Assembly (NCBI GenBank): GCA_903889245.1
Contig: CAISWQ010000054.1
Location: 1 to 64,000 of the forward strand
DNA: 64,000 bases
Direction of reading: 5' to 3'
From: an uncultured Lentisphaerota bacterium
GTDB lineage: Bacteria > Verrucomicrobiota > Kiritimatiellia > CAIQIC01
The notes under the pieces were generated by a model that saw nothing but the letters and a program-made list of their open reading frames with translations, searched no databases and had not been told where the DNA came from. The translations under genes were made by a program, and so were the position numbers. Positions 1 to 64,000 of this stretch are shown piece by piece (the first letter of the stretch is position 1; the number at the start of each line of letters is the position of its first letter).

Positions 1-903
1 GGCAACTATTCGATTCCGACCGGCGCGCACGTCATGGTCAAGGACGGCGTCGCGGTGCCCGCGGGTGCGATCCTCGCCAAGACGCCGCGCAAGGTTGTCC
101 GCACGAAGGACATCACCGGCGGTCTGCCGCGCGTCGCCGAGTTGTTCGAGGCGCGCCGCCCGAAGGACGCCGCCGAAATCGCGAAGATTGACGGCCTCGT
201 GGAATTCTCCGGCACGGTGCGCGGCAAGCGCCGCCTGCTGGTGAAGGATCCCAGCACGGGCGATCAGGAAGAGCATCTGATTCCGATGGGCAAGCACATC
301 GTCGTCTTCCAGGGCGACCATGTGAAGAAGGGCCAGCCGCTGACGGAAGGCCCCGTGGTCCCGCAGGAAGTGCTCGAGGTCTGCGGCCCGCAGGAATTGC
401 AGGAATATCTGGTCAACGAAGTGCAGGAGGTTTACCGCCTGCAGGGCGTCGAGATCAACGACAAGCACATCGAGATCATCGTCCGCCAGATGCTCCGCAA
501 GGTCCGCATCACCGATCCGGGCGACACCGAGTTCCTCTGGGGCGACCAGGTCGAGCGCCAGCTCTTCCAGGACGTCAACCAGAAGGCGATCGCCGAGGGC
601 AAACGGCCGGCCGAGGCCGCGCCGGTGCTGCTGGGCATCACCAAGGCCTCGCTCGAAACCGAGAGCTTCATTTCCGCCGCCTCGTTCCAGGACACGACGC
701 GCGTCCTGACCGATGCCGCGAGCCTAGGCCGCGTGGACTATCTGCGCGGCTTCAAGGAAAACGTGATCATGGGTCACCTCATCCCGGCCGGCTGCGGCTT
801 CGGGATGTACCGGAACGCCCGGCTCGTGCCGCTGGCCGAGCCGATCTCCATCGAGGAAATGCCCGTGGCGCAGGTGCTGGAGGGCACGGCGAAAGCGACG
901 TAA
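1..903 (+). CDS. rpoC: RNA polymerase beta' subunit, C-terminal part (5' end outside window)
   Basis: The reading frame is open from the first base and ends in TAA after 300 codons. It encodes the C-terminal part of the beta' subunit of RNA polymerase. The stretch [20 protein letters not shown] near the end matches the conserved 'LKENVIVGRLIPAGTG' segment of bacterial RpoC, and [18 protein letters not shown] upstream is equally typical. The gene is followed by rpsL 69 bp downstream, the usual rpoBC-rpsLG-fusA order. The true start and the catalytic NADFDGD motif lie upstream of the window. There is no sign of truncation at the 3' end. Confidence 0.98.
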
Positions 904-972
904 GCAAACAGTTGCCAAGGATGGGGCGCTTTGTTACTGTCGCCCGCTCTTTTGCGAAAAGGACACGAAACT

Positions 973-1353
973 ATGCCGACGATCAATCAGTTGGTGCGCA
1001 GCGGACGCCGTCCGCCGCACGCGAAAAGCAAGTCGCCCGCGTTGGCGAACTGCCCGCAGCGCCGCGGTGTCTGCCTCATCGTCAAGACGATGACGCCGAA
1101 GAAACCGAATTCCGCGCTGCGGAAGATCGCGCGCGTGCGCCTGACCAACGGCCAGGAAGTCACGGCCTATATCCCCGGCGAAGGGCACAATTTGCAGGAG
1201 CACAGCATGGTGCTGGTGCGCGGCGGCCGCGTGAAGGATCTGCCCGGCGTGCGCTACCACATCGTCCGCGGCACGCTCGACTGCCTCGGCGTCGAGACGC
1301 GGCGGCGCGGGCGCTCGAAGTATGGCGCGAAAACCCCGAAGGAACAAAAATAA
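973..1353 (+). CDS. rpsL: 30S ribosomal protein S12
   Basis: This 126-aa protein of normal S12 length sits at the decoding centre of the 30S subunit. The [10 protein letters not shown] loop (Lys43/Lys44), where streptomycin-resistance changes occur in other bacteria, is wild type. The [10 protein letters not shown] and [13 protein letters not shown] segments are intact; the latter carries the Asp that is methylthiolated in some species. The ATG opening [11 protein letters not shown] was chosen because it matches the family N-terminus. An upstream in-frame start would add 14 unrelated residues. A three-copy palindromic array follows before rpsG. Confidence 0.97.
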
Positions 1354-1361
1354 ATTTTGCG

Positions 1362-1440
1362 TTCCAAGGCTTGGAAAACTGAACCGTCAGTTTTTCCAAA
1401 CCTTGGAAAAAACGCGCGGCCGGGTTTCCCATCCTGGGAA
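1362..1440. repeat. TTCCAA-N3-TTGGAA palindrome array, 3 copies (rpsL-rpsG gap)
   Basis: Three 15-bp palindromic cores start at 1362 (TTCCAAGGCTTGGAA), 1394 (TTCCAAACCTTGGAA) and 1426 (TTCCCATCCTGGGAA). The spacing is exactly 32 bp each time. The first spacer is itself an inverted repeat (AACTGA-ACCG-TCAGTT). The right half of copy 1, the spacer and the left half of copy 2 can therefore pair as one long hairpin. The array fills most of the gap between two genes of one operon and has no T-tract, so it is unlikely to be a simple terminator. Confidence 0.9.
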
Positions 1441-1477
1441 CACGCCGCGCTGAACTGCGGTTGCGAGGAAGAACGAC

Positions 1478-1948
1478 ATGGCTAGAAGGCGCAGAGCGGA
1501 AAAACGGCCGATGACGCCCGACACGCGTTTCGGCAGCGAGCTGGTCGCGCGGCTCATCAATTGCATCATGGAACGTGGCAAAAAGTCCACGGCCGAGCGC
1601 ATCGTCTATGGCGCGTTCGACCAGCTCCAGCAGCTGGCCCAGCAGGACCCGATGCAGGTGTTCCAGCAGGCGCTCGACAACATCAAGCCGCAGCTCGAGG
1701 TCAAGAGCCGGCGCGTCGGCGGCGCGACCTACCAGGTCCCCATCGAGGTCAGCGCCGAGCGCGGCGTGGCCCTCGCCATGCGCTGGATCCTGGATTACGC
1801 CGGCGGCCGCAAGGGCGTCGGCATGAGCCGCGCGCTTGCGCTGGAACTGAATGACGCGTTCAAGAACACGGGCAACGCGATCAAGAAACGCGACGACACG
1901 CACAAGATGGCGCAGGCCAACAAGGCGTTCGCGCATTATCGCTGGTAA
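1478..1948 (+). CDS. rpsG: 30S ribosomal protein S7
   Basis: This 156-aa protein is the 30S head assembly initiator that binds the 3' domain of 16S rRNA. MARRRRAEKRPMTPD at the N-terminus and KSRRVGGATYQVPIEV in the middle are the hallmark S7 segments. The C-terminal KRDDTHKMAQANKAFAHYRW is also typical. A GAGGAAG Shine-Dalgarno precedes the ATG. The gene lies between rpsL and fusA, as in most bacteria. It is separated from rpsL by a palindrome array but is only 15 bp from fusA. Confidence 0.97.
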   Translation: MARRRRAEKRPMTPDTRFGSELVARLINCIMERGKKSTAERIVYGAFDQLQQLAQQDPMQVFQQALDNIKPQLEVKSRRVGGATYQVPIEVSAERGVALAMRWILDYAGGRKGVGMSRALALELNDAFKNTGNAIKKRDDTHKMAQANKAFAHYRW

Positions 1949-1963
1949 TTTTTGAGACGAGCA

Positions 1964-4099
1964 ATGGTCGCCGTGGTGGAACAACCGAAAGCCAAGCAGA
2001 CGCCGGCCGCGCCGCACGCGCGCGAAGCCGAGGGCCGTCGCCGCGCCTTGGCCAAGGTCCGCAACATGGGCATCGTCGCCCACATTGACGCGGGCAAGAC
2101 CACGGTCTCCGAGCGCATCCTGTTCTACGCGGGCCGCGTCCACAAGATGGGCGAGGTCCACGAGGGCAACACGGTGATGGACTGGATGGTGCAGGAACAG
2201 GAGCGCGGCATCACGATCACGAGCGCCGCGACCACGCTGTTCTGGCGCGACCACCAGATCAACCTGATTGACACCCCAGGCCACGTGGACTTCACCGTCG
2301 AGGTGGAGCGCAGCCTGCGCGTGCTTGATGGCGTCGTCGGCGTCTTCTGTGGCGTCGGCGGCGTGCAGCCGCAGTCGGAGACGGTGTGGCGGCAGGCGAA
2401 GAAGTATCACGTGCCGTGCCTCGCCTTCGTCAACAAGCTCGACCGCATGGGCGCCGACTTCGCGGGCGTCATCAAGCAGATGCGCGAGAAGCTCGCCGCG
2501 CCGGCTGTACCGGTGCAACTGCCGATGGGCCGCGAGGAGCAGTTCCAGGGCGTCATTGATTTGATCCGCATGCGCGCGCTGCGCTTCGACGAAGCCAGCA
2601 AGGGCGCGCACGTGGTCGAGGGCGACATCCCCGCCGACCTCGCCGCCGCCGCCGAGCAGGCGCGCGCGCTGATGATCGAGGCGGTCGCGGAGAAGGACGA
2701 GGCTGTCCTCGCCGCTTACCTCGAAAACCCCGACGTCGCCGAGCCGCTGCTCAAGGCCGGTCTCCGCCGCGCGACCATCGCCGGCACGCTGGTCCCGGTG
2801 CTGTGCGGCTCCGCGCTACGCAACAGGGGCGTGCAGCCGTTGATTGATGCCATCGTTGATTTTCTCCCGTCGCCGGTGGATGTGCCCGCGGTCGAGGGCC
2901 ATCACCCGAAGACCAAGGATGTGATCAAGCGCGAGGTCAGCGACTTCGAGCCCTTGAGCGCGCTGGTGTTCAAGATCGCCAACGACCCGTACGTCGGCAA
3001 GCTCGCCTTCGTGCGCGTCTATTCCGGCGTGCTCAAGAAGGGCGCGAACGTTTTCAATCCGCGCACCGCGAAGCGCGAGCGGCTGGGCCGCATCGTCGAG
3101 TTGCACGCGAACCACCGCGAGGACATCGAGGCCCTGTACGCCGGCGAGATCGGCGGCTTGGCGGGCCTCAAGCTGGCGACCACCGGCGACACGCTGTGTG
3201 GCGAGAACCAGCCGGTGGCGCTCGAGCGCATCGAATTCCCGGAGCCTGTCGTCGCGATGGCCGTCGAGCCCAAGACGCAGGCCGACCGCGAGAAGCTGCG
3301 CGACGCGCTCGCGGCGCTCGAGGGCGAGGATCCCACGTTCCGCATCTCGACGAACAAGGAAACCGGCCAACTGCTCATCAACGGCATGGGCGAGTTGCAC
3401 CTGGAAATCATCCGCGACCGGCTGGTGCGCGAGTTCCATGTGCAGGCGAATTCCGGCCGGCCGATGGTCGCGTACAAGGAAACCATCCGCGCGCCCGCCC
3501 AGGCCGAAAATCGGTTCGAGCGCGAGATCGGCGGACGCGGCCACTATGGCCATGTCGCGCTGGAAATCGCCCCAGCCGAGCGCGGTGCGGGCAACACGAT
3601 GGAGTGGGACGTTTCGCCGGAGAAAATCCCGCACGAGTTCCGCGACGCGGTGGAGCAGGGGATCAACGATGGCCTCATGACCGGCGTCGTGGGCAACTAT
3701 CCGCTGGTGGATGTGCGCGTGCGCCTCACCGGCGGCAGCACGCACCCGGTGGACGCCTCCGAGATCGCGTTCCGCTCGGCGGCGGTGATGGCGCTGCGCG
3801 ATGCCGCGCTGGCGGCCAACGCCGTGATGCTGGAGCCCATCATGAAGCTCGAGATCATCACGCCGGAGGAATACGTCGGCGACGTGCTCGGCGACGTGAA
3901 CGGCCGGCGCGGGCGCATCCGCGACATCGCGGCGCGCGAGGCGGCGCAGATCATCCGCGCCGAGGTCCCGCTCGCGGCGATGTTCGGGTACGCCACGCAG
4001 TTGCGCTCGCTCACCAAGGGGCGCGCAAGCTATTCGATGGAGCCGGGCCGCTTCGAGGTGGTGCCGGAATCGTTGCAGGCAGGTTTGATCAATCGGTAA
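1964..4099 (+). CDS. fusA: Elongation factor G
   Basis: This 711-aa translational GTPase drives ribosomal translocation. The G-domain motifs are all present: AHIDAGKTT (G1), ERGITI (G2), DTPGH (G3), NKLD (G4) and CGSAL (G5). Domains II-V follow, with the family signature GMGELHLEI in domain III and the domain IV segment around '[14 protein letters not shown]'. The start at 1964 gives an N-terminus of about 30 residues before the G-domain. A TTG twelve bases upstream is possible but has no better ribosome site. The gene continues directly into rpsJ; tuf does not lie between them. Confidence 0.96.
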
Positions 4100-4107
4100 A
4101 GGACAGC

Positions 4108-4416
4108 ATGAATCAGCAACGCATCAGAATTCGGTTGAAAGCCTACGATCACAAGGCGCTGGACGCGTCCGCGCTCGAGATCGTGGAGACCGCCAAGCGG
4201 ACGGGCGCCCGCGTGGCCGGACCGATCCCGCTGCCCACGCGCATCGAGCGCTACACCGTGAACCGTAGCGTTCACGCAGACAAAAAGTCCATGGAACAGT
4301 TTGAAGTGCGGACGCACAAGCGGCTGCTCGACATCATCGAGCCGACGGCGCGCACGGTGGACGAGCTCAAGAAGCTCAACCTCCCGGCCGGCGTGGACAT
4401 CACCATCAAAATCTGA
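4108..4416 (+). CDS. rpsJ: 30S ribosomal protein S10
   Basis: This 102-aa protein begins [15 protein letters not shown], an S10 N-terminus. It contains the conserved GPIPLPT loop and the '[12 protein letters not shown]' strand. It opens the S10 operon but lies only 8 bp after the fusA stop, so str and S10 genes appear to form one transcription unit. AGGACAGC just upstream of the ATG is the likely ribosome-binding site. In other bacteria S10 also joins NusB in antitermination complexes; nothing unusual is seen here. Confidence 0.96.
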
Positions 4417-4426
4417 AGGGCACGTC

Positions 4427-5065
4427 ATGCAAGCACTCATCGGTAAAAAACTCGGCATGACGCAGGTCTATGACGCGCAGGGCGTTCACGTTCCCGTGAC
4501 GGCGTTGCAAGTCGGTCCGTGCGTCGTGGTCCAGCTCAAGACCGTGGCCAAGGAAGGCTACGACGCCGCGCAGCTCGGCTTCGGCGAGCGCAAGGCGAAG
4601 AACGCGGGCAAGGCGCAGGAGGGCCACTGCAAGAAGGCCGGCGTCGCCCTGCAGCGCACGCTGCGTGAGGTTCAGCTCGACGCGGGCGAGAGCCTGAAGG
4701 TCGGCGACGTGGTCGGCGCGGCGCAGTTCAAGGACGTGACGTTTGTGGACGTGCTCGGCGTGACCAAGGGCCGCGGCTTCCAGGGCGTCGTCAAGCGCCA
4801 CGGCTTCGGCGGCGGCCCGGCCTCGCACGGCCACATGGCCCACCGGCGTCCGGGCTCGATCGGTAATCGCACGTGGCCGAGCCGCGTGTTCAAGAACCGG
4901 CGCATGGGCGGCCACATGGGCTTTGTGAACGTGACGACGCAGAACCTGAAGGTGGTGCAGGTGCGCGAAGAAGATAACGTCATCCTGGTGCGCGGCGCGG
5001 TGCCCGGCCCGACGGGCAGCATCCTGCTGGTGCGCAAGGCGATCAAGAAGGCGGCGAAGAAATGA
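4427..5065 (+). CDS. rplC: 50S ribosomal protein L3
   Basis: This 212-aa L3 begins MQALIGKKLGMTQVYD. It carries the conserved central loop (KGRGFQGVVKRHGFGGGPASH) that reaches towards the peptidyl-transferase centre, followed by HRRPGSIGNRTWPSRVFKN. The ATG was chosen over upstream in-frame codons because it matches the family N-terminus and sits 10 bp after rpsJ. Its stop overlaps the rplD start (ATGA), implying translational coupling. Confidence 0.97.
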   Translation: MQALIGKKLGMTQVYDAQGVHVPVTALQVGPCVVVQLKTVAKEGYDAAQLGFGERKAKNAGKAQEGHCKKAGVALQRTLREVQLDAGESLKVGDVVGAAQFKDVTFVDVLGVTKGRGFQGVVKRHGFGGGPASHGHMAHRRPGSIGNRTWPSRVFKNRRMGGHMGFVNVTTQNLKVVQVREEDNVILVRGAVPGPTGSILLVRKAIKKAAKK

Positions 5066-5706
5066 GCAAGTTGAACCTTTATACCGCGCAGGGCGAGAAG
5101 GCCGGCGAAGTGGAAGTCGCCGCTGCCGCGCTCGTGACCGACCGCGGCGAACAGGCGGTGCACGACGCCGTGGTGGCCCATCAGGCCAACCTGCGCGCGG
5201 GCACGCACAAGACGAAGAAGCGCGGCGAGGTCCGCGGCGGCGGCATCAAGCCCTTCAAGCAAAAGGGCACCGGCCGCGCGCGCGCCGGCTCCATCCGCTC
5301 CCCGATCTGGCGCGGCGGCGGCACGATCTTTGGCCCGCAGCCGAGGGATTACTCGCAGGGCCTCAACAAGCGCGTCGCGCGCCTGGCGTTCGCCCGCGCG
5401 ATGAGCGAGCGCATCGCCGAGGGCGCGGTGCTCGTCGTCGAGCGCTTTGCGCCGGCGCAGCCCAAGACGCGCCTGCTGGCCGAGTTGCTCAAGAAGCTTG
5501 GTGTGGCCAAGGGCGCGCTGCTCGTCAACGAGGCGAGCGATAAGAATCTGCTGTTGGCGGCCCGCAATCTCCCGCAGGTCGAGGTCGCGCAGGCGGCCGA
5601 CGTGAACACCTTCCAGGTGCTCCGCTATCCGCAACTGGTCGTCAGCAAGGCGGCGCTGGAGAAGATCGAACAACGCATGAAGAATCTGGGCCGGAGGACG
5701 GCATGA
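5062..5706 (+). CDS. rplD: 50S ribosomal protein L4
   Basis: This 214-aa L4 has the exit-tunnel extension [20 protein letters not shown] with the flanking basic residues expected of the family. In gammaproteobacteria L4 represses the S10 operon. No matching leader can be recognised here because rpsJ follows fusA without a gap. The gene overlaps rplC and rplW by 4 bp at each end, giving a tightly coupled L3-L4-L23 block. Confidence 0.96.
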
Positions 5707-5987
5707 AGGATCCGCGACTCATCATCAAGCGGCTGCTGCTGACCGAGAAGGGCACGCGCCTGACCGAGCAGCACAACCAATATCAATTCGACGTGATGCC
5801 CACCGCGAACAAGATCGAGATCAAGCAGGCGGTGGAAAAAATCTTCAACGTGAAGGTCGTCAAGGTCAACACGATGAACAAGCTCGGCAAGGCCAAGCGC
5901 CTGCGCACGATGAGCTACGGCCGCACGGCGGCGTGGAAGCGCGCGATCGTCACCCTCAAAGCGGGCGACAAGATTGACCTGACCTAA
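5703..5987 (+). CDS. rplW: 50S ribosomal protein L23
   Basis: This 94-aa L23 is the docking protein at the tunnel exit for trigger factor and SRP. The sequence runs LLTEKGT... [22 protein letters not shown]... [11 protein letters not shown], the standard L23 order. It is about the usual length of 95-100 aa. It starts inside the rplD stop (ATGA overlap). Confidence 0.95.
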
Positions 5988-5998
5988 GGGAGCGACGC

Positions 5999-6820
5999 AT
6001 GGGTATCAAGACATTCAAGCCGAATACAGCGAGCCTGCGGTTCACCGAACTCTCGGACTTCGCGGACATCACGAAGTCGCGCCCGGAGAAGTCGCTGCTC
6101 GTGCCGCTGAAGAAGAAGGCCGGCCGCAATTTCATGGGCCGCATCACGATCCGCCACCAGGGCGGCGGCCACAAGCAGCACATCCGCATCATTGACTTCA
6201 AGCGTGAGAAGCGCGTTCCGGCCAAGGTTGCCGCGATCGAGTACGATCCCGGCCGCACGGCCCGCATCGCGCTGCTGCACTACAAGGATGGCGAGAAGCG
6301 CTACATCCTCGCGCCGAACGGCCTCGCGGTCGGCACGCTGCTGGCGGCCGGCCCGGACGTCGAGCCGATCGTCGGCAACGCGTTGCCGCTCTCCGCGATC
6401 CCGCTCGGCCTCCCGATCCACTGTCTCGAGATGGTGCCCGGCCGCGGCGCGCAGATGGTGCGCACTGCCGGCATGGTCGCCACGATCATGGCGCGCGAGG
6501 GCGAGTATGCCCACGTCCGCCTGCCCTCGGGCGAGATCCGCAAGATTCACGTCAACTGCTACGCGACCATCGGCCAGGTCGGCAACCTCGAGCACGAGAA
6601 CGTCTCGCTCGGCAAGGCCGGCCGCAAGCGCTGGCTCGGCGTCCGCCCGACCGTCCGCGGCGTGGCGATGAACCCGATTGACCACCCGATGGGCGGCGGC
6701 GAAGGCCGCACCTCCGGCGGCGGCCACCCGGTGACGCCGTGGGGCCAGATCACCAAGGGCAAGAAGACGCGCAGCCGCAAGAAACCTTCCAAGAACCTGA
6801 TCGTGCAGAGGAGAAAGTAA
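5999..6820 (+). CDS. rplB: 50S ribosomal protein L2
   Basis: This 273-aa L2 is required for subunit association and peptidyl-transferase centre assembly. It carries the conserved [17 protein letters not shown]-like segment (here [17 protein letters not shown]) and the C-terminal [19 protein letters not shown]. The histidine in the latter is the strictly conserved one. GGGAGC precedes the ATG by a few bases. Length and sequence are normal. Confidence 0.97.
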
Positions 6821-6823
6821 GCC

Positions 6824-7108
6824 ATGGGACGTTCAATTAAAAAAGGTCCGTTCGTTGACGAGCATCTCCTCAAGAAGGTGCAGACCGCGGCCAAGACCGG
6901 CGACAAGAAGCCGATCAAGACCTGGTCGCGCCGCTCGATGATCCTCCCGGAGTTCATCGGCGTGAACCTCGCCGTGCACAACGGCAAGACTTTCGTGTCC
7001 GTGTACGTCACCGAGAACATGGTCGGTCATCGCCTCGGTGAATTCGCCCCGACGCGCACGTTCCGCAAGCACGGCGCGGCGACGGACAAGGTGGTGGCGC
7101 TCAAGTAA
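6824..7108 (+). CDS. rpsS: 30S ribosomal protein S19
   Basis: This 94-aa S19 begins [18 protein letters not shown] and contains [14 protein letters not shown] and the conserved [13 protein letters not shown] segment. It binds the 30S head together with S13. In nearly all bacteria rplV follows directly. Here an unrelated 194-aa reading frame intervenes, starting 11 bp after the rpsS stop. Confidence 0.97.
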
Positions 7109-7119
7109 GGGCGCGTGCG

Positions 7120-7704
7120 ATGAACCGGACCGCGATGCTGCTGGGCGCGGGCGTGGCCGTGGGGCTGCTCGCCGGCGTGCTCGCGGGGCGCCACTGGGCG
7201 CGGCTGCAGGCGCAGGTGGATGTCGAGCGCGAGCGCGAGCAGCGGATGAAGTTGCAGCAGTCGCTCGCGGATGCCGGTGGCCGGTTCGAGGTGGTGCAGG
7301 AGCAGTTGCGCGCGGTGCAACGCGGCGGAGAAAAGTCGCAGCAGCGCGTGAAAGAACTGGAAGCGGCCGTGAAGGCCGCGCAGGGCGAGGCCGAGGCCCT
7401 GCGGAAGGCGCGGCCGAAGGCGGGCAGCGACGAAGCGTTGCCGCCCCCGCCGGCGACGACGTTGAGCGCGCCGGTGATCCGCGTGCGGGAAGTGAACCTG
7501 CCGCTGCGGATGCTGATCGTGGACGTGGGCTCGCAGGGCGGGATGCAGGCGGGCATGGGTTTCGTGGTCGTGCATGAGAAAACGCCGGTCGCGGATGTGC
7601 GGGCGGCGGACGTGCGCGAGGCGTTCACCGGGATGGTGATCGAAAAAGTTTACGCCGGCCAGCAGCCGGCACCGGGCGACCGGTTGGTCGTGCGGAGAAA
7701 ATGA
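7120..7704 (+). CDS. Membrane-anchored coiled-coil protein inserted in the S10 operon
   Basis: The function of this 194-aa protein is not recognised. One hydrophobic segment (about residues 6-24, LLGAGVAVGLLAGVLAG) is followed by a charged, Q/E/R-rich stretch to about residue 105 that reads as coiled coil. A compact C-terminal region has the pattern VNLPLRMLIVDVGSQGGMQAGMGFVVVHEKTPVADVR... GDRLVV, suggesting a small beta domain. The predicted topology is an N-terminal anchor with the rest outside the cytoplasm or at the membrane face. It lies 11 bp after rpsS and 10 bp before rplV, in a position normally without a gene. Codon use resembles its neighbours. The start lacks a strong Shine-Dalgarno, so low coupled translation is plausible. 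Confidence 0.8.
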   Translation: MNRTAMLLGAGVAVGLLAGVLAGRHWARLQAQVDVEREREQRMKLQQSLADAGGRFEVVQEQLRAVQRGGEKSQQRVKELEAAVKAAQGEAEALRKARPKAGSDEALPPPPATTLSAPVIRVREVNLPLRMLIVDVGSQGGMQAGMGFVVVHEKTPVADVRAADVREAFTGMVIEKVYAGQQPAPGDRLVVRRK

Positions 7705-7714
7705 GGGTAGCAAG

Positions 7715-8065
7715 ATGGACGTGATCGCGAAGACAAGATTTGTGCGGCTGGCCCCGTCGCGGGCCCTGGACATGGCGCATGCGCTACAGGGCCTGCCGGT
7801 GCCGAAGGCGCTGGAGATCGTCAGCTTTAGCGAACGCAAGGCGGCCTACTACCTGGGCAAGACGCTCAAGAGCGCCATCGCCAACGCGGAAAACAATCAT
7901 CAGTTGGCGGCGGAAAACCTCTACGTGAAGGAAGCCGCCGTGGATCCGGGTCCGGTGATGAAGCGCTACTGGCCGCGCAGCCGCGGCAGCGCCAGCCCGG
8001 TGTTGAAGCGGACGAGCCACGTGCGCATCACGCTCACGGACGAAAAGCCGCGGCGGAAGAAATAA
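7715..8065 (+). CDS. rplV: 50S ribosomal protein L22
   Basis: This 116-aa L22 has the typical VRLAPSRALDMAHALQGLPV N-terminus and the AIANAENNH helix. The beta-hairpin region AAVDPGPVMKRYWPRSRGSA lines the exit tunnel. The spacing from the preceding coiled-coil gene is 10 bp, with a weak AGGGTAGCA upstream sequence. It is followed by rpsC, whose start is TTG. Confidence 0.96.
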   Translation: MDVIAKTRFVRLAPSRALDMAHALQGLPVPKALEIVSFSERKAAYYLGKTLKSAIANAENNHQLAAENLYVKEAAVDPGPVMKRYWPRSRGSASPVLKRTSHVRITLTDEKPRRKK

Positions 8066-8089
8066 GTTGCGAAGGAAAGGAGTCCGAAC

Positions 8090-8749
8090 TTGGGACAAAA
8101 AGTAAATCCTGTCGGTTTCCGGGTCGCCGTCAGCAAGGACTGGCGCTCGCGCTGGTACTCCGACAAAAAGGGCTACGGCGCGATGTTGCACGAGGACCTG
8201 AAGATCCGTGACTTCATCCGCAGCCGCCTGAAGGACGGCGCGGTGCCGGAGGTGATCATCGAGCGCTACGCGAACCGCGCGCGCATCACGATCCACACCG
8301 CCCGCCCGGGCATCGTCATCGGCCGCAAGGGCGAGGGCGTCGAGAAGCTGCGCGAGGAATTGAGCAAGCTGACGGGCAAGGAAATCTACGTGGACATCCG
8401 CGAGGTGAAGAACCCGGATACCAACGCCCAGCTTGTGGCCGAGAACATCGCGCTCCAGCTCGAACGCCGCGTCTCGTTCCGCCGCGCCCTCAAGCGCGCG
8501 GTGCAGATGGCGATGGAACTGGGCGTGCTCGGCATCAAGGTGCACACCAGCGGCCGGCTCGGCGGCGCGGAACTCGCGCGCCGCGAGTGGTACAAGGAAG
8601 GCACCGTGCCGCTCCAGACGCTGCGCGCGAACGTGCAGTACGGTTTCGCCGAGGCCATGACGATGGCCGGCAAGATCGGCATCAAGGTGTGGATCTGCAG
8701 CAAGGAGGAGAAACCCTCCGAGGAGGCCAGCCATGCCGCTTATGCCTAA
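8090..8749 (+). CDS. rpsC: 30S ribosomal protein S3 (TTG start)
   Basis: This 219-aa S3 begins [12 protein letters not shown], the family-defining N-terminus, so the TTG at 8090 is the start. A strong GAAAGGAG lies upstream at the right distance. The KH-domain GxxG loop appears as VIGRKGEGV. The C-terminal domain contains [18 protein letters not shown] and [14 protein letters not shown]. It overlaps the rplP start by 17 bp. Confidence 0.96.
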
Positions 8750-9149
8750 ACGCGTGAAGTACCGCCAGTCGCAGCGCGGGAGCCGCAAGGGCAACGCCAC
8801 GTCTGGCAACACGGTGGAGTTCGGCGAGTACGGCCTGATGGCGCTCGAGCGCGTGTGGCTGACCGCCATCCAGATCGAGGCCTGCCGCGTGGCCATCAAC
8901 CGCGAACTTAAGCGCAAGGGCAAACTCTGGTGCCGTGTGTTCCCGGACAAGCCCTATTCCAAGAAACCGCTCGAGGTCCGCATGGGCAAGGGCAAGGGCG
9001 CGGTCGAGGGGTGGGTCGCGGTCATCAAGCCCGGTCGCATCCTCTTTGAACTCGGCGGCATCCCGGAGGCGATGGCCAAGATTGCCTTCCGCATCGCCGC
9101 CAGCAAGATGCCGATCCCGACGCGCTTCGTCACGCGCGGCCTGGCGTGA
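8733..9149 (+). CDS. rplP: 50S ribosomal protein L16
   Basis: This 138-aa L16 lies near the A site of the 50S subunit. [19 protein letters not shown] and [17 protein letters not shown] are conserved L16 segments. The start chosen gives MPLMPKRV and follows a GAGGAGG site within the end of rpsC. The ATG three codons later is an equally acceptable family start. Its placement inside the rpsC tail implies coupling. Confidence 0.95.
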
Positions 9150-9162
9150 GGTGGAGATTGTC

Positions 9163-9372
9163 ATGAAGAAGAGCACTGAACTGAAAAATCTGACCGAGGA
9201 AGAATTGCTGCAGCGGCGGCAGGACGCGCGCAAGGAGCTGTTCAACTTGAGCCTCCAGCGCACGCAAGGCCAGCTCGAGAAACCCTCGCGCATCCGCGAA
9301 CTGCGCCGCGATATCGCGCGCGCCAACACCTTCCTGCGCCAGCAGCAAACGAAGAAAGAACCTGCGAGGTAA
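9163..9372 (+). CDS. rpmC: 50S ribosomal protein L29
   Basis: This 69-aa protein is a two-helix L29. It contains [44 protein letters not shown], the standard L29 pattern ending in the RxxRRxIAR helix. GTGGAGAT precedes the ATG. It sits 13 bp after rplP and 2 bp before rpsQ. It contacts L23 near the tunnel exit in known ribosomes. Confidence 0.94.
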
Positions 9373-9374
9373 TC

Positions 9375-9662
9375 ATGGCCGATACACCAGCCAGAGCCGT
9401 GCGCAAGGAGCGCGAAGGCGTCGTCGTCAGCGCCAAGATGGATAAGACCATCGTGGTGCAGAACGAACGCCGCGTGCGCCATCCGCAATACGGCAAGGAA
9501 ATCAAGCGCTTCAAGAAATTCTACGCGCATGACGAAAAGGGCGAGGCGAAGCAGGGCGATCGCGTGCTTATTGCCGAGACGCGCCCGCTCTCCAAGCTCA
9601 AGCGTTGGCGCCTCGTCAAAGTGCTCGCCGTGGCCAAGGGCCAGCCGAAGGCGGAGGGTTGA
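9375..9662 (+). CDS. rpsQ: 30S ribosomal protein S17
   Basis: This 95-aa S17 is an OB-fold protein of the 30S body. It has [27 protein letters not shown] and the conserved '[21 protein letters not shown]' region. The length is slightly above the common 80-90 aa because of a short N- and C-terminal extension. It follows rpmC at 2 bp. Confidence 0.95.
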
Positions 9663-9666
9663 ACCC

Positions 9667-10032
9667 ATGATCCTGCTTAAATCCAGGCTGGACGTGGCCG
9701 ACAACACGGGCGCCCGCGTGGCCCAGTGCATCCACGTCCTCGGCCAGCGCAAGGGCTATGCCTACATCGGCGAAGTCATCAAGGTCGCCATCAAGGAAGC
9801 GCAGCCGGTCGGCCTCGTCAAGAAGGGCGAGGTCCATGATGCCGTGATCGTCCGCACCAAGCAGTGCATCCGGCGGCCGGACGGTACCATCCTGAAGTTC
9901 GACCACAACGCCTGCGTGATCATTGACGCCGAGAAGAATCCGCGCGGCACGCGCATCTTCGGCCCGGTGGCCCGCGAACTGCGCGACAAGAACTTCATGA
10001 AAATCATTTCGCTCGCCCCCGAGGTGATCTGA
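9667..10032 (+). CDS. rplN: 50S ribosomal protein L14
   Basis: This 121-aa L14 contains [21 protein letters not shown] and [15 protein letters not shown] followed by [16 protein letters not shown], all diagnostic. The ATG ([10 protein letters not shown]) lies 4 bp after the rpsQ stop. Upstream in-frame ATGs fall inside rpsQ and were rejected. The TGA stop overlaps the rplX ATG by one base. Confidence 0.95.
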
Positions 10033-10310
10033 TGAGCGTCAAATTCCACATCAAGCGCGGTGACATTGTCGAGGCCATCAAGGGCAAGGACGCCGGGAAG
10101 ACCGGCAAGGTCCTCCAGGTGCTCGGCGCCAAGCAGCGCGCGGTCGTCGAGGGCCTGAACCAGATCAAGAAGCACCTGCGCAAGTCGCAGGACAACCCGA
10201 AGGGCGGCATCGTCACGAAGGAAGCGCCGATCGCGCTGGCCAACCTGAAGTTGAAGGAGGTCGGCGTGGCGGAGAAGCGGCTGAAGAAGGTCAAGGACAT
10301 CAAGAAATAA
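10032..10310 (+). CDS. rplX: 50S ribosomal protein L24
   Basis: This 92-aa L24 carries the KOW motif (GDIVEAIKGKDAGKTGKVLQVL) and the NQIKKHLRKSQDNPKGGI segment. It is a little shorter than the usual 100-105 aa and has a lysine-rich end rather than the common cysteine-containing tail. Translation starts by TGATG overlap with rplN. A three-copy palindrome array separates it from rplE. Confidence 0.94.
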   Translation: MSVKFHIKRGDIVEAIKGKDAGKTGKVLQVLGAKQRAVVEGLNQIKKHLRKSQDNPKGGIVTKEAPIALANLKLKEVGVAEKRLKKVKDIKK

Positions 10311-10315
10311 GCGGT

Positions 10316-10393
10316 TTCCAGGGCTTGGAAAAAATCCCGTGAGATTTTCCAAGACTTGGAAAAAACAGCGTGCGCAGGTTCCAAGGTCTGGAT
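10316..10393. repeat. TTCCAA-N3-TTGGAA palindrome array, 3 copies (rplX-rplE gap)
   Basis: Cores start at 10316 (TTCCAGGGCTTGGAA), 10347 (TTCCAAGACTTGGAA) and 10379 (TTCCAAGGTCTGGAT, degenerate). The start-to-start distances are 31 and 32 bp. The first spacer has inverted ends (AATC...GATT). The array occupies the only sizeable gap in this part of the operon and ends 26 bp before the rplE start. No T-tract follows. Confidence 0.88.
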
Positions 10394-10418
10394 AACGGCG
10401 CGCGGGAGAAAAGAATCC

Positions 10419-10961
10419 ATGGCAGGGCAATTAAGAGCGAAGTACAAGGCGGAGGTCATCAAGGCGTTGATGGCCTCGGGGCGTTACAACAACATCATGC
10501 AGGTGCCGAAGCTCGAGAAGATCGTCATCAACATGGCCGTCCACGCCGACGCCGAGCGTGATACGATCAAGCACGTCTCCGATGACCTGACGAAGATCAC
10601 CGGGCAGCGGGCGCAAATCCGCAAGGCGCGCAAGAGCATCTCGAACTTCAAGCTGCGCGAGAACATGCCGATCGGCGCGCGCGTCACGCTGCGCGGCGAC
10701 CGGATGTATGATTTCCTCGAGCGCCTGATCGCCGCGGCGCTGCCGCGCATCCGCGACTTCCGCGGCGTGCCGGTCAAGGGCTTCGACGGCCGCGGCAATT
10801 ACTCGCTCGGCCTCAAGGAGCAGACCCTGTTCCCGGAAATCCGGCCCGACCAGGTCAAGAAGACCCAGGGCATGGACATCACGTTTGTCACCTCGTCGCA
10901 GAGCGACGCGGAGGCGAAGGAATTGTTGAAGTTGCTCGGCATGCCGTTTGCCGTAGCGTGA
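10419..10961 (+). CDS. rplE: 50S ribosomal protein L5
   Basis: This 180-aa L5 binds 5S rRNA at the central protuberance. It contains [35 protein letters not shown] and the [18 protein letters not shown] segment. The ATG giving [10 protein letters not shown] was chosen because upstream in-frame sequence is repeat-derived. A GGGAGAAAAG site lies just before it. Confidence 0.96.
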
Positions 10962-10980
10962 GCGAAGGAAGGAGACTACT

Positions 10981-11166
10981 TTGGCCAAGATATCCTGGAT
11001 GGTGAAAGCGGAGCGCAAGCCCAAGTTCAGCGCGCGGCGCTACCACCGCTGCAAGAAGTGCGGGCGCCGTCATGCCTATATGAACAAGTTTCAACTGTGC
11101 CGTATCTGCTTCCGCGAACTGGCGCTGGAAGGCAAGCTGCCCGGCGTGGTGAAAGCCAGCTGGTAA
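10981..11166 (+). CDS. rpsZ: 30S ribosomal protein S14, zinc-binding type Z (TTG start)
   Basis: This 61-aa short S14 has a CxxC...CxxC zinc site (Cys24, Cys27, Cys40, Cys43), i.e. the zinc-containing form rather than the ~100-aa zinc-free form. The start is TTG, preceded by [27 protein letters not shown] is the expected N-terminus. It lies in the standard place between rplE and rpsH. This is the second TTG start in the block after rpsC. Confidence 0.95.
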
Positions 11167-11180
11167 GAGAGGAATGAAGC

Positions 11181-11579
11181 ATGAGTCTGTGTGATCCCAT
11201 TGCCGATATGTTGACGCGGGTGCGCAACGGCGCGACCGCGGGCCTCGAAAACGTCGCCATGCCTTCCAGCGTGATGAAGGTCGAGCTGGCGCGCCTGCTC
11301 AAGCAGGAAGGCTACATCAAGGACTACAAGGTTGCGGGCGAGGGCGCCCACAAGGAATTGACCATCGCGCTGCGCTACAGCGGGGCCGGCAAGTCCGTCA
11401 TCACCGGCATCAAGCGCGTGTCGAAGCCCGGCCTGCGCCGCTATGCCGGCGCGACGGACATCCCGCGCGTGCTCGGCGGGATGGGCACCGTGCTGCTGAC
11501 GACCTCGAAGGGCCTGATGACCGGCCGCGAGGCGCGCAAGCAGAAGGTCGGCGGCGAAGTGTTGGCCTATGTGTGGTGA
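11181..11579 (+). CDS. rpsH: 30S ribosomal protein S8
   Basis: This 132-aa S8 is a primary 16S rRNA-binding protein of the 30S platform. It begins MSLCDPIADMLTRVRNG and ends with the conserved LTTSKGLMTGREARKQKVGGEVLAYVW. In E. coli S8 represses the spc operon by binding near rplE; no such site can be judged here. AGAGAGGAATG precedes the start. Confidence 0.96.
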   Translation: MSLCDPIADMLTRVRNGATAGLENVAMPSSVMKVELARLLKQEGYIKDYKVAGEGAHKELTIALRYSGAGKSVITGIKRVSKPGLRRYAGATDIPRVLGGMGTVLLTTSKGLMTGREARKQKVGGEVLAYVW

Positions 11580-11599
11580 ACAAAAAGGTTGAGTGAGCT

Positions 11600-12136
11600 A
11601 TGTCGCGATTAGGAAAGAAACCAGTGGCCGTACCCGCGGGCGTCACCGCCAGCGTGCAGGGCGGCACGGTGACCATCAAGGGACCGAAGGGCGAGTCCAA
11701 GCTGGCCGTCAAGGCGCCCGTCACGGTCAAGGTCGAGAACAACCAGCTCGTGGTCGCGTGTCCGAGCGAACTGAAGGCCGACAAGGCGCTGTTCGGCACC
11801 GTGCGCAGCCTGCTGGCCTGCATGGTCATCGGCGTGACGCAGGGCTACGCGAAGGACCTGGAAATCCAGGGCGTCGGCTTCCGCGCGGCGCTGCAGGGCA
11901 AGAAGCTGACGATGGCGCTCGGCTACTCGCACCCGATCGAGTTTGAAGTGCCCGAGGGGATCACGGTCAAGGTGACCGACAACACGCAGATCAACGTGGC
12001 CGGCATCAACAAGCAGCAGGTCGGCGAGGTCGCCGCGCACCTGCGCTCGTTCTACCCGGCGGAACCCTACAAGGGCAAGGGCGTCCGCTACAAAGGCGAA
12101 CACGTCCGGCGCAAAGCGGGCAAAACGGTGGCGTAA
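11600..12136 (+). CDS. rplF: 50S ribosomal protein L6
   Basis: This 178-aa L6 consists of two repeated alpha/beta domains. MSRLGKKPVAVPAGV opens the protein. The C-terminal signature PAEPYKGKGVRYKGEHVRRKAGK is intact; it binds the sarcin-ricin region. Spacing to rplR is 2 bp. Length and sequence are normal. Confidence 0.96.
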   Translation: MSRLGKKPVAVPAGVTASVQGGTVTIKGPKGESKLAVKAPVTVKVENNQLVVACPSELKADKALFGTVRSLLACMVIGVTQGYAKDLEIQGVGFRAALQGKKLTMALGYSHPIEFEVPEGITVKVTDNTQINVAGINKQQVGEVAAHLRSFYPAEPYKGKGVRYKGEHVRRKAGKTVA

Positions 12137-12138
12137 TC

Positions 12139-12489
12139 ATGAAAGTCAAAACGAAACAACAATTCCGCATCCGCCGCCACTATCGCGTGCGCGGCAAAGT
12201 CAGCGGCACCGCGGCCAAGCCGCGCATGTCCGTCTATGTCTCCAACCGTCACCTCTACGTGCAGTTCGTGGACGACGTGGCTGGCGCAACGCTCGCCAGC
12301 GCTTCGTCGCAGGCGCTCGACGTCAAGAAGCTGACGGTGGCCGTCGCCAAGCAGCTTGGTACCGCCGCCGCGGCCGCCGCGAAGGCGAAGGGCATCGAAA
12401 CGGTCGTGTTCGACCGCGGCGGGTTCGCCTTCAAGGCGCGCCTGAAAGCGTTGGCCGATGCCGCGCGTGAAGCCGGTTTGAAATTCTAA
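12139..12489 (+). CDS. rplR: 50S ribosomal protein L18
   Basis: This 116-aa L18 is a 5S rRNA-binding protein. It has [38 protein letters not shown] and the C-terminal [28 protein letters not shown], both family-typical. It starts 2 bp after rplF and ends 13 bp before rpsE. Confidence 0.95.
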
Positions 12490-12502
12490 CGAGGAAGCAA
12501 CC

Positions 12503-13006
12503 ATGGCAGAGAGACGCAGAAAACGTGATTCGGCCGAGGACGGCCCGAAGTCGGACATCGCCGAGCGCGTTGTCGCAATCAACCGCTGCGCGAAGGTCGT
12601 CAAGGGCGGCCGGCGCTTCAGCTTCAGCGCGCTTGTGGTCGTCGGTGACCGCAAGGGCCAGGTCGGCTACGCGCTGGGCAAGGCCAACGAGGTCGCCGAT
12701 GCGATCCGCAAGGGCACCGAGCAGGCCAAGCGCAACATGGTCACCATCCGCATGAAGGATCACACGATCCCGCATGAGGTGACCGGCAAGTTTGAGGCGG
12801 CCAAGGTGCTGCTGCGTCCGGCGTCGCCCGGCACGGGCGTCATCGCGGGCGGCGGCGCGCGCGCGGTGCTGGAGCTCTCCGGCATCCGCGATGTGCTCTC
12901 CAAGTCACTCGGCGCGCGCAACGCGGGCAACCTGGTCAAGGCCACGATGCTGGCGCTCGCCCAGCTCCGCACGCGCGAGGAAATCCAGGCGCTGCGCGCC
13001 GTGTGA
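12503..13006 (+). CDS. rpsE: 30S ribosomal protein S5
   Basis: This 167-aa S5 lies at the mRNA entry region of the 30S subunit. It contains [29 protein letters not shown] and the loop [14 protein letters not shown]. The C-terminal domain has [21 protein letters not shown]. Downstream one would expect rpmD (L30), but rplO begins only 20 bp after the stop, so L30 is absent from this locus. Confidence 0.96.
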
Positions 13007-13025
13007 GCGCAGGAAGGCAAAGTTT

Positions 13026-13478
13026 ATGAGCATGAATCTGCATTCGTTGAAGAGCACGCCGGGTTCCCGCAAGGCCCGGATGCGCGTCGGCCGTGGCGAA
13101 TCGTCCGGCAAGGGCAAGACCGCCGGCAAGGGCCACAAGGGCCAGATGTCGCGCACAGGCCACAAGCACAAACCCGACTTTGAAGGCGGCCAGATGCGCC
13201 TCGCCCGCCGCATCCCGAAGATGGGCTTCACCAATCCCGCGCACAAGCAGTTCCTCCCGGTCAACGTCGCCGACCTCGCGCAGTTCGAGGCGGGGACGGA
13301 AGTGACGCCGGTGATGCTGCGCGCGGTCGGGCTCGTCAAGGGCAACGGCTATGGCGTCAAGATCCTGGGCGATGGCGAGCTGACCGTGAAGCTCACCGTC
13401 AAGGCGCAGGCCTTCAGCGCCGGCGCGAAGGCCAAGATCGAGGCCGCGGGCGGCGCCATCGAAGTCCTCAAACCCTGA
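13026..13478 (+). CDS. rplO: 50S ribosomal protein L15
   Basis: This 150-aa L15 begins MSMNLHSLKSTPGSRK. It has the glycine-rich RVGRGESSGKGKTAGKGHKGQ region and FEGGQMRLARRIPKMGF. A second ATG two codons on (MNLHSL) could be the real start. The preceding AGGAAGGC suits either. It directly follows rpsE, without rpmD, and precedes secY as usual. Confidence 0.95.
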   Translation: MSMNLHSLKSTPGSRKARMRVGRGESSGKGKTAGKGHKGQMSRTGHKHKPDFEGGQMRLARRIPKMGFTNPAHKQFLPVNVADLAQFEAGTEVTPVMLRAVGLVKGNGYGVKILGDGELTVKLTVKAQAFSAGAKAKIEAAGGAIEVLKP

Positions 13479-13492
13479 AGTGAAACCACGCC

Positions 13493-14857
13493 ATGCTCTC
13501 CGCCTTCACCAACAGCTTCAAGATTCCTGAACTCCGGCAGCGGATTCTGTTCACGTTCGGCCTGCTCATCATCTGCCGCATCATTGCGCTGATCCCGACG
13601 CCGGGCGTGGACGCCACCGCCGTGCAGCGGTTGATGGAGGAGGTGGCGCGGTCATCGGGCGGCAGTTTCCTCGGCCTGTTCGACCTGTTCACCGGCGGCG
13701 CGATCCAGCAGTGCGCCATCGGCGCGCTGGGCATCATGCCCTCGATCAGCGCCTCGATCATCCTGCAGCTCCTGACCGCGGTCGTGCCGAGCCTCGAACG
13801 CCTCGCGCGCGAGGGCGATGCCGGCCGCCAGCAGATCATCCAGTACGGCCGCTACCTGACCGTCTTGCTCTGCCTGATCCAGGGGTACGCGTGGGCGACG
13901 ATGCTCGAGCACCCGGAGAGCCTGTTCGGTATCCACGCCGACATCGTGCAGAACCCCGGGTGGAGCTTCCGCCTGATGACCATCCTGACGATGACCACCG
14001 GCACGATGCTGCTGATGTGGCTCGGCGAGCAGATGACCGAGCGCGGCATCGGCAACGGCATCTCGCTGATCATCACGGTCAGCATCATCAGCCGCCTGCC
14101 CACCTCGGTGAGTCAGTTCTTCAACATGTTCAAGGCCCCCGAGGGCGGCGTGGCGCAGTTCTCGGTGGTCCACGGCGCGTTCCTGCTGGTGATGCTGTTC
14201 GGCGTCATCGCCGGCGTCGTCGCGCTGACGCAGGCGCAGCGCCGCATCCCGGTGCAGTACGCCAAGCGCGTCATCGGCCGTAAGGTCTATGGCGGCCAGA
14301 GCACCTACATGCCGCTGCGCGTGAACTACTCCGGCGTCATGCCGATCATCTTCGCGCAGGCGATCCTGATGTTCCCCTCGAAGATTTTCGACATGCTCTA
14401 TAAGGGCACCCACGTCGAGTTCTTCCAGACCATCGCCTCCTCGCTCTACATCGGCTCGGCGCTCTACACGACGATCTACGCGCTGATGATCCTGTTCTTC
14501 TCCTACTTCTGGGTCGCCACGCAGTTCCACCCGGTGCAGATCGCCGACGACCTGAAGAAGTACGGCGGCTATGTGCCCGGCATCCGGCCCGGCACGCCGA
14601 CCGCCGAGTTTCTGGACAAGGCCATGACGCGCATCACGCTCGCCGGCGCGATCTTCCTGACCATCATCGCCGTGCTGCCGCAGATGATGGGCCAGCAATT
14701 CAGGATCCCCTGGAGCGTCTCGCAGTTCTTCGGCGGCACCTCGCTGCTGATCACCGTCGGCGTCATGCTCGACACGATGCGGCAGGTCGAGAGCCACCTC
14801 ATCATGCGGCACTACGACGGTTTCTTGAGCAAGGGCAAGCTGCGCTCGCGGAGATAA
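13493..14857 (+). CDS. secY: Protein translocase subunit SecY
   Basis: This 454-aa SecY is the channel-forming subunit of the Sec translocon in the cytoplasmic membrane. It has ten hydrophobic segments as expected. Conserved parts are RILFTFGLLIICRIIALIPTPG (TM1), GIMPSISASIILQLL (TM2), GNGISLII, and the cytoplasmic loop RRIPVQYAKRVIGRK between TM6 and TM7. The late loop DDLKKYGGYVPGIRPG is also intact. It lies in the spc operon between rplO and adk, 6 bp from the latter. Confidence 0.97.
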   Translation: MLSAFTNSFKIPELRQRILFTFGLLIICRIIALIPTPGVDATAVQRLMEEVARSSGGSFLGLFDLFTGGAIQQCAIGALGIMPSISASIILQLLTAVVPSLERLAREGDAGRQQIIQYGRYLTVLLCLIQGYAWATMLEHPESLFGIHADIVQNPGWSFRLMTILTMTTGTMLLMWLGEQMTERGIGNGISLIITVSIISRLPTSVSQFFNMFKAPEGGVAQFSVVHGAFLLVMLFGVIAGVVALTQAQRRIPVQYAKRVIGRKVYGGQSTYMPLRVNYSGVMPIIFAQAILMFPSKIFDMLYKGTHVEFFQTIASSLYIGSALYTTIYALMILFFSYFWVATQFHPVQIADDLKKYGGYVPGIRPGTPTAEFLDKAMTRITLAGAIFLTIIAVLPQMMGQQFRIPWSVSQFFGGTSLLITVGVMLDTMRQVESHLIMRHYDGFLSKGKLRSRR

Positions 14858-14863
14858 GGCACC

Positions 14864-15520
14864 ATGATTCAAGCGATCATCCTGTTGGGCGCGCCCGGCG
14901 CCGGCAAAGGCACGCTGGCCGAGGGTATCAAGGCCAAGACGGATTTCGTCCATGTCTCGACCGGCGACATGTTGCGCGCCGAGGTCAAGGCGGGCAGCGC
15001 GCTCGGCCGCGAGGCCGAGGGCTACATGAAGTCCGGCGCGCTCGTCCCGGACGCGCTCATCCTCAAGATGATCGCCGCCCGCCTAGATGCCGGTCCCGCG
15101 ACCGCCCGTTACATGTTCGATGGTTTCCCGCGGACGATGGAGCAGGCCCGGGGCCTTGAGGAAATCTTCGCCGCCCGCAACGGCAAGATCGTCAAAGTTT
15201 TCCTGTTCGACGTGGCGCGCGAGGTGGTCGTGGACCGCATCGCGGGCCGCCGGGTCTGCAAGCAGTGCGGCGCCGTCTATCACGTGCGCAACATCCCCCC
15301 GAAACAAGAGGGCGTGTGCGACCAGTGCGGCGGCGTGCTCTACCAGCGTCCGGACGATAACGAACAGACCGTGCTGAACCGGCTCGACGTCTTCCAAAAG
15401 CAGACGGCGGGCCTGATCCAGCACTACACCGACCTCGGTGTGCTGGCCAAGATCAATGCCGGCCAGCATCGGGACCGGGCGTTGGCGGACATTCTGGCGG
15501 CGCTTCCGGGCGCAGGCTGA
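14864..15520 (+). CDS. adk: Adenylate kinase with zinc-type LID
   Basis: This 218-aa enzyme interconverts ATP + AMP and 2 ADP. The P-loop GAPGAGKGT lies at residues 9-17. The AMP-binding segment is STGDMLRAEV, and FDGFPRTMEQA is the conserved Arg-containing motif. The LID carries four cysteines (132, 135, 152, 155), so it should bind zinc, as in many Gram-positive and PVC adenylate kinases. It sits between secY and map as in many genomes. Confidence 0.96.
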   Translation: MIQAIILLGAPGAGKGTLAEGIKAKTDFVHVSTGDMLRAEVKAGSALGREAEGYMKSGALVPDALILKMIAARLDAGPATARYMFDGFPRTMEQARGLEEIFAARNGKIVKVFLFDVAREVVVDRIAGRRVCKQCGAVYHVRNIPPKQEGVCDQCGGVLYQRPDDNEQTVLNRLDVFQKQTAGLIQHYTDLGVLAKINAGQHRDRALADILAALPGAG

Positions 15521-15527
15521 AGTCCCC

Positions 15528-16277
15528 ATGATCATTGTCAAAACGGCGCAGGAACTCGACGCCATGCGGGCCAGCGGGAAGCTGGCCGCCCAGATTCTGG
15601 CGAGCGTGGCGCGCAGTGTCCGGCCGGGCGTCACGACGCGCGAGCTCGATGAGCTCGCCGACCGGCTCATCATGGCCTCCGGTGCGAAGAGCGCGTTCTA
15701 CGGCTACCGCGGCTACCCGGGACACATCTGCGTCTCGGTGAACGAGGAAGTCGTGCATGGCATCCCCGGCCCGCGCGTGGTGCAGCTCGGCGACGTGGTG
15801 AGCCTCGATATCGGGGTCGAATACCATGGATTCGTCGGCGACAACGCGACGACGGTGCTGGTCGGCGTGACCAACCCCGAGGTCGTGCGGCTCGCGGCGG
15901 TCGGGCAGCAGGCGCTCGCGGCGGCCATGCAGATGGCGCGCGCGGGGCGGCGGCTCTCCGACATCTCGCATGCAGTGCAGCGGACGGCGGAGTCGGCGGG
16001 CTTCTCGGTGGTGCGGGATTTCGTGGGGCACGGCGTCGGCCGGCGGCTGCACGAGGATCCGCAGATCCCGAACTTCGGTCCGCCCGGCCACGGGCCGAAG
16101 CTGAAGCCGGGCATGACCTTTGCGCTGGAGCCGATGCTGAACATGGGCGTGGCCGAGGTCGAGGTGCTCGGCGATGGCTGGACGGTGGTCACGCGTGACC
16201 GGAAACCCTCGGTGCATTTTGAGCATTCGGTGGCGCTGCGCGACGGCGAACCGGTGGTCCTGACGGTGGCGGAATGA
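15528..16277 (+). CDS. map: Methionine aminopeptidase, type I
   Basis: This 249-aa enzyme removes the initiator Met from nascent proteins. The metal-binding set of the family is visible: Asp in DIGVEYHGFVGDNATT (two Asp), His in FVGHGVGRRLHEDP, Glu in FALEPMLN, and Glu in 'HFEHSVAL'. There is no N-terminal zinc-finger extension. The ATG (MIIVKTAQELDAM) lies 7 bp after adk, and the stop overlaps infA by 4 bp. Confidence 0.96.
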   Translation: MIIVKTAQELDAMRASGKLAAQILASVARSVRPGVTTRELDELADRLIMASGAKSAFYGYRGYPGHICVSVNEEVVHGIPGPRVVQLGDVVSLDIGVEYHGFVGDNATTVLVGVTNPEVVRLAAVGQQALAAAMQMARAGRRLSDISHAVQRTAESAGFSVVRDFVGHGVGRRLHEDPQIPNFGPPGHGPKLKPGMTFALEPMLNMGVAEVEVLGDGWTVVTRDRKPSVHFEHSVALRDGEPVVLTVAE

Positions 16278-16495
16278 GCGAGAACTTTGCACTGGACGCC
16301 ACGTTGAAGGCTGTGATAAACAGCACGGCCTTTCGCGCGGCGCTGGCCAACGGCCACGAGTTCACGGCCTTCGCGGGCCGCGGCTCGGAGACACTCGCGG
16401 AGGGCTTGCAGCCCGGCGCGCGGGTGCGGGTGGAATTGTCGCCCTTCGACATGAGCCGGGGGCGCATCCTGTTTGAAGAGAGAGCGAAAACATGA
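16274..16495 (+). CDS. infA: Translation initiation factor IF-1, divergent
   Basis: This 73-aa OB-fold protein aligns with IF-1 along its whole length. '[20 protein letters not shown]' corresponds to '[20 protein letters not shown]', and '[21 protein letters not shown]' to '[21 protein letters not shown]'. The N-terminus is unusual ([16 protein letters not shown]), replacing the common MAKED-type start. The position between map and rpmJ is the standard infA site, which supports the call. It overlaps both neighbours by 4 bp. Confidence 0.88.
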
Positions 16496-16605
16496 AAGTA
16501 CGCAGCAGCGTTAAACGGATTTGTGAGCAGTGCAAGATCGTCCGCCGGAAAGGCACCGTGCGGATCATCTGCAGCAACCCGCGTCACAAACAGAAGCAGG
16601 GATAG
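16492..16605 (+). CDS. rpmJ: 50S ribosomal protein L36 (zinc ribbon)
   Basis: This 37-aa protein starts [15 protein letters not shown] and ends NPRHKQKQG. Cys11, Cys14, Cys27 and His32 form the classic L36 zinc ribbon. The ATG overlaps the infA stop. GGAGAG directly after the TAG serves rpsM. Length and sequence match the zinc-containing L36 form. Confidence 0.96.
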
Positions 16606-16614
16606 GAGAGACAC

Positions 16615-17010
16615 ATGCCCCGATTGATGGGTGTTGATATACCCGGTAAGAAGCGCGTCGAATTCGCGTTGCGCTACATCCACGGCATCGGTCCGGCCCG
16701 CGCCCGCGACCTCGTGGCCAAAGCCAACATCAACCCGCTCAAGAAGGCCGACGACCTGACCGACGATGAAGTCACGCGCATCGCCACGATGCTGCAGGAG
16801 TTCACGCTGGAAGGCGACCTGCGCCGCGAGGTGCAGGGCAACATCCGTCGCTTGATTTCCATCGGCTGCTATCGCGGCGGCCGCCACCGCAAGGGGCTGC
16901 CCGTCCGCGGCCAGCGCACGAGCACCAACGCGCGCACGCGCAAGGGCCCGCGCAAGACCGTCGGCGTCGTCCGCGGCAAGGAGAACCGCGCCGCGGCCAA
17001 GGCCGAGTAA
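16615..17010 (+). CDS. rpsM: 30S ribosomal protein S13
   Basis: This 131-aa S13 has [26 protein letters not shown] at the start. The C-terminal tail [20 protein letters not shown] is the part that contacts P-site tRNA. It is slightly longer than the common 120-125 aa. A strong TAGGAGAG precedes it. A three-copy palindrome array separates it from rpsK. Confidence 0.96.
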
Positions 17011-17016
17011 CCCGGT

Positions 17017-17094
17017 GTCCAGGGCTTGGAAACGTCCCCCGTGACTTTTTCCAAGGCTTGGAAAAAAGCAGGAAAAAATTTCCAAGGTTTGGAA
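17017..17094. repeat. TTCCAA-N3-TTGGAA palindrome array, 3 copies (rpsM-rpsK gap)
   Basis: Cores start at 17017 (GTCCAGGGCTTGGAA), 17049 (TTCCAAGGCTTGGAA) and 17080 (TTCCAAGGTTTGGAA), i.e. spacing of 32 and 31 bp. The first spacer contains GTC...GAC inverted ends. The array ends 41 bp before the rpsK start. As with the other ribosomal-operon arrays, it marks a gap inside a transcription unit rather than its end. Confidence 0.9.
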
Positions 17095-17134
17095 AAACGT
17101 GACGCGGAAGAAAGTTTACGACAGAGGTTGAAGC

Positions 17135-17725
17135 ATGGCTGAAGAAAAAGAACAGGAAAAACCGGAAGCGGCCAAGGTCCCGAAAGCCGAGAAACCGCCC
17201 AAGGCCGAGAAGGCCCCGAAGGCCGAAAAAGCCGACAAGGCCGAGAAGCCCGTCAAGGCCGAGAAGGCCGAGAAACCCGCCGCGGCGCCCGCCGCCGGCG
17301 CCGCGCCCGCGGCCGCCGGCACCGCGCCCGCCGAGGGCGAGGCCAAGGCCAAGGTCAAGAAGGTCAAGGGTGGCCGCGTGGTCCCGGTCGGCATCATCTA
17401 CGTGCGCGCCAGCTTCAACAACACCATCGTCACCGTCACCGACATGAAGGGCGCGACGATTGCGTGGAGCAGCGCGGGTCGCTGCCAGTTCAAGGGCTCG
17501 CGCCGCAGTACCGCCTACGCGGCGACCGTCGTCGCGCAGGAGGCGTCGAAGCAGGCCGTCGGGTTTGGCCTGCGCGAGGCCGAGGTGCGCGTGCAGGGAC
17601 CCGGCGCGGGCCGCGAGTCCGCGATCCGCGCGATCACCGCGGCGGGCATCACGATCAGTTCCATTGTGGATATCACCCCGATTCCGCACAACGGCTGCCG
17701 GCCGCCGAAGAAACGCCGCGTCTAA
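17135..17725 (+). CDS. rpsK: 30S ribosomal protein S11 with long N-terminal extension
   Basis: This is a 196-aa protein against a usual length of about 128 aa. The S11 domain begins near residue 75 ([22 protein letters not shown]) and is complete, including [20 protein letters not shown] and the C-terminal [18 protein letters not shown]. The first ~70 residues are a low-complexity tail of repeated K-A-E-K-P units followed by Ala/Pro runs. Those runs lie within continuous coding sequence and have an ATG with an upstream AGAGGTTGA. No other ATG or GTG with a clear ribosome site was noticed close to the domain, so the extension is probably translated. Confidence 0.93.
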
Positions 17726-17748
17726 GGAACCTTCATCAGGAGAAACTC

Positions 17749-18375
17749 ATGGGTCGTTACACTGGACCAGCTTGCAAAATTTGCCGCCGCCTCGGGATGA
17801 AGTTGTTCCTCAAGGGCGATCGCTGCTACATGGCCAAGTGCGCCATCGAGCAGGGCAAGGCCGCCCCCGGCCAGCACGGCGCGCGCCGCAGCAAACTTTC
17901 TGACTACGGCACGCAGTTGCGCGAAAAGCAGCGCTTGCGCAAGATGTTCGGCATGCAGGAGGCGCAGTTCCGCGTCTTCTTCGAGCGCGCCCAGCGCGCC
18001 CGCGGCGTCACCGGCGAGAAGCTGCTCCAGAGCCTGGAACTGCGGCTCGACAACCTCGTCTACCGCCTTGGCTTCGCGCCCAGCCGCCGCGCCGCGCGCC
18101 AGATGGTCAACCACGGCCACATCGCCGTCAACGGCCACAAGACGTCCATCGCCTCGCGCGTGCTCAAGAGCGGCGACAAGGTCCAGGTCCGCGACCAGGA
18201 ACAAGCGCGCGCCTACGCGGGCAAGTTCATGGACAACGCCGAGGCCCGCGGCCTCGTCAAGTGGCTCGCGCTCGACAAGGGAAATTTTGAAGGCGCTGTG
18301 TTGCACGTCCCTTCGCGTGAGGAAATCGCGCCGGAGGTCAGCGAGCAGCTCATCGTCGAGTTGTACTCGAAGTAA
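17749..18375 (+). CDS. rpsD: 30S ribosomal protein S4, zinc-binding form
   Basis: This 208-aa S4 is a primary 16S rRNA binder. It starts MGRYTGPACKICRRLG. Cys9, Cys12, Cys26 and Cys31 form the zinc-binding motif of the C+ form. The S4 RNA-binding domain (LDNLVYRLGFAPSRRAARQMVNHGHIAVNG) is intact. In other bacteria S4 autoregulates the alpha operon. A small stable hairpin lies directly downstream, ahead of rpoA. Confidence 0.96.
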   Translation: MGRYTGPACKICRRLGMKLFLKGDRCYMAKCAIEQGKAAPGQHGARRSKLSDYGTQLREKQRLRKMFGMQEAQFRVFFERAQRARGVTGEKLLQSLELRLDNLVYRLGFAPSRRAARQMVNHGHIAVNGHKTSIASRVLKSGDKVQVRDQEQARAYAGKFMDNAEARGLVKWLALDKGNFEGAVLHVPSREEIAPEVSEQLIVELYSK

Positions 18376-18395
18376 GCGGTCAACCAACACCATAC

Positions 18396-18416
18396 GGGCC
18401 GGGTAACGTCCGGCCC
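18396..18416 (+). promoter_or_regulatory. Stable hairpin between rpsD and rpoA
   Basis: GGGCCGG and CCGGCCC form a perfect 7-bp GC stem around the 7-base loop GTAACGT. It sits 13 bp before the rpoA ATG, close to the GGGAGAAAA ribosome site. No T-run follows, so it is not an intrinsic terminator. It could limit rpoA translation or define an mRNA end; that role is inferred from position only. Confidence 0.5.
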
Positions 18417-18429
18417 TGGGAGAAAAAAC

Positions 18430-19530
18430 ATGCCCGTCCGTCTCGGTCGTTTCGAAATGCCGCGGAAGCTCGTCAAGGACGAGACCTCCGCCACTGCCAC
18501 CTATGGCAAATACACCGTGGAGCCGTTCGAGGCCGGTTACGGCCGCACGATCGGCAACTCGCTGCGCCGCGTGCTGCTCTCCTCGCTCGAGGGCGCGGCC
18601 ATCGCCACCATCAAGATCGAGGGCGCCCCGCACGAGTTCTGCCACCTGCCCGGCGTCGTCGAGGATGTCACCGACATCATCCTGAACCTCAAGGGCGTCC
18701 TGCTGAAGATGCACACGCGCGAGTCGCGCAAGGTCATCATCAAGAAGAAGGGCGAGGGCGAGGTCACCGCCGCCGACATCACCGGCGATGCCCTGGTCGA
18801 GGTCGTCAACCCCGATCACCACATCTGCACACTCGGCAAGGACGGCAAGTTCGAGGCCGAGCTCGAGGTCCGCATCGGCCGCGGCTACTGCCCCGCCGAC
18901 TGGAACCGCCGCGAGGGCCAGGAGATCGGCCTGATCCCGATGGACTCGCTGTTCTCGCCGGTCAGCCGCGTCAAGTACAACGTCGAGCAGACCCGCGTCG
19001 GCCGCCGCACGGACTATGACAAGCTCGTGCTCGAAATCTGGTCCGATGGCCGCATCACGCCGGACGAGGCGCTCGGCCTCTCCGCCGCGATCCTGCGCCG
19101 CCACCTCGATGTCTTCATCAAGCCGGAGCAGGAAGTCGTCGAGTTCGAGGAAGGCGAGAAGCCGATGGATCCGCAGCGCGAGGAGCTCCGCAAGAAGCTC
19201 GCGATCAGCGTCAACGAGATCGAGTTGAGCGTCCGCGCCGCCAACTGCCTCAACAACGCCAACATCACCACCGTCGGCGAGCTGGCGATGAAGACCGAGG
19301 CCGAGATGCTCAAGTACCGCAACTTCGGCAAGAAGTCGCTCAACGAGATCAAGGACAAGCTCAACGAGCTCGGCCTCGCGCTCGGCATGACCTTCGATGC
19401 CGAGCTGCTGCGGCCGCCGCCGCGCAGCGAAGCCGCGCCCGCCCCCGCCGTCGAGGAGGAGATCGCGGACGACGAGGACGAGGGCAAGGCCAAGAAGAAA
19501 TCCAAGAAGAGCGACGACAAAGACGAATAA
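18430..19530 (+). CDS. rpoA: RNA polymerase alpha subunit
   Basis: This 366-aa protein has an N-terminal dimerisation domain (YGRTIGNSLRRVLLSSLEGAA, typical of alpha-NTD) and a C-terminal domain with helix-hairpin-helix segments (LSVRAANCLNNANITTVGEL and FGKKSLNEIKDKLNELGL). After the CTD there is an acidic then lysine-rich tail of about 40 residues (EEEIADDEDEGKAKKKSKKS), longer than usual. The ATG (MPVRLGRFEMPRKLV) follows GGGAGAAAA. It lies in the normal rpsD-rpoA-rplQ order. Confidence 0.96.
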   Translation: MPVRLGRFEMPRKLVKDETSATATYGKYTVEPFEAGYGRTIGNSLRRVLLSSLEGAAIATIKIEGAPHEFCHLPGVVEDVTDIILNLKGVLLKMHTRESRKVIIKKKGEGEVTAADITGDALVEVVNPDHHICTLGKDGKFEAELEVRIGRGYCPADWNRREGQEIGLIPMDSLFSPVSRVKYNVEQTRVGRRTDYDKLVLEIWSDGRITPDEALGLSAAILRRHLDVFIKPEQEVVEFEEGEKPMDPQREELRKKLAISVNEIELSVRAANCLNNANITTVGELAMKTEAEMLKYRNFGKKSLNEIKDKLNELGLALGMTFDAELLRPPPRSEAAPAPAVEEEIADDEDEGKAKKKSKKSDDKDE

Positions 19531-19554
19531 GCCAACTCGTAAGGAATTTGCACC

Positions 19555-20073
19555 ATGCGTCATCGTAAGAAAACCGTCAAACTGGGCCGCACCAGCGCGC
19601 ACCGCGAGGCGCTGCTCGCGAGCCTGGCCGCGAACCTGATCAAGCGCGGCCGCATCAGCACGACCATCAGCAAGGCCAAGGCCGTGCGTCCGTTCGCCGA
19701 GAAGCTCGTCACGCTCGCCAAGCGCGGCGACCTCGCGGCCCGCCGCACCGTCGCGCAGCGCCTCAAGCTGCACGGCCCCGGCGCCGAGCTTTCCCGCGAC
19801 AAGGCAGCCCGCGAAAAGTGGCACAAGCAGAACGACGTGCTCCGCAAGCTGTTTGCGGAGATCGCGCCGGTCTTCAAGGATCGCGCCGGCGGCTACACGC
19901 GCATCCTGCGCCTAGCCACGCGCGGCAGCGACTGCTCCGAGATGGCGCTGATCGAGTGGGTCAGCTACGTCCCGGCCGCGCCCAAGGCCAAGCCCGAGGA
20001 CAAAGGCAAGGGCAAAGCCAAGGCCGCCGACAAGGGCGAGAAGAAGGAAGAAGCCAAGGCCGCAGCGAAGTAA
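19555..20073 (+). CDS. rplQ: 50S ribosomal protein L17 with C-terminal extension
   Basis: This 172-aa L17 begins MRHRKKTVKLGRTSAHREALLASLAANLI, the canonical N-terminus. It contains 'GGYTRILRLATRGSDCSEMALIEWV'. The core ends near residue 140. The remainder is a Lys/Ala/Glu-rich tail resembling those on S11 and RpoA here. It is the last gene of the ribosomal block; a strong intrinsic terminator follows within 15 bp. Confidence 0.96.
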   Translation: MRHRKKTVKLGRTSAHREALLASLAANLIKRGRISTTISKAKAVRPFAEKLVTLAKRGDLAARRTVAQRLKLHGPGAELSRDKAAREKWHKQNDVLRKLFAEIAPVFKDRAGGYTRILRLATRGSDCSEMALIEWVSYVPAAPKAKPEDKGKGKAKAADKGEKKEEAKAAAK

Positions 20074-20086
20074 GCACACTTCCAAC

Positions 20087-20137
20087 GCAACAGCGGGCCG
20101 TTTTCCAAACCTTGGAAAACGGCCCGTTGCTTTTTGG
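20087..20137 (+). terminator. Intrinsic terminator of the ribosomal block, built on a palindrome core
   Basis: A 14-bp perfect stem (GGGCCGTTTTCCAA / TTGGAAAACGGCCC) with a 3-base loop is extended by GCAAC/GTTGC outside a 3-base bulge. It is followed by TTTTT. The centre is exactly the TTCCAA-N3-TTGGAA element (20103-20117), so the dispersed repeat forms the top of the terminator hairpin. Confidence 0.9.
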
Positions 20138-20142
20138 TCGGC

Positions 20143-20170
20143 TTGATTTGCGGCAGATTGGCTATAGATT
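20143..20170 (+). promoter_or_regulatory. Candidate promoter for the PLD-type nuclease gene
   Basis: TTGATT and TAGATT are separated by 16 bp, just after the rplQ terminator and 30 bp before the next start codon. The match to the sigma-70 consensus is moderate (4/6 and 4/6). The position between a terminator and a new gene supports it. Confidence 0.35.
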
Positions 20171-20199
20171 CGCGCACTTTTTCACTCTGGAATGACGCT

Positions 20200-20790
20200 A
20201 TGCGACGCTGGTTGATCTTGATGGTTTGTGCGGGGTTGAGCCTTTCGCTGGCGGCGGCGCCGCCGAAGCTGCCCGCCACGGTCGAGGTCTATTATTCGCC
20301 CAAGGGCGGCTGCACCAAGGCCATCGTGAACACGCTGCGCGCCGCCCGCCAAACCGTTTTCGTGCAGGCCTACAGCTTCACCTCCGGGCCGATCGTCAAC
20401 GCGCTTGTCGCCGCCGCCAAGCGCGGCGTCAAGGTGCGGCTGATCCTCGACCGCAGCAACCTGACGCAAAAGAGTTCCGAGGCCGACGAGGCCGCCGCCG
20501 CCGGCCTGCCTGTGCAGATAGACGCCAAGCACGAGATCGCGCACAACAAGGTCATGATCGTGGATGGCGAGGTGGTCATCACCGGCTCATTCAACTTCTC
20601 CCGCAACGCGGAGGAGAACAACGCGGAAAACCTGCTCATCATCCGCAGCAAGGACGTTGCAACCCGCTACACCGCCAACTGGCAGGAACACGCCAAGCAT
20701 TCCGACGCGTTCGAGGGTGAACCGGCGGCCAAGACCAAGTCCGCGAACCACGCCGCACCCCGCAAGCTCTCCCTCTGGCCCTTCCGCTGA
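20200..20790 (+). CDS. Secreted phospholipase D-like nuclease (Nuc family)
   Basis: This 196-aa protein has an N-terminal signal peptide (MRRWLILMVCAGLSLSLAAA). One PLD catalytic motif is present near residues 113-130: HNKVMIVDGEVVITGSFNFS, matching HxKx4Dx6GSxN. A single HKD per chain is typical of Nuc/EndA-type endonucleases, which act as dimers. VEVYYSPKGGCTKAIVNTL near the start matches that group. The role is probably periplasmic or extracellular nucleic acid (or phosphodiester) hydrolysis. The start was chosen at the signal peptide; longer frames run into the terminator. Confidence 0.88.
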   Translation: MRRWLILMVCAGLSLSLAAAPPKLPATVEVYYSPKGGCTKAIVNTLRAARQTVFVQAYSFTSGPIVNALVAAAKRGVKVRLILDRSNLTQKSSEADEAAAAGLPVQIDAKHEIAHNKVMIVDGEVVITGSFNFSRNAEENNAENLLIIRSKDVATRYTANWQEHAKHSDAFEGEPAAKTKSANHAAPRKLSLWPFR

Positions 20791-20797
20791 AGTCGTG

Positions 20798-20866
20798 GGC
20801 GGGAGCTGTAGCTCCCGCCACAAGCAGCGGGGCCGGTGCTACGGCGCGGCAACGCCGCGCCCTCCA
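20798..20866. repeat. Two REP-like GC hairpins
   Basis: GGCGGGAGCTGTAGCTCCCGCC (20798-20819) is a near-perfect hairpin. GGCGCGGCAACGCCGCGCC (20843-20861) is an 8-bp stem with an AAC loop, followed by CTCCA. Copies of both types recur in this window (51844, 53216, 58121 and 58172). They occupy the first part of the gap after the PLD gene and have no following T-run. Confidence 0.75.
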
Positions 20867-20913
20867 GTGTTACGCGGTCCTGGCGGGCGGCGTGTCACGC
20901 CGCCGCGCGCCTT

Positions 20914-21054
20914 TTCCAAGTCTTGGAAAAATCGGCGCAATAATTTCCAAGGCTTGGAAAAAGTTCCGCGAGACCCGCCTTGACCAGAAGACTGCGGCGG
21001 GCAAGTTTTCCAATCCCTGGAAAAAACGGGGTGGGGCGGTTCCAATCCCTGGAA
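20914..21054. repeat. TTCCAA-N3-TTGGAA palindrome array, 4 copies
   Basis: Cores start at 20914, 20945, 21008 and 21040. Distances are 31, 63 and 32 bp, so one unit in the middle of the 32-bp grid is missing or decayed. The last two cores use the TTCCAATCCCTGGAA variant. The 333-bp gap between the PLD gene and the protease gene holds only this array, the two REP-like hairpins before it, and a GC-rich leader with a possible TAGATT -10 box at 21084. Confidence 0.88.
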
Positions 21055-21123
21055 AATGATTTTCCTTCGGCGGGCGCTTCGCGTAGATTCCGCCCGCCTC
21101 CGGCGCCGCCGCCGGCGGCGGTG

Positions 21124-21941
21124 ATGATGAAAGTCTGGCTCCCCATTTTTCTGGCGCTGGCGCTCCACGGCGCGGCGGCAGAACCCGCCTACGTGGACGA
21201 CCGTGCGCTGCTCGCCACGCTTTCGCGCCAAGTCCAGCAACTCAACGACGCCAAGAAGCTGACGCCGATCAAGGTGCTGCGTGAGCAACTGGCGCGGACG
21301 GAGTGCAAGGTGCGCCTGCCGTCGCCGCCGCAGAAAGCCATGACCGCGCCGGAGCTCTATCGCCGCGCGCAGGAAAACGTGCTCGTCCACTGCCACCTCT
21401 ATCTATGCGGCAAGTGCAGCAAGCTGCACGTCAACGCTTCCACCTGCTTCCCGCTGACGGCGGACGGCGTCTGCGTGGCCAACTATCACTCGTTCACCAA
21501 CAGCAACACGGTGGCGATGGCGGTGGCGACGCGCGATGGCAGCGTGTTTCCCGTCACCGAGGTGCTGGCGGTCAGCCGGCGCGACGACATCGTCATTTTC
21601 CGCGCCGCCACCGGGAAGGTTGCGCCGCTGGCGTTGGCCACAGCCGAGGTCGGCGAACCGGTCGCGGTGTTGAGCCATCCGAGCGGCCGCTTCTATGTGC
21701 TGACGCAGGGCGCGGTGGCGCGCTACTGCCTCGATCATGGCGCGCCGCGGATGCAGATCACCGCCGACTATGCGGTCGGTTCCAGTGGCGGGCCCGTGCT
21801 CAACGCCGCCGGTGCGGCGGTCGGCATGGTCGCCAGCACACAGGATCTCTATGCGAAGCAGGAGCACGGCCAGCACGATAACCTCCAGATGGTCGTCAAG
21901 CTGTGCGCCCCCGCTTCCGCTATCAGGAAACTCATCAAGGA

Positions 21942-21945
<4 letters not shown>
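21124..21945 (+). CDS. Secreted trypsin-like serine protease, cysteine-containing
   Basis: This 273-aa protein has an N-terminal signal peptide (MMKVWLPIFLALALHGAAA). A likely chymotrypsin-fold triad is visible: His in 'VCVANYHSFTN', Asp in 'SRRDDIVIFRA', Ser in 'YAVGSSGGPVLN' (GSSGGP). The His context differs from the common TAAHC. A cluster HCHLYLCGKCSKLH precedes the His and suggests disulfides or metal binding. The gene ends in an ATGA overlap with aconitase, an odd pairing of an exported protease and a cytosolic enzyme. The substrate is unknown. The second ATG one codon later may be the start. Confidence 0.85.
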
Positions 21946-24626
<2,681 letters not shown>

Positions 24627-24647
24627 TTAACTTCAGGAGTAACAGTC

Positions 24648-25478
24648 ATGGCCCATTCAGTGAGTCCGGCGGCAGAGGCGTTGCTGGACAAGGAAATCAA
24701 GGTGCTGGACAAGGGCTTTGTCCGGCTGGTGGATTATCTCGGCAGCGACGACCGCATCGTGCAGGCGGCGCGCGTCTCCTACGGCGCGGGCACGAAAACC
24801 ATGCGCGAGGACGCGGGGCTGATTGATTACCTGATGGCGCACGCGCACACCTCGCCGTTCGAGCACGTGGTGGTAGAACTGCACTGCAAGATGCCGATTT
24901 TCGTCGCGCGGCAGTGGGTGCGCCACCGCATGGCGCGCATCAACGAGATCTCCGGGCGCTACAGCGTGATGACCGACGAGTTCTATGTGCCCGAGCCCGC
25001 GCAGGTGCAGTTTCAGAGCACCGACAACAAGCAGGGCCGCTCCACTGAGGAAGTTCCGCCGGAATTGCGGCAGAAGGTGATCGAGTTGCTGAAGCAGGAC
25101 CAGGGTGATGTCTACGCGAGCTATGAGGACATGCTGAAGGACAACATTGCGCGTGAGCTGGCGCGCATCAACCTGCCGCTCTCGCTCTACACCGAGTGGT
25201 ATTGGCAGATGGACCTGCACAATCTCTTCCACTTCCTGCGCCTGCGGCTCGACGCGCACGCGCAGTGGGAAATCCGCAAGTACGGCGAGGCCATCGCGGA
25301 GATCGCCAAGGCCGTTGCGCCGCTGGCCTATGCCGCGTTCGAGCGCCACATGCTCCACGGCAAGCATTTCTCCGGCGACGAAATGGCCGCGCTCAAGAAA
25401 ATGCTGCGGGGCGAAGCCAATCCCCTCGAAGGCCGCCGCCGCCGCGAATTCGAGGCGAAGATTGCGGATAGCAGATAG
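24648..25478 (+). CDS. thyX: Flavin-dependent thymidylate synthase
   Basis: This 276-aa ThyX makes dTMP from dUMP using FAD and methylene-THF. The ThyX motif RHRx7S is present as RHRMARINEIS (residues 92-102) with GRYS following. LYTEWYWQMDLHNLFHFLRLR is the conserved dUMP/FAD-site region. AGGAG lies just upstream of the ATG. The last codons (IADSR-stop) are encoded by the heptamer repeat tract that runs on downstream, so the C-terminus is repeat-derived. Confidence 0.95.
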   Translation: MAHSVSPAAEALLDKEIKVLDKGFVRLVDYLGSDDRIVQAARVSYGAGTKTMREDAGLIDYLMAHAHTSPFEHVVVELHCKMPIFVARQWVRHRMARINEISGRYSVMTDEFYVPEPAQVQFQSTDNKQGRSTEEVPPELRQKVIELLKQDQGDVYASYEDMLKDNIARELARINLPLSLYTEWYWQMDLHNLFHFLRLRLDAHAQWEIRKYGEAIAEIAKAVAPLAYAAFERHMLHGKHFSGDEMAALKKMLRGEANPLEGRRRREFEAKIADSR

Positions 25479-25519
25479 CGAATAGCGGATAGCAAATGGC
25501 GAATAGCGGATAGCAGATG
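25464..25519. repeat. Heptamer tandem tract (GCGGATA-type), 8 units
   Basis: Eight consecutive 7-bp units are in exact register: GCGGATA, GCAGATA, GCGAATA, GCGGATA, GCAAATG, GCGAATA, GCGGATA, GCAGATG. The tract supplies the thyX stop codon and ends 8 bp before the next start codon. A short inverted relative (CCGCTATCCGCTATTC) lies just past the downstream gene at about 25934. Confidence 0.9.
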
Positions 25520-25527
25520 GGGGTTGT

Positions 25528-25926
25528 ATGAAGTACACGCGCTTTGAGGAAGTCCCCGTGTGGAAGGACGCGGTGAAGTTGGCGAGGGATGTGTTTGAGA
25601 TCACACGGCAGGAATGTTTTCGCCACCAATACGGGCTGGTGGATCAACTGGTTCGAGCGCCACTCTCCATATCCAACAATATCGCCGAGGGTTTTGAGCG
25701 CGGCACAGTTCGTGAATTGATTCAATTCATTTACTACGCCAAGGGGTCGGCCGGTGAAGTGCGCTCGATGTGCCATGCTTTGCATGGGTTGGCTGGCTTC
25801 GAGACGATTGCGGATCGAGTGGCAAGCCTACTGGCTTCATCGGAATCCATCGGCAAGCAATTGGGCGCCTGGGCCGCCTCGCAACGCAACAGCCGGATCA
25901 GCGGCTCGCGTTTTGCCCGGCCCTGA
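25528..25926 (+). CDS. Four-helix-bundle protein (23S rRNA intervening-sequence type)
   Basis: This 132-aa protein belongs to the 'four helix bundle / 23S rRNA IVS-encoded' family. Visible family segments are FEEVPVWKDAVKLARDVFEIT, 'YGLVDQLVRAPLSISNNIAEGFERG' (the signature), FIYYAKGSAGEVRSM and the final helix with IGKQLGAW. Its biochemical role is not established. Some members lie within 23S rRNA inserts, but most, like this one, are free-standing. It is bracketed by heptamer repeats, with the direct tract just before it and an inverted version just after, suggesting a small mobile or duplicated cassette. Confidence 0.85.
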   Translation: MKYTRFEEVPVWKDAVKLARDVFEITRQECFRHQYGLVDQLVRAPLSISNNIAEGFERGTVRELIQFIYYAKGSAGEVRSMCHALHGLAGFETIADRVASLLASSESIGKQLGAWAASQRNSRISGSRFARP

Positions 25927-26013
25927 TGGTCTTCCGCTATCCGCTATTCTTCCTTCTGCTGGCGGCGGCTGTGGAAAGTTGCTACCCTGCGCATGTTTCA
26001 AGAAGAGGTGCGT

Positions 26014-27315
26014 ATGCCATTGGGGAAGGAAGAGGCCCGGCGTATTGTGCAGCGGTTGCTGGCCGCGCGGAGTGGCGAGCAGATCCAAAAGCAACTGGCG
26101 GCGGACGAGTCCACGCTGCCGCAACGTATCCAGAATCAGGCCCGGACGGATGCCGACTCGCTGGAGCGGCGTTGGCAACGGCTACCCGCGCCGCAGGCGC
26201 AGACCGTTTTGGTCCCGCCACGGCCCGACGCGTTGCAGGTCTATGAGCGGCACATTGAGAACCTGATTGGTGAACTGCGCATGCCCATTGGTGTGGCCGG
26301 GCCGTTGCGGGTCAACGGGCTGTTCGCCAAGGGCGATTTCTTCGTGCCGCTGGCGACCACGGAGGCGGCGCTGGTCGCCTCCTATAACCGCGGCTGCATC
26401 ACCATCTCCGAGGCCGGCGGCAGCACGGCGGTGTTGCTCGCGGAAGGCGTGACGCGGACGCCGGGTTTTGTCTTTGCGCGCGTCGCGGAGGCGGGGCGGT
26501 TCGCCGTCTGGGTGTCCGAGCAGGAGGAACAACTGCGGGCGGTGGCGGCGACCACGACGCACCACGGCCGGCTGGAAGACCTCCGCTTCACGCTTGAGGG
26601 TAATCACCTCTATCTCCATCTGCTCTTCAACACCGGTGACGCAGCCGGGCAAAACATGGTGACGCTGGCGACGCAGAAGATTTGCGAGTTTCTGGCGTCA
26701 GCGGCGCCGGTGAAGCCGGTGCGGATGTACGTGGAGTCCAACATGTCGGGCGATAAGAAGGCGAGCATGCAGTCGTTCCTCGGCGTGCGCGGCAAGCTGG
26801 TGACAGCCGAGGTGGTCGTGCCGGCGAAGCTGGTTGCGGCGCGGCTGCGCACGACGGCGCGCGCGATGGTGGACTACTGGCGCGTCTCGGCGCTGGGCGG
26901 TGTCTTGAGCGGCACCGTGGGCGTGCAAGGGCATTATGCCAACGGCATCGCCGCGCTGTTCCTCGCGACGGGCCAGGACGTGGCGTGTGTCTCGGAAGCC
27001 TCGGTGGGCGTGACGCGGATGGAGGAGACCGAGGCCGGCGATCTCTATGCGGCGGTCACGCTGCCGAACCTGATCGTCGGCACGGTGGGCGGCGGGACGG
27101 GGCTGCCGACGCAGGCGGCGTGCCTGGAAATCATGGGCCTGGCCGGCAGCGGCAAGTCGGCGGCGCTGGCCGAGGTCTGCGCGGCGCTATGCCTCGCCGG
27201 CGAGCTATCCATCATCGCCGCGTTGAGCGCCGGCCATTTCGCCGCGGCGCACGACAAACTCGCGCGCGGTTCCAAGCCAGAGGCGGGAGGGGCCGCGGCG
27301 CATGAGCAGCCCTGA
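26014..27315 (+). CDS. HMG-CoA reductase, class I-like
   Basis: This ~433-aa soluble enzyme should reduce HMG-CoA to mevalonate. Family motifs in order are ENLIGELRMPIG near residue 82 (ENVIGxMxLPVG), catalytic Glu in TTEAALVASYNRG, GDAAGQNM near 209 (the D-A-x-G-x-N-M cofactor motif), SGDKKAS near 246 (catalytic Asp/Lys), GTVGGGTGLPTQ, and SAGHFAAAHDKLARG with the catalytic His near the end. The pattern is closest to class I (archaeal/eukaryal) without a membrane domain. AAGAAGAGG before the second ATG favours 26014 over 25993. It overlaps the UbiA gene by 14 bp and opens a seven-gene coupled cluster. Confidence 0.88.
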   Translation: MPLGKEEARRIVQRLLAARSGEQIQKQLAADESTLPQRIQNQARTDADSLERRWQRLPAPQAQTVLVPPRPDALQVYERHIENLIGELRMPIGVAGPLRVNGLFAKGDFFVPLATTEAALVASYNRGCITISEAGGSTAVLLAEGVTRTPGFVFARVAEAGRFAVWVSEQEEQLRAVAATTTHHGRLEDLRFTLEGNHLYLHLLFNTGDAAGQNMVTLATQKICEFLASAAPVKPVRMYVESNMSGDKKASMQSFLGVRGKLVTAEVVVPAKLVAARLRTTARAMVDYWRVSALGGVLSGTVGVQGHYANGIAALFLATGQDVACVSEASVGVTRMEETEAGDLYAAVTLPNLIVGTVGGGTGLPTQAACLEIMGLAGSGKSAALAEVCAALCLAGELSIIAALSAGHFAAAHDKLARGSKPEAGGAAAHEQP

Positions 27316-28255
27316 CGCCGCCGTACCTGCCGCGGCCACGAGTTGGCGGCGGTTCTGTATCTATCAACGTGAACGTTTTCCGCTGGTGGCACATGGCCCC
27401 CTGATCGCATGTTTCAGTTTCTGCGCCATCAGCTACTCGGCGCAGTTGCGCGGTGGGTCGCTCCGCTGGGGGCCGGTGCTGGTCGCCTTCTGTAGTTGTC
27501 TTTGCTCCTTCCTGCATCTGCGTATCGCCGATGAGTTCAAGGATTTCGAGGAGGACAGCCGCTACCGGCCCTACCGTCCGGTGCCGCGCGGACTGGTGCG
27601 CCTGCGCGAACTGGGCTGGCTCTGGGCCGCGACGGGCGCGTTGCAGGTGGCGCTGGCCCTGTGGCTCGATTGGCGGCTGGTCGGGGTGCTGCTCATGACG
27701 TGGTTCTACCTCGCGCTGATGACCAAGGAATTCTTTGTGCGCGCGTGGCTCAAGGCGCGGCCGGTCACCTATCTCTGGACGCACATGCTGATCATGCCGC
27801 AGGTGGATTTCTACGCCACCGCCTGCGACTGGCTGCCGGTGGGCCATGGGGTGCCGCGCGGGTTGCTCTGGTTCCTCGCGGTCAGCTTTTTCAACGGCGT
27901 CACGTTGGAACTCGGCCGCAAGCTGCGCGCGCCGGGCGACGAGGAACACGGGGTGGAAACCTACACCTTCCTGTGGGGCCGCCCGCGCGCCGTCGGCGCC
28001 TGGTGGGGAGCGATGCTGTGTACGGCGCTGCTCGCGCTGCCGGCCGCGCGGCTCGTCCACTTCCTGCTCCCGGCGGCGCTCATCTTCGCGCTGATCCTCG
28101 CCCTGGCCGCCTGGCGCTCCGTGCGCTTCCTGCGCGCGCCGGTGACGGCCAACGCGCGCTGGTTCGAGCGGTTGGTCGGCCTCTGGACCATCACACTGTA
28201 TTTGACGTTGGGTGCGCTGCCGCTGCTGGCGCGCTGGCTGGGGTGGAGTCCATGA
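27302..28255 (+). CDS. UbiA-family prenyltransferase
   Basis: This 317-aa integral membrane protein has about eight hydrophobic segments. The first Asp-rich motif is DEFKDFEED (Asp77, Asp81, Asp85), followed by YRPYRPVPRG, which matches the NDxxDxxxD...RP(I/V)xxG pattern of UbiA enzymes. A second polar loop (LELGRKLRAPGDEEHGVETY) stands where the second Asp motif is expected. It should transfer a prenyl chain to an unknown acceptor; the family includes ubiquinone, menaquinone, chlorophyll and archaeal-lipid enzymes. The neighbours argue for lipid rather than quinone synthesis. Confidence 0.85.
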   Translation: MSSPDAAVPAAATSWRRFCIYQRERFPLVAHGPLIACFSFCAISYSAQLRGGSLRWGPVLVAFCSCLCSFLHLRIADEFKDFEEDSRYRPYRPVPRGLVRLRELGWLWAATGALQVALALWLDWRLVGVLLMTWFYLALMTKEFFVRAWLKARPVTYLWTHMLIMPQVDFYATACDWLPVGHGVPRGLLWFLAVSFFNGVTLELGRKLRAPGDEEHGVETYTFLWGRPRAVGAWWGAMLCTALLALPAARLVHFLLPAALIFALILALAAWRSVRFLRAPVTANARWFERLVGLWTITLYLTLGALPLLARWLGWSP

Positions 28256-28256
28256 C

Positions 28257-30821
28257 ATGAAACATTTTTTTCTCTGCGATGAAGGCGATGGCTTGTCGTG
28301 CCCGCTGGGTGGGAAGGCGCGCGCGCTCTGGACGCTGGGACAGGCGGGCTTCCCGGTGCCGCGCTGGCTCGCAGTGTTGCCGGAGGCGCTGATGGCGAGC
28401 CTGCCGCCGGACCAGCGTGCGCAGCCCACCGCCGCCATCGCGACCGCCGGCCTCGCGCCGGAACTGGCGGCGGAATTGCTCGCGCTCCTGCCACGGGTGG
28501 ACGCGCAGGCGACGCGCTGGGCGGTACGTTCCTCGGCCTCGGATGAGGATGGCGCGGCGCATTCCTTCGCTGGTCAACTGGAAAGTTTTCTGGACGTGCC
28601 GGCCGGGGAAGTGCCCGCTCGCATTGCTGATGTCTGGCGCTCCGGTTTTACGGAGCGGGTCGTGGCCTATCGCCGTGAGCGTAGCCTCCCGCTGCCGCCG
28701 CCGGTGCCGACCGTCATCGTGCAGGCGATGATCCCGGCCGAGGCGGCCGGCGTCGCCTTCAGCACCGACGCGGTGACGGGTCGCTGGGAGCACAGCGTGG
28801 TGGCGGCCGTGCGTGGGTTGGGCGAGGCGCTGGTCTCCGGCACGAGCAACGCCGACACCTACAAGGTGGATCGCGCCGGCCAGATCGTGGAGCGGGTCCT
28901 TGCTCCCGGTCAGATGCCGCCGGTGCTGCGCGATGAGCAGGCGCGCGCGGTCGCCGAACTGGCGCGCCGCGCCGAGCACTATGGCGAACGGCCGCAGGAC
29001 ATCGAGTGGGCGTGGGCAGCGGGCCACCTGTGGCTGTTGCAATCGCGCCCGATCACCTCGCTGGGCCTGGTGGCCGATCCGGCCGGCGCGCGCCAGCTCT
29101 GGGACAACAGCAACATCGCCGAGAGTTACTGTGGTGTGACAACCCCGCTGACCTACAGCTATGCGCGCTACATCTATGAGGAGGTGTACTGGCAGTTCTG
29201 CCGGATGCTGGGCGTGCCGGAGCGCAAGCTGGAGGACAACGCCGATCTGTTCGGCCGGATGCTCGGCCTGATTCGCGGCCGCATCTATTACAGCCTGCTC
29301 GACTGGTATCGCCTGCTGGCGCTGTTGCCGGGGTTCACCTTCAACCGCCAGTTCATGGAGCAGATGATGGGTGTGAAGGAAGGGCTGCCGCCGGACCTGG
29401 CGCAGCGTTTCGAGTCCGCCAGCTTGGGCGCGCGGCTGGGCGACCTGCTGCATCTGTGCTCGACGCTCGCTGGCCTGCTGCGCGCGCGCCGCCGGCTGCC
29501 GGACATCAAGGCGCAGTTCATGCAGCGCGTGCAGTTGGCGCTGCGTCCGCCCGTCACGCCGCTCGATCAGCAACGCGCCGACGAACTGGCGGCCGCCTAC
29601 CGCGAGCTCGAGCGCCAATTGCTGACGCGCTGGGATGCGCCGCTGCTGAACGATTTCTTCGCGATGATATACTTCGGCGTCCTGCGCAAGCTGTGCGCCA
29701 GATGGTTGGGGGAGGGCGCCGATTCACTCGCCAACGACCTGGTTGGCAACGCCGGCGGGATGATCAGCACCGAGCCGGCGCGACTGGTCGAGGAGATGGC
29801 CGCGCTGGCCGCGCGCGATGCGGACCTGGCGCGCACGCTGTCGCAGGCGCCGCCAGCGGAGGCGCTGGCGGCCGCCCGCGCGCACCCGCAACTGGGCTCG
29901 CACCTGCATAACTATCTCGAAAAATTTGGCGATCGTTGCATGGAGGAGTTGAAGCTGGAAAGCCCGACGCTACGCGAAGACGCCAGCTTGCTGCTGCGCT
30001 CCATCGGCCGTCTGGCCGCGCGCGGCCCCACCGCCGGCCGCACGCGTTACGCCGCCCGCGAGCAGGCCGAGCAGCGCGTGGCTGCGACCTTGCGCCACCG
30101 GCCATTCCAGCGCTGGCTGTTCCAACGGGTGCTGCGCCAGACGCGCAACTACGTGCGCGACCGCGAGAACCTGCGGCTGGAGCGCACGCGCCTTTTCGCT
30201 CGCGTCCGCGCCATCTTCAAGGCGCTGGGCCGCCGCCTGGTCGCCGTCAACCAGCTTGAACAGGTCGGCGATATTTTCTACCTGACGGTGACCGAGGCGC
30301 TGGGCTTCGTCGAGGGCCTCGCGGTGACGACGCGGCTGAAGGAACTGGTCGCGCTGCGCCGGCAGGAGTTTGCAGCTTACCGCGCCGGCCCGCCACCGGC
30401 GGACCGCTTCGAGACGCGCGGCGCGGTTTACGTCGGCAATCCGTTTCAGGCGGCGGCCGCCGCCGCCGCGATCACCGGCGACGTGGCGCGCGGTCTGGCC
30501 TGCTGTCCCGGCGTCGTGCGCGGTCGTGTGCGCGTGGTGCTCGATCCGCGCGGCGCAGAGCTGCTGCCCGGCGAAATCCTGGTGGCGGCGCGCACCGATC
30601 CGGGCTGGGTCATGCTGTTCCCCGCCGCGTCGGGCCTGATCGTGGAACACGGCAGCCTGCTCTCGCACTCGGCGATCGTCGCGCGTGAACTGGGTTTGCC
30701 CGCCGTGGTCGCGCTCGCCGGCGCCACCTCGTGGCTGCGCACCGGCGACGCGGTGGAACTCGATGGCGCGAGCGGGACGGTGCGCCGCCTGACCGCAGCG
30801 GAGGCCGCACATGCCCAGTGA
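28257..30821 (+). CDS. PEP-synthase-like dikinase with rifampicin phosphotransferase architecture
   Basis: This 854-aa protein has an N-terminal ATP-grasp PEP/pyruvate-binding domain to about residue 285 (GGKARALWTLGQAGFPVP; RSSASDEDGAAHSFAGQLES; QSRPITSL). A long helical middle region follows. The C-terminal swivelling phosphohistidine domain contains GSLLSHSAIVARELGLPAVV near residue 800; its His should carry the phosphate. The PEP-binding barrel of true PEP synthase is missing. This order and length match rifampicin phosphotransferases, which move the ATP beta-phosphate to a hydroxyl. In this cluster the acceptor may be a lipid hydroxyl (inference). Confidence 0.82.
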   Translation: MKHFFLCDEGDGLSCPLGGKARALWTLGQAGFPVPRWLAVLPEALMASLPPDQRAQPTAAIATAGLAPELAAELLALLPRVDAQATRWAVRSSASDEDGAAHSFAGQLESFLDVPAGEVPARIADVWRSGFTERVVAYRRERSLPLPPPVPTVIVQAMIPAEAAGVAFSTDAVTGRWEHSVVAAVRGLGEALVSGTSNADTYKVDRAGQIVERVLAPGQMPPVLRDEQARAVAELARRAEHYGERPQDIEWAWAAGHLWLLQSRPITSLGLVADPAGARQLWDNSNIAESYCGVTTPLTYSYARYIYEEVYWQFCRMLGVPERKLEDNADLFGRMLGLIRGRIYYSLLDWYRLLALLPGFTFNRQFMEQMMGVKEGLPPDLAQRFESASLGARLGDLLHLCSTLAGLLRARRRLPDIKAQFMQRVQLALRPPVTPLDQQRADELAAAYRELERQLLTRWDAPLLNDFFAMIYFGVLRKLCARWLGEGADSLANDLVGNAGGMISTEPARLVEEMAALAARDADLARTLSQAPPAEALAAARAHPQLGSHLHNYLEKFGDRCMEELKLESPTLREDASLLLRSIGRLAARGPTAGRTRYAAREQAEQRVAATLRHRPFQRWLFQRVLRQTRNYVRDRENLRLERTRLFARVRAIFKALGRRLVAVNQLEQVGDIFYLTVTEALGFVEGLAVTTRLKELVALRRQEFAAYRAGPPPADRFETRGAVYVGNPFQAAAAAAAITGDVARGLACCPGVVRGRVRVVLDPRGAELLPGEILVAARTDPGWVMLFPAASGLIVEHGSLLSHSAIVARELGLPAVVALAGATSWLRTGDAVELDGASGTVRRLTAAEAAHAQ

Positions 30822-31914
30822 GGTCGCCAGCCGCGCCCGCTTCGACGCCATCCGCTACGCCCAATGCTGGGAAGATGCCGATATCCTCGTGGCGGCGCTC
30901 GAACCGGCGCCGGGCAAGGTGTTCATCAGCATCATGTCGGCGGGCGACAATACGCTGGCGTTGCTGACTGGTGATCCCGAGCGCGTCATCGCCGTGGATT
31001 TGAGTCCCGCGCAGCGGGCGTGCGCGCTGTTGCGCGTCGCGGCTTACCGGCAGTTATCGCATGCTGAATGGCTGGAGTTGCTCGGCTCGCGGGCGAGCGC
31101 GCAGCGTGCCGCGCTCTATGCGCGCTGCCGTGAACCGCTGCCGGATGACGTGCGCCAGTTTTGGGATGAGCGACCCGCGGAGGTCGCGGCCGGCGTGGGC
31201 AGCGCCGGAAAATTTGAACGCTACTTTGCCCTGTTCCGCCGGCGCATCCTGCCGCTGATTCATCGGCGCCAGATTGTGACGGCGCTGCTGCAACCGCGCC
31301 CGCTGGCGGAGCGGCGCGCGTTCTATGCACAGCAGTGGGACAACCGCCGCTGGCGTTTTTTATTCCGTCTTTTTTTCTCGCGCCGCCTGATGGGCGCACT
31401 CGGCCGCGACGCCGCGTTCTTTCAGTACGTGGAAGGCGACGTGGCCGCGCGTATCCTGGAGCGCACGCGTTACGCGCTCGCCGAACTGGCGCCGGCGGAG
31501 AATCCCTATCTGCACTGGATCCTGACGGGCCGGCACGGCGCAGCGCTGCCACTCGCGCTGCGGGCTGAACACTTTGCCGCCATTCGCGCCCGCGTGGACC
31601 GCGTCGAGTGGCGCGTCCAGGCCTTGGAAGATACGCTGGCCGGACTGCCGCCGCGGAGCGTGGATGGCTTCAACCTCTCGGACATTTTCGAGTACATGTC
31701 GCCGGACCATCAGGAGCAGGTGCTGCGCGCCATCGTGCGCGTCGCGCGGCCCGGCGCGCGGCTGGCCTACTGGAACATGCTGGTGCCGCGCGCGCGGCCG
31801 GACAGCATGGCGCACCTGCTGCGCCCGCGACCGGACCTGGCCGAGTCGCTCTGGCGGCGCGATCAGGCGTGGTTCTATAGCCGCTTCATCGTCGAGGAAG
31901 TGGTCGCCTCATGA
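30811..31914 (+). CDS. BtaA-like aminocarboxypropyltransferase (DUF3419)
   Basis: This 367-aa protein matches the DUF3419/BtaA family: RFDAIRYAQCWEDADILVAAL at the start, the SAM-binding loop SIMSAGDNTLALL and the following VIAVDLSPAQ. Later comes VDGFNLSDIFEYMSPDHQEQVL with RPGARLAYWNML. BtaA moves the 3-amino-3-carboxypropyl group of SAM to diacylglycerol in betaine-lipid (DGTS) synthesis. No BtaB-like N-methyltransferase is seen nearby, so the product need not be DGTS. It overlaps the dikinase gene by 11 bp and the next gene by 4 bp. Confidence 0.85.
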   Translation: MPSEVASRARFDAIRYAQCWEDADILVAALEPAPGKVFISIMSAGDNTLALLTGDPERVIAVDLSPAQRACALLRVAAYRQLSHAEWLELLGSRASAQRAALYARCREPLPDDVRQFWDERPAEVAAGVGSAGKFERYFALFRRRILPLIHRRQIVTALLQPRPLAERRAFYAQQWDNRRWRFLFRLFFSRRLMGALGRDAAFFQYVEGDVAARILERTRYALAELAPAENPYLHWILTGRHGAALPLALRAEHFAAIRARVDRVEWRVQALEDTLAGLPPRSVDGFNLSDIFEYMSPDHQEQVLRAIVRVARPGARLAYWNMLVPRARPDSMAHLLRPRPDLAESLWRRDQAWFYSRFIVEEVVAS

Positions 31915-33227
31915 ATCCGTGGCTGGCCATCCTGCTCGTGTTGGGCGCGCTCGCGGCCCTGCTGGGCGGGCTGGCCGTGCTCGGCCGGCGCGGACGCATT
32001 TCGCCGGAGGCCAGCCGCAAGACCGTACACGTGGTGCTCGGTTGCATCACGCTTTCGTTCCCCTGGCTGTTCACGCGGCTCTGGCCGGTCTGGGTGCTCG
32101 CCGCCCTCGCGGTCGGCACCCTCGCCGCGCTGCGCTGGCTGCGGCCGGTCGCGTCCGCGGACCGCCGTGTACTGCTCGGCGTGACGCGCGAATCCTATGG
32201 CGAACTGTGTTTTCCTCTCGCCGTCGCGCTGGTCTTCACCTGCAGTCGCGCCCACCCGGCGCACTATCTGTTGGCCGTGGCGGCACTGACCTTCGCCGAT
32301 GCCGCCGGCGCGCTCATCGGCGGACGTTTCGGCCGCTTGCGCTTCACGACGGACGAGGGCCTCAAGACGGTGGAGGGTTCGTTGGCGATCTGGCTGATCA
32401 CCAGCCTGCTCACCTTCTGCATCCTGCTGGTGGCCGATGACGCCGATATCGGCCGCGCCGCGTTGGTCGCCGCGCTGATCGGGGTCCTGACGGCGTTGTT
32501 GGAGGCGATTGCGCTGAAGGGCTTCGATAATCTTTTTCTGCCGCTGCTGGTCTGGTCGCTGGTGACGAAATATGCCGAGCTGACCGCGCCGCAATTGGGC
32601 GTGCGGCTGGCGGCGCTCTTGCTGATCGTGGCGGGCGCGGTGATCTGGCGCAACGGCACGCGGTTGAACCATGCCGGCATGTTGGGAGCGGCGCTGCTGA
32701 TTTATCTCTGCGCAGTGCTGGGCGACTGGCGTTGGGTCCTGCATCCGCTGGTCGCCGCCGCCTGTTATCTCTGGCTCTGCCGCCACGATCAGGACACGGT
32801 CAGTGTGCCACATACGCTGGCGGCGGCCTTCGCCGTCGCGGGGCCGGGTCTGTTCTGGTTGTTCATGCAACAAACCGGCGTCTGGCCGGCCAGCTTCGCA
32901 TGTTTCGCGACGGCGTTTGCGGTGGAGATGGCCTTGATGACCTTCACCGAAACCTGGGATCCAGTGACGCCACCGCGGCACGCCCGCGCCTGGCTGCTCG
33001 CGGTGGCGACGGGCGCGGGCCTGGGCCTGCTCGCCGGCGCGGTGTGCTGGCTGGATGCACTCCAAGGGCTGCGCGCCGCGGGTGTGCTGCTGCTCGCCTG
33101 CGCCGCCGCCGTGACGATGTTTCATGCCTTGGAATGGAGCCGTGCCACCGCGCATCAACACGATGCGCGCTGGCTGCTGCAAGGCGGCCTGGGTATCGCC
33201 GCCTCGCTGCTGGGGGTCTGGATATGA
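31911..33227 (+). CDS. Phytol/dolichol kinase-like membrane protein with extra C-terminal half
   Basis: This 438-aa polytopic protein has in its N-terminal half the CTP-dependent polyprenol kinase / phosphatidate cytidylyltransferase-like motifs: SRKTVHVVLG, LTFADAAGALIGGRFGR, LKTVEGSLA, and LEAIALKGFDNLFLPL. These are the VTE5/SEC59-type signatures, implying phosphorylation of an isoprenoid alcohol or similar lipid alcohol. The C-terminal half (from about residue 240) holds further membrane helices, including LNHAGMLGAALLIYLCAVLG. That region faintly resembles DUF92/VTE6 proteins (phytyl-phosphate kinase), so a two-kinase fusion is possible but weakly supported. Confidence 0.78.
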   Translation: MNPWLAILLVLGALAALLGGLAVLGRRGRISPEASRKTVHVVLGCITLSFPWLFTRLWPVWVLAALAVGTLAALRWLRPVASADRRVLLGVTRESYGELCFPLAVALVFTCSRAHPAHYLLAVAALTFADAAGALIGGRFGRLRFTTDEGLKTVEGSLAIWLITSLLTFCILLVADDADIGRAALVAALIGVLTALLEAIALKGFDNLFLPLLVWSLVTKYAELTAPQLGVRLAALLLIVAGAVIWRNGTRLNHAGMLGAALLIYLCAVLGDWRWVLHPLVAAACYLWLCRHDQDTVSVPHTLAAAFAVAGPGLFWLFMQQTGVWPASFACFATAFAVEMALMTFTETWDPVTPPRHARAWLLAVATGAGLGLLAGAVCWLDALQGLRAAGVLLLACAAAVTMFHALEWSRATAHQHDARWLLQGGLGIAASLLGVWI

Positions 33228-34222
33228 ACACACGCTGTTTCGCTCCCGCGGAGTGGAACGCGCTGGCCGGCCTGGCACAGGAACCGGCGCTGCCGCCCTT
33301 CGAGGGCGCGCTGCTGGAGCGCCAGCACGCCGAGGCGCACGTCGTGGCGTTGCGCGGCGACCGGATCGCCGCACGCTGCTCGTGCTGGCGCCGCACCGCG
33401 CCGCCGTATCCGCCGGAACAACCCGGCGTCATCGGCCACTTCGCCGCGACCGACGAGGCGTCGGCCTTGGCCGTGTTGGCGGGCGCGCAGGATTTTCTGC
33501 GGCGTTCCGGTTGTTCGCTGGCCATCGGCCCGATGGACGGCAATACGTGGCGGCGCTACCGCTGGATCACGGAGCGCGGCGCCGAGCAGCCGTTCTTCAT
33601 GGAGCCGGATAATCCGCCGGACTATCCCGTGTGGTGGGAGCGCGCCGGCTTCGTGCCGCTGGCCCACTACCAGTCGGCGCTGGTCACCGGACTCACCGGC
33701 GCTGACGAGCGGCTGGAGCGCGTCCGCGCGCGCCTGGCGGCGGCAGGCGTCGTCATCCGGCCGGTGGAATTGGCGGCGCTCGAACGCGACCTGCGGCACA
33801 TCCACGCGGTCTCGCTGAACAGCTTCGCCCACAACTTCCTCTACACGCCGTTGTCCGAGGCCGACTTCCTCGCGCAGTATCTGCCCTACCGCGATCAACT
33901 CCGCCCGGAGTTCATCCTGCTGGCGATGCGGGGCGCAACCAGTGTCGGCTTCGTTTTCTGTATCCCGGATTTCCTGCGGCCGAAGGCGGGGCAGCCGCTG
34001 GATACGCTGATCCTCAAGACGCTCGCCATCCTGCCCGGCCGCGACTACGCGGGGCTGGGCAACCTGCTGGTCGAACACGTCCATCAGGCGGCGCACGCGG
34101 CCGGCCTGACGCGCGTCATCCACGCGCTCTCGGCGGCGCACAACTCGGTCATCAACATCACCGCGCGTTACGGCAGCGTCATGCGACGCTATGCGCTCTA
34201 CGCGCGCCGGCTGGACGCATGA
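33224..34222 (+). CDS. GNAT-like acyltransferase
   Basis: This 332-aa cytosolic protein has a C-terminal GNAT-like fold: FILLAMRGATSVGFVFCIPD, then TLAILPGRDYAGLGNLLVEHVHQAA (acetyl-CoA-type loop region) and ALSAAHNSVINITARYG. The N-terminal half contains IGPMDGNTWRRYRW and a YPVWWERAGFVPLAHYQS segment seen in a group of uncharacterised GNAT-annotated proteins. The substrate is unknown; in this operon it may acylate the amino group left by the BtaA-like step (inference). It overlaps both neighbours by 4 bp. Confidence 0.7.
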   Translation: MNTRCFAPAEWNALAGLAQEPALPPFEGALLERQHAEAHVVALRGDRIAARCSCWRRTAPPYPPEQPGVIGHFAATDEASALAVLAGAQDFLRRSGCSLAIGPMDGNTWRRYRWITERGAEQPFFMEPDNPPDYPVWWERAGFVPLAHYQSALVTGLTGADERLERVRARLAAAGVVIRPVELAALERDLRHIHAVSLNSFAHNFLYTPLSEADFLAQYLPYRDQLRPEFILLAMRGATSVGFVFCIPDFLRPKAGQPLDTLILKTLAILPGRDYAGLGNLLVEHVHQAAHAAGLTRVIHALSAAHNSVINITARYGSVMRRYALYARRLDA

Positions 34223-35790
34223 ACGCCAACCTGGCAGAGCATCTGTTGCGCGTCGCGCGCGAGCGGCCAGACCAGCCGGCGCTGGTGGACTGCCACGGCG
34301 GGCGCGAACGCGTCTGGACGTTTGCCCGGCTGGCGGCCGACACGGCGCGCGCGGCGGTCGCCCTGCGCGACGCCGGGCTGCGGCCGGGCGATGGCCTGTT
34401 GCTCTGGCAGCCGATGTCCGCGGAACTTTATATCCTGCTCATCGGCGCGTGGCGCGCCGGGCTGGTCGCGCTCTTCATGGATCCCGGCCAGCATCGCCGT
34501 CACAAGGCGGCCGGCGCGCGGCTCTGGCCGCCGCGCGCGCTGGCCGGACCGTGGCAAGCCCATCTGCTCTCGTGGACCGTGCCCGGTCTGCGCCACCGGT
34601 TGCGGCGCTTCATCACGGCCGGCTGGTTTCCCGGCGCGCAACGATTGGCGCTGAAGGCGACCGAGCCACCCGCGGCGCCGTTGGTCGAATGCAGCGACGA
34701 GACTCCGGCCTTGGTGACGTGTACCAGCGGCAGCACGGGCGAGCCCAAGGCGATCGTGCGCACGCATGGTTTCCTGCGCCGCCAGCATCGGGTGCTGGAG
34801 CGCGAGCTGGACCTGCGGCCCGGTCAGATTGATCTGGCCGGGATGCCGATCTTCGTGCTGGCGAATCTCGGTTCCGCGGTCACCTCGCTCATCCCCGCCG
34901 GCCACATCGCGCGGCCCGGCGCGATCGCGCCGGCGCCGGTGCTGGCGCAGATGCAACGCTGGCGGCCTGACCGCGCCATCGCCGCGCCTGCCTTCTGGGA
35001 GCGCCTGCTATCGGCCGGCCCCGCGCCGGAACTGGCTGCGTTGAAAAATATTTTCACTGGCGGCGGCCCGGTCCATGGCGACCTGATGCAGCGCCTGCAG
35101 CAAGCTGCACCGCAGGCGCACGTCACCGCCGTCTATGGTTCGACCGAGGCCGAGCCGATGGCACATCTCACGGCCGCGGAGTGGGACACCATGCGGGACT
35201 TCGCCGACCGTCTGCTGCCTGCGGGTGCCGTCGTGGAGGGCATGGATGTGCGCGTGATCCCCGACCGTTGGGGGCAGCCGCTGCCGGCGCGGTCGCCGCA
35301 GGAATTCGAGGCGCAGCGCTTGCCGCCCGGCCAGCTCGGCGAGATGGTCGTCGCCGGTCCGCTGGTCATCCCCGGCTATCTGCACGGGCGTGGTGACGCC
35401 GAGACCAAATTCCGCGTCGGGTCAACCCTCTGGCATCGCACGGGCGACGCCGGTTGCTTCGATGCCGCGGGCCGTCTGTGGCTGGCGGGCCGCTGCGCGG
35501 CGAAGGTTCAGCTTGGCCAGCGCGTCGTTTATCCGCTGGAAGCGGAACTGTGCGTGCGCCGGGTGCGCGGCCTGCGCCGCTGCGCCTTGGTGCAGTGCGG
35601 CGCGCAGGTGATCCTCGCGGTGGAAACCGACTCTGCGGAAAGCCTCACGGCCGTGCAGCAGCAACTGACGGCGCAATATTTCGCCGGCGTACAGGTGCGC
35701 CGTCTTGCGCAGTTGCCGATGGATCGCCGCCACAACTCCAAAATTGATCTCGGCGCCTTGCGCGCGCTGCTGGCCAAGCACCCCATTTGA
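34219..35790 (+). CDS. OleC-like AMP-dependent acid ligase
   Basis: This 523-aa adenylate-forming enzyme carries the P-loop TSGSTGEPKAIVRTHGF near residue 170. The A5 motif is YGSTEAEP, the A7-A8 region is HRTGDAGCFDAAGRLWLAGR, and the A10-type lysine appears in 'DRRHNSKIDLGAL'. PGQIDLAGMPIFVLANLG and GHIARPGAI resemble OleC-type ligases more than standard acyl-CoA synthetases. It probably activates a fatty or hydroxy acid as acyl-AMP or CoA ester for the cluster's product. It is the last gene of the coupled series; no classical terminator follows, only a long palindrome. Confidence 0.82.
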   Translation: MNANLAEHLLRVARERPDQPALVDCHGGRERVWTFARLAADTARAAVALRDAGLRPGDGLLLWQPMSAELYILLIGAWRAGLVALFMDPGQHRRHKAAGARLWPPRALAGPWQAHLLSWTVPGLRHRLRRFITAGWFPGAQRLALKATEPPAAPLVECSDETPALVTCTSGSTGEPKAIVRTHGFLRRQHRVLERELDLRPGQIDLAGMPIFVLANLGSAVTSLIPAGHIARPGAIAPAPVLAQMQRWRPDRAIAAPAFWERLLSAGPAPELAALKNIFTGGGPVHGDLMQRLQQAAPQAHVTAVYGSTEAEPMAHLTAAEWDTMRDFADRLLPAGAVVEGMDVRVIPDRWGQPLPARSPQEFEAQRLPPGQLGEMVVAGPLVIPGYLHGRGDAETKFRVGSTLWHRTGDAGCFDAAGRLWLAGRCAAKVQLGQRVVYPLEAELCVRRVRGLRRCALVQCGAQVILAVETDSAESLTAVQQQLTAQYFAGVQVRRLAQLPMDRRHNSKIDLGALRALLAKHPI

Positions 35791-35828
35791 AGGGCATGAC
35801 CGCCCACATCGCACCCGCTGCCTGACCG

Positions 35829-35856
35829 AATCGCACACTTGTACAAGTGTGCGATT
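35829..35856. promoter_or_regulatory. Perfect 28-bp palindrome after the lipid cluster
   Basis: The left arm AATCGCACACTTGT is the exact reverse complement of the right arm ACAAGTGTGCGATT, so all 28 bp are palindromic with no spacer. It stands 38 bp after the AMP-ligase stop. There is no immediate T-run, although CTTTT follows about 14 bp on. It could be a dyad operator, a cruciform site or an mRNA 3'-end structure. The remaining 110 bp up to the convergent gene hold a short GC hairpin and a heptamer tract. Confidence 0.7.
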
Positions 35857-35932
35857 GCGGCAACAGCACTTTTCCCTGCGCTGCTACTCGTGTGGAGGGC
35901 CACGCTCCGTCGTGGCCGCTCCCACCATCTTC

Positions 35933-35967
35933 TATCTGCTATCTTCCATCCGCTATTTGCTATTTCA
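35933..35967. repeat. Heptamer tandem tract, inverted (TATCCGC-type), 5 units
   Basis: Units TATCTGC, TATCTTC, CATCCGC, TATTTGC and TATTTCA run in perfect 7-bp register. They are the reverse complement of the GCGGATA-type tract after thyX. The last unit supplies the stop codon of the minus-strand transglycosylase gene, the same relation to a gene end as at thyX. Confidence 0.85.
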
Positions 35968-36549
35968 CAGCGAAGCGACGCGTTGTGGCGGATAGCGCTG
36001 GGCGAGTTGCTTGAGCGCCTGGCGTTGCTGCTCGGCGCGGACGAGCTCGGCGAGCATCGCGTCGTGGAGGTTGGTGACGCGCTCGACATAGTCGCGGGTC
36101 GAGGCGGGTGCTTTCTTCAGATCAAAATTTTTTTGCGTGAGCAGCGTCGGCCCGGCGTTATAGGCGGCGATCAAGAGCGAACGCTCATCGGCCTGCCACG
36201 CGGCGCGGTGCTGTCCGAGCTGCGTTTGCAACTGCGCGAGGTAGGCGCTGCCGACGCGGCGGTTGAGCACGCCATCGAACGCCTTCGCGAACGGCAGCGG
36301 CCGGCCGAACACTTTGCGCGAGACCTCCCGCCACGTCGCCAGCCGGATTTGCATCAGGCCGCGTTCACCGAGGCTGCCGACGCGGTCGGCCCGGCCCTGC
36401 GACTCGAGCAGGATGATCGCGTCCACCAGTTTCTCGCCGGCGGCGCGGGCGCTGATCTGCGGAGTGATCGCGTTGGTTGACTGTGCTGACACCACGAGCG
36501 GCAGGCACACTACTCCCAGGGCAATAACCAATCCAAGTAACAGCTTCAT
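35965..36549 (-). CDS. Secreted lytic transglycosylase-like protein
   Basis: This 194-aa protein has an N-terminal signal peptide (MKLLLGLVIALGVVCLPLVVSA). The lysozyme-like SLT core shows the catalytic Glu in 'ILLESQGRADRVGSLGERGLMQI' and the family motif AAYNAGP. The role is probably peptidoglycan cleavage in the periplasm. GAGGAAGTTCAC-like sequence (AGGAAG) precedes the chosen ATG; longer frames run back into repeats. The C-terminus is short and charged. Confidence 0.82.
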   Translation of the reverse strand: MKLLLGLVIALGVVCLPLVVSAQSTNAITPQISARAAGEKLVDAIILLESQGRADRVGSLGERGLMQIRLATWREVSRKVFGRPLPFAKAFDGVLNRRVGSAYLAQLQTQLGQHRAAWQADERSLLIAAYNAGPTLLTQKNFDLKKAPASTRDYVERVTNLHDAMLAELVRAEQQRQALKQLAQRYPPQRVASL

Positions 36550-36642
36550 GTGAACTTCCTGTACAAAGGCCGGCGCCATGCCGGCGAAAAATGCGACAAA
36601 CTTGAATCTGCCAGAACGTCTTGTGGACGAAAAGGAGCGGCG

Positions 36643-36670
36643 AAAATACAGGGTTTCCCGCAGTTTGCAA
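36643..36670 (-). promoter_or_regulatory. Candidate promoter for the transglycosylase gene
   Basis: On the minus strand TTGCAA and TATTTT are separated by 16 bp, about 95 bp before the start codon. The nearest palindrome core of the upstream array lies 30 bp further out. The consensus match is moderate. Confidence 0.35.
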
Positions 36671-36699
36671 CCGCATATTTTGGAGTTGCAGGGTGCGAT

Positions 36700-36777
36700 T
36701 CCCAAGGCTTGGAAATGGTGAGGACCGGTTTTTCCAAGGCTTGGAAAAAACAACGGAAATATTTCCAAGCCTTGGAA
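36700..36777. repeat. TTCCAA-N3-TTGGAA palindrome array, 3 copies
   Basis: Cores start at 36700, 36732 and 36763 (32 and 31 bp apart). The first spacer contains GGT-GAGG-ACC as an inner inverted repeat. The array lies between the 5' end of the transglycosylase gene and the 3' end of the cation-efflux gene, both on the minus strand. Confidence 0.88.
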
Positions 36778-36792
36778 CCCACGCCGCGCCGG

Positions 36793-38013
36793 TCAGTAGG
36801 TCGCGCCGCTATAGGAGGTCTCGCGATGCAGGGTCACGCGACGCAGGGCCGGGAGTTGGGCGCGCAAGGCTTGTTCGGCGCGGGTCTCGAGGTCGCGTTG
36901 TTCCAGGGCTGGTAGATTTAGTTTCAACATCAAGTCCACGGAAAGGTCGGGGCCGTCGGGCGTATCGTCGAGGCGCAGGTCGTGGAATTCCTCGAGACGA
37001 TTTTCGATGGCGCAGAAATCACGCAGAATCTTTTCGGCGGCGGCAAAAGCGGGATGCGAGCGGTCCACGGGGTCCACATGGATGATGACCTTGCTGTCGG
37101 GGATTTCCGTCTCGATCTGACGCTCGACGCGCTCGGCGAGGTCGTGCACGTCGCGCGCGGTGCGGGCGGCGTCCACTTCGATGTGTAGCGAGACCATGTG
37201 CTGGTCGCCATAGGTGCTGACGACGATTTCGTGCGCGCCTTGCACGCCGGTTTGTGCAAGGGCGACCGTACGGATGCGGCCGAGCAAGGCGGGATCGGGC
37301 GCCTCGCCGAGCAACACGTTGATCGAGCGCTTCAGATAGCGTGCGCCGGTGAAGAAGATGAAGCCGGCCACGCCAAGGCCGGCCCAGCCGTCGAGTGCGG
37401 GCAGGCCCAGCCGCGCGCCGAGCAGTCCGAGGAAGACGAGTGCGGTGGAGAGGATGTCGAAGATGTGGTTCCACGCATCGGCGGCGAGTGTCTCGGAGCG
37501 GGTGGCGCGGGCGAGCGCGCGGGTGATCAGCGCCAGCCAGGTTTTGGCGAGCAGCGTCAGGAAGAGCACGGCCAACAGCAGCGGGCTGATGGCGAGCGGA
37601 CAGGGATACAGAAGACGCTGGAGGCCGGCGCGGCCGACCCCGAAGCCGACCGCCAGCAGGGCCAGGGAGAGGATCAGGGTGGCGATATGCTCGATGCGGC
37701 CGTGTCCGAAAGGATGGCCCCGGTCGCGCGGGCGGCGCGACCAGGCAAAGCTCAAGGCGATGACGCTGCTGCTGACAATGTCGGCCGCGTTGTTGACCGC
37801 ATCGGCAAGCAAGGCGATGGAGCCGGAAAGCCAGGCCAGCACGGCTTTGGTCAACGCCAGCAGGCTGCTCAAGCCGACGCTGAACCAGCCTTGGAACATG
37901 CCGAGCCGTTTGCGCGCTTCCGGCTGGGCATAGTTCGGCGTACCCGCCAGCCGGCGCGCCAAGGCGTCGAGGCCCCACAGGAACGGCGGCTTGGCTGGTT
38001 GACTTTCCGGCAT
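36793..38013 (-). CDS. Cation diffusion facilitator family transporter
   Basis: This ~406-aa inner-membrane efflux protein for divalent metals has six hydrophobic segments. Metal-site residues appear in ALLADAVNNAADIVSSS (TM2) and in LAADAWNHIFDILSTA (TM5), the DxxxD/HxxxD-type pairs. HPFGHGRIEHIATL is the conserved post-TM2 loop. A long cytoplasmic C-terminal part contains a second ferredoxin-like region (about 100 aa beyond the usual CTD). The ATG giving MPESQPAKPP was chosen. A GTG 78 bp upstream is possible but adds low-complexity residues. Confidence 0.88.
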   Translation of the reverse strand: MPESQPAKPPFLWGLDALARRLAGTPNYAQPEARKRLGMFQGWFSVGLSSLLALTKAVLAWLSGSIALLADAVNNAADIVSSSVIALSFAWSRRPRDRGHPFGHGRIEHIATLILSLALLAVGFGVGRAGLQRLLYPCPLAISPLLLAVLFLTLLAKTWLALITRALARATRSETLAADAWNHIFDILSTALVFLGLLGARLGLPALDGWAGLGVAGFIFFTGARYLKRSINVLLGEAPDPALLGRIRTVALAQTGVQGAHEIVVSTYGDQHMVSLHIEVDAARTARDVHDLAERVERQIETEIPDSKVIIHVDPVDRSHPAFAAAEKILRDFCAIENRLEEFHDLRLDDTPDGPDLSVDLMLKLNLPALEQRDLETRAEQALRAQLPALRRVTLHRETSYSGATY

Positions 38014-38106
38014 GCCGCGGCACTGTAGCCGCTCTGGCGGCGGCGTGCCAGCCGGAATCGCGCCTGCGCTTGCCGCGCCCACAGGATTCACCTATCCTGC
38101 CGCCCG

Positions 38107-39525
38107 ATGAAGTTGAGCGTCATCATCCCGGTCTTCAATGAGCAATACACCTTGGGCGAGGTCGTGGCCGCAGTGCGCGGCGTGGTCTGGCCGGTTGGTG
38201 TCGAGTGTGAACTTATCATCGTGGACGATGCCTCGACGGATGGCACCGACGCCGTCATCCGCGCACTGGTGGCACAACAGCCGGAACTGATCGCACTGCG
38301 TCAGCCGCGGAACCAGGGCAAGGGCGCCGCGCTCCGCGCCGGCCTCGAGCGTGCAACCGGCGACGTCATCGTTTTTCAGGATGCGGATCTGGAATATGCG
38401 CCCGCGGAACTGCCGCGGTTGCTGGCCCCGATTCTCGCGGGCGAGGCCGATGTGGTTTATGGCTCGCGCTTCCTGACCAGTGAACGGCGGCGTGTGCTTT
38501 ACTATTGGCACAGCCTTGGTAACCGCCTGCTGACGTTGCTCTCCAATATGCTTACCGACCTGAACCTGACGGATATGGAGACCTGCTACAAGATGGCGCG
38601 CGCCGATCTGCTCAAGTCCCTGCCGTTGCGGTGTGACCGGTTCGGCATCGAGCCGGAGTTGACGGCCAAGTTCGCCAAGCGCGGCGCGCGTATCTATGAA
38701 GTGCCGATTTCCTACCGCGGGCGCACCTACCGCGAGGGCAAGAAGATCACGTGGCGTGATGGTTGCAAGGCGCTTGGTGTCATGCTCTGGTTCAAGCTCG
38801 TGGATGATCTCTATGACGAGCGCTACGGCCACGCGATCCTGCACAGCCTCTCCCAGACACACCGCTTCAACCGCTGGATGGCCGACGCCATCCGCCCGTG
38901 GCTGGGTGACCGCGTGCTGGAAATTGGCGCGGGCATGGGCAACCTGACCGAGCAGTTGCTGCCGCGCGCCGCGTACACGGTCAGCGACCTAGATCCGCTG
39001 CATCTGCACTACCTGACAAACCGCTACGCCGCCCACCGAGCCGTGACCGTCAGAAAAGTGGACGTGGCCGACGCCACGCATGCCCAGGGCCTGGAAAACA
39101 GCTTCGACTCGGTCGTCTGCCTGAACGTGCTTGAGCACGTCGAGCGTGACGATGCGGGGATGAAAAATATTTTCAACGCGCTCGTGCCTGGCGGCGCCGC
39201 GCTGATCCTTGTCCCGCGCAGCATGAACCTTTACGGTTCGCTGGATACCGTGCTCGGACATGTGCGCCGGTACACCGCGGCCGAACTGGATCAAAAGTTG
39301 AAGGCCGCGGGTTTCACTGTGGAAAAAATCTTCACGTTCAACCGCCTTGGGGTGCCCGGCTGGTGGCTCAACGGCCGCATCCTCAAGCGGAACCACTTTG
39401 GCAAGTTACAGTTGAAGTTCTACGACGCCTTTGTCTGGCTCTGGCGGTTGCTGGAACACGTCCTGCCGTGGCCCGGCCTCTCCCTGATCGCCGTCGCCCG
39501 CAAGCCGGCGGTCTCGCCGGCCTGA
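38107..39525 (+). CDS. Glycosyltransferase family 2 fused to a SAM methyltransferase
   Basis: This 472-aa protein has two domains. Residues 1-230 are a dolichol-phosphate-mannose-synthase-like GT2 (SVIIPVFNEQYTLGEVV; IIVDDASTDGTD; FQDADLEYAPAE; VYGSRF). Residues 250-465 are a class I methyltransferase (DRVLEIGAGMGNLTEQLL motif I; VVCLNVLEHVERDD; VPGGAALILVPR). No TM anchor is obvious. The role is probably transfer of a sugar to a lipid carrier or glycan plus methylation of the same product. It is divergent from the CDF gene, with 93 bp between them, and 16 bp from the next membrane protein. Confidence 0.85.
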   Translation: MKLSVIIPVFNEQYTLGEVVAAVRGVVWPVGVECELIIVDDASTDGTDAVIRALVAQQPELIALRQPRNQGKGAALRAGLERATGDVIVFQDADLEYAPAELPRLLAPILAGEADVVYGSRFLTSERRRVLYYWHSLGNRLLTLLSNMLTDLNLTDMETCYKMARADLLKSLPLRCDRFGIEPELTAKFAKRGARIYEVPISYRGRTYREGKKITWRDGCKALGVMLWFKLVDDLYDERYGHAILHSLSQTHRFNRWMADAIRPWLGDRVLEIGAGMGNLTEQLLPRAAYTVSDLDPLHLHYLTNRYAAHRAVTVRKVDVADATHAQGLENSFDSVVCLNVLEHVERDDAGMKNIFNALVPGGAALILVPRSMNLYGSLDTVLGHVRRYTAAELDQKLKAAGFTVEKIFTFNRLGVPGWWLNGRILKRNHFGKLQLKFYDAFVWLWRLLEHVLPWPGLSLIAVARKPAVSPA

Positions 39526-39541
39526 TGTCGCAAGGAACCCT

Positions 39542-41281
39542 ATGTTTTTCGTCATGCTGGCGTGGGTTGCTCAGATTCTGCTGTTATGCGGGATCGGCTG
39601 GCTGGTCTATGCGCAACTCTTCCGTCTCAAGGCCGGTGCAGGCTGGTGCCCTCACGATTTCTTCCGCTCCTTCTGGACCGGCTTTGGTGTTCTGATGGCG
39701 GTGGCGCAGGTTTACTCGCTCTGTTTTCCGCTCAAGGGGGCCTTTCTGGCTGTGGCGGCCAGCGTGTCCGCGGTCGGACTTTGGCTGCAGGCCCGTGCGT
39801 GGTGTGCGCGGTCGGGGCATAAACTTGCTGTTGCCAGGGGGCGTCTGGTCCTGTTTGGGCTGCTACTGGTTCTCTGCGCCTTGCGTCTGGCGGCGGGCTT
39901 GGGCTTGCAGGAGTGGAGTGGCGCCTATGACTCGGACCTCTATCACTTTGGCATCGTCCGCTGGGCCAAGGAATTTCCGGCGGTGCCTGGACTCGCCAAC
40001 CTGCACGCGCCGCTGGGCCTCAACTCCACCTATCTGCTCTATGCGGCCATCGTGGATCATGGTCTGTGGTATCGCGAGGCCGCGTGGGTGGTCCCGGGGG
40101 TGTTCGTTGTGATGTTCATGGCCCAGTTGCTGTGGACGCTGCTGTGCGATGCTGCCGCCGCCTGGCGAACAAAAGTTTTCAGCCTGCTGCTCCTCGCTTT
40201 CGCCGCGCTGCTGGTTTTCGACACATTACCCAGCCTCTACTATGACCGGCCGGCCATTATTTTCCTGTGTGTTGCCCTGCTGGAACTGGTGCGACTGGCG
40301 CCAGTCACGGTGTCCAAACCGGAGGCGTTGTCGGGCCTGTTCGTCATGCTGCTGGCCGTCGCGGCGAGTGTCAGCATCAAGCCGATCGGCCTGCTGGCGG
40401 CGGCAGGGCTGGGAGCGCTGGCGCTGGTGTACACGTGGCGCTTGCCGCACCGCGCCGCAGGGGTACGGCTCTTTCTGTTCCCGGTGTTGCTCGCCGTCGG
40501 GATGCTCGCGCGCAACGCGATGCTCTCCGGTTGGCTGCTTTACCCCGCGCCACAAGGGCGTCTGCCCGTGTCATGGGCCATGCCGGAAACATGGGACTCC
40601 TCGGCGCCGTCCGCAGCCATGCATGCGGTTACTGATGGCTATCGGACGTTCCGTGCTTGGGCTCGCCAGCCCGGCCCCGACTACCGCCAGGTGCTGACCG
40701 GTGGCCCATGGGAGTGGTTGCCGGGGTGGTGGCACCGCCATCAGCACGCCATTGAACTAAAGCTGTTGGGGGGCGGATTTTTGTTCCTGCTGCTGGCCCT
40801 GTGGCCCGGCCGGCGACGCGAACCGCCGGGCTGGCTGCCCTATGCCTCGCTGCTGTGCGGGGTTCTACTGGTGTTCTGGTTCTTCACCGCGCCCGACCTG
40901 CGCTTCGGCGAAGGTTTTTTCTGGCTCTGGTTCGCCGTCACGGGCGCCTGGTGGCTGACGCGTCTGGGTTCGTCTCCTCTCGCGTTGACGGCCGGAGGGC
41001 TGTTGGTGCTGGCGGCGCTGCTGCTGACGCATCCACGCTGGCTGTGGCCGGAGAAAACCGGTTGGTGGAAAATCGGCCATGCGTTGGAAGCCCGCTATCA
41101 CTCCGTCATCATCAACAACGGCCAGCAACCACCGCTACAAGTTTTTGTACCAGACAACGACGACCGGATGGGCGACGCCCCGCTGCCGCACACGCCCTAT
41201 CCGATGGATGCGCTCTGTTGGCGGGTACCGGGCCATCTGCGTTACGGCTTCTATATCTCCCAACCCGCTGGCAAGCCCTGA
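39542..41281 (+). CDS. Polytopic membrane protein (LIC_10190-like, GT-C-like)
   Basis: This 579-aa protein has many hydrophobic segments (about 12). The loop DSDLYHFGIVRWAKEFPAVPGLANLHAPLGLNSTYLL after the third segment matches the conserved first loop of LIC_10190-type and GT-C-like membrane proteins, where an Asp is the putative catalytic residue. It may use the lipid-linked sugar made by the preceding GT2-methyltransferase to modify an exported glycan or protein (inference from order). No known pathway can be named. Confidence 0.65.
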   Translation: MFFVMLAWVAQILLLCGIGWLVYAQLFRLKAGAGWCPHDFFRSFWTGFGVLMAVAQVYSLCFPLKGAFLAVAASVSAVGLWLQARAWCARSGHKLAVARGRLVLFGLLLVLCALRLAAGLGLQEWSGAYDSDLYHFGIVRWAKEFPAVPGLANLHAPLGLNSTYLLYAAIVDHGLWYREAAWVVPGVFVVMFMAQLLWTLLCDAAAAWRTKVFSLLLLAFAALLVFDTLPSLYYDRPAIIFLCVALLELVRLAPVTVSKPEALSGLFVMLLAVAASVSIKPIGLLAAAGLGALALVYTWRLPHRAAGVRLFLFPVLLAVGMLARNAMLSGWLLYPAPQGRLPVSWAMPETWDSSAPSAAMHAVTDGYRTFRAWARQPGPDYRQVLTGGPWEWLPGWWHRHQHAIELKLLGGGFLFLLLALWPGRRREPPGWLPYASLLCGVLLVFWFFTAPDLRFGEGFFWLWFAVTGAWWLTRLGSSPLALTAGGLLVLAALLLTHPRWLWPEKTGWWKIGHALEARYHSVIINNGQQPPLQVFVPDNDDRMGDAPLPHTPYPMDALCWRVPGHLRYGFYISQPAGKP

Positions 41282-41296
41282 TTCCGCGCAACCTTC

Positions 41297-41343
41297 TTCC
41301 AAGGATTGGAAAGGTGAAGAGACGATTTTCCCAAGCCTTGGAA
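41297..41343. repeat. TTCCAA-N3-TTGGAA palindrome pair between convergent genes
   Basis: Cores start at 41297 (TTCCAAGGATTGGAA) and 41328 (TTCCCAAGCCTTGGAA), 31 bp apart. They fill the 70-bp gap between the ends of two convergent genes, so here the element lies at 3' ends rather than upstream of a start. It may act as a bidirectional transcript end. Confidence 0.85.
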
Positions 41344-41351
41344 GCCGGTAA

Positions 41352-42017
41352 TCAGGCCGCGAAGGTTGCGACCAGGGCCGCGAAGTTCGCACAGTGCCGG
41401 TCGGGTTGCTCCGCGCCGGTCTCGCCGAGGCCGTAGGCGACGAAGACGCTGCGGACGCCGGCGCGGCGCGCGGCCTCGAGGTCGGTGTGATGGTCGCCGA
41501 TCATCCACGTCTCCGCCGGCGTGGCGCCGGCGCGGCGCATGGCCTCGCACAACGGCGCGGGGTCGGGCTTGAGCGCCGTGGTGTCGCCATCGCCGAGGAT
41601 GCAGCAGAAGAGGTCCGCGACGCCGAGCCGCGCGAGCAGTGCGCGGCAAAAATCGGCGGGCTTGTTGCTGATGACGGCGAGCTGCCAGCCGGCGGCGCGC
41701 AGTCGGCGCAGGCCCTCCGCGACGCCGGGGAAGAGCGCGGTGGTGTCGTGCATGTGGTGCGCGTAGTAGCCGCGGTACTTGGCGAGCGCGGTCCCGAAGT
41801 CGGTCGGATGGCCTTGCAGGGCGCGCTCGACGAGTTTGCGGACGCCATCGCCGACGTAACGGCGGACGGTGCTGGCGGGGAGCGGCGTGAGGTGAAAATC
41901 GCCGCGCAGCCGGTTGACGGCGGTGGTGAGGTCGCCGACGGAATCAATCAGCGTGCCGTCGAGGTCAAAGATGAGCAGCCGGCCACGGGGCGGCACGACG
42001 GGAGCGGAGGTTTTCAC
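41352..42017 (-). CDS. gph: HAD-family phosphatase, phosphoglycolate phosphatase type
   Basis: This 221-aa protein has HAD motif I LIFDLDGTLIDS, motif II AVISNKP, motif III Lys in TALKPDP and motif IV MIGDHHTDLEAA. A helical cap lies between motifs I and II, as in Gph-type enzymes. The likely reaction is dephosphorylation of 2-phosphoglycolate from DNA repair or metabolism, but related sugar phosphates are possible. It is 6 bp downstream of ssb on the same strand. Confidence 0.85.
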   Translation of the reverse strand: MKTSAPVVPPRGRLLIFDLDGTLIDSVGDLTTAVNRLRGDFHLTPLPASTVRRYVGDGVRKLVERALQGHPTDFGTALAKYRGYYAHHMHDTTALFPGVAEGLRRLRAAGWQLAVISNKPADFCRALLARLGVADLFCCILGDGDTTALKPDPAPLCEAMRRAGATPAETWMIGDHHTDLEAARRAGVRSVFVAYGLGETGAEQPDRHCANFAALVATFAA

Positions 42018-42023
42018 GGCGGT

Positions 42024-42452
42024 TCAGAACGGATCGGGACCGCCCGGCGCGTCCTCGGCGGGCGGCGGCGGTGGAGCGGAGGGCGGTCGCTCGCCACCGG
42101 CGGCGCCATTGCCCTCGCGGCGCGGGCCGCTCAAGAACTGGATACGGTCGGCGCGGACGCGGAGCTTGCTGCGCTTCTCGCCTTCCTTGCTTTCCCACTG
42201 GTCGAGCTGCAGCCGGCCCTCGATGAGGACGGGCGAGCCCTTGTGCAGATATTGCTGGCAGACCTCGGCCTGCCGGCCCCAGGCCACGACATCCACATAG
42301 GTGACGATCTCCTGCATCTCGCCGTTTTTGTTTTTGTACTTCTCGTTGATCGCCATGCCGAGATCGGCGACGGTCGCGCCGCCGGGCGTATTGCGCACCT
42401 GCGGATCGCGCGTGAGGTTGCCGACGAGGATGACGTAGTTGAGGGATGCCAT
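42024..42452 (-). CDS. ssb: Single-stranded DNA-binding protein
   Basis: This 142-aa protein has an OB-fold in residues 1-105 (MASLNYVILVGNLTRDPQVRNTPGG; VDVVAWGRQAEVCQQYLHKGSPVLIEGRL). A Pro/Gly-rich linker follows, ending GGPDPF, a shortened version of the acidic DDDIPF tip that recruits repair proteins. CAGGAGAGTAACC precedes the ATG, a strong ribosome site. Length is on the short side of the family. Confidence 0.95.
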   Translation of the reverse strand: MASLNYVILVGNLTRDPQVRNTPGGATVADLGMAINEKYKNKNGEMQEIVTYVDVVAWGRQAEVCQQYLHKGSPVLIEGRLQLDQWESKEGEKRSKLRVRADRIQFLSGPRREGNGAAGGERPPSAPPPPPAEDAPGGPDPF

Positions 42453-42492
42453 GGTTACTCTCCTGATGATGTGCTGTGCATATCGTGCGCGG

Positions 42493-42521
42493 CTTATAGC
42501 CTAGTTCCGGGGGTGAGGAAA
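42493..42521 (-). promoter_or_regulatory. Candidate promoter for ssb-gph
   Basis: On the minus strand TTTCCT and TATAAG are separated by 17 bp, about 40 bp ahead of the ssb start. The -10 is good and the -35 weak. The 81-bp gap upstream of ssb holds nothing else recognisable. Confidence 0.3.
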
Positions 42522-42533
42522 GATAAAACGCGT

Positions 42534-44216
42534 TCAATAGCGGAAGCTGCTGCGGCCGATGAATTCGCGCAACAGCGAGGTCGGCGGGATGAGCGCATCG
42601 CTGATGCCGAGGAAGCAGCCGAGAAACTCCTGCAGGCGGCGCGCCTCGGCGTATTCGGGATGCGTCGGCTTCACGCCGGCGAGCAGCGGCTCCACGAGGA
42701 GCTTGAGCACGGCCAGCTCATAGTCGAGCGCCGAGTTGAACGCGGCATCCACCGCGGCCTGGAAGGGGAAAATCCAGCGGCGCTCGCCGCGCTGCACGTT
42801 GGGCCACATCTGGAGCGTCTCCAGCGCGTTGTGGCCGCGGAACTGGTGGTCGCGCACCAGCCGCCGCACCAGCCGGTTGTCGGTGGTCGAGATGCGCGTG
42901 TTGCAGTCGAGGTTGAGCTGCGTCAGCGCGCTGACGTAGATGCGGAACTTGTGCTCCAGCGGGATCGCCGCCGTCAGTTGCGGGTTGAGCGCGTGCGTGC
43001 CCTCGATGACAACGAGCTGGCCCTCCTCCAGCTTCAGGCGCTCGCCGCGAAACTCGCGCTTGCCGGCCTCGAAGTTGAAGCGCGGCGGCTCGATCTCCTC
43101 GCCGCGGTCGAGCTTGCCGAGGTTCGCCTGCAGCAGCGGCAGATCAATCGCGCCGAGATGCTCGAAGTCGAACTGGCCGTCGGCGTCGCGCGGCGTGTGC
43201 TCGCGGTCCACGAAGTAGTCATCGGTCGAGAGCGTCACCGGCCGCAGGCCGTTGACCTGCAACTGCACGGTCAGGCGCTTGGCGAACGTGGTCTTGCCGG
43301 AGGAGGAAGGGCCCGCGATCAGCACCCAGCGCGTCTGGTCACGCCGCGCGGTGATCTGGTCGGCGAGTTGCGCGAGCTTCTTCTCGTGCAGCGCCTCGGT
43401 GATCTTGATGAAGTCGCGGATGCCGTCGTTGACGATCAGCTCGTTGAGCTTGCCGACCGTGCTGACGCCGAGGATGCGGCCCCACTTCTTGTGTTCCTGA
43501 AAAATCTGGAACAGGTGCGGCCGGCGCCGGAAGGGCGCGGTCTGCTGGGGCTTGCGCCGGTCGGGGAACTGGATGACGAAGCCGGGCGGGTAGGGGACCA
43601 GCTTGAAGGCGCCCAGTCCGCCGGTGTGCTCGACCACGACGCCGTGCGCGAGGTCGCTGAAGCCGTCGCACCAGTTGATGACCACCTTGTGCGGGTTGCG
43701 GAAATCGAGCAGGTGATATTTGTCCAGTTGCCGCTCATGCTCGAACTGCGCCAGTGCCGCGGTGTAGGCCAGCTTGCGGCGTTCGATCGGCAGGTCGGCG
43801 TCCACGAGTTCGCGCATCCGGCGCTCGATGGCGTGGATCTGGCCGGGCTTGATGCCGTTGTGTTCGCCGAGCGCGAAGTTGCAGAAGTAGCCGGTCGCCA
43901 GCGAATGCTCGATGGTGAAGCACGCCTCCGGGAACACCTCGCGCACGGCCTTCGCCAGCAGGAAGCAGAGCGAGCGCACGTACATCCGCCAGCCGTGTTC
44001 ATCGGCCGCGGTCAAAAAGCGCACCGCGCAGTCGGCGTCGAGCGGATAGGAGAGCGAGTAGATGTCGTTGTTCACCATCGCGCCGAGCACCTCCAGCCCG
44101 TTGGCCGCCGTCGGGCTGTCGAGCAGGTCGCCGACGATGACCGGCGGCCGCCGCTCCAGCACGCGGCCGTCCTCCAGCGTGATGCGGATGCGCTGACTCG
44201 TCTCCGTTTTCGGCAT
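42534..44216 (-). CDS. Nucleoside (uridine-type) kinase with N-terminal tRNA-synthetase-like domain
   Basis: This 560-aa protein has a C-terminal half (from about residue 290) that is a P-loop kinase of the uridine kinase/phosphoribulokinase group: GPSSSGKTTFAKRL, STDDYFVDRE, FEHLGAIDL and a 'VVIEGTHALNPQL' segment. The N-terminal half resembles the TGS and additional domains of threonyl-tRNA synthetase (IRITLEDGRVLERR; 'FTIEHSLATGYFCNFALG'), an arrangement known in bacterial nucleoside kinases. It probably phosphorylates uridine or a related nucleoside. The chosen ATG gives MPKTETSQRIRI after a GCGAGGACACC site. Confidence 0.85.
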   Translation of the reverse strand: MPKTETSQRIRITLEDGRVLERRPPVIVGDLLDSPTAANGLEVLGAMVNNDIYSLSYPLDADCAVRFLTAADEHGWRMYVRSLCFLLAKAVREVFPEACFTIEHSLATGYFCNFALGEHNGIKPGQIHAIERRMRELVDADLPIERRKLAYTAALAQFEHERQLDKYHLLDFRNPHKVVINWCDGFSDLAHGVVVEHTGGLGAFKLVPYPPGFVIQFPDRRKPQQTAPFRRRPHLFQIFQEHKKWGRILGVSTVGKLNELIVNDGIRDFIKITEALHEKKLAQLADQITARRDQTRWVLIAGPSSSGKTTFAKRLTVQLQVNGLRPVTLSTDDYFVDREHTPRDADGQFDFEHLGAIDLPLLQANLGKLDRGEEIEPPRFNFEAGKREFRGERLKLEEGQLVVIEGTHALNPQLTAAIPLEHKFRIYVSALTQLNLDCNTRISTTDNRLVRRLVRDHQFRGHNALETLQMWPNVQRGERRWIFPFQAAVDAAFNSALDYELAVLKLLVEPLLAGVKPTHPEYAEARRLQEFLGCFLGISDALIPPTSLLREFIGRSSFRY

Positions 44217-44232
44217 GGTGTCCTCGCTAACG

Positions 44233-44279
44233 TTCCTAAACTTGGAAGATACTATAGCGGTGTTATCCCAACCTTGAAA
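44233..44279 (-). promoter_or_regulatory. Candidate promoter overlapping two degenerate palindrome cores
   Basis: On the minus strand TTTCAA (44274-44279) and TATAGT (44251-44256) are 17 bp apart, with the kinase start 35 bp beyond the -10. A degenerate core TTCCTAAACTTGGAA (44233-44247) lies just downstream of the -10. A second relic, centred 32 bp away, overlaps the -35. The 146-bp gap to the divergent oxidoreductase gene also holds TTGACT at 44303 and a GC hairpin upstream of that gene. Confidence 0.35.
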
Positions 44280-44363
44280 GCATGGAGAGGGGGAAACCAG
44301 TCTTGACTTTGCGCGGGGCGGCGACAAAGCTCCGCGCAACTTGTCCAACGAAAGGAACCACAC

Positions 44364-45608
44364 ATGAGCGGGACGGTAAGTTATTCGCGGCGGGATTTCA
44401 TGGCCTTGGGCACGGGCGCGGCGTTGAGCGCAGCGCTGGTGGGCCAGGCGCAGACGGCGGCGCCGGCCGCGGCGCCGGTCATCACGCGCAAAATCAAGCT
44501 CGGCCTGATCGGCTGCGGTGGACGCGGCACGTGGATTGCAGCGCTGTTCAAGAAACACGGCGGCTACGACATCGCCGGCGTCGCGGATTATTTCCAGAGC
44601 CAGGCCGACCGCGCGGGCGAGAAGCTCGGCGTCGCGGCCGACAAACGCTTCAGCGGCCTCTCCGCTTACAAGCGCCTGATCGAGAGCGGCGTCGAGGCCA
44701 TCGCGATTGAGTCACCGCCCTATTTCCACCCGGAACAGGCGGCGGCGGGCGTCGCGGCGGGCAAGCACGTCTACTGCGCCAAGCCGGTCGCGGTGGATGT
44801 CCCCGGCTGCCAGAGCATCGCCGCCAGCGGCAAGCAGGCGACCGGGAAGAAGCTCTGCTTCCTCGTGGATTTCCAGTCGCGCTCCACCGACCTCTATATC
44901 GAGGCGCTCCAGCGCGTCCACAACGGCGCGATCGGCAACATCGCGTTTGGCGAGAGCACCTATCATGCGGAGTGCCCGTTCACGCGCTACTTCGACGAAC
45001 TGGGCAAAAAACCCAACGATCCCGAAATGCGCCTGCGCGCGTGGGGCCTCGACCGCGCGCTCTCCGGCGACATCATCACCGAGCAAAACATCCACACGCT
45101 CGACGTGATGAACTGGGTCATGACCAAGCCGCCGCTCGTCGCCACCGGCACCGGCGGCATCAACGCGCGGCCGAAGACCGTCGGCACGTGCTTCGATCAC
45201 TTCTCCGGCCACTTCGACTACGGCGACGGCCTGGGCTTCACCTTCAGCTCGCGCCAGATCGAAGGCCACGGCACCATCCCTGCCGGCATCCGCGTCCGCG
45301 CGTTCGGCAACAAGGGCGTGCTCGAAACCGAATACGGCGGCACGATCATGATTCGCGGCGCGGAGTTCTTCAAGGGCGGCAAGACCTCCGGCATCTACCA
45401 GGCCGGCGCCGAGGTCAACATCGCCGCGTTCTACCGCGACATCATCGCCGGCAACGCCACGAACGTCACGGTCGAGCCGAGCGTGCAGAGCAACCTGATC
45501 ACGATCCTCGGCCGCACCGCCGCCTACACCGGCGCGCCCGTCACGTGGGCCAAGCTCATCGCCAGCACCGACCGCCTCGAAGCCGACCTCAAGGGCCTGA
45601 AGGACTGA
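44364..45608 (+). CDS. Tat-exported Gfo/Idh/MocA family oxidoreductase
   Basis: This 414-aa protein has a twin-arginine signal (SRRDFMALGTGAALSAALVG) at the N-terminus. The Rossmann domain follows: IKLGLIGCGGRGTWIAALF, with VAGKHVYCAKPVAVDV matching the conserved 'GKHVxCEKP'-type motif (here Ala-Lys-Pro). The C-terminal alpha/beta domain contains 'DIITEQNIHTLDVMNWVM' with the likely catalytic His. It probably performs NAD(P)-dependent oxidation or reduction of a sugar or inositol outside the cytoplasm, with a tightly bound cofactor. Such Tat-secreted members are frequent in PVC bacteria. Confidence 0.88.
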   Translation: MSGTVSYSRRDFMALGTGAALSAALVGQAQTAAPAAAPVITRKIKLGLIGCGGRGTWIAALFKKHGGYDIAGVADYFQSQADRAGEKLGVAADKRFSGLSAYKRLIESGVEAIAIESPPYFHPEQAAAGVAAGKHVYCAKPVAVDVPGCQSIAASGKQATGKKLCFLVDFQSRSTDLYIEALQRVHNGAIGNIAFGESTYHAECPFTRYFDELGKKPNDPEMRLRAWGLDRALSGDIITEQNIHTLDVMNWVMTKPPLVATGTGGINARPKTVGTCFDHFSGHFDYGDGLGFTFSSRQIEGHGTIPAGIRVRAFGNKGVLETEYGGTIMIRGAEFFKGGKTSGIYQAGAEVNIAAFYRDIIAGNATNVTVEPSVQSNLITILGRTAAYTGAPVTWAKLIASTDRLEADLKGLKD

Positions 45609-45610
45609 CG

Positions 45611-45645
45611 AACATCGAACACCGAATATCCAACATCGAACATCG
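45611..45645. repeat. Heptamer tandem tract (GAACATC-type), 5 units
   Basis: Units GAACATC, GAACACC, GAATATC, CAACATC and GAACATC are in exact 7-bp register. The tract begins 2 bp after the stop of the oxidoreductase gene. The same unit recurs at 58057-58091. Confidence 0.88.
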
Positions 45646-45674
45646 CAGTGCCTGTGGAGCGTTGGATAGGTGGG

Positions 45675-45783
45675 TTCCAAGGCTTGGAAAAATCCGCGCG
45701 GAAATTTCCAGGCCTTGGAAAATTTGGGGTGAGATTTTCCAAGCCTTGGAAAAATGAACGGATCCGGTTTCCAATCCCTGGAA
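45675..45783. repeat. TTCCAA-N3-TTGGAA palindrome array, 4 copies, entering birA
   Basis: Cores start at 45675, 45706, 45737 and 45769 (31, 31 and 32 bp apart). Spacers 1 and 3 contain the palindromes TCCGCGCGGA and CGGATCCG. The third core ends 2 bp before the birA ATG, so its GGAA lies where a Shine-Dalgarno would be. The fourth core is inside the reading frame and encodes FQSLE. Confidence 0.92.
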
Positions 45784-46386
45784 AAGCTGCCGCTCGGCCA
45801 GCCGCTGGTGGAACTGGAGGAAGTGACCTCGACCAACGACGTGCTCCGGCAGATGGCGGAGCAGGGCGCGGCGGAGGGCACGGCGGTGGTGGCGCAGCGG
45901 CAGACGCATGGGCGCGGGCGGCAGCACCGGCCGTGGCATTCGCCGCCGGGCCTGGGGCTCTATCTCTCGGTGTTGCTGCGCCCACCCTGGCCGGCCTCGG
46001 AGAGCGGCGCACTCGCCCTGCTCGCGGGCCTCGCGGTCGCCAGCGCGCTCCAGCAACTCGGCGTGCCGGCGGTGAAGCTGAAGTGGCCGAACGACGTGCT
46101 CGCCGGCGGCAAAAAAATCTGCGGCGTACTCGTCGAGCCGGTGTTGCAGAACGAGCGTATCGAGTTCGCCGTCGTCGGCCTCGGCGTCAACGTCCGGCAT
46201 GGCGCGGAGGATTTTCTGCCGGAGTTGCGCGCGACGGCGACCTCGTGCCGGCTCGCGGGCGTGGATCTCGCGCTCGCGCCGGCGCGGGCCGCGGTGCTCG
46301 CCGCGCTCGACGCCGGCTACCAGCGCGCGTTGCGTGAAGGTCCCGCCTCGCTCTACGCGGCGTGGTCGGGGGCGGTTTCGTCTTGA
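45754..46386 (+). CDS. birA: Biotin--[acetyl-CoA-carboxylase] ligase, catalytic domain only
   Basis: This 210-aa protein transfers biotin to the carboxylase carrier protein via biotinyl-AMP. Motifs are VTSTNDVLR, HGRGRQHRPWHSPPGLGLYL (the GRGRxxRxW loop near residue 53), VKLKWPNDVLAGGKKICGVLVE and VVGLGVNVR. There is no N-terminal HTH, so it should not act as a repressor. The first ~12 residues are encoded by a palindrome core of the intergenic array. No good alternative start was found before LVELEEVTSTND. Confidence 0.9.
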   Translation: MNGSGFQSLEKLPLGQPLVELEEVTSTNDVLRQMAEQGAAEGTAVVAQRQTHGRGRQHRPWHSPPGLGLYLSVLLRPPWPASESGALALLAGLAVASALQQLGVPAVKLKWPNDVLAGGKKICGVLVEPVLQNERIEFAVVGLGVNVRHGAEDFLPELRATATSCRLAGVDLALAPARAAVLAALDAGYQRALREGPASLYAAWSGAVSS

Positions 46387-46410
46387 CCGGCTGGTTTTGA
46401 AATCTAGACT
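46383..46410 (+). promoter_or_regulatory. Candidate promoter for the Ser/Thr kinase gene
   Basis: TTGACC and TAGACT are separated by 16 bp, overlapping the end of birA. The expected transcript start is only a few bases before the GGGAGG ribosome site of the kinase gene. The -35 matches 5/6 to consensus. Confidence 0.45.
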
Positions 46411-46432
46411 GCCTGCGGTTTTGGGAGGCGGT

Positions 46433-48166
46433 ATGCCCGGCTTGGAAGGCAAACATCTGGCGGACTGCGAAATCCTCGCCCGTGTGGGGCAGGGCGGGAT
46501 GGGCACGGTCTATAAGGCGCGGCAGACGGAACTCGACCGCTTCGTCGCCATCAAGGTGCTCGCCGCGCAGCTGGGCCACGACGCGGATTTTCTCACGCGC
46601 TTCAAACGCGAGGCCGCGGCGGCAGCGCAGCTCGTCCACCCGAACATCGTGCAGGTGTTCTACGCCGGCCATCAGGACGAGCAGCATTTCTTCGTCATGG
46701 AGTTCGTGGATGGCGAGAGCGTCCAGCAGAAGCTGCTGCGCGAACGCCGGCTGCCGCCGGTCGAGGCGCTGGCGATCTGCGCCGCCGTCGCGCAGGGCCT
46801 CGACTACGCGTGGCGCCGCAGCAAGCTGATTCACCGCGACATCAAGCCGGACAACATTTTTCTTTCCACGGCCGGCGAGGTGAAACTGGGCGACCTGGGG
46901 TTGGCGAAGTATGCCAGCGGCACGCACTCCAGCCTGACGATCACCGGCGCCTACATCGGCACGCCCTATTTCGTCAGCCCGGAGCAGGCGCGCGGCAGCA
47001 AGGAGATTGATTTCCGGGCCGACATCTACAGCCTCGGCTGCACGCTGTTCTACATGGTCAGCGGCAAATTGCCCTACGGGGGTGAAGGTGTGGATGCCCT
47101 GTCGCTGATGTATCAACACGTACACGAGCCGCCGCCGGACATCGCGCGCGTCTGGCCGGACTGTCCCGCGTCGCTCGCGCAGTTGATCGGGCGGATGATC
47201 CAGAAAAAACCGGAGGATCGGTTCCAGAGTTACGAGGAACTGCTCGCCGGTTTGCGCGCGACCCTCGCCGCGTTGCAGGGCGGCGGCGTGCCGCTGGTCA
47301 CACTGCCCGGCACGGCGGCGCCCAAGCCGGATTCCGTCCCCGCAAGCGCACCAACCTTGCCGGGGGTGACGAGGATTGCGCCCGCGCCGGTGGCCGGACG
47401 TGCTCCCCGCAAGCTGTTCATCGTCGGCGCGCTGGTTGTGCTGGCGGCGGTGGCCGCCGCCGTGGCGCTGTGGCCGCCGGCGAAGCAGGCCGCCCCGCCG
47501 GTCCGCGCTGTGGACGCCGCATTCATCGCGGAGGTGGCGGCCGCGCCGGCCGAGCAGCAGGTCCGGCTCGTCGTGGCCAAGTTGAAGGAGCTCAATCCCG
47601 GTTATGACGGCAAGGAGAGCCACCAGCTTGAGGCGGGCCGCGTCACCGCGCTGACGTTGCCGGCGATCAGCATCCGCGACCTGACGCCCATCCGCGCGTT
47701 GCCCGCGCTGAAGGCGCTGGCGTGCCGCGAGGCGAGCGTGAAGGTGAGCGGCAAGCAGCCCAAGGGCATCCTCACCGACCTCGCGCCGCTAAAGGGCCTG
47801 GCCTTGGAGCAACTCGACTGCGGCCAGACCGAGGTCGCCGACCTCGCGCCGCTGGCCGGCCTGCCGCTGAAGCAACTGCTGCTCGATGGCACGAAGGTCC
47901 GCGACCTGACGCCGCTCGCCGGCGCGCCGCTCGCAAGCCTGCGGTGCGACTACACCCCGCTGCGCGACCTGACGCCGCTGGCCGGCCTGCCGCTGCGCGC
48001 GCTCTACTGTGTGCCCGCCGTGGCCGTGGAGGAAAACAACCGCAAGGTGCTCACGGCGCTCACGACGCTGGAGAAAATCAACGCCGTGCCGGTCGCCGAA
48101 TTTTGGAAGCAGGCGGACGCCGGCAAGGTCCCCGCCCGTGGCCGCGATGACGCGGCAGCCGACTGA
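46433..48166 (+). CDS. Membrane Ser/Thr protein kinase with C-terminal leucine-rich repeats
   Basis: This 577-aa protein has a Hanks-type kinase domain in residues ~10-280: GQGGMGTVYKA, Lys41 in VAIKVL, HRDIKPDN near residue 134, DLGLAK in place of DFG, and the SPEQA activation-segment end. A TM helix lies near residues 328-346. The part beyond the membrane has about four LRR-like units of the type 'DLTPLAGLPLxxLxxDxTxV', a style common in Planctomycetes and relatives. It is likely a receptor-like kinase sensing an extracytoplasmic ligand or protein partner. Some family members end in sulfatase or FGE domains; none is present here. Confidence 0.88.
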   Translation: MPGLEGKHLADCEILARVGQGGMGTVYKARQTELDRFVAIKVLAAQLGHDADFLTRFKREAAAAAQLVHPNIVQVFYAGHQDEQHFFVMEFVDGESVQQKLLRERRLPPVEALAICAAVAQGLDYAWRRSKLIHRDIKPDNIFLSTAGEVKLGDLGLAKYASGTHSSLTITGAYIGTPYFVSPEQARGSKEIDFRADIYSLGCTLFYMVSGKLPYGGEGVDALSLMYQHVHEPPPDIARVWPDCPASLAQLIGRMIQKKPEDRFQSYEELLAGLRATLAALQGGGVPLVTLPGTAAPKPDSVPASAPTLPGVTRIAPAPVAGRAPRKLFIVGALVVLAAVAAAVALWPPAKQAAPPVRAVDAAFIAEVAAAPAEQQVRLVVAKLKELNPGYDGKESHQLEAGRVTALTLPAISIRDLTPIRALPALKALACREASVKVSGKQPKGILTDLAPLKGLALEQLDCGQTEVADLAPLAGLPLKQLLLDGTKVRDLTPLAGAPLASLRCDYTPLRDLTPLAGLPLRALYCVPAVAVEENNRKVLTALTTLEKINAVPVAEFWKQADAGKVPARGRDDAAAD

Positions 48167-48169
48167 TTT

Positions 48170-48215
48170 TTCCAAGCCTCGGAAACCGCCGCGTGAAAAT
48201 TTCCAAGGCTTGGAA
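48170..48215. repeat. TTCCAA-N3-TTGGAA palindrome pair upstream of coaX
   Basis: Cores TTCCAAGCCTCGGAA (48170) and TTCCAAGGCTTGGAA (48201) are 31 bp apart, starting 4 bp after the kinase stop. The second core ends 18 bp before a good -35 hexamer. Confidence 0.87.
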
Positions 48216-48233
48216 ATCCCACTGTCGTCGGGA

Positions 48234-48262
48234 TTGAAAAAAAAGATGGCTTGAAGGATTAT
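48234..48262 (+). promoter_or_regulatory. Candidate promoter for coaX
   Basis: TTGAAA and GATTAT are separated by 17 bp within an A-rich stretch unusual for this GC-rich sequence. The predicted transcript would start within about 5 bp of the first ATG, giving a very short leader. Confidence 0.45.
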
Positions 48263-48273
48263 CCGCGCCGCCC

Positions 48274-49059
48274 ATGACACCCAGCGCCGCCATGATCTTG
48301 TTGATTGATGTTGGCAACACCAGCACGACGCTTGGCCTGTGGGACGGCGTGCGCGTCGTGAAGACCGGCCGCGTCCCGACGGCCGAGCGTGACGCCAGGG
48401 TTGTCCTCGGCGCGGTGCGGCGCTGGCTCGGCCGCCGGAAAATGGCCGATGCGGTGTTGAGCACGGTGGTGCCGGCGGTGTGTCCGCTGTGGCGCAAGGT
48501 ATGCGCCGCGCTCGGAGCACGCGCCCCGCTCGACGTGAATCATCGGCTGAAGCTGGGCGTGATGATTTCGTACCCGCGGCCGGCGAGCATCGGCGCGGAC
48601 CGGCTGGCCAACGCGGCGGGTGCGGTCGCCCGTTATGGCGCGCCGGCGATCGTGGTGGACTTCGGCACGGCGACGACGTTCGACGTGATCAGCGCGCGGC
48701 GCGGCTACATCGGCGGCATCATCGCGCCGGGGCTGGCGCTGATGTTTGATTATCTTGCCGAGCGCACGGCGTTGCTGCCGCACCTGCATTTGCACGCGAC
48801 GCGTGGCCGGGTGGGGCGGAGCACGGCGCAGGCGATGCAGCTCGGCGCGCGCTGGGGCTATCGCGGCCTGACGCGCGAGATTCTCGCCGAACTGAAACGC
48901 GGGCTGCGCGAGCAACCGGTGCGCCTGATCGCCACCGGCGGGCTCGCCGGCCGCATCACGCGCGGCGCCCGCCTCCGCCTGACGGTGGATTCGGACTTGA
49001 CGTTGTTCGGTTTAGGCCGCATTTATGCGCTCAACCGCAGCGCATCAGAAGGAACGTGA
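48274..49059 (+). CDS. coaX: Type III pantothenate kinase
   Basis: This 261-aa ASKHA-fold enzyme phosphorylates pantothenate in the first step of CoA synthesis. The phosphate-1 motif is LIDVGNTSTTLGLW. IGADRLANAAGA and VVDFGTATTFDVI (phosphate-2) are diagnostic for CoaX. The ATG at 48292 (MILLIDVGN) fits the family start better than the first ATG, which adds six residues. Neither has a clear Shine-Dalgarno. The stop overlaps a GTG that could start the next gene. Confidence 0.92.
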   Translation: MTPSAAMILLIDVGNTSTTLGLWDGVRVVKTGRVPTAERDARVVLGAVRRWLGRRKMADAVLSTVVPAVCPLWRKVCAALGARAPLDVNHRLKLGVMISYPRPASIGADRLANAAGAVARYGAPAIVVDFGTATTFDVISARRGYIGGIIAPGLALMFDYLAERTALLPHLHLHATRGRVGRSTAQAMQLGARWGYRGLTREILAELKRGLREQPVRLIATGGLAGRITRGARLRLTVDSDLTLFGLGRIYALNRSASEGT

Positions 49060-49061
49060 AC

Positions 49062-50075
49062 ATGACGAAGACGACGAAAAAAGCGGTCGTGCCCGCGCAT
49101 CAGGAAACTGGCGCCGGCGGCTGGCTGACGTACCGACCGGACTTGAAGGTGCTCGATTGCACCATCCGCGACGGCGGGCTGATCAACGATCACAAGTTCA
49201 GCGACGACTTTGTGCGCGCGGTCTATGACGCGGCGCTGGCGGCGGGGGTGGACTATTTCGAGTGCGGTTACAAAGGCTCCAAGCGGCTCTCCAAGCGCGA
49301 CGAGTTCGGCCCGTGGAAATTCTGTGATGAGGCCGACCTGCGCCGCGTCTTTGGCGACGAGCCCGACCCGAAGATGAAACTCTCCGTGATGGCCGATGCC
49401 GAACGGACGGATTTCCACACCGACATCCTGCCCAAAAGCGACAGCGTGTTGAGCATGATTCGCGTCGCCTGCTACATCCACCAGATCCCGACCGCGGTGG
49501 AGATGATCAAGGACGCGCACGACAAGGGCTATGAGACCACCTGCAACATCATGGCGCTCTCGACCATCCAGGAGGCCGAACTGCGCGCCGCGCTCAAGGT
49601 GCTCGCGGCGACGCCGGTGGACTATGTCTATGTGGTGGACAGCTTCGGCTCGCTCTACTCCGAGCAGGTGCGGGATTATTACCGCGCGTTTGTCCATGGC
49701 CTCGGCGACGCCGGCAAGAAGATCGGCATCCACACGCACAACAACCAGCAGCTCGCGTTCTCCAACAGCATCGAGGCGATCATCCACGGCGTCACGCTGG
49801 TGGATGCGACCGTCTATGGCCTCGGCCGCGGCGCGGGCAACTGCCCGATGGAACTGCTGCTCGGCTTCCTGAAGAACCCGAAGTTCGACCAGCGTCCGCT
49901 GATCGAGTGCATCCAGCAGCACCTGCTCCCGCTCTCCAAGCAGATTGATTGGGGCTATAGCATCCCCTACATGATCTCCGGCCAGCTCAACCTCCACCCG
50001 CGCGACGCGATGGAATTGCGCGAAGGCCCCCGCAAGGAAGAGTTCCTCGCCTTCTACGACAAGATGATGGAATAA
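49062..50075 (+). CDS. DRE-TIM metallolyase / aldolase catalytic domain protein
   Basis: This ~337-aa TIM-barrel protein has the HMGL-like signature LDCTIRDGG (Arg-Asp) near residue 30, 'YVVDSFGSLY' and the metal-binding IGIHTHNNQQLAFSNSIEAI (HxH). It resembles 4-hydroxy-2-oxovalerate aldolases and HMG-CoA lyase-like enzymes but lacks their partner domains. The exact substrate is uncertain. The ATG was chosen because GAAGGAACG precedes it at good distance; a GTG 6 bp upstream overlaps coaX. Confidence 0.82.
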   Translation: MTKTTKKAVVPAHQETGAGGWLTYRPDLKVLDCTIRDGGLINDHKFSDDFVRAVYDAALAAGVDYFECGYKGSKRLSKRDEFGPWKFCDEADLRRVFGDEPDPKMKLSVMADAERTDFHTDILPKSDSVLSMIRVACYIHQIPTAVEMIKDAHDKGYETTCNIMALSTIQEAELRAALKVLAATPVDYVYVVDSFGSLYSEQVRDYYRAFVHGLGDAGKKIGIHTHNNQQLAFSNSIEAIIHGVTLVDATVYGLGRGAGNCPMELLLGFLKNPKFDQRPLIECIQQHLLPLSKQIDWGYSIPYMISGQLNLHPRDAMELREGPRKEEFLAFYDKMME

Positions 50076-50076
50076 G

Positions 50077-50095
50077 CCGCGCCCGGTTGGCGCGG
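50077..50095 (+). terminator. GC hairpin after the aldolase gene, possible terminator
   Basis: CCGCGCC and GGCGCGG pair around the loop CGGTT, starting 2 bp after the aldolase stop. There is no T-tract, so it may instead stabilise the 3' end. The rest of the ~260-bp gap to the next gene shows no gene or repeat; an ATTGAATTGACC stretch near 50290 may contain a -35 element. Confidence 0.45.
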
Positions 50096-50354
50096 GAACC
50101 TCGGTGTAAAAAGCGGCGCCGGGATCGTGGCCTGGGCGCGCTCCGCGTCGCACACATCCCGCGCCAGCCCGACGGCTTTCTCTGTATGCTGGCATCCGCC
50201 AGCGCCACGCTGCTGACCTGCCCGCCGCGTTCCCAGCCCCCGCGCAAATCGGCCTTGTCAGCGTGGAGGCCGGGGCGTATAAGCCACATTGAATTGACCG
50301 ACATTCTTCGATGTCTGGCCGATGAGGAGAAACCGACAAGCAGAGAGGGCAGTG

Positions 50355-50828
50355 ATGAAAGCATGCGTGATAAAGATGATGGCAGTGGGGTGTGCGCTGA
50401 CCGTAATGGCTCCGCAGAGTCTCTTCGCCTCCAAACAGGGCGCGGAGGCCGCGTTAAAATGGCTGGGCCAATGCATGAGCGACCAGCAGAAAAAGGAGTA
50501 TGCCAACACTTTCACCTCGGTCTTGAAAGATGACAAGGTTCCCAAGACGGACAAAACGCGGGAGGCTTATAAGCGCGTGTTCCAGAAGCTGGATGAATGG
50601 AACCCCAAATTCTGGCCCTCCATGTGCGCGTTCATCTGCGACCTAGAGGTCGGCGAATTGGAAAAGGTCATGACCGACCAGCAGAAGGCCCAGTTCAACA
50701 AAGCCAAAGCCGACATCGAAAAGAACTGGAAGCCCGGCCAAAGCAAAGCGGCCCTGAAGCTCGAGGCCGGCAGCAAGCTGCTGGATATCGAGCAGCGGGT
50801 GAAACTGTTCTATAACCAAAACAAGTAA
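50355..50828 (+). CDS. Small secreted helical protein, unknown function
   Basis: This 157-aa protein has a signal peptide (MKACVIKMMAVGCALTVMAPQSLFA). The mature part is lysine-rich and probably all-helical, with two copies of a 'SDQQKKEYANTF / TDQQKAQFNKAK' motif, suggesting an internal duplication. Three cysteines occur in the mature region (GQCMSD; SMCAFICDLE). No known family was recognised. It is followed 13 bp downstream by another secreted helical protein, so the two probably form an operon. A GAGGGCAGTG site precedes the ATG. Confidence 0.75.
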   Translation: MKACVIKMMAVGCALTVMAPQSLFASKQGAEAALKWLGQCMSDQQKKEYANTFTSVLKDDKVPKTDKTREAYKRVFQKLDEWNPKFWPSMCAFICDLEVGELEKVMTDQQKAQFNKAKADIEKNWKPGQSKAALKLEAGSKLLDIEQRVKLFYNQNK

Positions 50829-50841
50829 AGCAGGAGTTACC

Positions 50842-51462
50842 ATGAGAAACCGGACTGCGAAATGGTTTATCGGTGCGACCGTCCTGGTCGCACTCGGGTT
50901 GGCGCCGGCAGCACAGGCGGTGGACCTCGGCTCGCTGACCAGCCTGCTGGGGCAACTGGGCACCGCGTCCAAGGCTTCGGGGGATGCCACGCTGGTCTCC
51001 CTGGCCAAGGATTTGGCGCCCAAGGCACAGGCCTTATACAAGGCGTTGGGCGGCAACTCGGCTGTTCAAGGCCAGCTCGTCAGCGCGCTTCAGGCGCTAC
51101 TCGGCAACAAGAGCGTCAGCGCGCTCGGCGCGCTCACCAAGCTCTCGGAGGCCAAGTTGACGGATGCGCAAATGAAGTTGGCCAAGGATGTGGGTAATGT
51201 GGGCAGCGCCTATCTCGTCCAGAAGAATTTTGCGTCGCTGGAGGGCGCGCAGGGCGATGTGGCGCAGATCGTCAATGCGCTGCGCAAGGGCGACCCCACG
51301 ACGGTGTTGCCCGCGTTACAAAACGTGGCGCAAAACGCCAAGATCACCCCGGCCCAGAAGGAACTGGCCGGCGCCCTCGTGGATCAATATGCGCCCGGCA
51401 TGAAGAAAATCGGTAATGCGCTGAAGGAAGGCCTGAAGAGCCTGCCGGGCTTTGGCAAGTGA
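50842..51462 (+). CDS. Secreted helical protein, unknown function
   Basis: This 206-aa protein has a signal peptide (WFIGATVLVALGLAPAAQA). The mature sequence is Ala/Leu/Lys-rich with short amphipathic helices (LGSLTSLLGQLGTASKAS; KLSEAKLTDAQMKLAKDVG). There are no cysteines and no recognisable catalytic motif. A similar TPAQKELAGALVDQY helix recalls the 'DQQK' motif of the preceding protein. CAGGAGTTACC precedes the ATG. Confidence 0.75.
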   Translation: MRNRTAKWFIGATVLVALGLAPAAQAVDLGSLTSLLGQLGTASKASGDATLVSLAKDLAPKAQALYKALGGNSAVQGQLVSALQALLGNKSVSALGALTKLSEAKLTDAQMKLAKDVGNVGSAYLVQKNFASLEGAQGDVAQIVNALRKGDPTTVLPALQNVAQNAKITPAQKELAGALVDQYAPGMKKIGNALKEGLKSLPGFGK

Positions 51463-51505
51463 GTGTTCACAGAAAGCAGTGAGTCCAACGACGGAGGGAA
51501 GCACC

Positions 51506-51673
51506 ATGAAGATAGTCAAAATCATCTGCTCGATATTGCTGCCGCCGGTCGCCGCCTTCCTGCAGGTGGGCGCGACGACCCACCTCTGGATCAATATCGT
51601 CCTGACGATCCTGGGCGGCATCCCCGGCATCATCCACGCTCTGTGGCTGGTGCTGACGGATAAGAAATCCTGA
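51506..51673 (+). CDS. YqaE/Pmp3 family small membrane protein
   Basis: This 55-aa protein has two membrane helices. 'ICSILLPPVAAFLQVG' and 'WINIVLTILGGIPGIIHALWLVL' are the classic PMP3/UPF0057 pattern. Homologues are stress-induced proteolipids linked to membrane potential. GGAGGG lies well placed before the ATG. It follows the two secreted helical proteins at 43 bp and may belong to the same envelope-stress unit (inference). Confidence 0.9.
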   Translation: MKIVKIICSILLPPVAAFLQVGATTHLWINIVLTILGGIPGIIHALWLVLTDKKS

Positions 51674-51843
51674 TCACGAGCAGATGCTGAAGGGCCGCAA
51701 GAGCAGCCGCTGAACGCGCACCACGGGCCTACCCGTAAGCCCGCCCTCCAGATGAAGCAACTGCTGCGGTGAAGTGTGGCCATGTTCAAGACGGCCACGC
51801 CGAGACTTGGCCTTCCAGTTATACCTCCGCCCCGCGCGTGGAG

Positions 51844-51862
51844 GGCGCGGCGTTGCCGCGCC
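51844..51862. repeat. REP-like GC hairpin in a 363-bp gene-poor gap
   Basis: GGCGCGGCGTTGCCGCGCC is an 8-bp stem with a 3-base loop, the reverse orientation of the copy at 20843 and preceded by TGGAG. The gap 51674-52036 otherwise shows GTGGCC...GGCCAC inverted ends near 51778 and a TTGACT at 51921 that may be a -35 element. No gene was found in it. Confidence 0.7.
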
Positions 51863-52036
51863 GGGAACCACCACGACGTTTTTCACGGTCCCTGGCTGCC
51901 GACCCACGGCAATTCAGCGCTTGACTCGTTGCCGCGCGCCGCGAAAATGCGCGCGTTTTACGTGGCCCTGACCGGGCCGTCTGCGGCACGACGCCGCGGG
52001 CCGCGCCAGGGTGCTGTACACCAAGAGGAGCAACCG

Positions 52037-52942
52037 ATGCAGATGAACATGAGCGGAATGTCGCGCCGCGAGGCGCTGGGCGCGCTGGGCCTGCTGGCGC
52101 TGTCGAGCCGGCTGGCGTGGGCGCAGGAAGCGAAGGGCGGGATCGCGCTGCAGCTCTACACCGTGCGCGACGCCGCGAAGAAGGACCTCGAAGGCACGTT
52201 GAAGAAGGCCGCCGACATGGGCTGGCGCTATGTGCAGTGGAGCGGCATGCCCAACCTGCCAGCCGACAAGATTCGCGCGGCGCTCGACGCGGCCGGTCTC
52301 AAGTGCATCGCGTGTCATACCAGCGTCGAGGCCTTCGAGAAGGATTTCGACAAGGAAGTCGCGTTCTGGAAGACCGTCGGCTGCAAGGATATCGGGCCCG
52401 GCGGCATGATGAAGGATTGCACCAAGGACCTCGCCGCGTGGCTCAAGGGCTGCCAGCGGCTCGACGAACTCGGCGCCAAGATGCGCGGCGCCGGCCTGCG
52501 CCTCATCTTCCACAACCACGGCATGGAGTTCGAGAAGTTCGCGGATGATCCGCGCACGAAGCACCAGATTCTGATGGACACCACCAAGCCGGGCAATCTC
52601 TACGCCGAGCTCGACATCGCTTGGGCGCACGCCGCCGGTGTGGATGTCCCCGCCTATCTGCGCGGCGCACTCAAGGGCCGCGTCAAGTGCGTCCACGCCA
52701 AGGACGTCATCACCGAGGCCGCGCCCGCTCCCGCCAAGCCCGCCAAGGGCAAGGCCAAGGGCGGCGGCAAGAAGCACACGCTTGTGCCGCTCGGCCAGGG
52801 CCAGGTGCCGTGGAAGGATGTCATCCCGGCCTGCAAGGACGCGGGCGTCGAGTGGTACATCTACGAGCAGGACAACGGCAAGGGCGAAGTCTGGGATTAC
52901 GTGAAGACCAGCTACGACTTCCTCTCGAAGCAGCCGATCTGA
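52037..52942 (+). CDS. Tat-exported sugar phosphate isomerase/epimerase-like protein
   Basis: This 301-aa AP-endonuclease-2-like TIM barrel has a Tat signal (MSRREALGALGLLALSS). Barrel motifs are IALQLYTVRDAAKKD, 'LIFHNHGMEFEKF' (metal His), LYAELDIAWAHAAGVD and 'RVKCVHAKD'. A Lys/Pro/Ala insertion (APAPAKPAKGKAKGGGKK) sits near the C-terminus. The role is likely isomerisation or epimerisation of a sugar or inositol outside the cytoplasm. AAGAGGAGCAACCG precedes the ATG. An intrinsic terminator follows. Confidence 0.87.
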   Translation: MQMNMSGMSRREALGALGLLALSSRLAWAQEAKGGIALQLYTVRDAAKKDLEGTLKKAADMGWRYVQWSGMPNLPADKIRAALDAAGLKCIACHTSVEAFEKDFDKEVAFWKTVGCKDIGPGGMMKDCTKDLAAWLKGCQRLDELGAKMRGAGLRLIFHNHGMEFEKFADDPRTKHQILMDTTKPGNLYAELDIAWAHAAGVDVPAYLRGALKGRVKCVHAKDVITEAAPAPAKPAKGKAKGGGKKHTLVPLGQGQVPWKDVIPACKDAGVEWYIYEQDNGKGEVWDYVKTSYDFLSKQPI

Positions 52943-52957
52943 CCTCTTGACCGCCTG

Positions 52958-53005
52958 AACGCGCGGCGTTTTCCAGGCCTTGGAAACGCCGCGCGTTTCT
53001 TTTCC
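52958..53005 (+). terminator. Intrinsic terminator with a palindrome core at its tip
   Basis: AACGCGCGGCGTTTTCCA pairs with TGGAAACGCCGCGCGTT (one bulged T) around the loop GGCCT, followed by TCTTTTCC. The tip is the TTCCAGGCCTTGGAA element (52971-52985). As after rplQ, gene-specific GC arms extend a repeat core. Confidence 0.88.
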
Positions 53006-53162
53006 GGACCCGGAAAAAACAGAGATCAGAGAGCAGCGGTCAGAGGTCAGTTTCCCTGGCCTTGAAAAAAAATCCGGTGAAACGCTCCAAGCCTTGGAAA
53101 AATTTCCGCGAGCTTTTCCAATGCTTGGAAATACCAAGGGCCCCGGTTTCCAATCCTTGGAA
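53002..53162. repeat. Palindrome array with an embedded heptamer tract
   Basis: Cores or relics start at 53002 (TTCCGGACCCGGAA, 31 bp after the terminator core), about 53053 (degenerate), 53085, 53116 and 53148. The last four are 31-32 bp apart. The irregular 51-bp step contains a heptamer tract at 53021-53048 (AGAGATC, AGAGAGC, AGCGGTC, AGAGGTC), as if it had inserted between units. The last spacer contains ACC...GGGCCC...GGT. Confidence 0.85.
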
Positions 53163-53189
53163 ACAGTAGCGGCGAACCATGGTCGCCGT

Positions 53190-53234
53190 CGGCGGGCATA
53201 GCCCGCCGCTACAGCGGCGCGGCGACGCCGCGCC
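53190..53234. repeat. Two REP-like GC hairpins
   Basis: CGGCGGGCATAGCCCGCCG (53190-53208) has an 8-bp stem and an ATA loop. GGCGCGGCGACGCCGCGCC (53216-53234) matches the type at 20843 and 51844 and is again followed by CTCCA. With the preceding arrays they fill the 388-bp gap; the last ~95 bp before the next gene are otherwise featureless. Confidence 0.75.
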
Positions 53235-53330
53235 CTCCATTTATTTCTGTCCACGCTTGGCGCGGGCAAGTCCACCTTGACTTTCCGGGTTGTTCCGTGA
53301 CAATGCCGCCGACTTTTTTGGCGGCGTCCC

Positions 53331-54362
53331 ATGAGCGATGCAACACCAACCCAGGGCGGCCCGACGCGAGCCTACGACCTCGCGGCGTGGGTGCTCATGG
53401 GGCTGGCGCTGTACGGCGTCATCCACCTGCGCCTGATCGCGGTCCTGATGGCGGGGCTGCTGGTCTTCCAACTCGTCCACATGCTCTCCGGCGTCGTGCG
53501 CGTGCCGCGCATGAACCACCGCGGCGCGAAGCTGCTGATCGTGGCCGTACTGGCCGCGGTCGTGGTGACGATTGTCGCGCTGCTCGTGCTGGGCAGCGCC
53601 GCCTTCCTGCGCCATGGCCCCGACAACCTCGCCGGCATGTTGACGCAGATGGCCACCGTGCTCGATGAACTGCGCGACATGCTGCCACCGGCGTTCGCGG
53701 CTTCCCTGCCGGCCGACGCCGACAGCATCCGGCAACACATCTCCGAGTGGTTCCGTTCCCATGCGGCCGAAATCCGCACGGTGGGCGAGCACACCATCCG
53801 TGTCATCGTGCATATGCTGATCGGCCTGATCCTCGGCGCGATGGTGGCGCTGCACGAGGTCTCGCCGCGCGCGCGGCCCGCGCCGTTCCTGCAGGCGCTG
53901 ACGCGGCGCACGGCGCGCCTGGCCGAGGCCTTCCGCCGCATCATCCTCGCGCAGGTGCCGATCTCCGCGATCAACACGGGCCTGACGGCGATCTACCTCG
54001 TCATCGTGCTGCCGTTGTTCGGCGTGGACCTGCCGTTCAAGAAGACGCTGATCGCCGTGACCTTCCTCGCCGGCCTGCTGCCGGTGATCGGCAACCTGAT
54101 CTCCAACACGGCGATCTTCCTCGTGAGCCTGCGGGTGTCCTTCGCGGTCGCGGCCGTGTCGCTCGGCTACCTCATCCTCATCCACAAGCTGGAATATTTC
54201 CTGAACGCGAAGATCGTCGGCACGCGCATCAACGCCAAGGCGTGGGAACTGCTGATCGCCATGCTGGCGTTCGAGGCCGCCTTCGGGATCGGCGGGCTGA
54301 TCATGGCGCCGCTGGTCTATGCCTATGTGAAGCACGAGCTGATGGAAGAAGGCGTGCTCTGA
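53331..54362 (+). CDS. AI-2E family (PerM/YdiK-like) membrane permease
   Basis: This 343-aa protein has about seven to eight membrane segments. The family-typical C-terminal region is LFGVDLPFKKTLIAVTFLAGLLPVIGNLIS followed by LEYFLNAKIVGTRINAKAWELLIAM and GIGGLIMAPLVYAYVK. The long extracytoplasmic or cytosolic loop between TM3 and TM4 (PDNLAGMLTQMATVLDELRDML) is also usual. Family members export AI-2 or act as ion antiporters; the substrate here is unknown. The stop overlaps the glycosylase start (TGATG). Confidence 0.82.
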   Translation: MSDATPTQGGPTRAYDLAAWVLMGLALYGVIHLRLIAVLMAGLLVFQLVHMLSGVVRVPRMNHRGAKLLIVAVLAAVVVTIVALLVLGSAAFLRHGPDNLAGMLTQMATVLDELRDMLPPAFAASLPADADSIRQHISEWFRSHAAEIRTVGEHTIRVIVHMLIGLILGAMVALHEVSPRARPAPFLQALTRRTARLAEAFRRIILAQVPISAINTGLTAIYLVIVLPLFGVDLPFKKTLIAVTFLAGLLPVIGNLISNTAIFLVSLRVSFAVAAVSLGYLILIHKLEYFLNAKIVGTRINAKAWELLIAMLAFEAAFGIGGLIMAPLVYAYVKHELMEEGVL

Positions 54363-54970
54363 TGCCGCGGCCGGCCGCGCTCGAGCATCTGGCCGCGCGC
54401 GATCTCAAGCTCGCCGCCCTTCTCGTCGGCCCGCCGTTCAAGGCCTATCGCCATCCCGACCTCTACCGCGACCTGCTCGAATCCATCGTCTCGCAGCAGC
54501 TCTCCATCAAGGCGGCGGCGACCATCTTCGGGCGTTTCCTCGCTCTGTTTCCCGGCCGCCAGCCCACGCCGCGCCGTGTGCTCGCCTTGAAGCTCACGCA
54601 GCTCCGCGCTGCCGGCCTCTCGCGGCAGAAGGCCGGCTACCTCCGCAACGTCGCCGCCTTCGCGTTGCGCCATGACGTGAGCCGCGCGGCGCTGCACCGT
54701 TTGAGCGATGACGAGGTCATCGCGCTGCTCACGCAGATCAAGGGCGTCGGCCGCTGGACCGCGGAGATGTTGCTGATGTTCCCGCTGGACCGGCACGATG
54801 TCTTGCCGCTGGACGACCTCGGCATCCAGCTTGCGATGAAGAAACTCTATGGCCTGCGCGGCCGCGGGCGCGGCCTCCACCGGCGCATGGTCGCGCTCGC
54901 CGAGGTGTGGCGGCCGCACCGCACGCTCGCCTGCAAGTACCTCTGGCGCTGGCGTTCCGGCCAGCGTTGA
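54362..54970 (+). CDS. DNA-3-methyladenine glycosylase II (AlkA-like, HhH-GPD)
   Basis: This 202-aa base-excision glycosylase has the helix-hairpin-helix LLTQIKGVGRWTAEMLLMF near residues 124-142. The catalytic Asp follows in 'DVLPLDDLGIQLAM'. RDLLESIVSQQLSIKAA is the conserved N-terminal helix. It lacks the AlkA N-terminal domain and the C-terminal Fe-S loop of EndoIII. It removes alkylated purines in homologues. It begins by one-base overlap with the permease gene. The 126-bp gap downstream shows no gene. Confidence 0.88.
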   Translation: MPRPAALEHLAARDLKLAALLVGPPFKAYRHPDLYRDLLESIVSQQLSIKAAATIFGRFLALFPGRQPTPRRVLALKLTQLRAAGLSRQKAGYLRNVAAFALRHDVSRAALHRLSDDEVIALLTQIKGVGRWTAEMLLMFPLDRHDVLPLDDLGIQLAMKKLYGLRGRGRGLHRRMVALAEVWRPHRTLACKYLWRWRSGQR

Positions 54971-55096
54971 TTCCAGCCGCTCTTCGTAGAAGTAGGGGCG
55001 GATTTCAGCCAGAAAACCATTGACAACATTGCCCTTCGAGGGCTATGTGTCCGCCGTTGTCCATCACGCCGGTCGGCGCGATGGGCATTTCCCTTT

Positions 55097-55804
55097 ATGC
55101 AACTGACGGTCAAAGATGTCGCGAAGCTGCTGAATCTGTCCGAGAAGACCATTTACCGGATGATTCAACGCGGCGAGATTCCGGTCCACCGCATCGGCGA
55201 ACAGTTCCGGTTCAACCGCACCGACCTGATGGAGTGGGCGACGACGAAACGTATGAACGTTTCGCCAGACATGTTCACCGAGCCAGACGAGGATGAGCAG
55301 GAACAGCACCGTGTTTCGGATGCGCTCGCCCGCGGCGGAATTTTTTACCGGCTCGATGGCAAGGACAAGGAAGGCGCGTTGCGCGCGCTCGTTCGCGTCG
55401 CCCATCTGCCGGGCGAGGTGGATCGCGATTTCCTGCTGAACCATCTGATCGCGCGCGAGGCGCTCGCCTCGACCGGCATCGGCGAGGGCATCGCGATCCC
55501 GCACGTCCGCAATCCGGTGATTGTGCCGGTGGATGCGCCGCTGATTGCGCTCGGCTTTCTGGAGCATTCGGTGGAATTCGCCGCGATTGATGGCAAGCCG
55601 GTCAATGTGCTGTTCCTGCTGTTCAGCCCGACCATCCGCCTGCATCTGCGCCAGCTCTCGCGTCTCGCCTACAAACTCGGCCAGCCCGCCGTGCAGGATG
55701 CGCTGAAGCGGCAGGCGCCACGCGAGGAAATTTTCGCGGCCATCCGCCGCATCGAGGATGAGCTTTATGCCCACGCTCATCCGGCGACTGGGGCGGGGAT
55801 ATGA
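55097..55804 (+). CDS. HTH-PTS EIIA fusion, regulator-like
   Basis: This 235-aa protein has residues 1-50 as an excisionase/MerR-like DNA-binding helix-turn-helix (LTVKDVAKLLNLSEKTIYRMIQRGEIPVHRIG). Residues ~75-230 form a fructose/nitrogen-type PTS EIIA domain. Its phosphorylatable His136 lies in 'GEGIAIPHVRN', the standard motif. It likely senses HPr/EI phosphorylation state and controls transcription (inference). It overlaps the first subunit gene of the Ehr-type complex by 4 bp, tying it to that operon. Confidence 0.85.
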   Translation: MQLTVKDVAKLLNLSEKTIYRMIQRGEIPVHRIGEQFRFNRTDLMEWATTKRMNVSPDMFTEPDEDEQEQHRVSDALARGGIFYRLDGKDKEGALRALVRVAHLPGEVDRDFLLNHLIAREALASTGIGEGIAIPHVRNPVIVPVDAPLIALGFLEHSVEFAAIDGKPVNVLFLLFSPTIRLHLRQLSRLAYKLGQPAVQDALKRQAPREEIFAAIRRIEDELYAHAHPATGAGI

Positions 55805-57777
55805 TCCTGCTGCTGCTCGCGCTGGCGTTATTGCTCGGCGGGGCGCTGTTCCCGCTGCTGCTCGTGCGCAATCCCAAGGCCGCAACCGCCGCTGGCGTCG
55901 CGCTCGCCGTCGCCGGCTCGCTCGCCGGGCTGGCCTCCGCCGTGCAAGGACTGCTCGGCGGCATTGAGCAAAAATTTCTGCTGCCGTGGACGCTGCCGCT
56001 CGGCGCGGTGCGGCTCGGCCTCGATCCGCTCTCCGCCTTTTTTCTCGTCCCGTTGTTCCTGCTCGGCGGCGTCTGCGCGCTCTACGGCCGCGGTTATCTT
56101 GGCCTCCGCCCGCGCGACGGCACGTCGTGGAGTTTCTACAACCTTCTGCTCGTCTCGATGGCCGTCGTCTTCACCGCGCGCGACGCCGTCCTCTTCGTCA
56201 TGGCGTGGGAGCTGATGGCCGTCACCTCGTTCGCGCTCGTCATCCACGAGCGCGAGCGCGACAGCGTGCGGCATGCGGGCTGGCTCTATCTCGCCGCGTC
56301 GCATCTGGGCCTGGCCGCGCTGCTCGCCGTCTTCTTCGGCTTGAGCCACGCCGCCGGTGGCACGCTCGACCTCGCCGCCTTCCGCGATGTGGTCCCCGCC
56401 TCGGGCGCGCTCGGTGGCCTGCTGTTCCTGCTCGCCGTGCTCGGCTTTGGCGCGAAGGCCGGCTTCCTTACGCTGCACGGCTGGCTGCCCGAGGCGCATC
56501 CCGCCGCGCCGAGCCACGTCTCCGCGCTGATGTCCGGCGTGCTCATCAAGACCGGCCTCTACGGCCTGCTCCGCGTGCTCACCTTCTTCAGCGCGTGGCC
56601 CGCGTGGTGGGGCGGCGTGCTGCTCGCGCTCGGCCTCGCCGGCTGCCTGTTCGGTATCTTGCAGGCGCTGACGCAGCAGGACCTCAAGCGCTCGCTCGCG
56701 TTTTCCAGCGTCGAGAATATCGGCATCATCGCGCTCGGCCTCGGCCTCGGCATGCTCGGCGCCGCGTGGCAGTTGCCCGCCGTCGCCGCGCTCGGCTTCG
56801 CGGGCGCGCTGTTGCACGTACTGAACCACGCGCTGTGCAAGGGCCTGCTCTTCCTCGGCGCGGGCGCCGTGCTGCACGGCGCCGGTACGCTGCGCCTCGA
56901 CCGCCTCGGCGGCCTGCTCAAGACGATGCCGCAGACCGGCGCGCTCTTCCTCTTCGCCGCCGCCGCGATCTGCGCGCTGCCGCCGCTCAACGGCTTCGCC
57001 AGCGAATTCCTGATCTACCTCGGCGCGTTCACCGGCGCGTGTCACGCCGAGGGCTGGGCCGGTGCGACCGGCCTGATCGTCATCGGCGGCCTTGCGCTGA
57101 CCGGCGGCCTGACGCTCGCCGCGTTCGCGCGCCTGACCGGCCTGGCCTTCCTCGGCGAACGCCGCGCCGAACATCCGCCGCACGAAGCTTCCATGGCGAT
57201 GCGCCTGCCGATGCTGCTGCTCGCGCTCGGCTGCGCGCTCGCCGGCCTGGGTGCGCCGTGGCTGATCCCGTGGCTCTTCCCGCGCCTGCTTGCCGGAACT
57301 TTTCCAGCGCTCAAGACGCTCGACGCCGCGCCGCTTGCCGGCGCCGCGCTCGGCCTGCGCTGGGTAGTGATCCTCGCCGCCGCGTTTGCGCTGCTCGTCT
57401 TGGTACTCGCGCTCCTCCGCCGCGCGCGCGTCCGCGCTGGCGGCGTGGCCGCCGCGGGTACGTGGGACTGCGGCTACGTCGCGCCCACCGCGCGGATGCA
57501 GTACACCGCGTCATCGTTCTCCGGCCCGCTCGCGCAACTGTTCCAGCCGTTCCTGCGCGCGCGCGCCGAGGGGAAACTTCCCGCCGGCCTGTTCCCCGCG
57601 CCCGTCCAGCAAAGCACGAAGTTGCGCGACGTCGCCACCGACTACGTCGCCGTCCCGCTCTTCCGCGCCATCGCCTGGCTCGCGCAGCAGGTCCGCTGGC
57701 TCCAGCACGGCCGCGTCCAGCTCTACGTGCTCTACATCGCCGTCACCCTGCTCGCGCTGCTGCTCTGGAAATTATGA
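55801..57777 (+). CDS. Ehr/hydrogenase-4-type membrane subunit B (NuoL/M-like antiporter)
   Basis: This 658-aa proton-translocating antiporter-like subunit of the HyfB/EhrL kind has about 16 hydrophobic segments. Conserved family segments include ELMAVTSFALVIHE (TM5 Glu), GFLTLHGWLPEAHPAAPSHVSALMSG (TM7-8 with Lys/His set), QDLKRSLAFSSVENIG and CALPPLNGFASEFLIY. The C-terminal extension contains WDCGY, typical of HyfB. It starts within the end of the regulator gene. A 496-bp repeat-filled gap separates it from the next subunit, the only large break in this operon. Confidence 0.9.
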   Translation: MILLLLALALLLGGALFPLLLVRNPKAATAAGVALAVAGSLAGLASAVQGLLGGIEQKFLLPWTLPLGAVRLGLDPLSAFFLVPLFLLGGVCALYGRGYLGLRPRDGTSWSFYNLLLVSMAVVFTARDAVLFVMAWELMAVTSFALVIHERERDSVRHAGWLYLAASHLGLAALLAVFFGLSHAAGGTLDLAAFRDVVPASGALGGLLFLLAVLGFGAKAGFLTLHGWLPEAHPAAPSHVSALMSGVLIKTGLYGLLRVLTFFSAWPAWWGGVLLALGLAGCLFGILQALTQQDLKRSLAFSSVENIGIIALGLGLGMLGAAWQLPAVAALGFAGALLHVLNHALCKGLLFLGAGAVLHGAGTLRLDRLGGLLKTMPQTGALFLFAAAAICALPPLNGFASEFLIYLGAFTGACHAEGWAGATGLIVIGGLALTGGLTLAAFARLTGLAFLGERRAEHPPHEASMAMRLPMLLLALGCALAGLGAPWLIPWLFPRLLAGTFPALKTLDAAPLAGAALGLRWVVILAAAFALLVLVLALLRRARVRAGGVAAAGTWDCGYVAPTARMQYTASSFSGPLAQLFQPFLRARAEGKLPAGLFPAPVQQSTKLRDVATDYVAVPLFRAIAWLAQQVRWLQHGRVQLYVLYIAVTLLALLLWKL

Positions 57778-57921
57778 CGACTCTTTCCCCATGCGGTGGT
57801 GAGTTTTTAACGCAAAGGCGCGAAGGCCGGACGGAAGGCGCAAAGCTGTCTCCGCTCTTTGCGTCTTGTGCCTTCTCTTCGCGCCTTCGCGTTGAAAATG
57901 TGCGTGGACGTCGCGGATCAT

Positions 57922-58052
57922 TTCCGAGCCTCGGAAAAGTTTTCCCAGCCTTGGAAAACTTTGGCCCTGACTTTTCCAATGCCTGGAAAAACCGGCGCTT
58001 CGCTTTTTCAATGCTTGGAAAAACTGGCGCTCCGCTTTTCCAATCCCTGAAT
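57922..58052. repeat. Palindrome array, 5 copies, inside the Ehr operon
   Basis: Cores start at 57922 (TTCCGAGCCTCGGAA), 57942, 57974, 58006 and 58038. After a first 20-bp step the spacing is 32 bp three times. The third and fourth spacers contain GCG-CTT-CGC and GCG-CTC-CGC inverted repeats. The last two cores are degenerate. A 7-8 bp AAGGCGCGAAGG/CGCGCCTTCGCG inverted stretch precedes the array at 57810-57893. Confidence 0.88.
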
Positions 58053-58056
58053 AAGC

Positions 58057-58091
58057 GAACATCGAACATCGAACACCGAACACCGAACAGC
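58057..58091. repeat. Heptamer tandem tract (GAACATC-type), 5 units
   Basis: Units GAACATC, GAACATC, GAACACC, GAACACC and GAACAGC are in exact 7-bp register. It follows the palindrome array and uses the same unit as the tract at 45611. Confidence 0.9.
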
Positions 58092-58120
58092 GAAGTATTG
58101 CAGCGTGGGCTGGCTTGGTC

Positions 58121-58198
58121 TTGTGGGCGGGAGCTCCAGCTCCCGCGCTCTGTGCGCACTGGTTTTGATTTCGCGGGAGCTGTAGCTCCCGCCCACAA
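58121..58198. repeat. Inverted pair of REP-like hairpins (REPIN/MITE-like)
   Basis: The two 27-bp arms at 58121-58147 and 58172-58198 are reverse complements with one mismatch. Each arm contains its own hairpin (GGGAGCT..AGCTCCC type). A 24-bp centre separates them. The arm sequence matches the single hairpin at 20798. Two REP units in inverted orientation is the form of REPIN-type non-autonomous elements; no transposase is nearby. Confidence 0.75.
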
Positions 58199-58214
58199 GC
58201 AGCAGCATTCTTCT

Positions 58215-58256
58215 TTCAGGTTTCAGGTTTCAAGTTTCCGGTCTGCTCTGTCAGGT
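58215..58256. repeat. Heptamer tandem tract (TTCAGGT-type), about 6 units
   Basis: TTCAGGT, TTCAGGT, TTCAAGT, TTCCGGT, then CTGCTCT (diverged) and GTCAGGT are in 7-bp register, ending 18 bp before the next gene's start. It is the fourth distinct heptamer unit seen in the window. Confidence 0.75.
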
Positions 58257-58273
58257 TTCGCGAGGGGTGGCGT

Positions 58274-59185
58274 GTGAGCATGGTCGCGCTCGGACATGTT
58301 CTGCTCGCGCTGGTGGCGGCGCCGCTGCTGCCGGGGCTGATCAACCGCGTGAAGTCGGTCTTCGCCGGCCGCCGCGGGCCGCCGGTGCTGCAACTCTACT
58401 TCGATCTCGCGAAGCTGCTGCGCAAGGGCGCGGTCTATAGCCGGACGACGACGTGGGTTTTTCGCACGAGCCCGCTGGTCGGCGTCGCCGCGCCGCTGCT
58501 CGCGCTCGTGCTGGTACCCGCGGGCGGCGCGGCCGCGCTCGTCGCGTTCCCCGGCGACCTGCTGCTGATGGCCTACGCGCTGGCGCTCGCGCGCTTCTTC
58601 CTCGTGCTCGCCGCGCTCGACACGGGCTCGAGCTTCGAGGGTATGGGCGCGAGCCGCGAGGTTGCGTTCTCCGCGCTGGCCGAGCCCGCGTTCCTGCTGG
58701 CTCTCGCGGCGATGGCGCGACAGGCGCACTCGCCTTCGCTGACCGACGCGCTCGGCGCGCCGACGGCCTTGAGCGACCTCGGCCTGCTGCCGCTGCTGCT
58801 GCTGGTGGCGACAGCGTTGCTGCTGGTGTTGCTCGTCGAGAATGCGCGCGTGCCGGTGGATGACCCGAACACGCACCTCGAACTGACGATGATCCACGAG
58901 GTACTGATCCTCGACTATAGCGGGCCGGACCTGGCGCTCGCGCTCTACGGCGCGTCGCTCAAGCTCTGGCTGTTCAGCGCGATCCTGTCCGACGTTTTGC
59001 TCGCGGGGCTGCCCGGCGATGTGTGGCTGCGCGGCGCGGCGCACCTGACGGGCATCATCGCCATCGCCGGCGTCGTCGGCGTGGTCGAGTCGTGCATGGC
59101 GCGGCTGCGCATGGTGCGCGTGCCGCACCTGCTGATCGCGGCCGGCGCGTTCGCGCTGCTCGCGCTCTGCGTGGGAGTAAGGTGA
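58274..59185 (+). CDS. Ehr/hydrogenase-4-type membrane subunit C (NuoH-like)
   Basis: This 303-aa NuoH/HyfC-like protein has about eight hydrophobic segments. Family segments are 'RRGPPVLQLYFDLAKLLRKG' (loop near TM1), FEGMGASREVAFSALAEPA and 'VPVDDPNTHLELTMIHEVLILDYSGPD' with the acidic loop residues. It anchors the soluble arm to the antiporter modules. The GTG at 58274 follows GAGGGG; an ATG two codons on is an alternative. Confidence 0.9.
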   Translation: MSMVALGHVLLALVAAPLLPGLINRVKSVFAGRRGPPVLQLYFDLAKLLRKGAVYSRTTTWVFRTSPLVGVAAPLLALVLVPAGGAAALVAFPGDLLLMAYALALARFFLVLAALDTGSSFEGMGASREVAFSALAEPAFLLALAAMARQAHSPSLTDALGAPTALSDLGLLPLLLLVATALLLVLLVENARVPVDDPNTHLELTMIHEVLILDYSGPDLALALYGASLKLWLFSAILSDVLLAGLPGDVWLRGAAHLTGIIAIAGVVGVVESCMARLRMVRVPHLLIAAGAFALLALCVGVR

Positions 59186-59188
59186 CCG

Positions 59189-59842
59189 ATGGAAGCACTG
59201 GTCCATGTTTTGATGGTGTTCCTGATCCTGGCGAACCTGCGGCTGCTGGGCGGTACGCGGCTGAACGTCTGTATCGTGACGGTGGCGGCGCAGGGCGCGG
59301 TGCTCGGCCTGCTGCCGCTGCTGCTGCATCCGCTCTCGCTGACGCGGCACGCGCTCACCATCGCCCTCGCGGCGGTCGTGCTCAAGGGCGGGCTGTTCCC
59401 GTGGCTGCTCAAGCGCGCGCTGCGGCAGGCGGGCGTGCAGCGCGAGGTGGCGCCCTATGTGGGCTTCACGCCCTCGATGTTCTTCGGCGTGCTCGCGCTC
59501 GGGCTCGGCGCGGCGCTCGCACGCAAGCTGCCGCTGCCCGCGCCGGATGCCTCGCCGCTGCTCGTGCCGGTGGCGCTGGCGACGATGCTGACGGGCCTGT
59601 TCCTGATCGTCGCGCGCCGGCAGGCGCTGATGCAGGTGGTCGGCTACCTCGCGCTGGAGAACGGCATCTTCGCGTTCGGCGCGGTGGTGATGAAGGAGGC
59701 GCCGCTACTCGTGGAGATGGGCATCCTGCTGGATATCTTCGTCGCCGTGTTCGTCATGGGCATCATGGTCTTCCACATCAGCCGCGAGTTCGATCACACC
59801 GATACCGAGCGGCTCTCTGAACTGAAGGACTGGACGCCATGA
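59189..59842 (+). CDS. Ehr/hydrogenase-4-type membrane subunit E (NuoK-like)
   Basis: This 217-aa HyfE-like protein has about six to seven hydrophobic segments. VVGYLALENGIFAFGAVVMKEAPLLVEMGILLDIFVAVFVMGIM carries the two buried Glu positions typical of NuoK/MrpC-like subunits. It starts 3 bp after the previous stop and overlaps the next gene by 4 bp. Role: membrane ion-translocation module. Confidence 0.88.
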   Translation: MEALVHVLMVFLILANLRLLGGTRLNVCIVTVAAQGAVLGLLPLLLHPLSLTRHALTIALAAVVLKGGLFPWLLKRALRQAGVQREVAPYVGFTPSMFFGVLALGLGAALARKLPLPAPDASPLLVPVALATMLTGLFLIVARRQALMQVVGYLALENGIFAFGAVVMKEAPLLVEMGILLDIFVAVFVMGIMVFHISREFDHTDTERLSELKDWTP

Positions 59843-61314
59843 TGCTCTGCCTTCTGCTGGTCGGCGTCCCCGCGCTGGCGGGCGTGCTCGCGTTCGCGCT
59901 GCGCGCCGCGCTCCCGCGCCGCGCGCTGCTCATTGGCGCGGCCCTCGCGCACGCGGGGCTGGTGGCGTCCGCGTGGGCCAAGCGGCCCGCCGCCGCGCCG
60001 GAGGCGTGGCTCGCGCTCGACGCCACCGCGCTGTGGTTCGTCACCATCACCAGCGTTCTGTTCCTGACCGCCTCGGTCTACGCGCTCGGCTACCTCCGCC
60101 GCGATGCCGCCACGCGCTCGCACGAGGACGAGGATGATCCCGACGACGACTCGATTTTCCAGCCCGTGCCGGAGGCCGTTTTCTGCGGCTGCCTGCTACT
60201 CTTCCTCGCGGCGATGACGCTGACGATCATGAGCCGCCACTTCGGCCTGCTCTGGGTGGCGATGGAGGCGACGACGCTGGCGAGCGCGCCGCTGATCTAC
60301 TTCCACCGCTCGCCGCGCTCGCTCGAGGCGACGTGGAAATATCTGCTCATCTGCTCGGTGGGCATCGCGCTCGCGCTGCTCGGCACATTCTTCCTCGCCG
60401 CCGCGGCGGGTGAGGGCGCCGACCTGACGCTCGGCGCGCTCGCGCGCGGCGGCGCGAGGCTCGACCCGCGCTGGCTCAAGGCCGCCGCGCTGCTGCTGCT
60501 CGTGGGCTACGGCACGAAGATGGGCCTCGCGCCGCTGCACGCGTGGCTGCCGGACGCGCATAGCGAGGCGCCCTCGGTCGTCTCCGCGCTGCTCTCCGGC
60601 ACGCTGCTCAACGCGGCGTGGGTCGGCATCCTGCGCCTTCATGAACTGTGCGTCGCGGCGGGTCTCGGCGATTTCAGCCGCGACCTGCTGCTGCTGTTCG
60701 GCCTGGTCTCGCTTGCGGTCGCCGCTCTCTTCATCATCGGGCAGCGCGACTACAAGCGGCTGCTCGCCTACTCCAGCGTCGAGCACATGGGCCTGCTCGC
60801 GCTCGGCATGGGCCTCGGCGGCGCGGCGGTCACCGGCTCGCTGCTGCACGCCGCCGGTCACTCGCTCGCCAAGGGCCTGCTGTTCCTTACCGCCGGCAAC
60901 CTGCTCGCCGCGTTCCGCAGCAAGAAGGTCGCCGACGTCCGCGGCGCGCTCACCGTGACGCCCGCCAGTGGCGCGCTGCTGCTCGTCGGCCTGTTCGCGA
61001 TCACCGGCGCGCCGCCGTTCATCACGTTCGTCAGCGAGCTGATGATCGTCCGCGCCGCCATCGCCGACGGGCGCTGGCTGGTGGCGGCGCTCTACCTCGT
61101 GCTGCTCGCGATCGTCTTCATCGGCATGGCGGCGATCTTCCTGCGCATGGCGCTCGGCGCGCCCTCGAAGGACGGGCGCAAGCCGGAGTCGCGCCTTGCG
61201 TGGTGGCCGCCGCTCGCGCTCGCGATCCTCGCCGGCGTGCTCGGCGTCTTCCTGCCCGGCCCGCTGACCGACCTGCTCCGCGAAGCCGCGCAAGCCTTTG
61301 GAGGCACGCCATGA
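59839..61314 (+). CDS. Ehr/hydrogenase-4-type membrane subunit F (NuoN/L-like antiporter)
   Basis: This 491-aa second antiporter-like subunit (HyfF type) has about 14 hydrophobic segments. Key segments are LWVAMEATTLASAPLIYFHRSPRSLEATWKY (TM5 Glu), GTKMGLAPLHAWLPDAHSEAPSVVSALLSG, YKRLLAYSSVEHMGLLALG and 'GAPPFITFVSELMIVRAA'. An acidic, hydrophilic loop (HEDEDDPDDDS) follows TM3. It overlaps both neighbours by 4 bp. Confidence 0.9.
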   Translation: MMLCLLLVGVPALAGVLAFALRAALPRRALLIGAALAHAGLVASAWAKRPAAAPEAWLALDATALWFVTITSVLFLTASVYALGYLRRDAATRSHEDEDDPDDDSIFQPVPEAVFCGCLLLFLAAMTLTIMSRHFGLLWVAMEATTLASAPLIYFHRSPRSLEATWKYLLICSVGIALALLGTFFLAAAAGEGADLTLGALARGGARLDPRWLKAAALLLLVGYGTKMGLAPLHAWLPDAHSEAPSVVSALLSGTLLNAAWVGILRLHELCVAAGLGDFSRDLLLLFGLVSLAVAALFIIGQRDYKRLLAYSSVEHMGLLALGMGLGGAAVTGSLLHAAGHSLAKGLLFLTAGNLLAAFRSKKVADVRGALTVTPASGALLLVGLFAITGAPPFITFVSELMIVRAAIADGRWLVAALYLVLLAIVFIGMAAIFLRMALGAPSKDGRKPESRLAWWPPLALAILAGVLGVFLPGPLTDLLREAAQAFGGTP

Positions 61315-62786
61315 CGCCCGTCACGCTGCGCTCCATCCGCTACGGCCGCACGTTCGCGGCGGGCGAAATCCCCGACTTGCCCGTGGCGCAGTTCCGCGAG
61401 GCCGTCGTGCGCGCGTTCAAGCGCGGCGCGCACCTGCTGGCGCTGACCGGCCAGCCGGAGCAGGGTGGGGGCGCGCGCCTGCTCGCCGTGCTCGCGCCGG
61501 GCGATGGCGTCGTGGCGGCGGCTAGCACGCGCGTCGAAAAAAGTTTCCCCTCGCTGACGCCGGATGTGCCCGCGGCGCATCTGTTCGAGCGCGAAATTTT
61601 CGAGCAGCTCGGCGTGACGCCGGAAGGCCATCCGTGGCTCAAGCCCGTGCGCCAGCCCGGCGGTGCGACGCCGGGTATGGTGGATTTCTATCGCGTTGAG
61701 GGCGAGGAGATTCACGAGGTCGCCGTCGGCCCCGTCCACGCCGGCGTGATCGAGCCGGGCCATTTCCGCTTCCAGTGCCAGGGCGAGGACGTGTTGCACC
61801 TGGAAATTGCGTTGGGCTACCAGCATCGCGGCGTCGAGCGCGCGCTGGCCGGCGGCCCGAACGCGCGCACGATCCACCTGATGGAGACGCTCGCAGGCGA
61901 CACGACCGTGGGCCATGCGCTGGCCTACTGCGAAATTTTGGAAAGCCTGACCGGCTGCCGCGTCCCGCCGCGCGCGCAGGCGCTGCGCGGCATCGCGCTC
62001 GAACTGGAACGGCTGGCGAACCACGTCGGCGACCTCGGCGCGCTCGCGGGCGATGTCGCCTTCCTGCCGACCGCGTCGTTCTGCGGCCGGCTGCGCGGCG
62101 ATTTCCTGAACATGACCGCGCTGGCGTGCGGCTCGCGCTTCGGGCGTAACTGGATCCGGCCGGGCGGCGTCGCGTTCGATCTCGAAGAGACGCGCGTTGC
62201 CGAGTTGCAGAAGCGGCTCGACGACGTGGCGCGCAACGTCGCCGGCGCGCTCGACCTGCTTTTGGAGCCGCCCTCGGTGCTGGCGCGCTTCGAGAATACC
62301 GGCGCGGTGCAGGCCGAGGATGCCGAGGCTGTGGGCCTCTGTGGTGTGGCGCTGCGTGCGTGCGGCTTCGAGCACGACGCGCGGCAGGATTTCCCGTCGG
62401 GCATCTACCGCTTCGCGCATCTGCCGCCGCCCGCGTGGCACACCGGCGACGTCTTCGCGCGCGCCTACGTGCGCCGCCTCGAGGTCGAGCGCTCGCTCGC
62501 GTTCATCCGCGAGCAACTCGCCGCGCTGCCGGAGGGCGAGACGCTTGCGGTCGTCGAGGCACTGCCGCCGGACCGCGTTGCGGTCGGCTGCATTGAGGGC
62601 TGGCGCGGTTTGATCTGCCACGTCGCGCGCACGGATGCGGACGGGCGCTTCGCGGGCTACAAGGTGGTGGACCCCTCGTTCCGCAACTGGACCGGCCTCG
62701 CGCTCGCGTTGCGCGGCACGGCCATCTCCGATTTTCCGCTCTGCAACAAGAGCTTCAACCTTTCCTACTGCGGGTTTGATTTATGA
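61311..62786 (+). CDS. Ehr large subunit: NuoC-NuoD fusion lacking all Ni-binding cysteines
   Basis: This 491-aa HyfG-like protein has a NuoC-type domain (~1-140, ending in 'GMVDFYRVEGEEIHEVAVGP') and then the NiFe-hydrogenase/NuoD-like large-subunit domain (VHAGVIEPGHFRFQCQGEDVLHLEIALGYQHRGVE). Where hydrogenases have the first CxxC (ERxCGxC), this protein reads METLAGDTTVGHALAYCEILE. Where they have the C-terminal DPCxxC, it has VDPSFRNWTGL. No Ni ligand is present, so it cannot be a NiFe hydrogenase. It fits the Ehr class, whose electron donor or acceptor is unknown. Confidence 0.9.
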   Translation: MTPVTLRSIRYGRTFAAGEIPDLPVAQFREAVVRAFKRGAHLLALTGQPEQGGGARLLAVLAPGDGVVAAASTRVEKSFPSLTPDVPAAHLFEREIFEQLGVTPEGHPWLKPVRQPGGATPGMVDFYRVEGEEIHEVAVGPVHAGVIEPGHFRFQCQGEDVLHLEIALGYQHRGVERALAGGPNARTIHLMETLAGDTTVGHALAYCEILESLTGCRVPPRAQALRGIALELERLANHVGDLGALAGDVAFLPTASFCGRLRGDFLNMTALACGSRFGRNWIRPGGVAFDLEETRVAELQKRLDDVARNVAGALDLLLEPPSVLARFENTGAVQAEDAEAVGLCGVALRACGFEHDARQDFPSGIYRFAHLPPPAWHTGDVFARAYVRRLEVERSLAFIREQLAALPEGETLAVVEALPPDRVAVGCIEGWRGLICHVARTDADGRFAGYKVVDPSFRNWTGLALALRGTAISDFPLCNKSFNLSYCGFDL

Positions 62787-63565
62787 TCAGCGCGGTACTC
62801 GAACGATGTCGGCAGGGTTTCCGCACCGGAAAATTTCCGGTGGAGGCGCCGGTCATGCCGGACCGCTTCCAGGGGCTGCCGAAGCTCGATGCGACGCTGT
62901 GCAGCGGCGGCTGCCACGAGTGCGTGACCGTCTGCCCCGTCGGCGCGCTGCATCACGACGCACAGCGCGGCCTGCAACTCGATACGGGCCGCTGCATCTT
63001 TTGCGGCGCGTGCGCGCAGGCGTGCAGCAGCGGCGCGATCAGCTTCACGCGAAACCACCGGCTCGCGGCGCAGCGGCGCGAGGAACTCGTCATCGGCAGC
63101 GCATGGGCGAACGGGCGCGACCTGCTCAACCACCGCTGCAAGGAATTATTCGGCCGCTCGCTCCGGCTGCGGCAGGTCAGTGCCGGCGGCTGCAATGCGT
63201 GCGAGGCTGATGCCAACGTGCTCAATACGCTCGTGTTCGATCTCTCCCGTTTCGGTATCCAGTTCGTCGCCTCGCCGCGCCACGCCGATGGCCTGCTCGT
63301 CACCGGTCCGGTCAGCCTGAACATGCGCACCGCGCTGCTGAAGACCTATGCAGCCGTCCCCGCGCCGAAGATTGTCATCGCCGGCGGCGCGTGCGCGATC
63401 GCCGGCGGGCCGTACCGTGACCACGGCGAAGTCTGCAACGGCGTTGAAGGAATTTTGCCGGTGGATCTGTTCGTGCCCGGCTGCCCGCCGCACCCCTACA
63501 CGCTGCTCCACGGTCTGCTCGGCCTGCTGGGCCGTCTCGGCCGCGAAGACCCGCGCGTCCGTTGA
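62783..63565 (+). CDS. Ehr small subunit: 2[4Fe-4S] ferredoxin fused to NuoB-like domain
   Basis: This 260-aa protein has a N-terminal ferredoxin domain with 'CSGGCHECVTVCPVGAL' (first spacing CxxxC rather than CxxC) and a regular second cluster CIFCGACAQACSSGAI. The C-terminal domain is NuoB/HyfI-like with the N2-type ligands: CNACEAD, GGACAIAGGP and GCPPHPYTLL. In hydrogenase-4 the ferredoxin (HyfH) and small subunit (HyfI) are separate genes, so this is a fusion. It relays electrons from a ferredoxin-like donor to the large subunit. Last gene of the operon; start overlaps the preceding stop. Confidence 0.9.
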   Translation: MISAVLERCRQGFRTGKFPVEAPVMPDRFQGLPKLDATLCSGGCHECVTVCPVGALHHDAQRGLQLDTGRCIFCGACAQACSSGAISFTRNHRLAAQRREELVIGSAWANGRDLLNHRCKELFGRSLRLRQVSAGGCNACEADANVLNTLVFDLSRFGIQFVASPRHADGLLVTGPVSLNMRTALLKTYAAVPAPKIVIAGGACAIAGGPYRDHGEVCNGVEGILPVDLFVPGCPPHPYTLLHGLLGLLGRLGREDPRVR

Positions 63566-63668
63566 GCCCTCTCCCTTTTTTGCTGAGCTGGGCAACAGAT
63601 GGAAAGCTCCAGCACAACCCAGTGTGGGAAGGAGGACGCGGTGCTTCTCCTGATGCCGGTCGGCCCTG

Positions 63669-64000
63669 CTACAGCCAGTTCTCTTCGAGGATTTCGCCTT
63701 GCAGGCTGACGACGACGTACTTAAGCGGCACCTTGCGCTTGGCCTGCGCCGCGGCTTCTTGCGCCAGCGCGAGTAACCCGCGGCAGCACGGCACCTGCAT
63801 GATGATCACCGTCAGCGTGTTGATTTTCGCCTCGTCAATCCACACCTTCACCTTCTCGACATAGGCCTCCTGGCCCTCGTCGAGCTTCGGACAGGCAATG
63901 GCGATGGACTTGCCCTTCAGATAGCTGCCGTGAAAGCCGCCGAGCGCGTAGGCAACGCAATCGGCGGTCAGCAACACATCGGCGTTCTGGAAGTAGGGCG
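63669..64000 (-). CDS. Iron-sulfur/ferredoxin-like protein, C-terminal part (continues beyond window)
   Basis: The open frame runs from the window edge on the minus strand to TAG, about 110 codons. It reads ...YFQNADVLLTADCVAYALGG, then FHGSYLKGKSIAIACPKLDEGQE and a C-terminal IIMQVPCCRGLLALAQEAAA. This matches the C-terminal half of widespread proteins that begin with a ferredoxin-type 4Fe-4S domain and end with this Cys-containing domain (DCVAYA, ACPKLD, PCC). Function is uncertain. It is convergent with the Ehr operon; the 103-bp gap has CTTTTTTGCTG and a weak hairpin that may end transcription. Confidence 0.8.
   Translation of the reverse strand, partial: PYFQNADVLLTADCVAYALGGFHGSYLKGKSIAIACPKLDEGQEAYVEKVKVWIDEAKINTLTVIIMQVPCCRGLLALAQEAAAQAKRKVPLKYVVVSLQGEILEENWL

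What the first reader, a model, noticed from the sequence alone, without database searches (positions are those of the whole stretch)
1362..58052. A 31-32-bp-phased family of TTCCAA-N3-TTGGAA palindrome arrays in the intergenic gaps
About 35 copies of a 15-bp palindrome occur in the window, almost all outside genes. They are grouped in arrays of 2-5 (at 1362, 10316, 17017, 20914, 36700, 41297, 45675, 48170, 52971-53162 and 57922). Start-to-start spacing is 31 or 32 bp almost everywhere; one 63-bp step equals two periods. Spacer sequences differ between arrays but are often inverted repeats themselves (e.g. AACTGA-ACCG-TCAGTT). Each TTGGAA-spacer-TTCCAA can therefore fold as a hairpin, and the phase equals three DNA helical turns. 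This fits neither a classical REP nor a CRISPR. It suggests either a same-face protein-binding array (nucleoid or regulator) or a chain of RNA hairpins used as a genome-wide 3'/5' processing signal. I know of no description of such an element, but I cannot search.
Basis: seen in the sequence. Interest (0 to 1): 0.88.

Follow-up and report, generated by a model that had tools for sequence, protein, structure and literature searches.

The report
Phased palindrome arrays across bacterial genome
A little-studied class of bacteria (Kiritimatiellia) carries hundreds to thousands of short mirror-image DNA words, many lined up two or three turns of the helix apart, which look like docking sites for an unidentified protein that sits on one face of the DNA and may organise the chromosome.

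Summary
TTCCAA-N3-TTGGAA occurs 16 times exactly in the window (0 expected) and 1339 times in the genome (reversed control 0). Neighbouring copies lie 31 or 32 bp apart; other spacings also fall on multiples of about 10.5 bp. The arrays occur across Kiritimatiellia and not in about 190 sampled genomes of other classes. Sister genera use other 'dialects' (TTCCAC/T..., TTCCAT...) with the same two- or three-turn spacing.

Palindromes stay conserved at orthologous sites while spacers drift (82% versus 53% identity). The two arms do not compensate each other, and palindromes have arisen by point substitution inside a gene. This supports half-sites for a dimeric, cooperatively binding DNA protein. 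It argues against RNA hairpins, a transposed repeat or a CRISPR. The claim that spacers are themselves inverted repeats fails.

The geometry matches Lrp/FFRP-type arrays, but the one conserved Lrp does not look like the binder. The protein is unidentified. A chromosome-architecture role is my best guess; a DNA-uptake signal is the main rival, because ComEC is missing where the sites have decayed in this family. No description was found in the papers held here.

The parts
1362..1440 (.). Array of 3 palindromes (1362, 1394, 1426; spacing 32, 32) between rpsL and rpsG; the other three species of the genus have two units here
10316..10393 (.). Array of 3 palindromes (10316, 10347, 10379) between rplX and rplE; G023 has two units, G155 and G086 decayed copies
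17017..17094 (.). Array of 3 palindromes (17017, 17049, 17080) between rpsM and rpsK; orthologous array in G155, G086 and G023 with diverged spacers
20103..20117 (.). Single palindrome forming the top of a long GC-rich hairpin followed by T-run (terminator-like)
20914..21054 (.). Array of 4 palindromes (20914, 20945, 21008, 21040); the 63-bp step is two periods
36700..36777 (.). Array of 3 palindromes (36700, 36732, 36763) between two minus-strand genes
41297..41343 (.). Array of 2 palindromes in a convergent gap
44233..44247 (.). Single 1-mismatch copy in a divergent gap
45675..45783 (.). Array of 4 palindromes (45675, 45706, 45737, 45769) that runs across the start codon (45754) of a BPL_LplA_LipB-family gene; the last two units are recognisable, partly decayed, in G155, G086 and G023
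48170..48215 (.). Array of 2 palindromes upstream of a type III pantothenate kinase gene; no recognisable array in G155 or G086
52971..52985 (.). Single palindrome at the top of a GC-rich hairpin followed by T-run
53085..53162 (.). Array of 3 palindromes (53085, 53116, 53148); no array at this place in G155 or G086
57922..58052 (.). Array of about 5 palindromes (57922, 57942, 57974, 58006 and a decayed copy at 58038; first step 20 bp, about two turns); G155 has a 73-bp gap here instead of 525 bp

Best explanation
Each TTTTCCAA-GSC-TTGGAAAA palindrome is the site of one dimer of a helix-turn-helix-type DNA-binding protein. [quoted passage not shown] With well over a thousand such sites, mostly in gaps between genes and without orientation preference, the protein most likely works as a sequence-specific architectural (nucleoid) protein that marks gene boundaries, rather than as a classical regulator of single promoters. 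Sister lineages use other base pairs at the inner position but keep the spacing, so the protein's specificity has drifted while its oligomer geometry has not. Shown here: the sites, phasing, half-site independence, constraint, in-place origin by substitution, class restriction, dialects. Inferred: the existence of the protein, dimer and cooperative binding, DNA wrapping and the architectural role. The protein itself is not identified.
For: Spacing: 31/32 bp almost exclusively in this genome; remaining spacings (20, 42, 52, 53, 84, 104, 115, 126) also fall in phase with 10.5 bp (Rayleigh p about 7e-4 after removing multiples of 31/32). Dialect arrays in other genera use 22 and 30-32 bp. Protein-like half-sites: doubly deviant arms are rarer than expected (2 against 7.4; 4 against 10.1) and not compensatory. 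Constraint: orthologous arrays in four species keep 82% identity in palindromes, 53% in spacers. Origin by substitution: in the L136 ORF two palindromes 32 bp apart arose by point changes in a stretch of equal length in G148 (72 nt each). In other ORFs the 31/32 spacing, not a multiple of 3, is kept in all three frames. No tandem copying: 0 of 92 adjacent spacer pairs are similar. No orientation preference: 4.0, 3.8 and 3.9 sites per kb in codirectional, convergent and divergent gaps. Literature: Lrp-family sites occur as clusters centred two or three helical turns apart on one face (PMC2995911).
Against: No protein has been linked to the sites. The only Lrp/AsnC protein in this genome has an HTH that evolves faster than its other domain within the genus (67-75% against 87-90% identity in five of six species pairs), a recognition helix not shared among genomes with the same palindrome, and residues that do not track the dialects. 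In genus g53 (G120) the sites are mostly unphased singletons and two thirds lie in coding sequence, so phasing is not universal. Copies are closer to perfect than simple protein recognition needs: most sites in register have 0-1 mismatches, few have 2-3; that hints at molecular drive. The first palindrome often starts within 20 bp of a stop codon (71 cases), which a pure nucleoid role does not predict. An in vivo role cannot be tested here.
Confidence: 0.55

Rival explanations
1. A DNA-uptake (self-recognition) signal comparable to neisserial DUS. A surface or periplasmic receptor prefers DNA with the palindrome, and biased uptake plus recombination enriches near-perfect copies genome-wide. 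The dialects would then be species-recognition codes.
For: In this family ComEC is found in the site-rich G000, G155 and G023 (1339, 789, 853 copies) and not in G086 (271, with decayed arrays), G148 (7) or G162 (3). Most copies are near-perfect. Sites arise by substitution in coding DNA, are dispersed coding singletons in genus g53, and have dialects.
Against: The sites are perfect palindromes in helically phased arrays, which a linear uptake signal does not need. ComEC is near-universal in the class (179 of 193), including many genomes without sites. The within-family pattern rests on six draft genomes and about two losses, and assembly gaps are possible.
Confidence: 0.17
2. Local gene-level control: the arrays are operators, insulators or roadblock terminators placed at gene ends and promoters by a regulator acting gene by gene.
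For: The first palindrome lies within 20 bp of a stop codon in 71 cases. Arrays sit between ribosomal protein genes in all four species of the genus.
Against: Density is the same in convergent, divergent and codirectional gaps. Arrays lie within ribosomal operons and inside coding sequence. Some positions are empty in the nearest relatives.
Confidence: 0.13
3. A REP/MITE-like mobile repeat that spreads by transposition.
For: High copy number with large differences between close relatives. A few near-identical array pairs exist (L158). Photolyase and G148 TrpF carry about 29-34 extra residues around their arrays.
Against: Spacers are mostly unrelated between and within arrays. RAYT/Y1 transposases do not track copy number: two weak hits in the own genome, none in some rich genomes, up to 21 in genomes without sites. 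The palindromes in the L136 ORF arose by substitution without added length.
Confidence: 0.06
4. A chain of RNA hairpins used for transcript processing or termination.
For: Each palindrome can form a 6-8 bp stem with a 3-nt loop. Two copies (20103, 52971) sit at the top of terminator-like hairpins.
Against: No compensatory changes and no G-U strand bias, no spacer pairing, no orientation preference, only 1 of 58 singletons is an extended hairpin, no Rfam match.
Confidence: 0.03

Closest known systems
Lrp/AsnC (FFRP) operator arrays, e.g. archaeal Ss-LrpB and FL11 (PMC2995911)
   Same: Short palindromes in clusters, centre-to-centre two or three helical turns, same DNA face; DNA bending or wrapping is known for that family
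   Different: More than 1300 near-perfect copies genome-wide instead of a few degenerate clusters; the class's only conserved Lrp does not behave like the binder
HIP1 highly iterated palindrome of cyanobacteria (PMC4390886)
   Same: Hundreds to thousands of copies of one palindrome, lineage-specific replacement by alternative versions, unproven function
   Different: HIP1 is an 8-bp word tied to DNA methyltransferases; here the palindrome is 15-19 bp, about 28 times denser between genes than in them in this genome (from counts), and helically phased
DNA uptake sequences (DUS) of Neisseriaceae (PMC2397512, PMC3630211)
   Same: High-copy near-perfect word with dialects, here also created in coding DNA; ComEC pattern within this family
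   Different: Palindromic and phased; uptake not tested; many ComEC-positive genomes lack it
REP/BIME elements with RAYT transposases (PMC2817692)
   Same: High-copy extragenic palindromes, sometimes clustered
   Different: No link to RAYT, no shared spacers, origin by substitution shown at one locus

Membership tests
Lrp/AsnC-type operator arrays | Palindromic sites spaced two or three helical turns on one face | tested here: met
   31/32 bp in this genome; 22 and 30-32 bp in dialect genera
Lrp/AsnC-type operator arrays | Bound by an Lrp/AsnC-family protein | tested here: inconclusive
   61 of 62 genomes with >=10 sites have one (103 of 131 others do too), but its HTH is variable and does not track dialects; binding not testable
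REP/BIME (RAYT-linked) | Associated REP-type tyrosine (Y1) transposase | tested here: not met
   No relation between PF01797 hits and copy number
REP/BIME (RAYT-linked) | Repeat copies related along their full length | tested here: not met
   Spacers mostly unrelated between and within arrays, apart from a few near-identical pairs
CRISPR | Long identical repeats with unique spacers in one or a few loci beside cas genes | tested here: not met
   15-19-bp sites, 16-17-bp spacers, 202 separate places in 853 kb; cas genes were not searched for
DNA uptake sequence (DUS/USS) | High-copy near-perfect word in a genome with a DNA-uptake channel | tested here: inconclusive
   ComEC tracks copy number within the family but not across the class
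DNA uptake sequence (DUS/USS) | Increases uptake of DNA | not testable with these tools
   Needs a culture and a transformation assay
HIP1-like iterated palindrome | Dedicated DNA methyltransferase for the word | not tested
   No methyltransferase search was made
RNA hairpin/terminator family | Compensatory base changes in the stem | tested here: not met
   Doubly deviant arms rarer than chance
Rfam families | Match to a curated RNA family | tested here: not met
   No gathering-threshold match in the window

The most novel reading that the evidence does not exclude
A class-wide bacterial 'positioning code': a wrapping DNA-binding protein whose two- or three-turn register is written into the gaps between genes of whole genomes by selection, even through coding sequence, with lineage-specific sequence dialects that co-evolve with the protein.
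Probability: 0.35. Interest if true: 0.88.

Novelty: new variant of a known kind. Interest (0 to 1): 0.76.

Why it matters
Most bacterial nucleoid proteins bind loosely or at degenerate sites. Here a high-information, helically phased site is repeated more than a thousand times and has changed sequence between sister genera while keeping its spacing. That gives a natural experiment on how a global DNA-binding protein and its sites co-evolve, and it predicts a protein that could be fished out with a single DNA oligo. If it turns out to be an uptake signal, it would be an uptake code in a phylum for which I know of none.

Tried and rejected
RAYT/Y1 transposase as driver: no relation to copy number. 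The class's Lrp as binder: near-universal, but HTH variable and not dialect-linked; its gene has arrays just upstream in only two (G089, G081) of eleven tested genomes with >=69 copies. Tandem duplication as the way arrays grow: adjacent spacers never similar. Spacer hairpins: rejected. Singletons as hidden terminators: only 1 of 58. DnaA box/origin reading of the TTTTCCACA dialect in G066: the array lies between genes that look, by eye, like gpmI and yggU, with no dnaA beside it. Other palindromic words in genomes without sites: none found in G062, G058, G119 or G011. Viral carriage: only four IMG/VR stretches, in three contigs. Literature: no held paper describes it. From memory only, the Kiritimatiella glycovorans genome paper (Spring et al. 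2016, ISME J) may mention intergenic repeats; it is not held, so this is unverified and would lower the novelty.
Full report
Observation. TTCCAANNNTTGGAA occurs 16 times exactly and 37 times with up to two mismatches in the window, where shuffles give 0 and 0.9. The whole genome (5.26 Mb, 125 contigs, 97% complete) has 1339 exact copies and none of the reversed control. In 853 kb of it I called 646 genes (86% coding) and found 456 copies at up to two mismatches: 202 separate places, of which 58 are singletons and 144 hold two to six copies. Consecutive spacings are 31 bp (155) and 32 bp (79), with almost nothing at 30 or 33. Of 214 exact copies, 175 are outside genes, although only 14% of the sequence is. 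The consensus is TTTTCCAAGSCTTGGAAAA.

Not RNA, not spacer hairpins. Spacer halves pair no better overall than spacers re-paired at random, apart from the A/T edges that belong to the palindrome, and slightly worse at some positions. If the palindrome acted as an RNA stem, changes in one arm should be compensated in the other. Instead doubly deviant pairs are rarer than expected at the two most variable positions (2 against 7.4, 4 against 10.1), and there is no strand bias toward G-U tolerance (32 against 37). Density is the same in codirectional, convergent and divergent gaps (4.0, 3.8, 3.9 per kb). Only 1 of 58 singletons is an extended hairpin. This is the pattern of two half-sites contacted by a protein dimer, where one weak half is tolerated and two are not.

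Phasing. Besides 31/32, the remaining spacings (20, 42, 52, 53, 84, 104, 115, 126) fall on multiples of 10.5 bp; after removing everything related to 31/32 the Rayleigh p is about 7e-4. In sister genera with other dialects the spacings are 22 and 30-32. Two or three turns is the spacing reported for Lrp-family clusters (PMC2995911).

Selection and origin. The arrays between rpsL-rpsG, rplX-rplE and rpsM-rpsK are at the same places in four species of the genus. Palindrome positions are 82% identical, spacers 53%, coding sequence 86%. The palindrome columns were chosen by having a site in at least one species, which favours them somewhat. Number of units differs by whole 31-33-bp steps, yet adjacent spacers are never similar (0 of 92 pairs at 12 or more identities), so arrays do not grow by simple tandem duplication. 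In an ORF on L136 two palindromes 32 bp apart lie inside the reading frame. The ortholog in the site-poor genus (G148) has the same length there and near-matches such as CTCCAAGGCCTGGAC, while G023 has TTCCAAGGCTTGGAA. The palindromes therefore arose by substitution in place. Other ORFs (photolyase, NuoG, GH51) carry arrays in all three reading frames with the 31/32 register kept, so the constraint is on DNA, not protein. Photolyase and the TrpF of G148 have about 29-34 extra residues around the array compared with solved relatives, so added length also occurs. Some arrays are absent in the nearest relatives (57922 and 53085).

Distribution. In the class, 102 of 193 genomes have at least one copy, from 1 to 3044, with large differences even within a genus. 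Doublets are absent from about 190 sampled genomes of other classes in the phylum. With the looser core TTCCA-N5-TGGAA, family f3 genomes that have no TTCCAA copies carry mostly 150-365 (controls 0-5). Samples show TTCCAC/T-N3-G/ATGGAA in g6 and g8 and TTCCAT-N3-ATGGAA in G026, with the same spacing. In genus g53 (G120) the sites are mostly singletons, 21 of 32 exact copies lie in called genes and phasing is lost; recomputed from those counts, density is still about four times higher between genes. The enrichment figures printed are wrong because of a bug in my script and are not used.

What binds? The own genome has one Lrp/AsnC protein. It is near-universal in the class (164 of 193), including genomes without sites. 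Within the genus its HTH evolves faster than its other domain, and its recognition helix does not follow the dialects. I therefore do not name it as the binder. RAYT transposases do not track copy number. ComEC is present in G000, G155 and G023 but not found in G086, G148 and G162, the members of the family whose arrays are decayed or missing. This favours an uptake signal, but it rests on about two losses in draft genomes, and ComEC is otherwise near-universal (179 of 193).

Judgement. That these are sites of a dimeric, phase-sensitive DNA-binding protein I hold at about 0.85; with an architectural main role, as stated, at 0.55. Uptake is the chief rival (0.17). The unusually perfect copies, the closeness to stop codons (71 first palindromes within 20 bp), and the way new units are gained remain unexplained.

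Novelty. No held paper describes the element and Rfam has no match in the window. The kind of thing (dispersed palindromic protein sites) is known; the scale, phasing and dialects are new to me.

Noticed in passing
window 45600-45640, 53010-53055, 57808-57900, 58055-58095, 58205-58250: Other simple intergenic repeats beside the arrays: (GAACATCGAACACC)n, (GGTCAGAGGTCAG)n, CAGGTTTCAGGTTTC, and a long inverted repeat built on AACGCAAAGGCGCGAAGG.
   Followed up: no
window 20842-20905: GC-rich sequence left of the 20914 array that recurs elsewhere in G086 with 25-26-bp exact matches.
   Followed up: no
L155:15015-16451: DNA photolyase with a five-unit array in frame in its interdomain linker, about 29 extra residues compared with 4u63.
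   Followed up: partly
L166 (G148:C131): TrpF with an in-frame two-unit array and about 34 extra residues, in a genome with only 7 copies.
   Followed up: partly
G011:C1:1409676-1410500: The ComEC match in this two-contig genome contains three in-frame TAG codons; possible TAG reassignment or a pseudogene.
   Followed up: no
L236-L239 (IMG/VR contigs): Three viral contigs carry phased arrays; prophages or misassigned host pieces.
   Followed up: no
window 17135-17725: Ribosomal protein S11 with a long Lys/Ala/Pro-rich N-terminal extension (S11 domain starts at residue 86).
   Followed up: no
L063: A contig labelled Firmicutes (ADurb.Bin467) carries a Kiritimatiellia-type array; probably mislabelled.
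   Followed up: no
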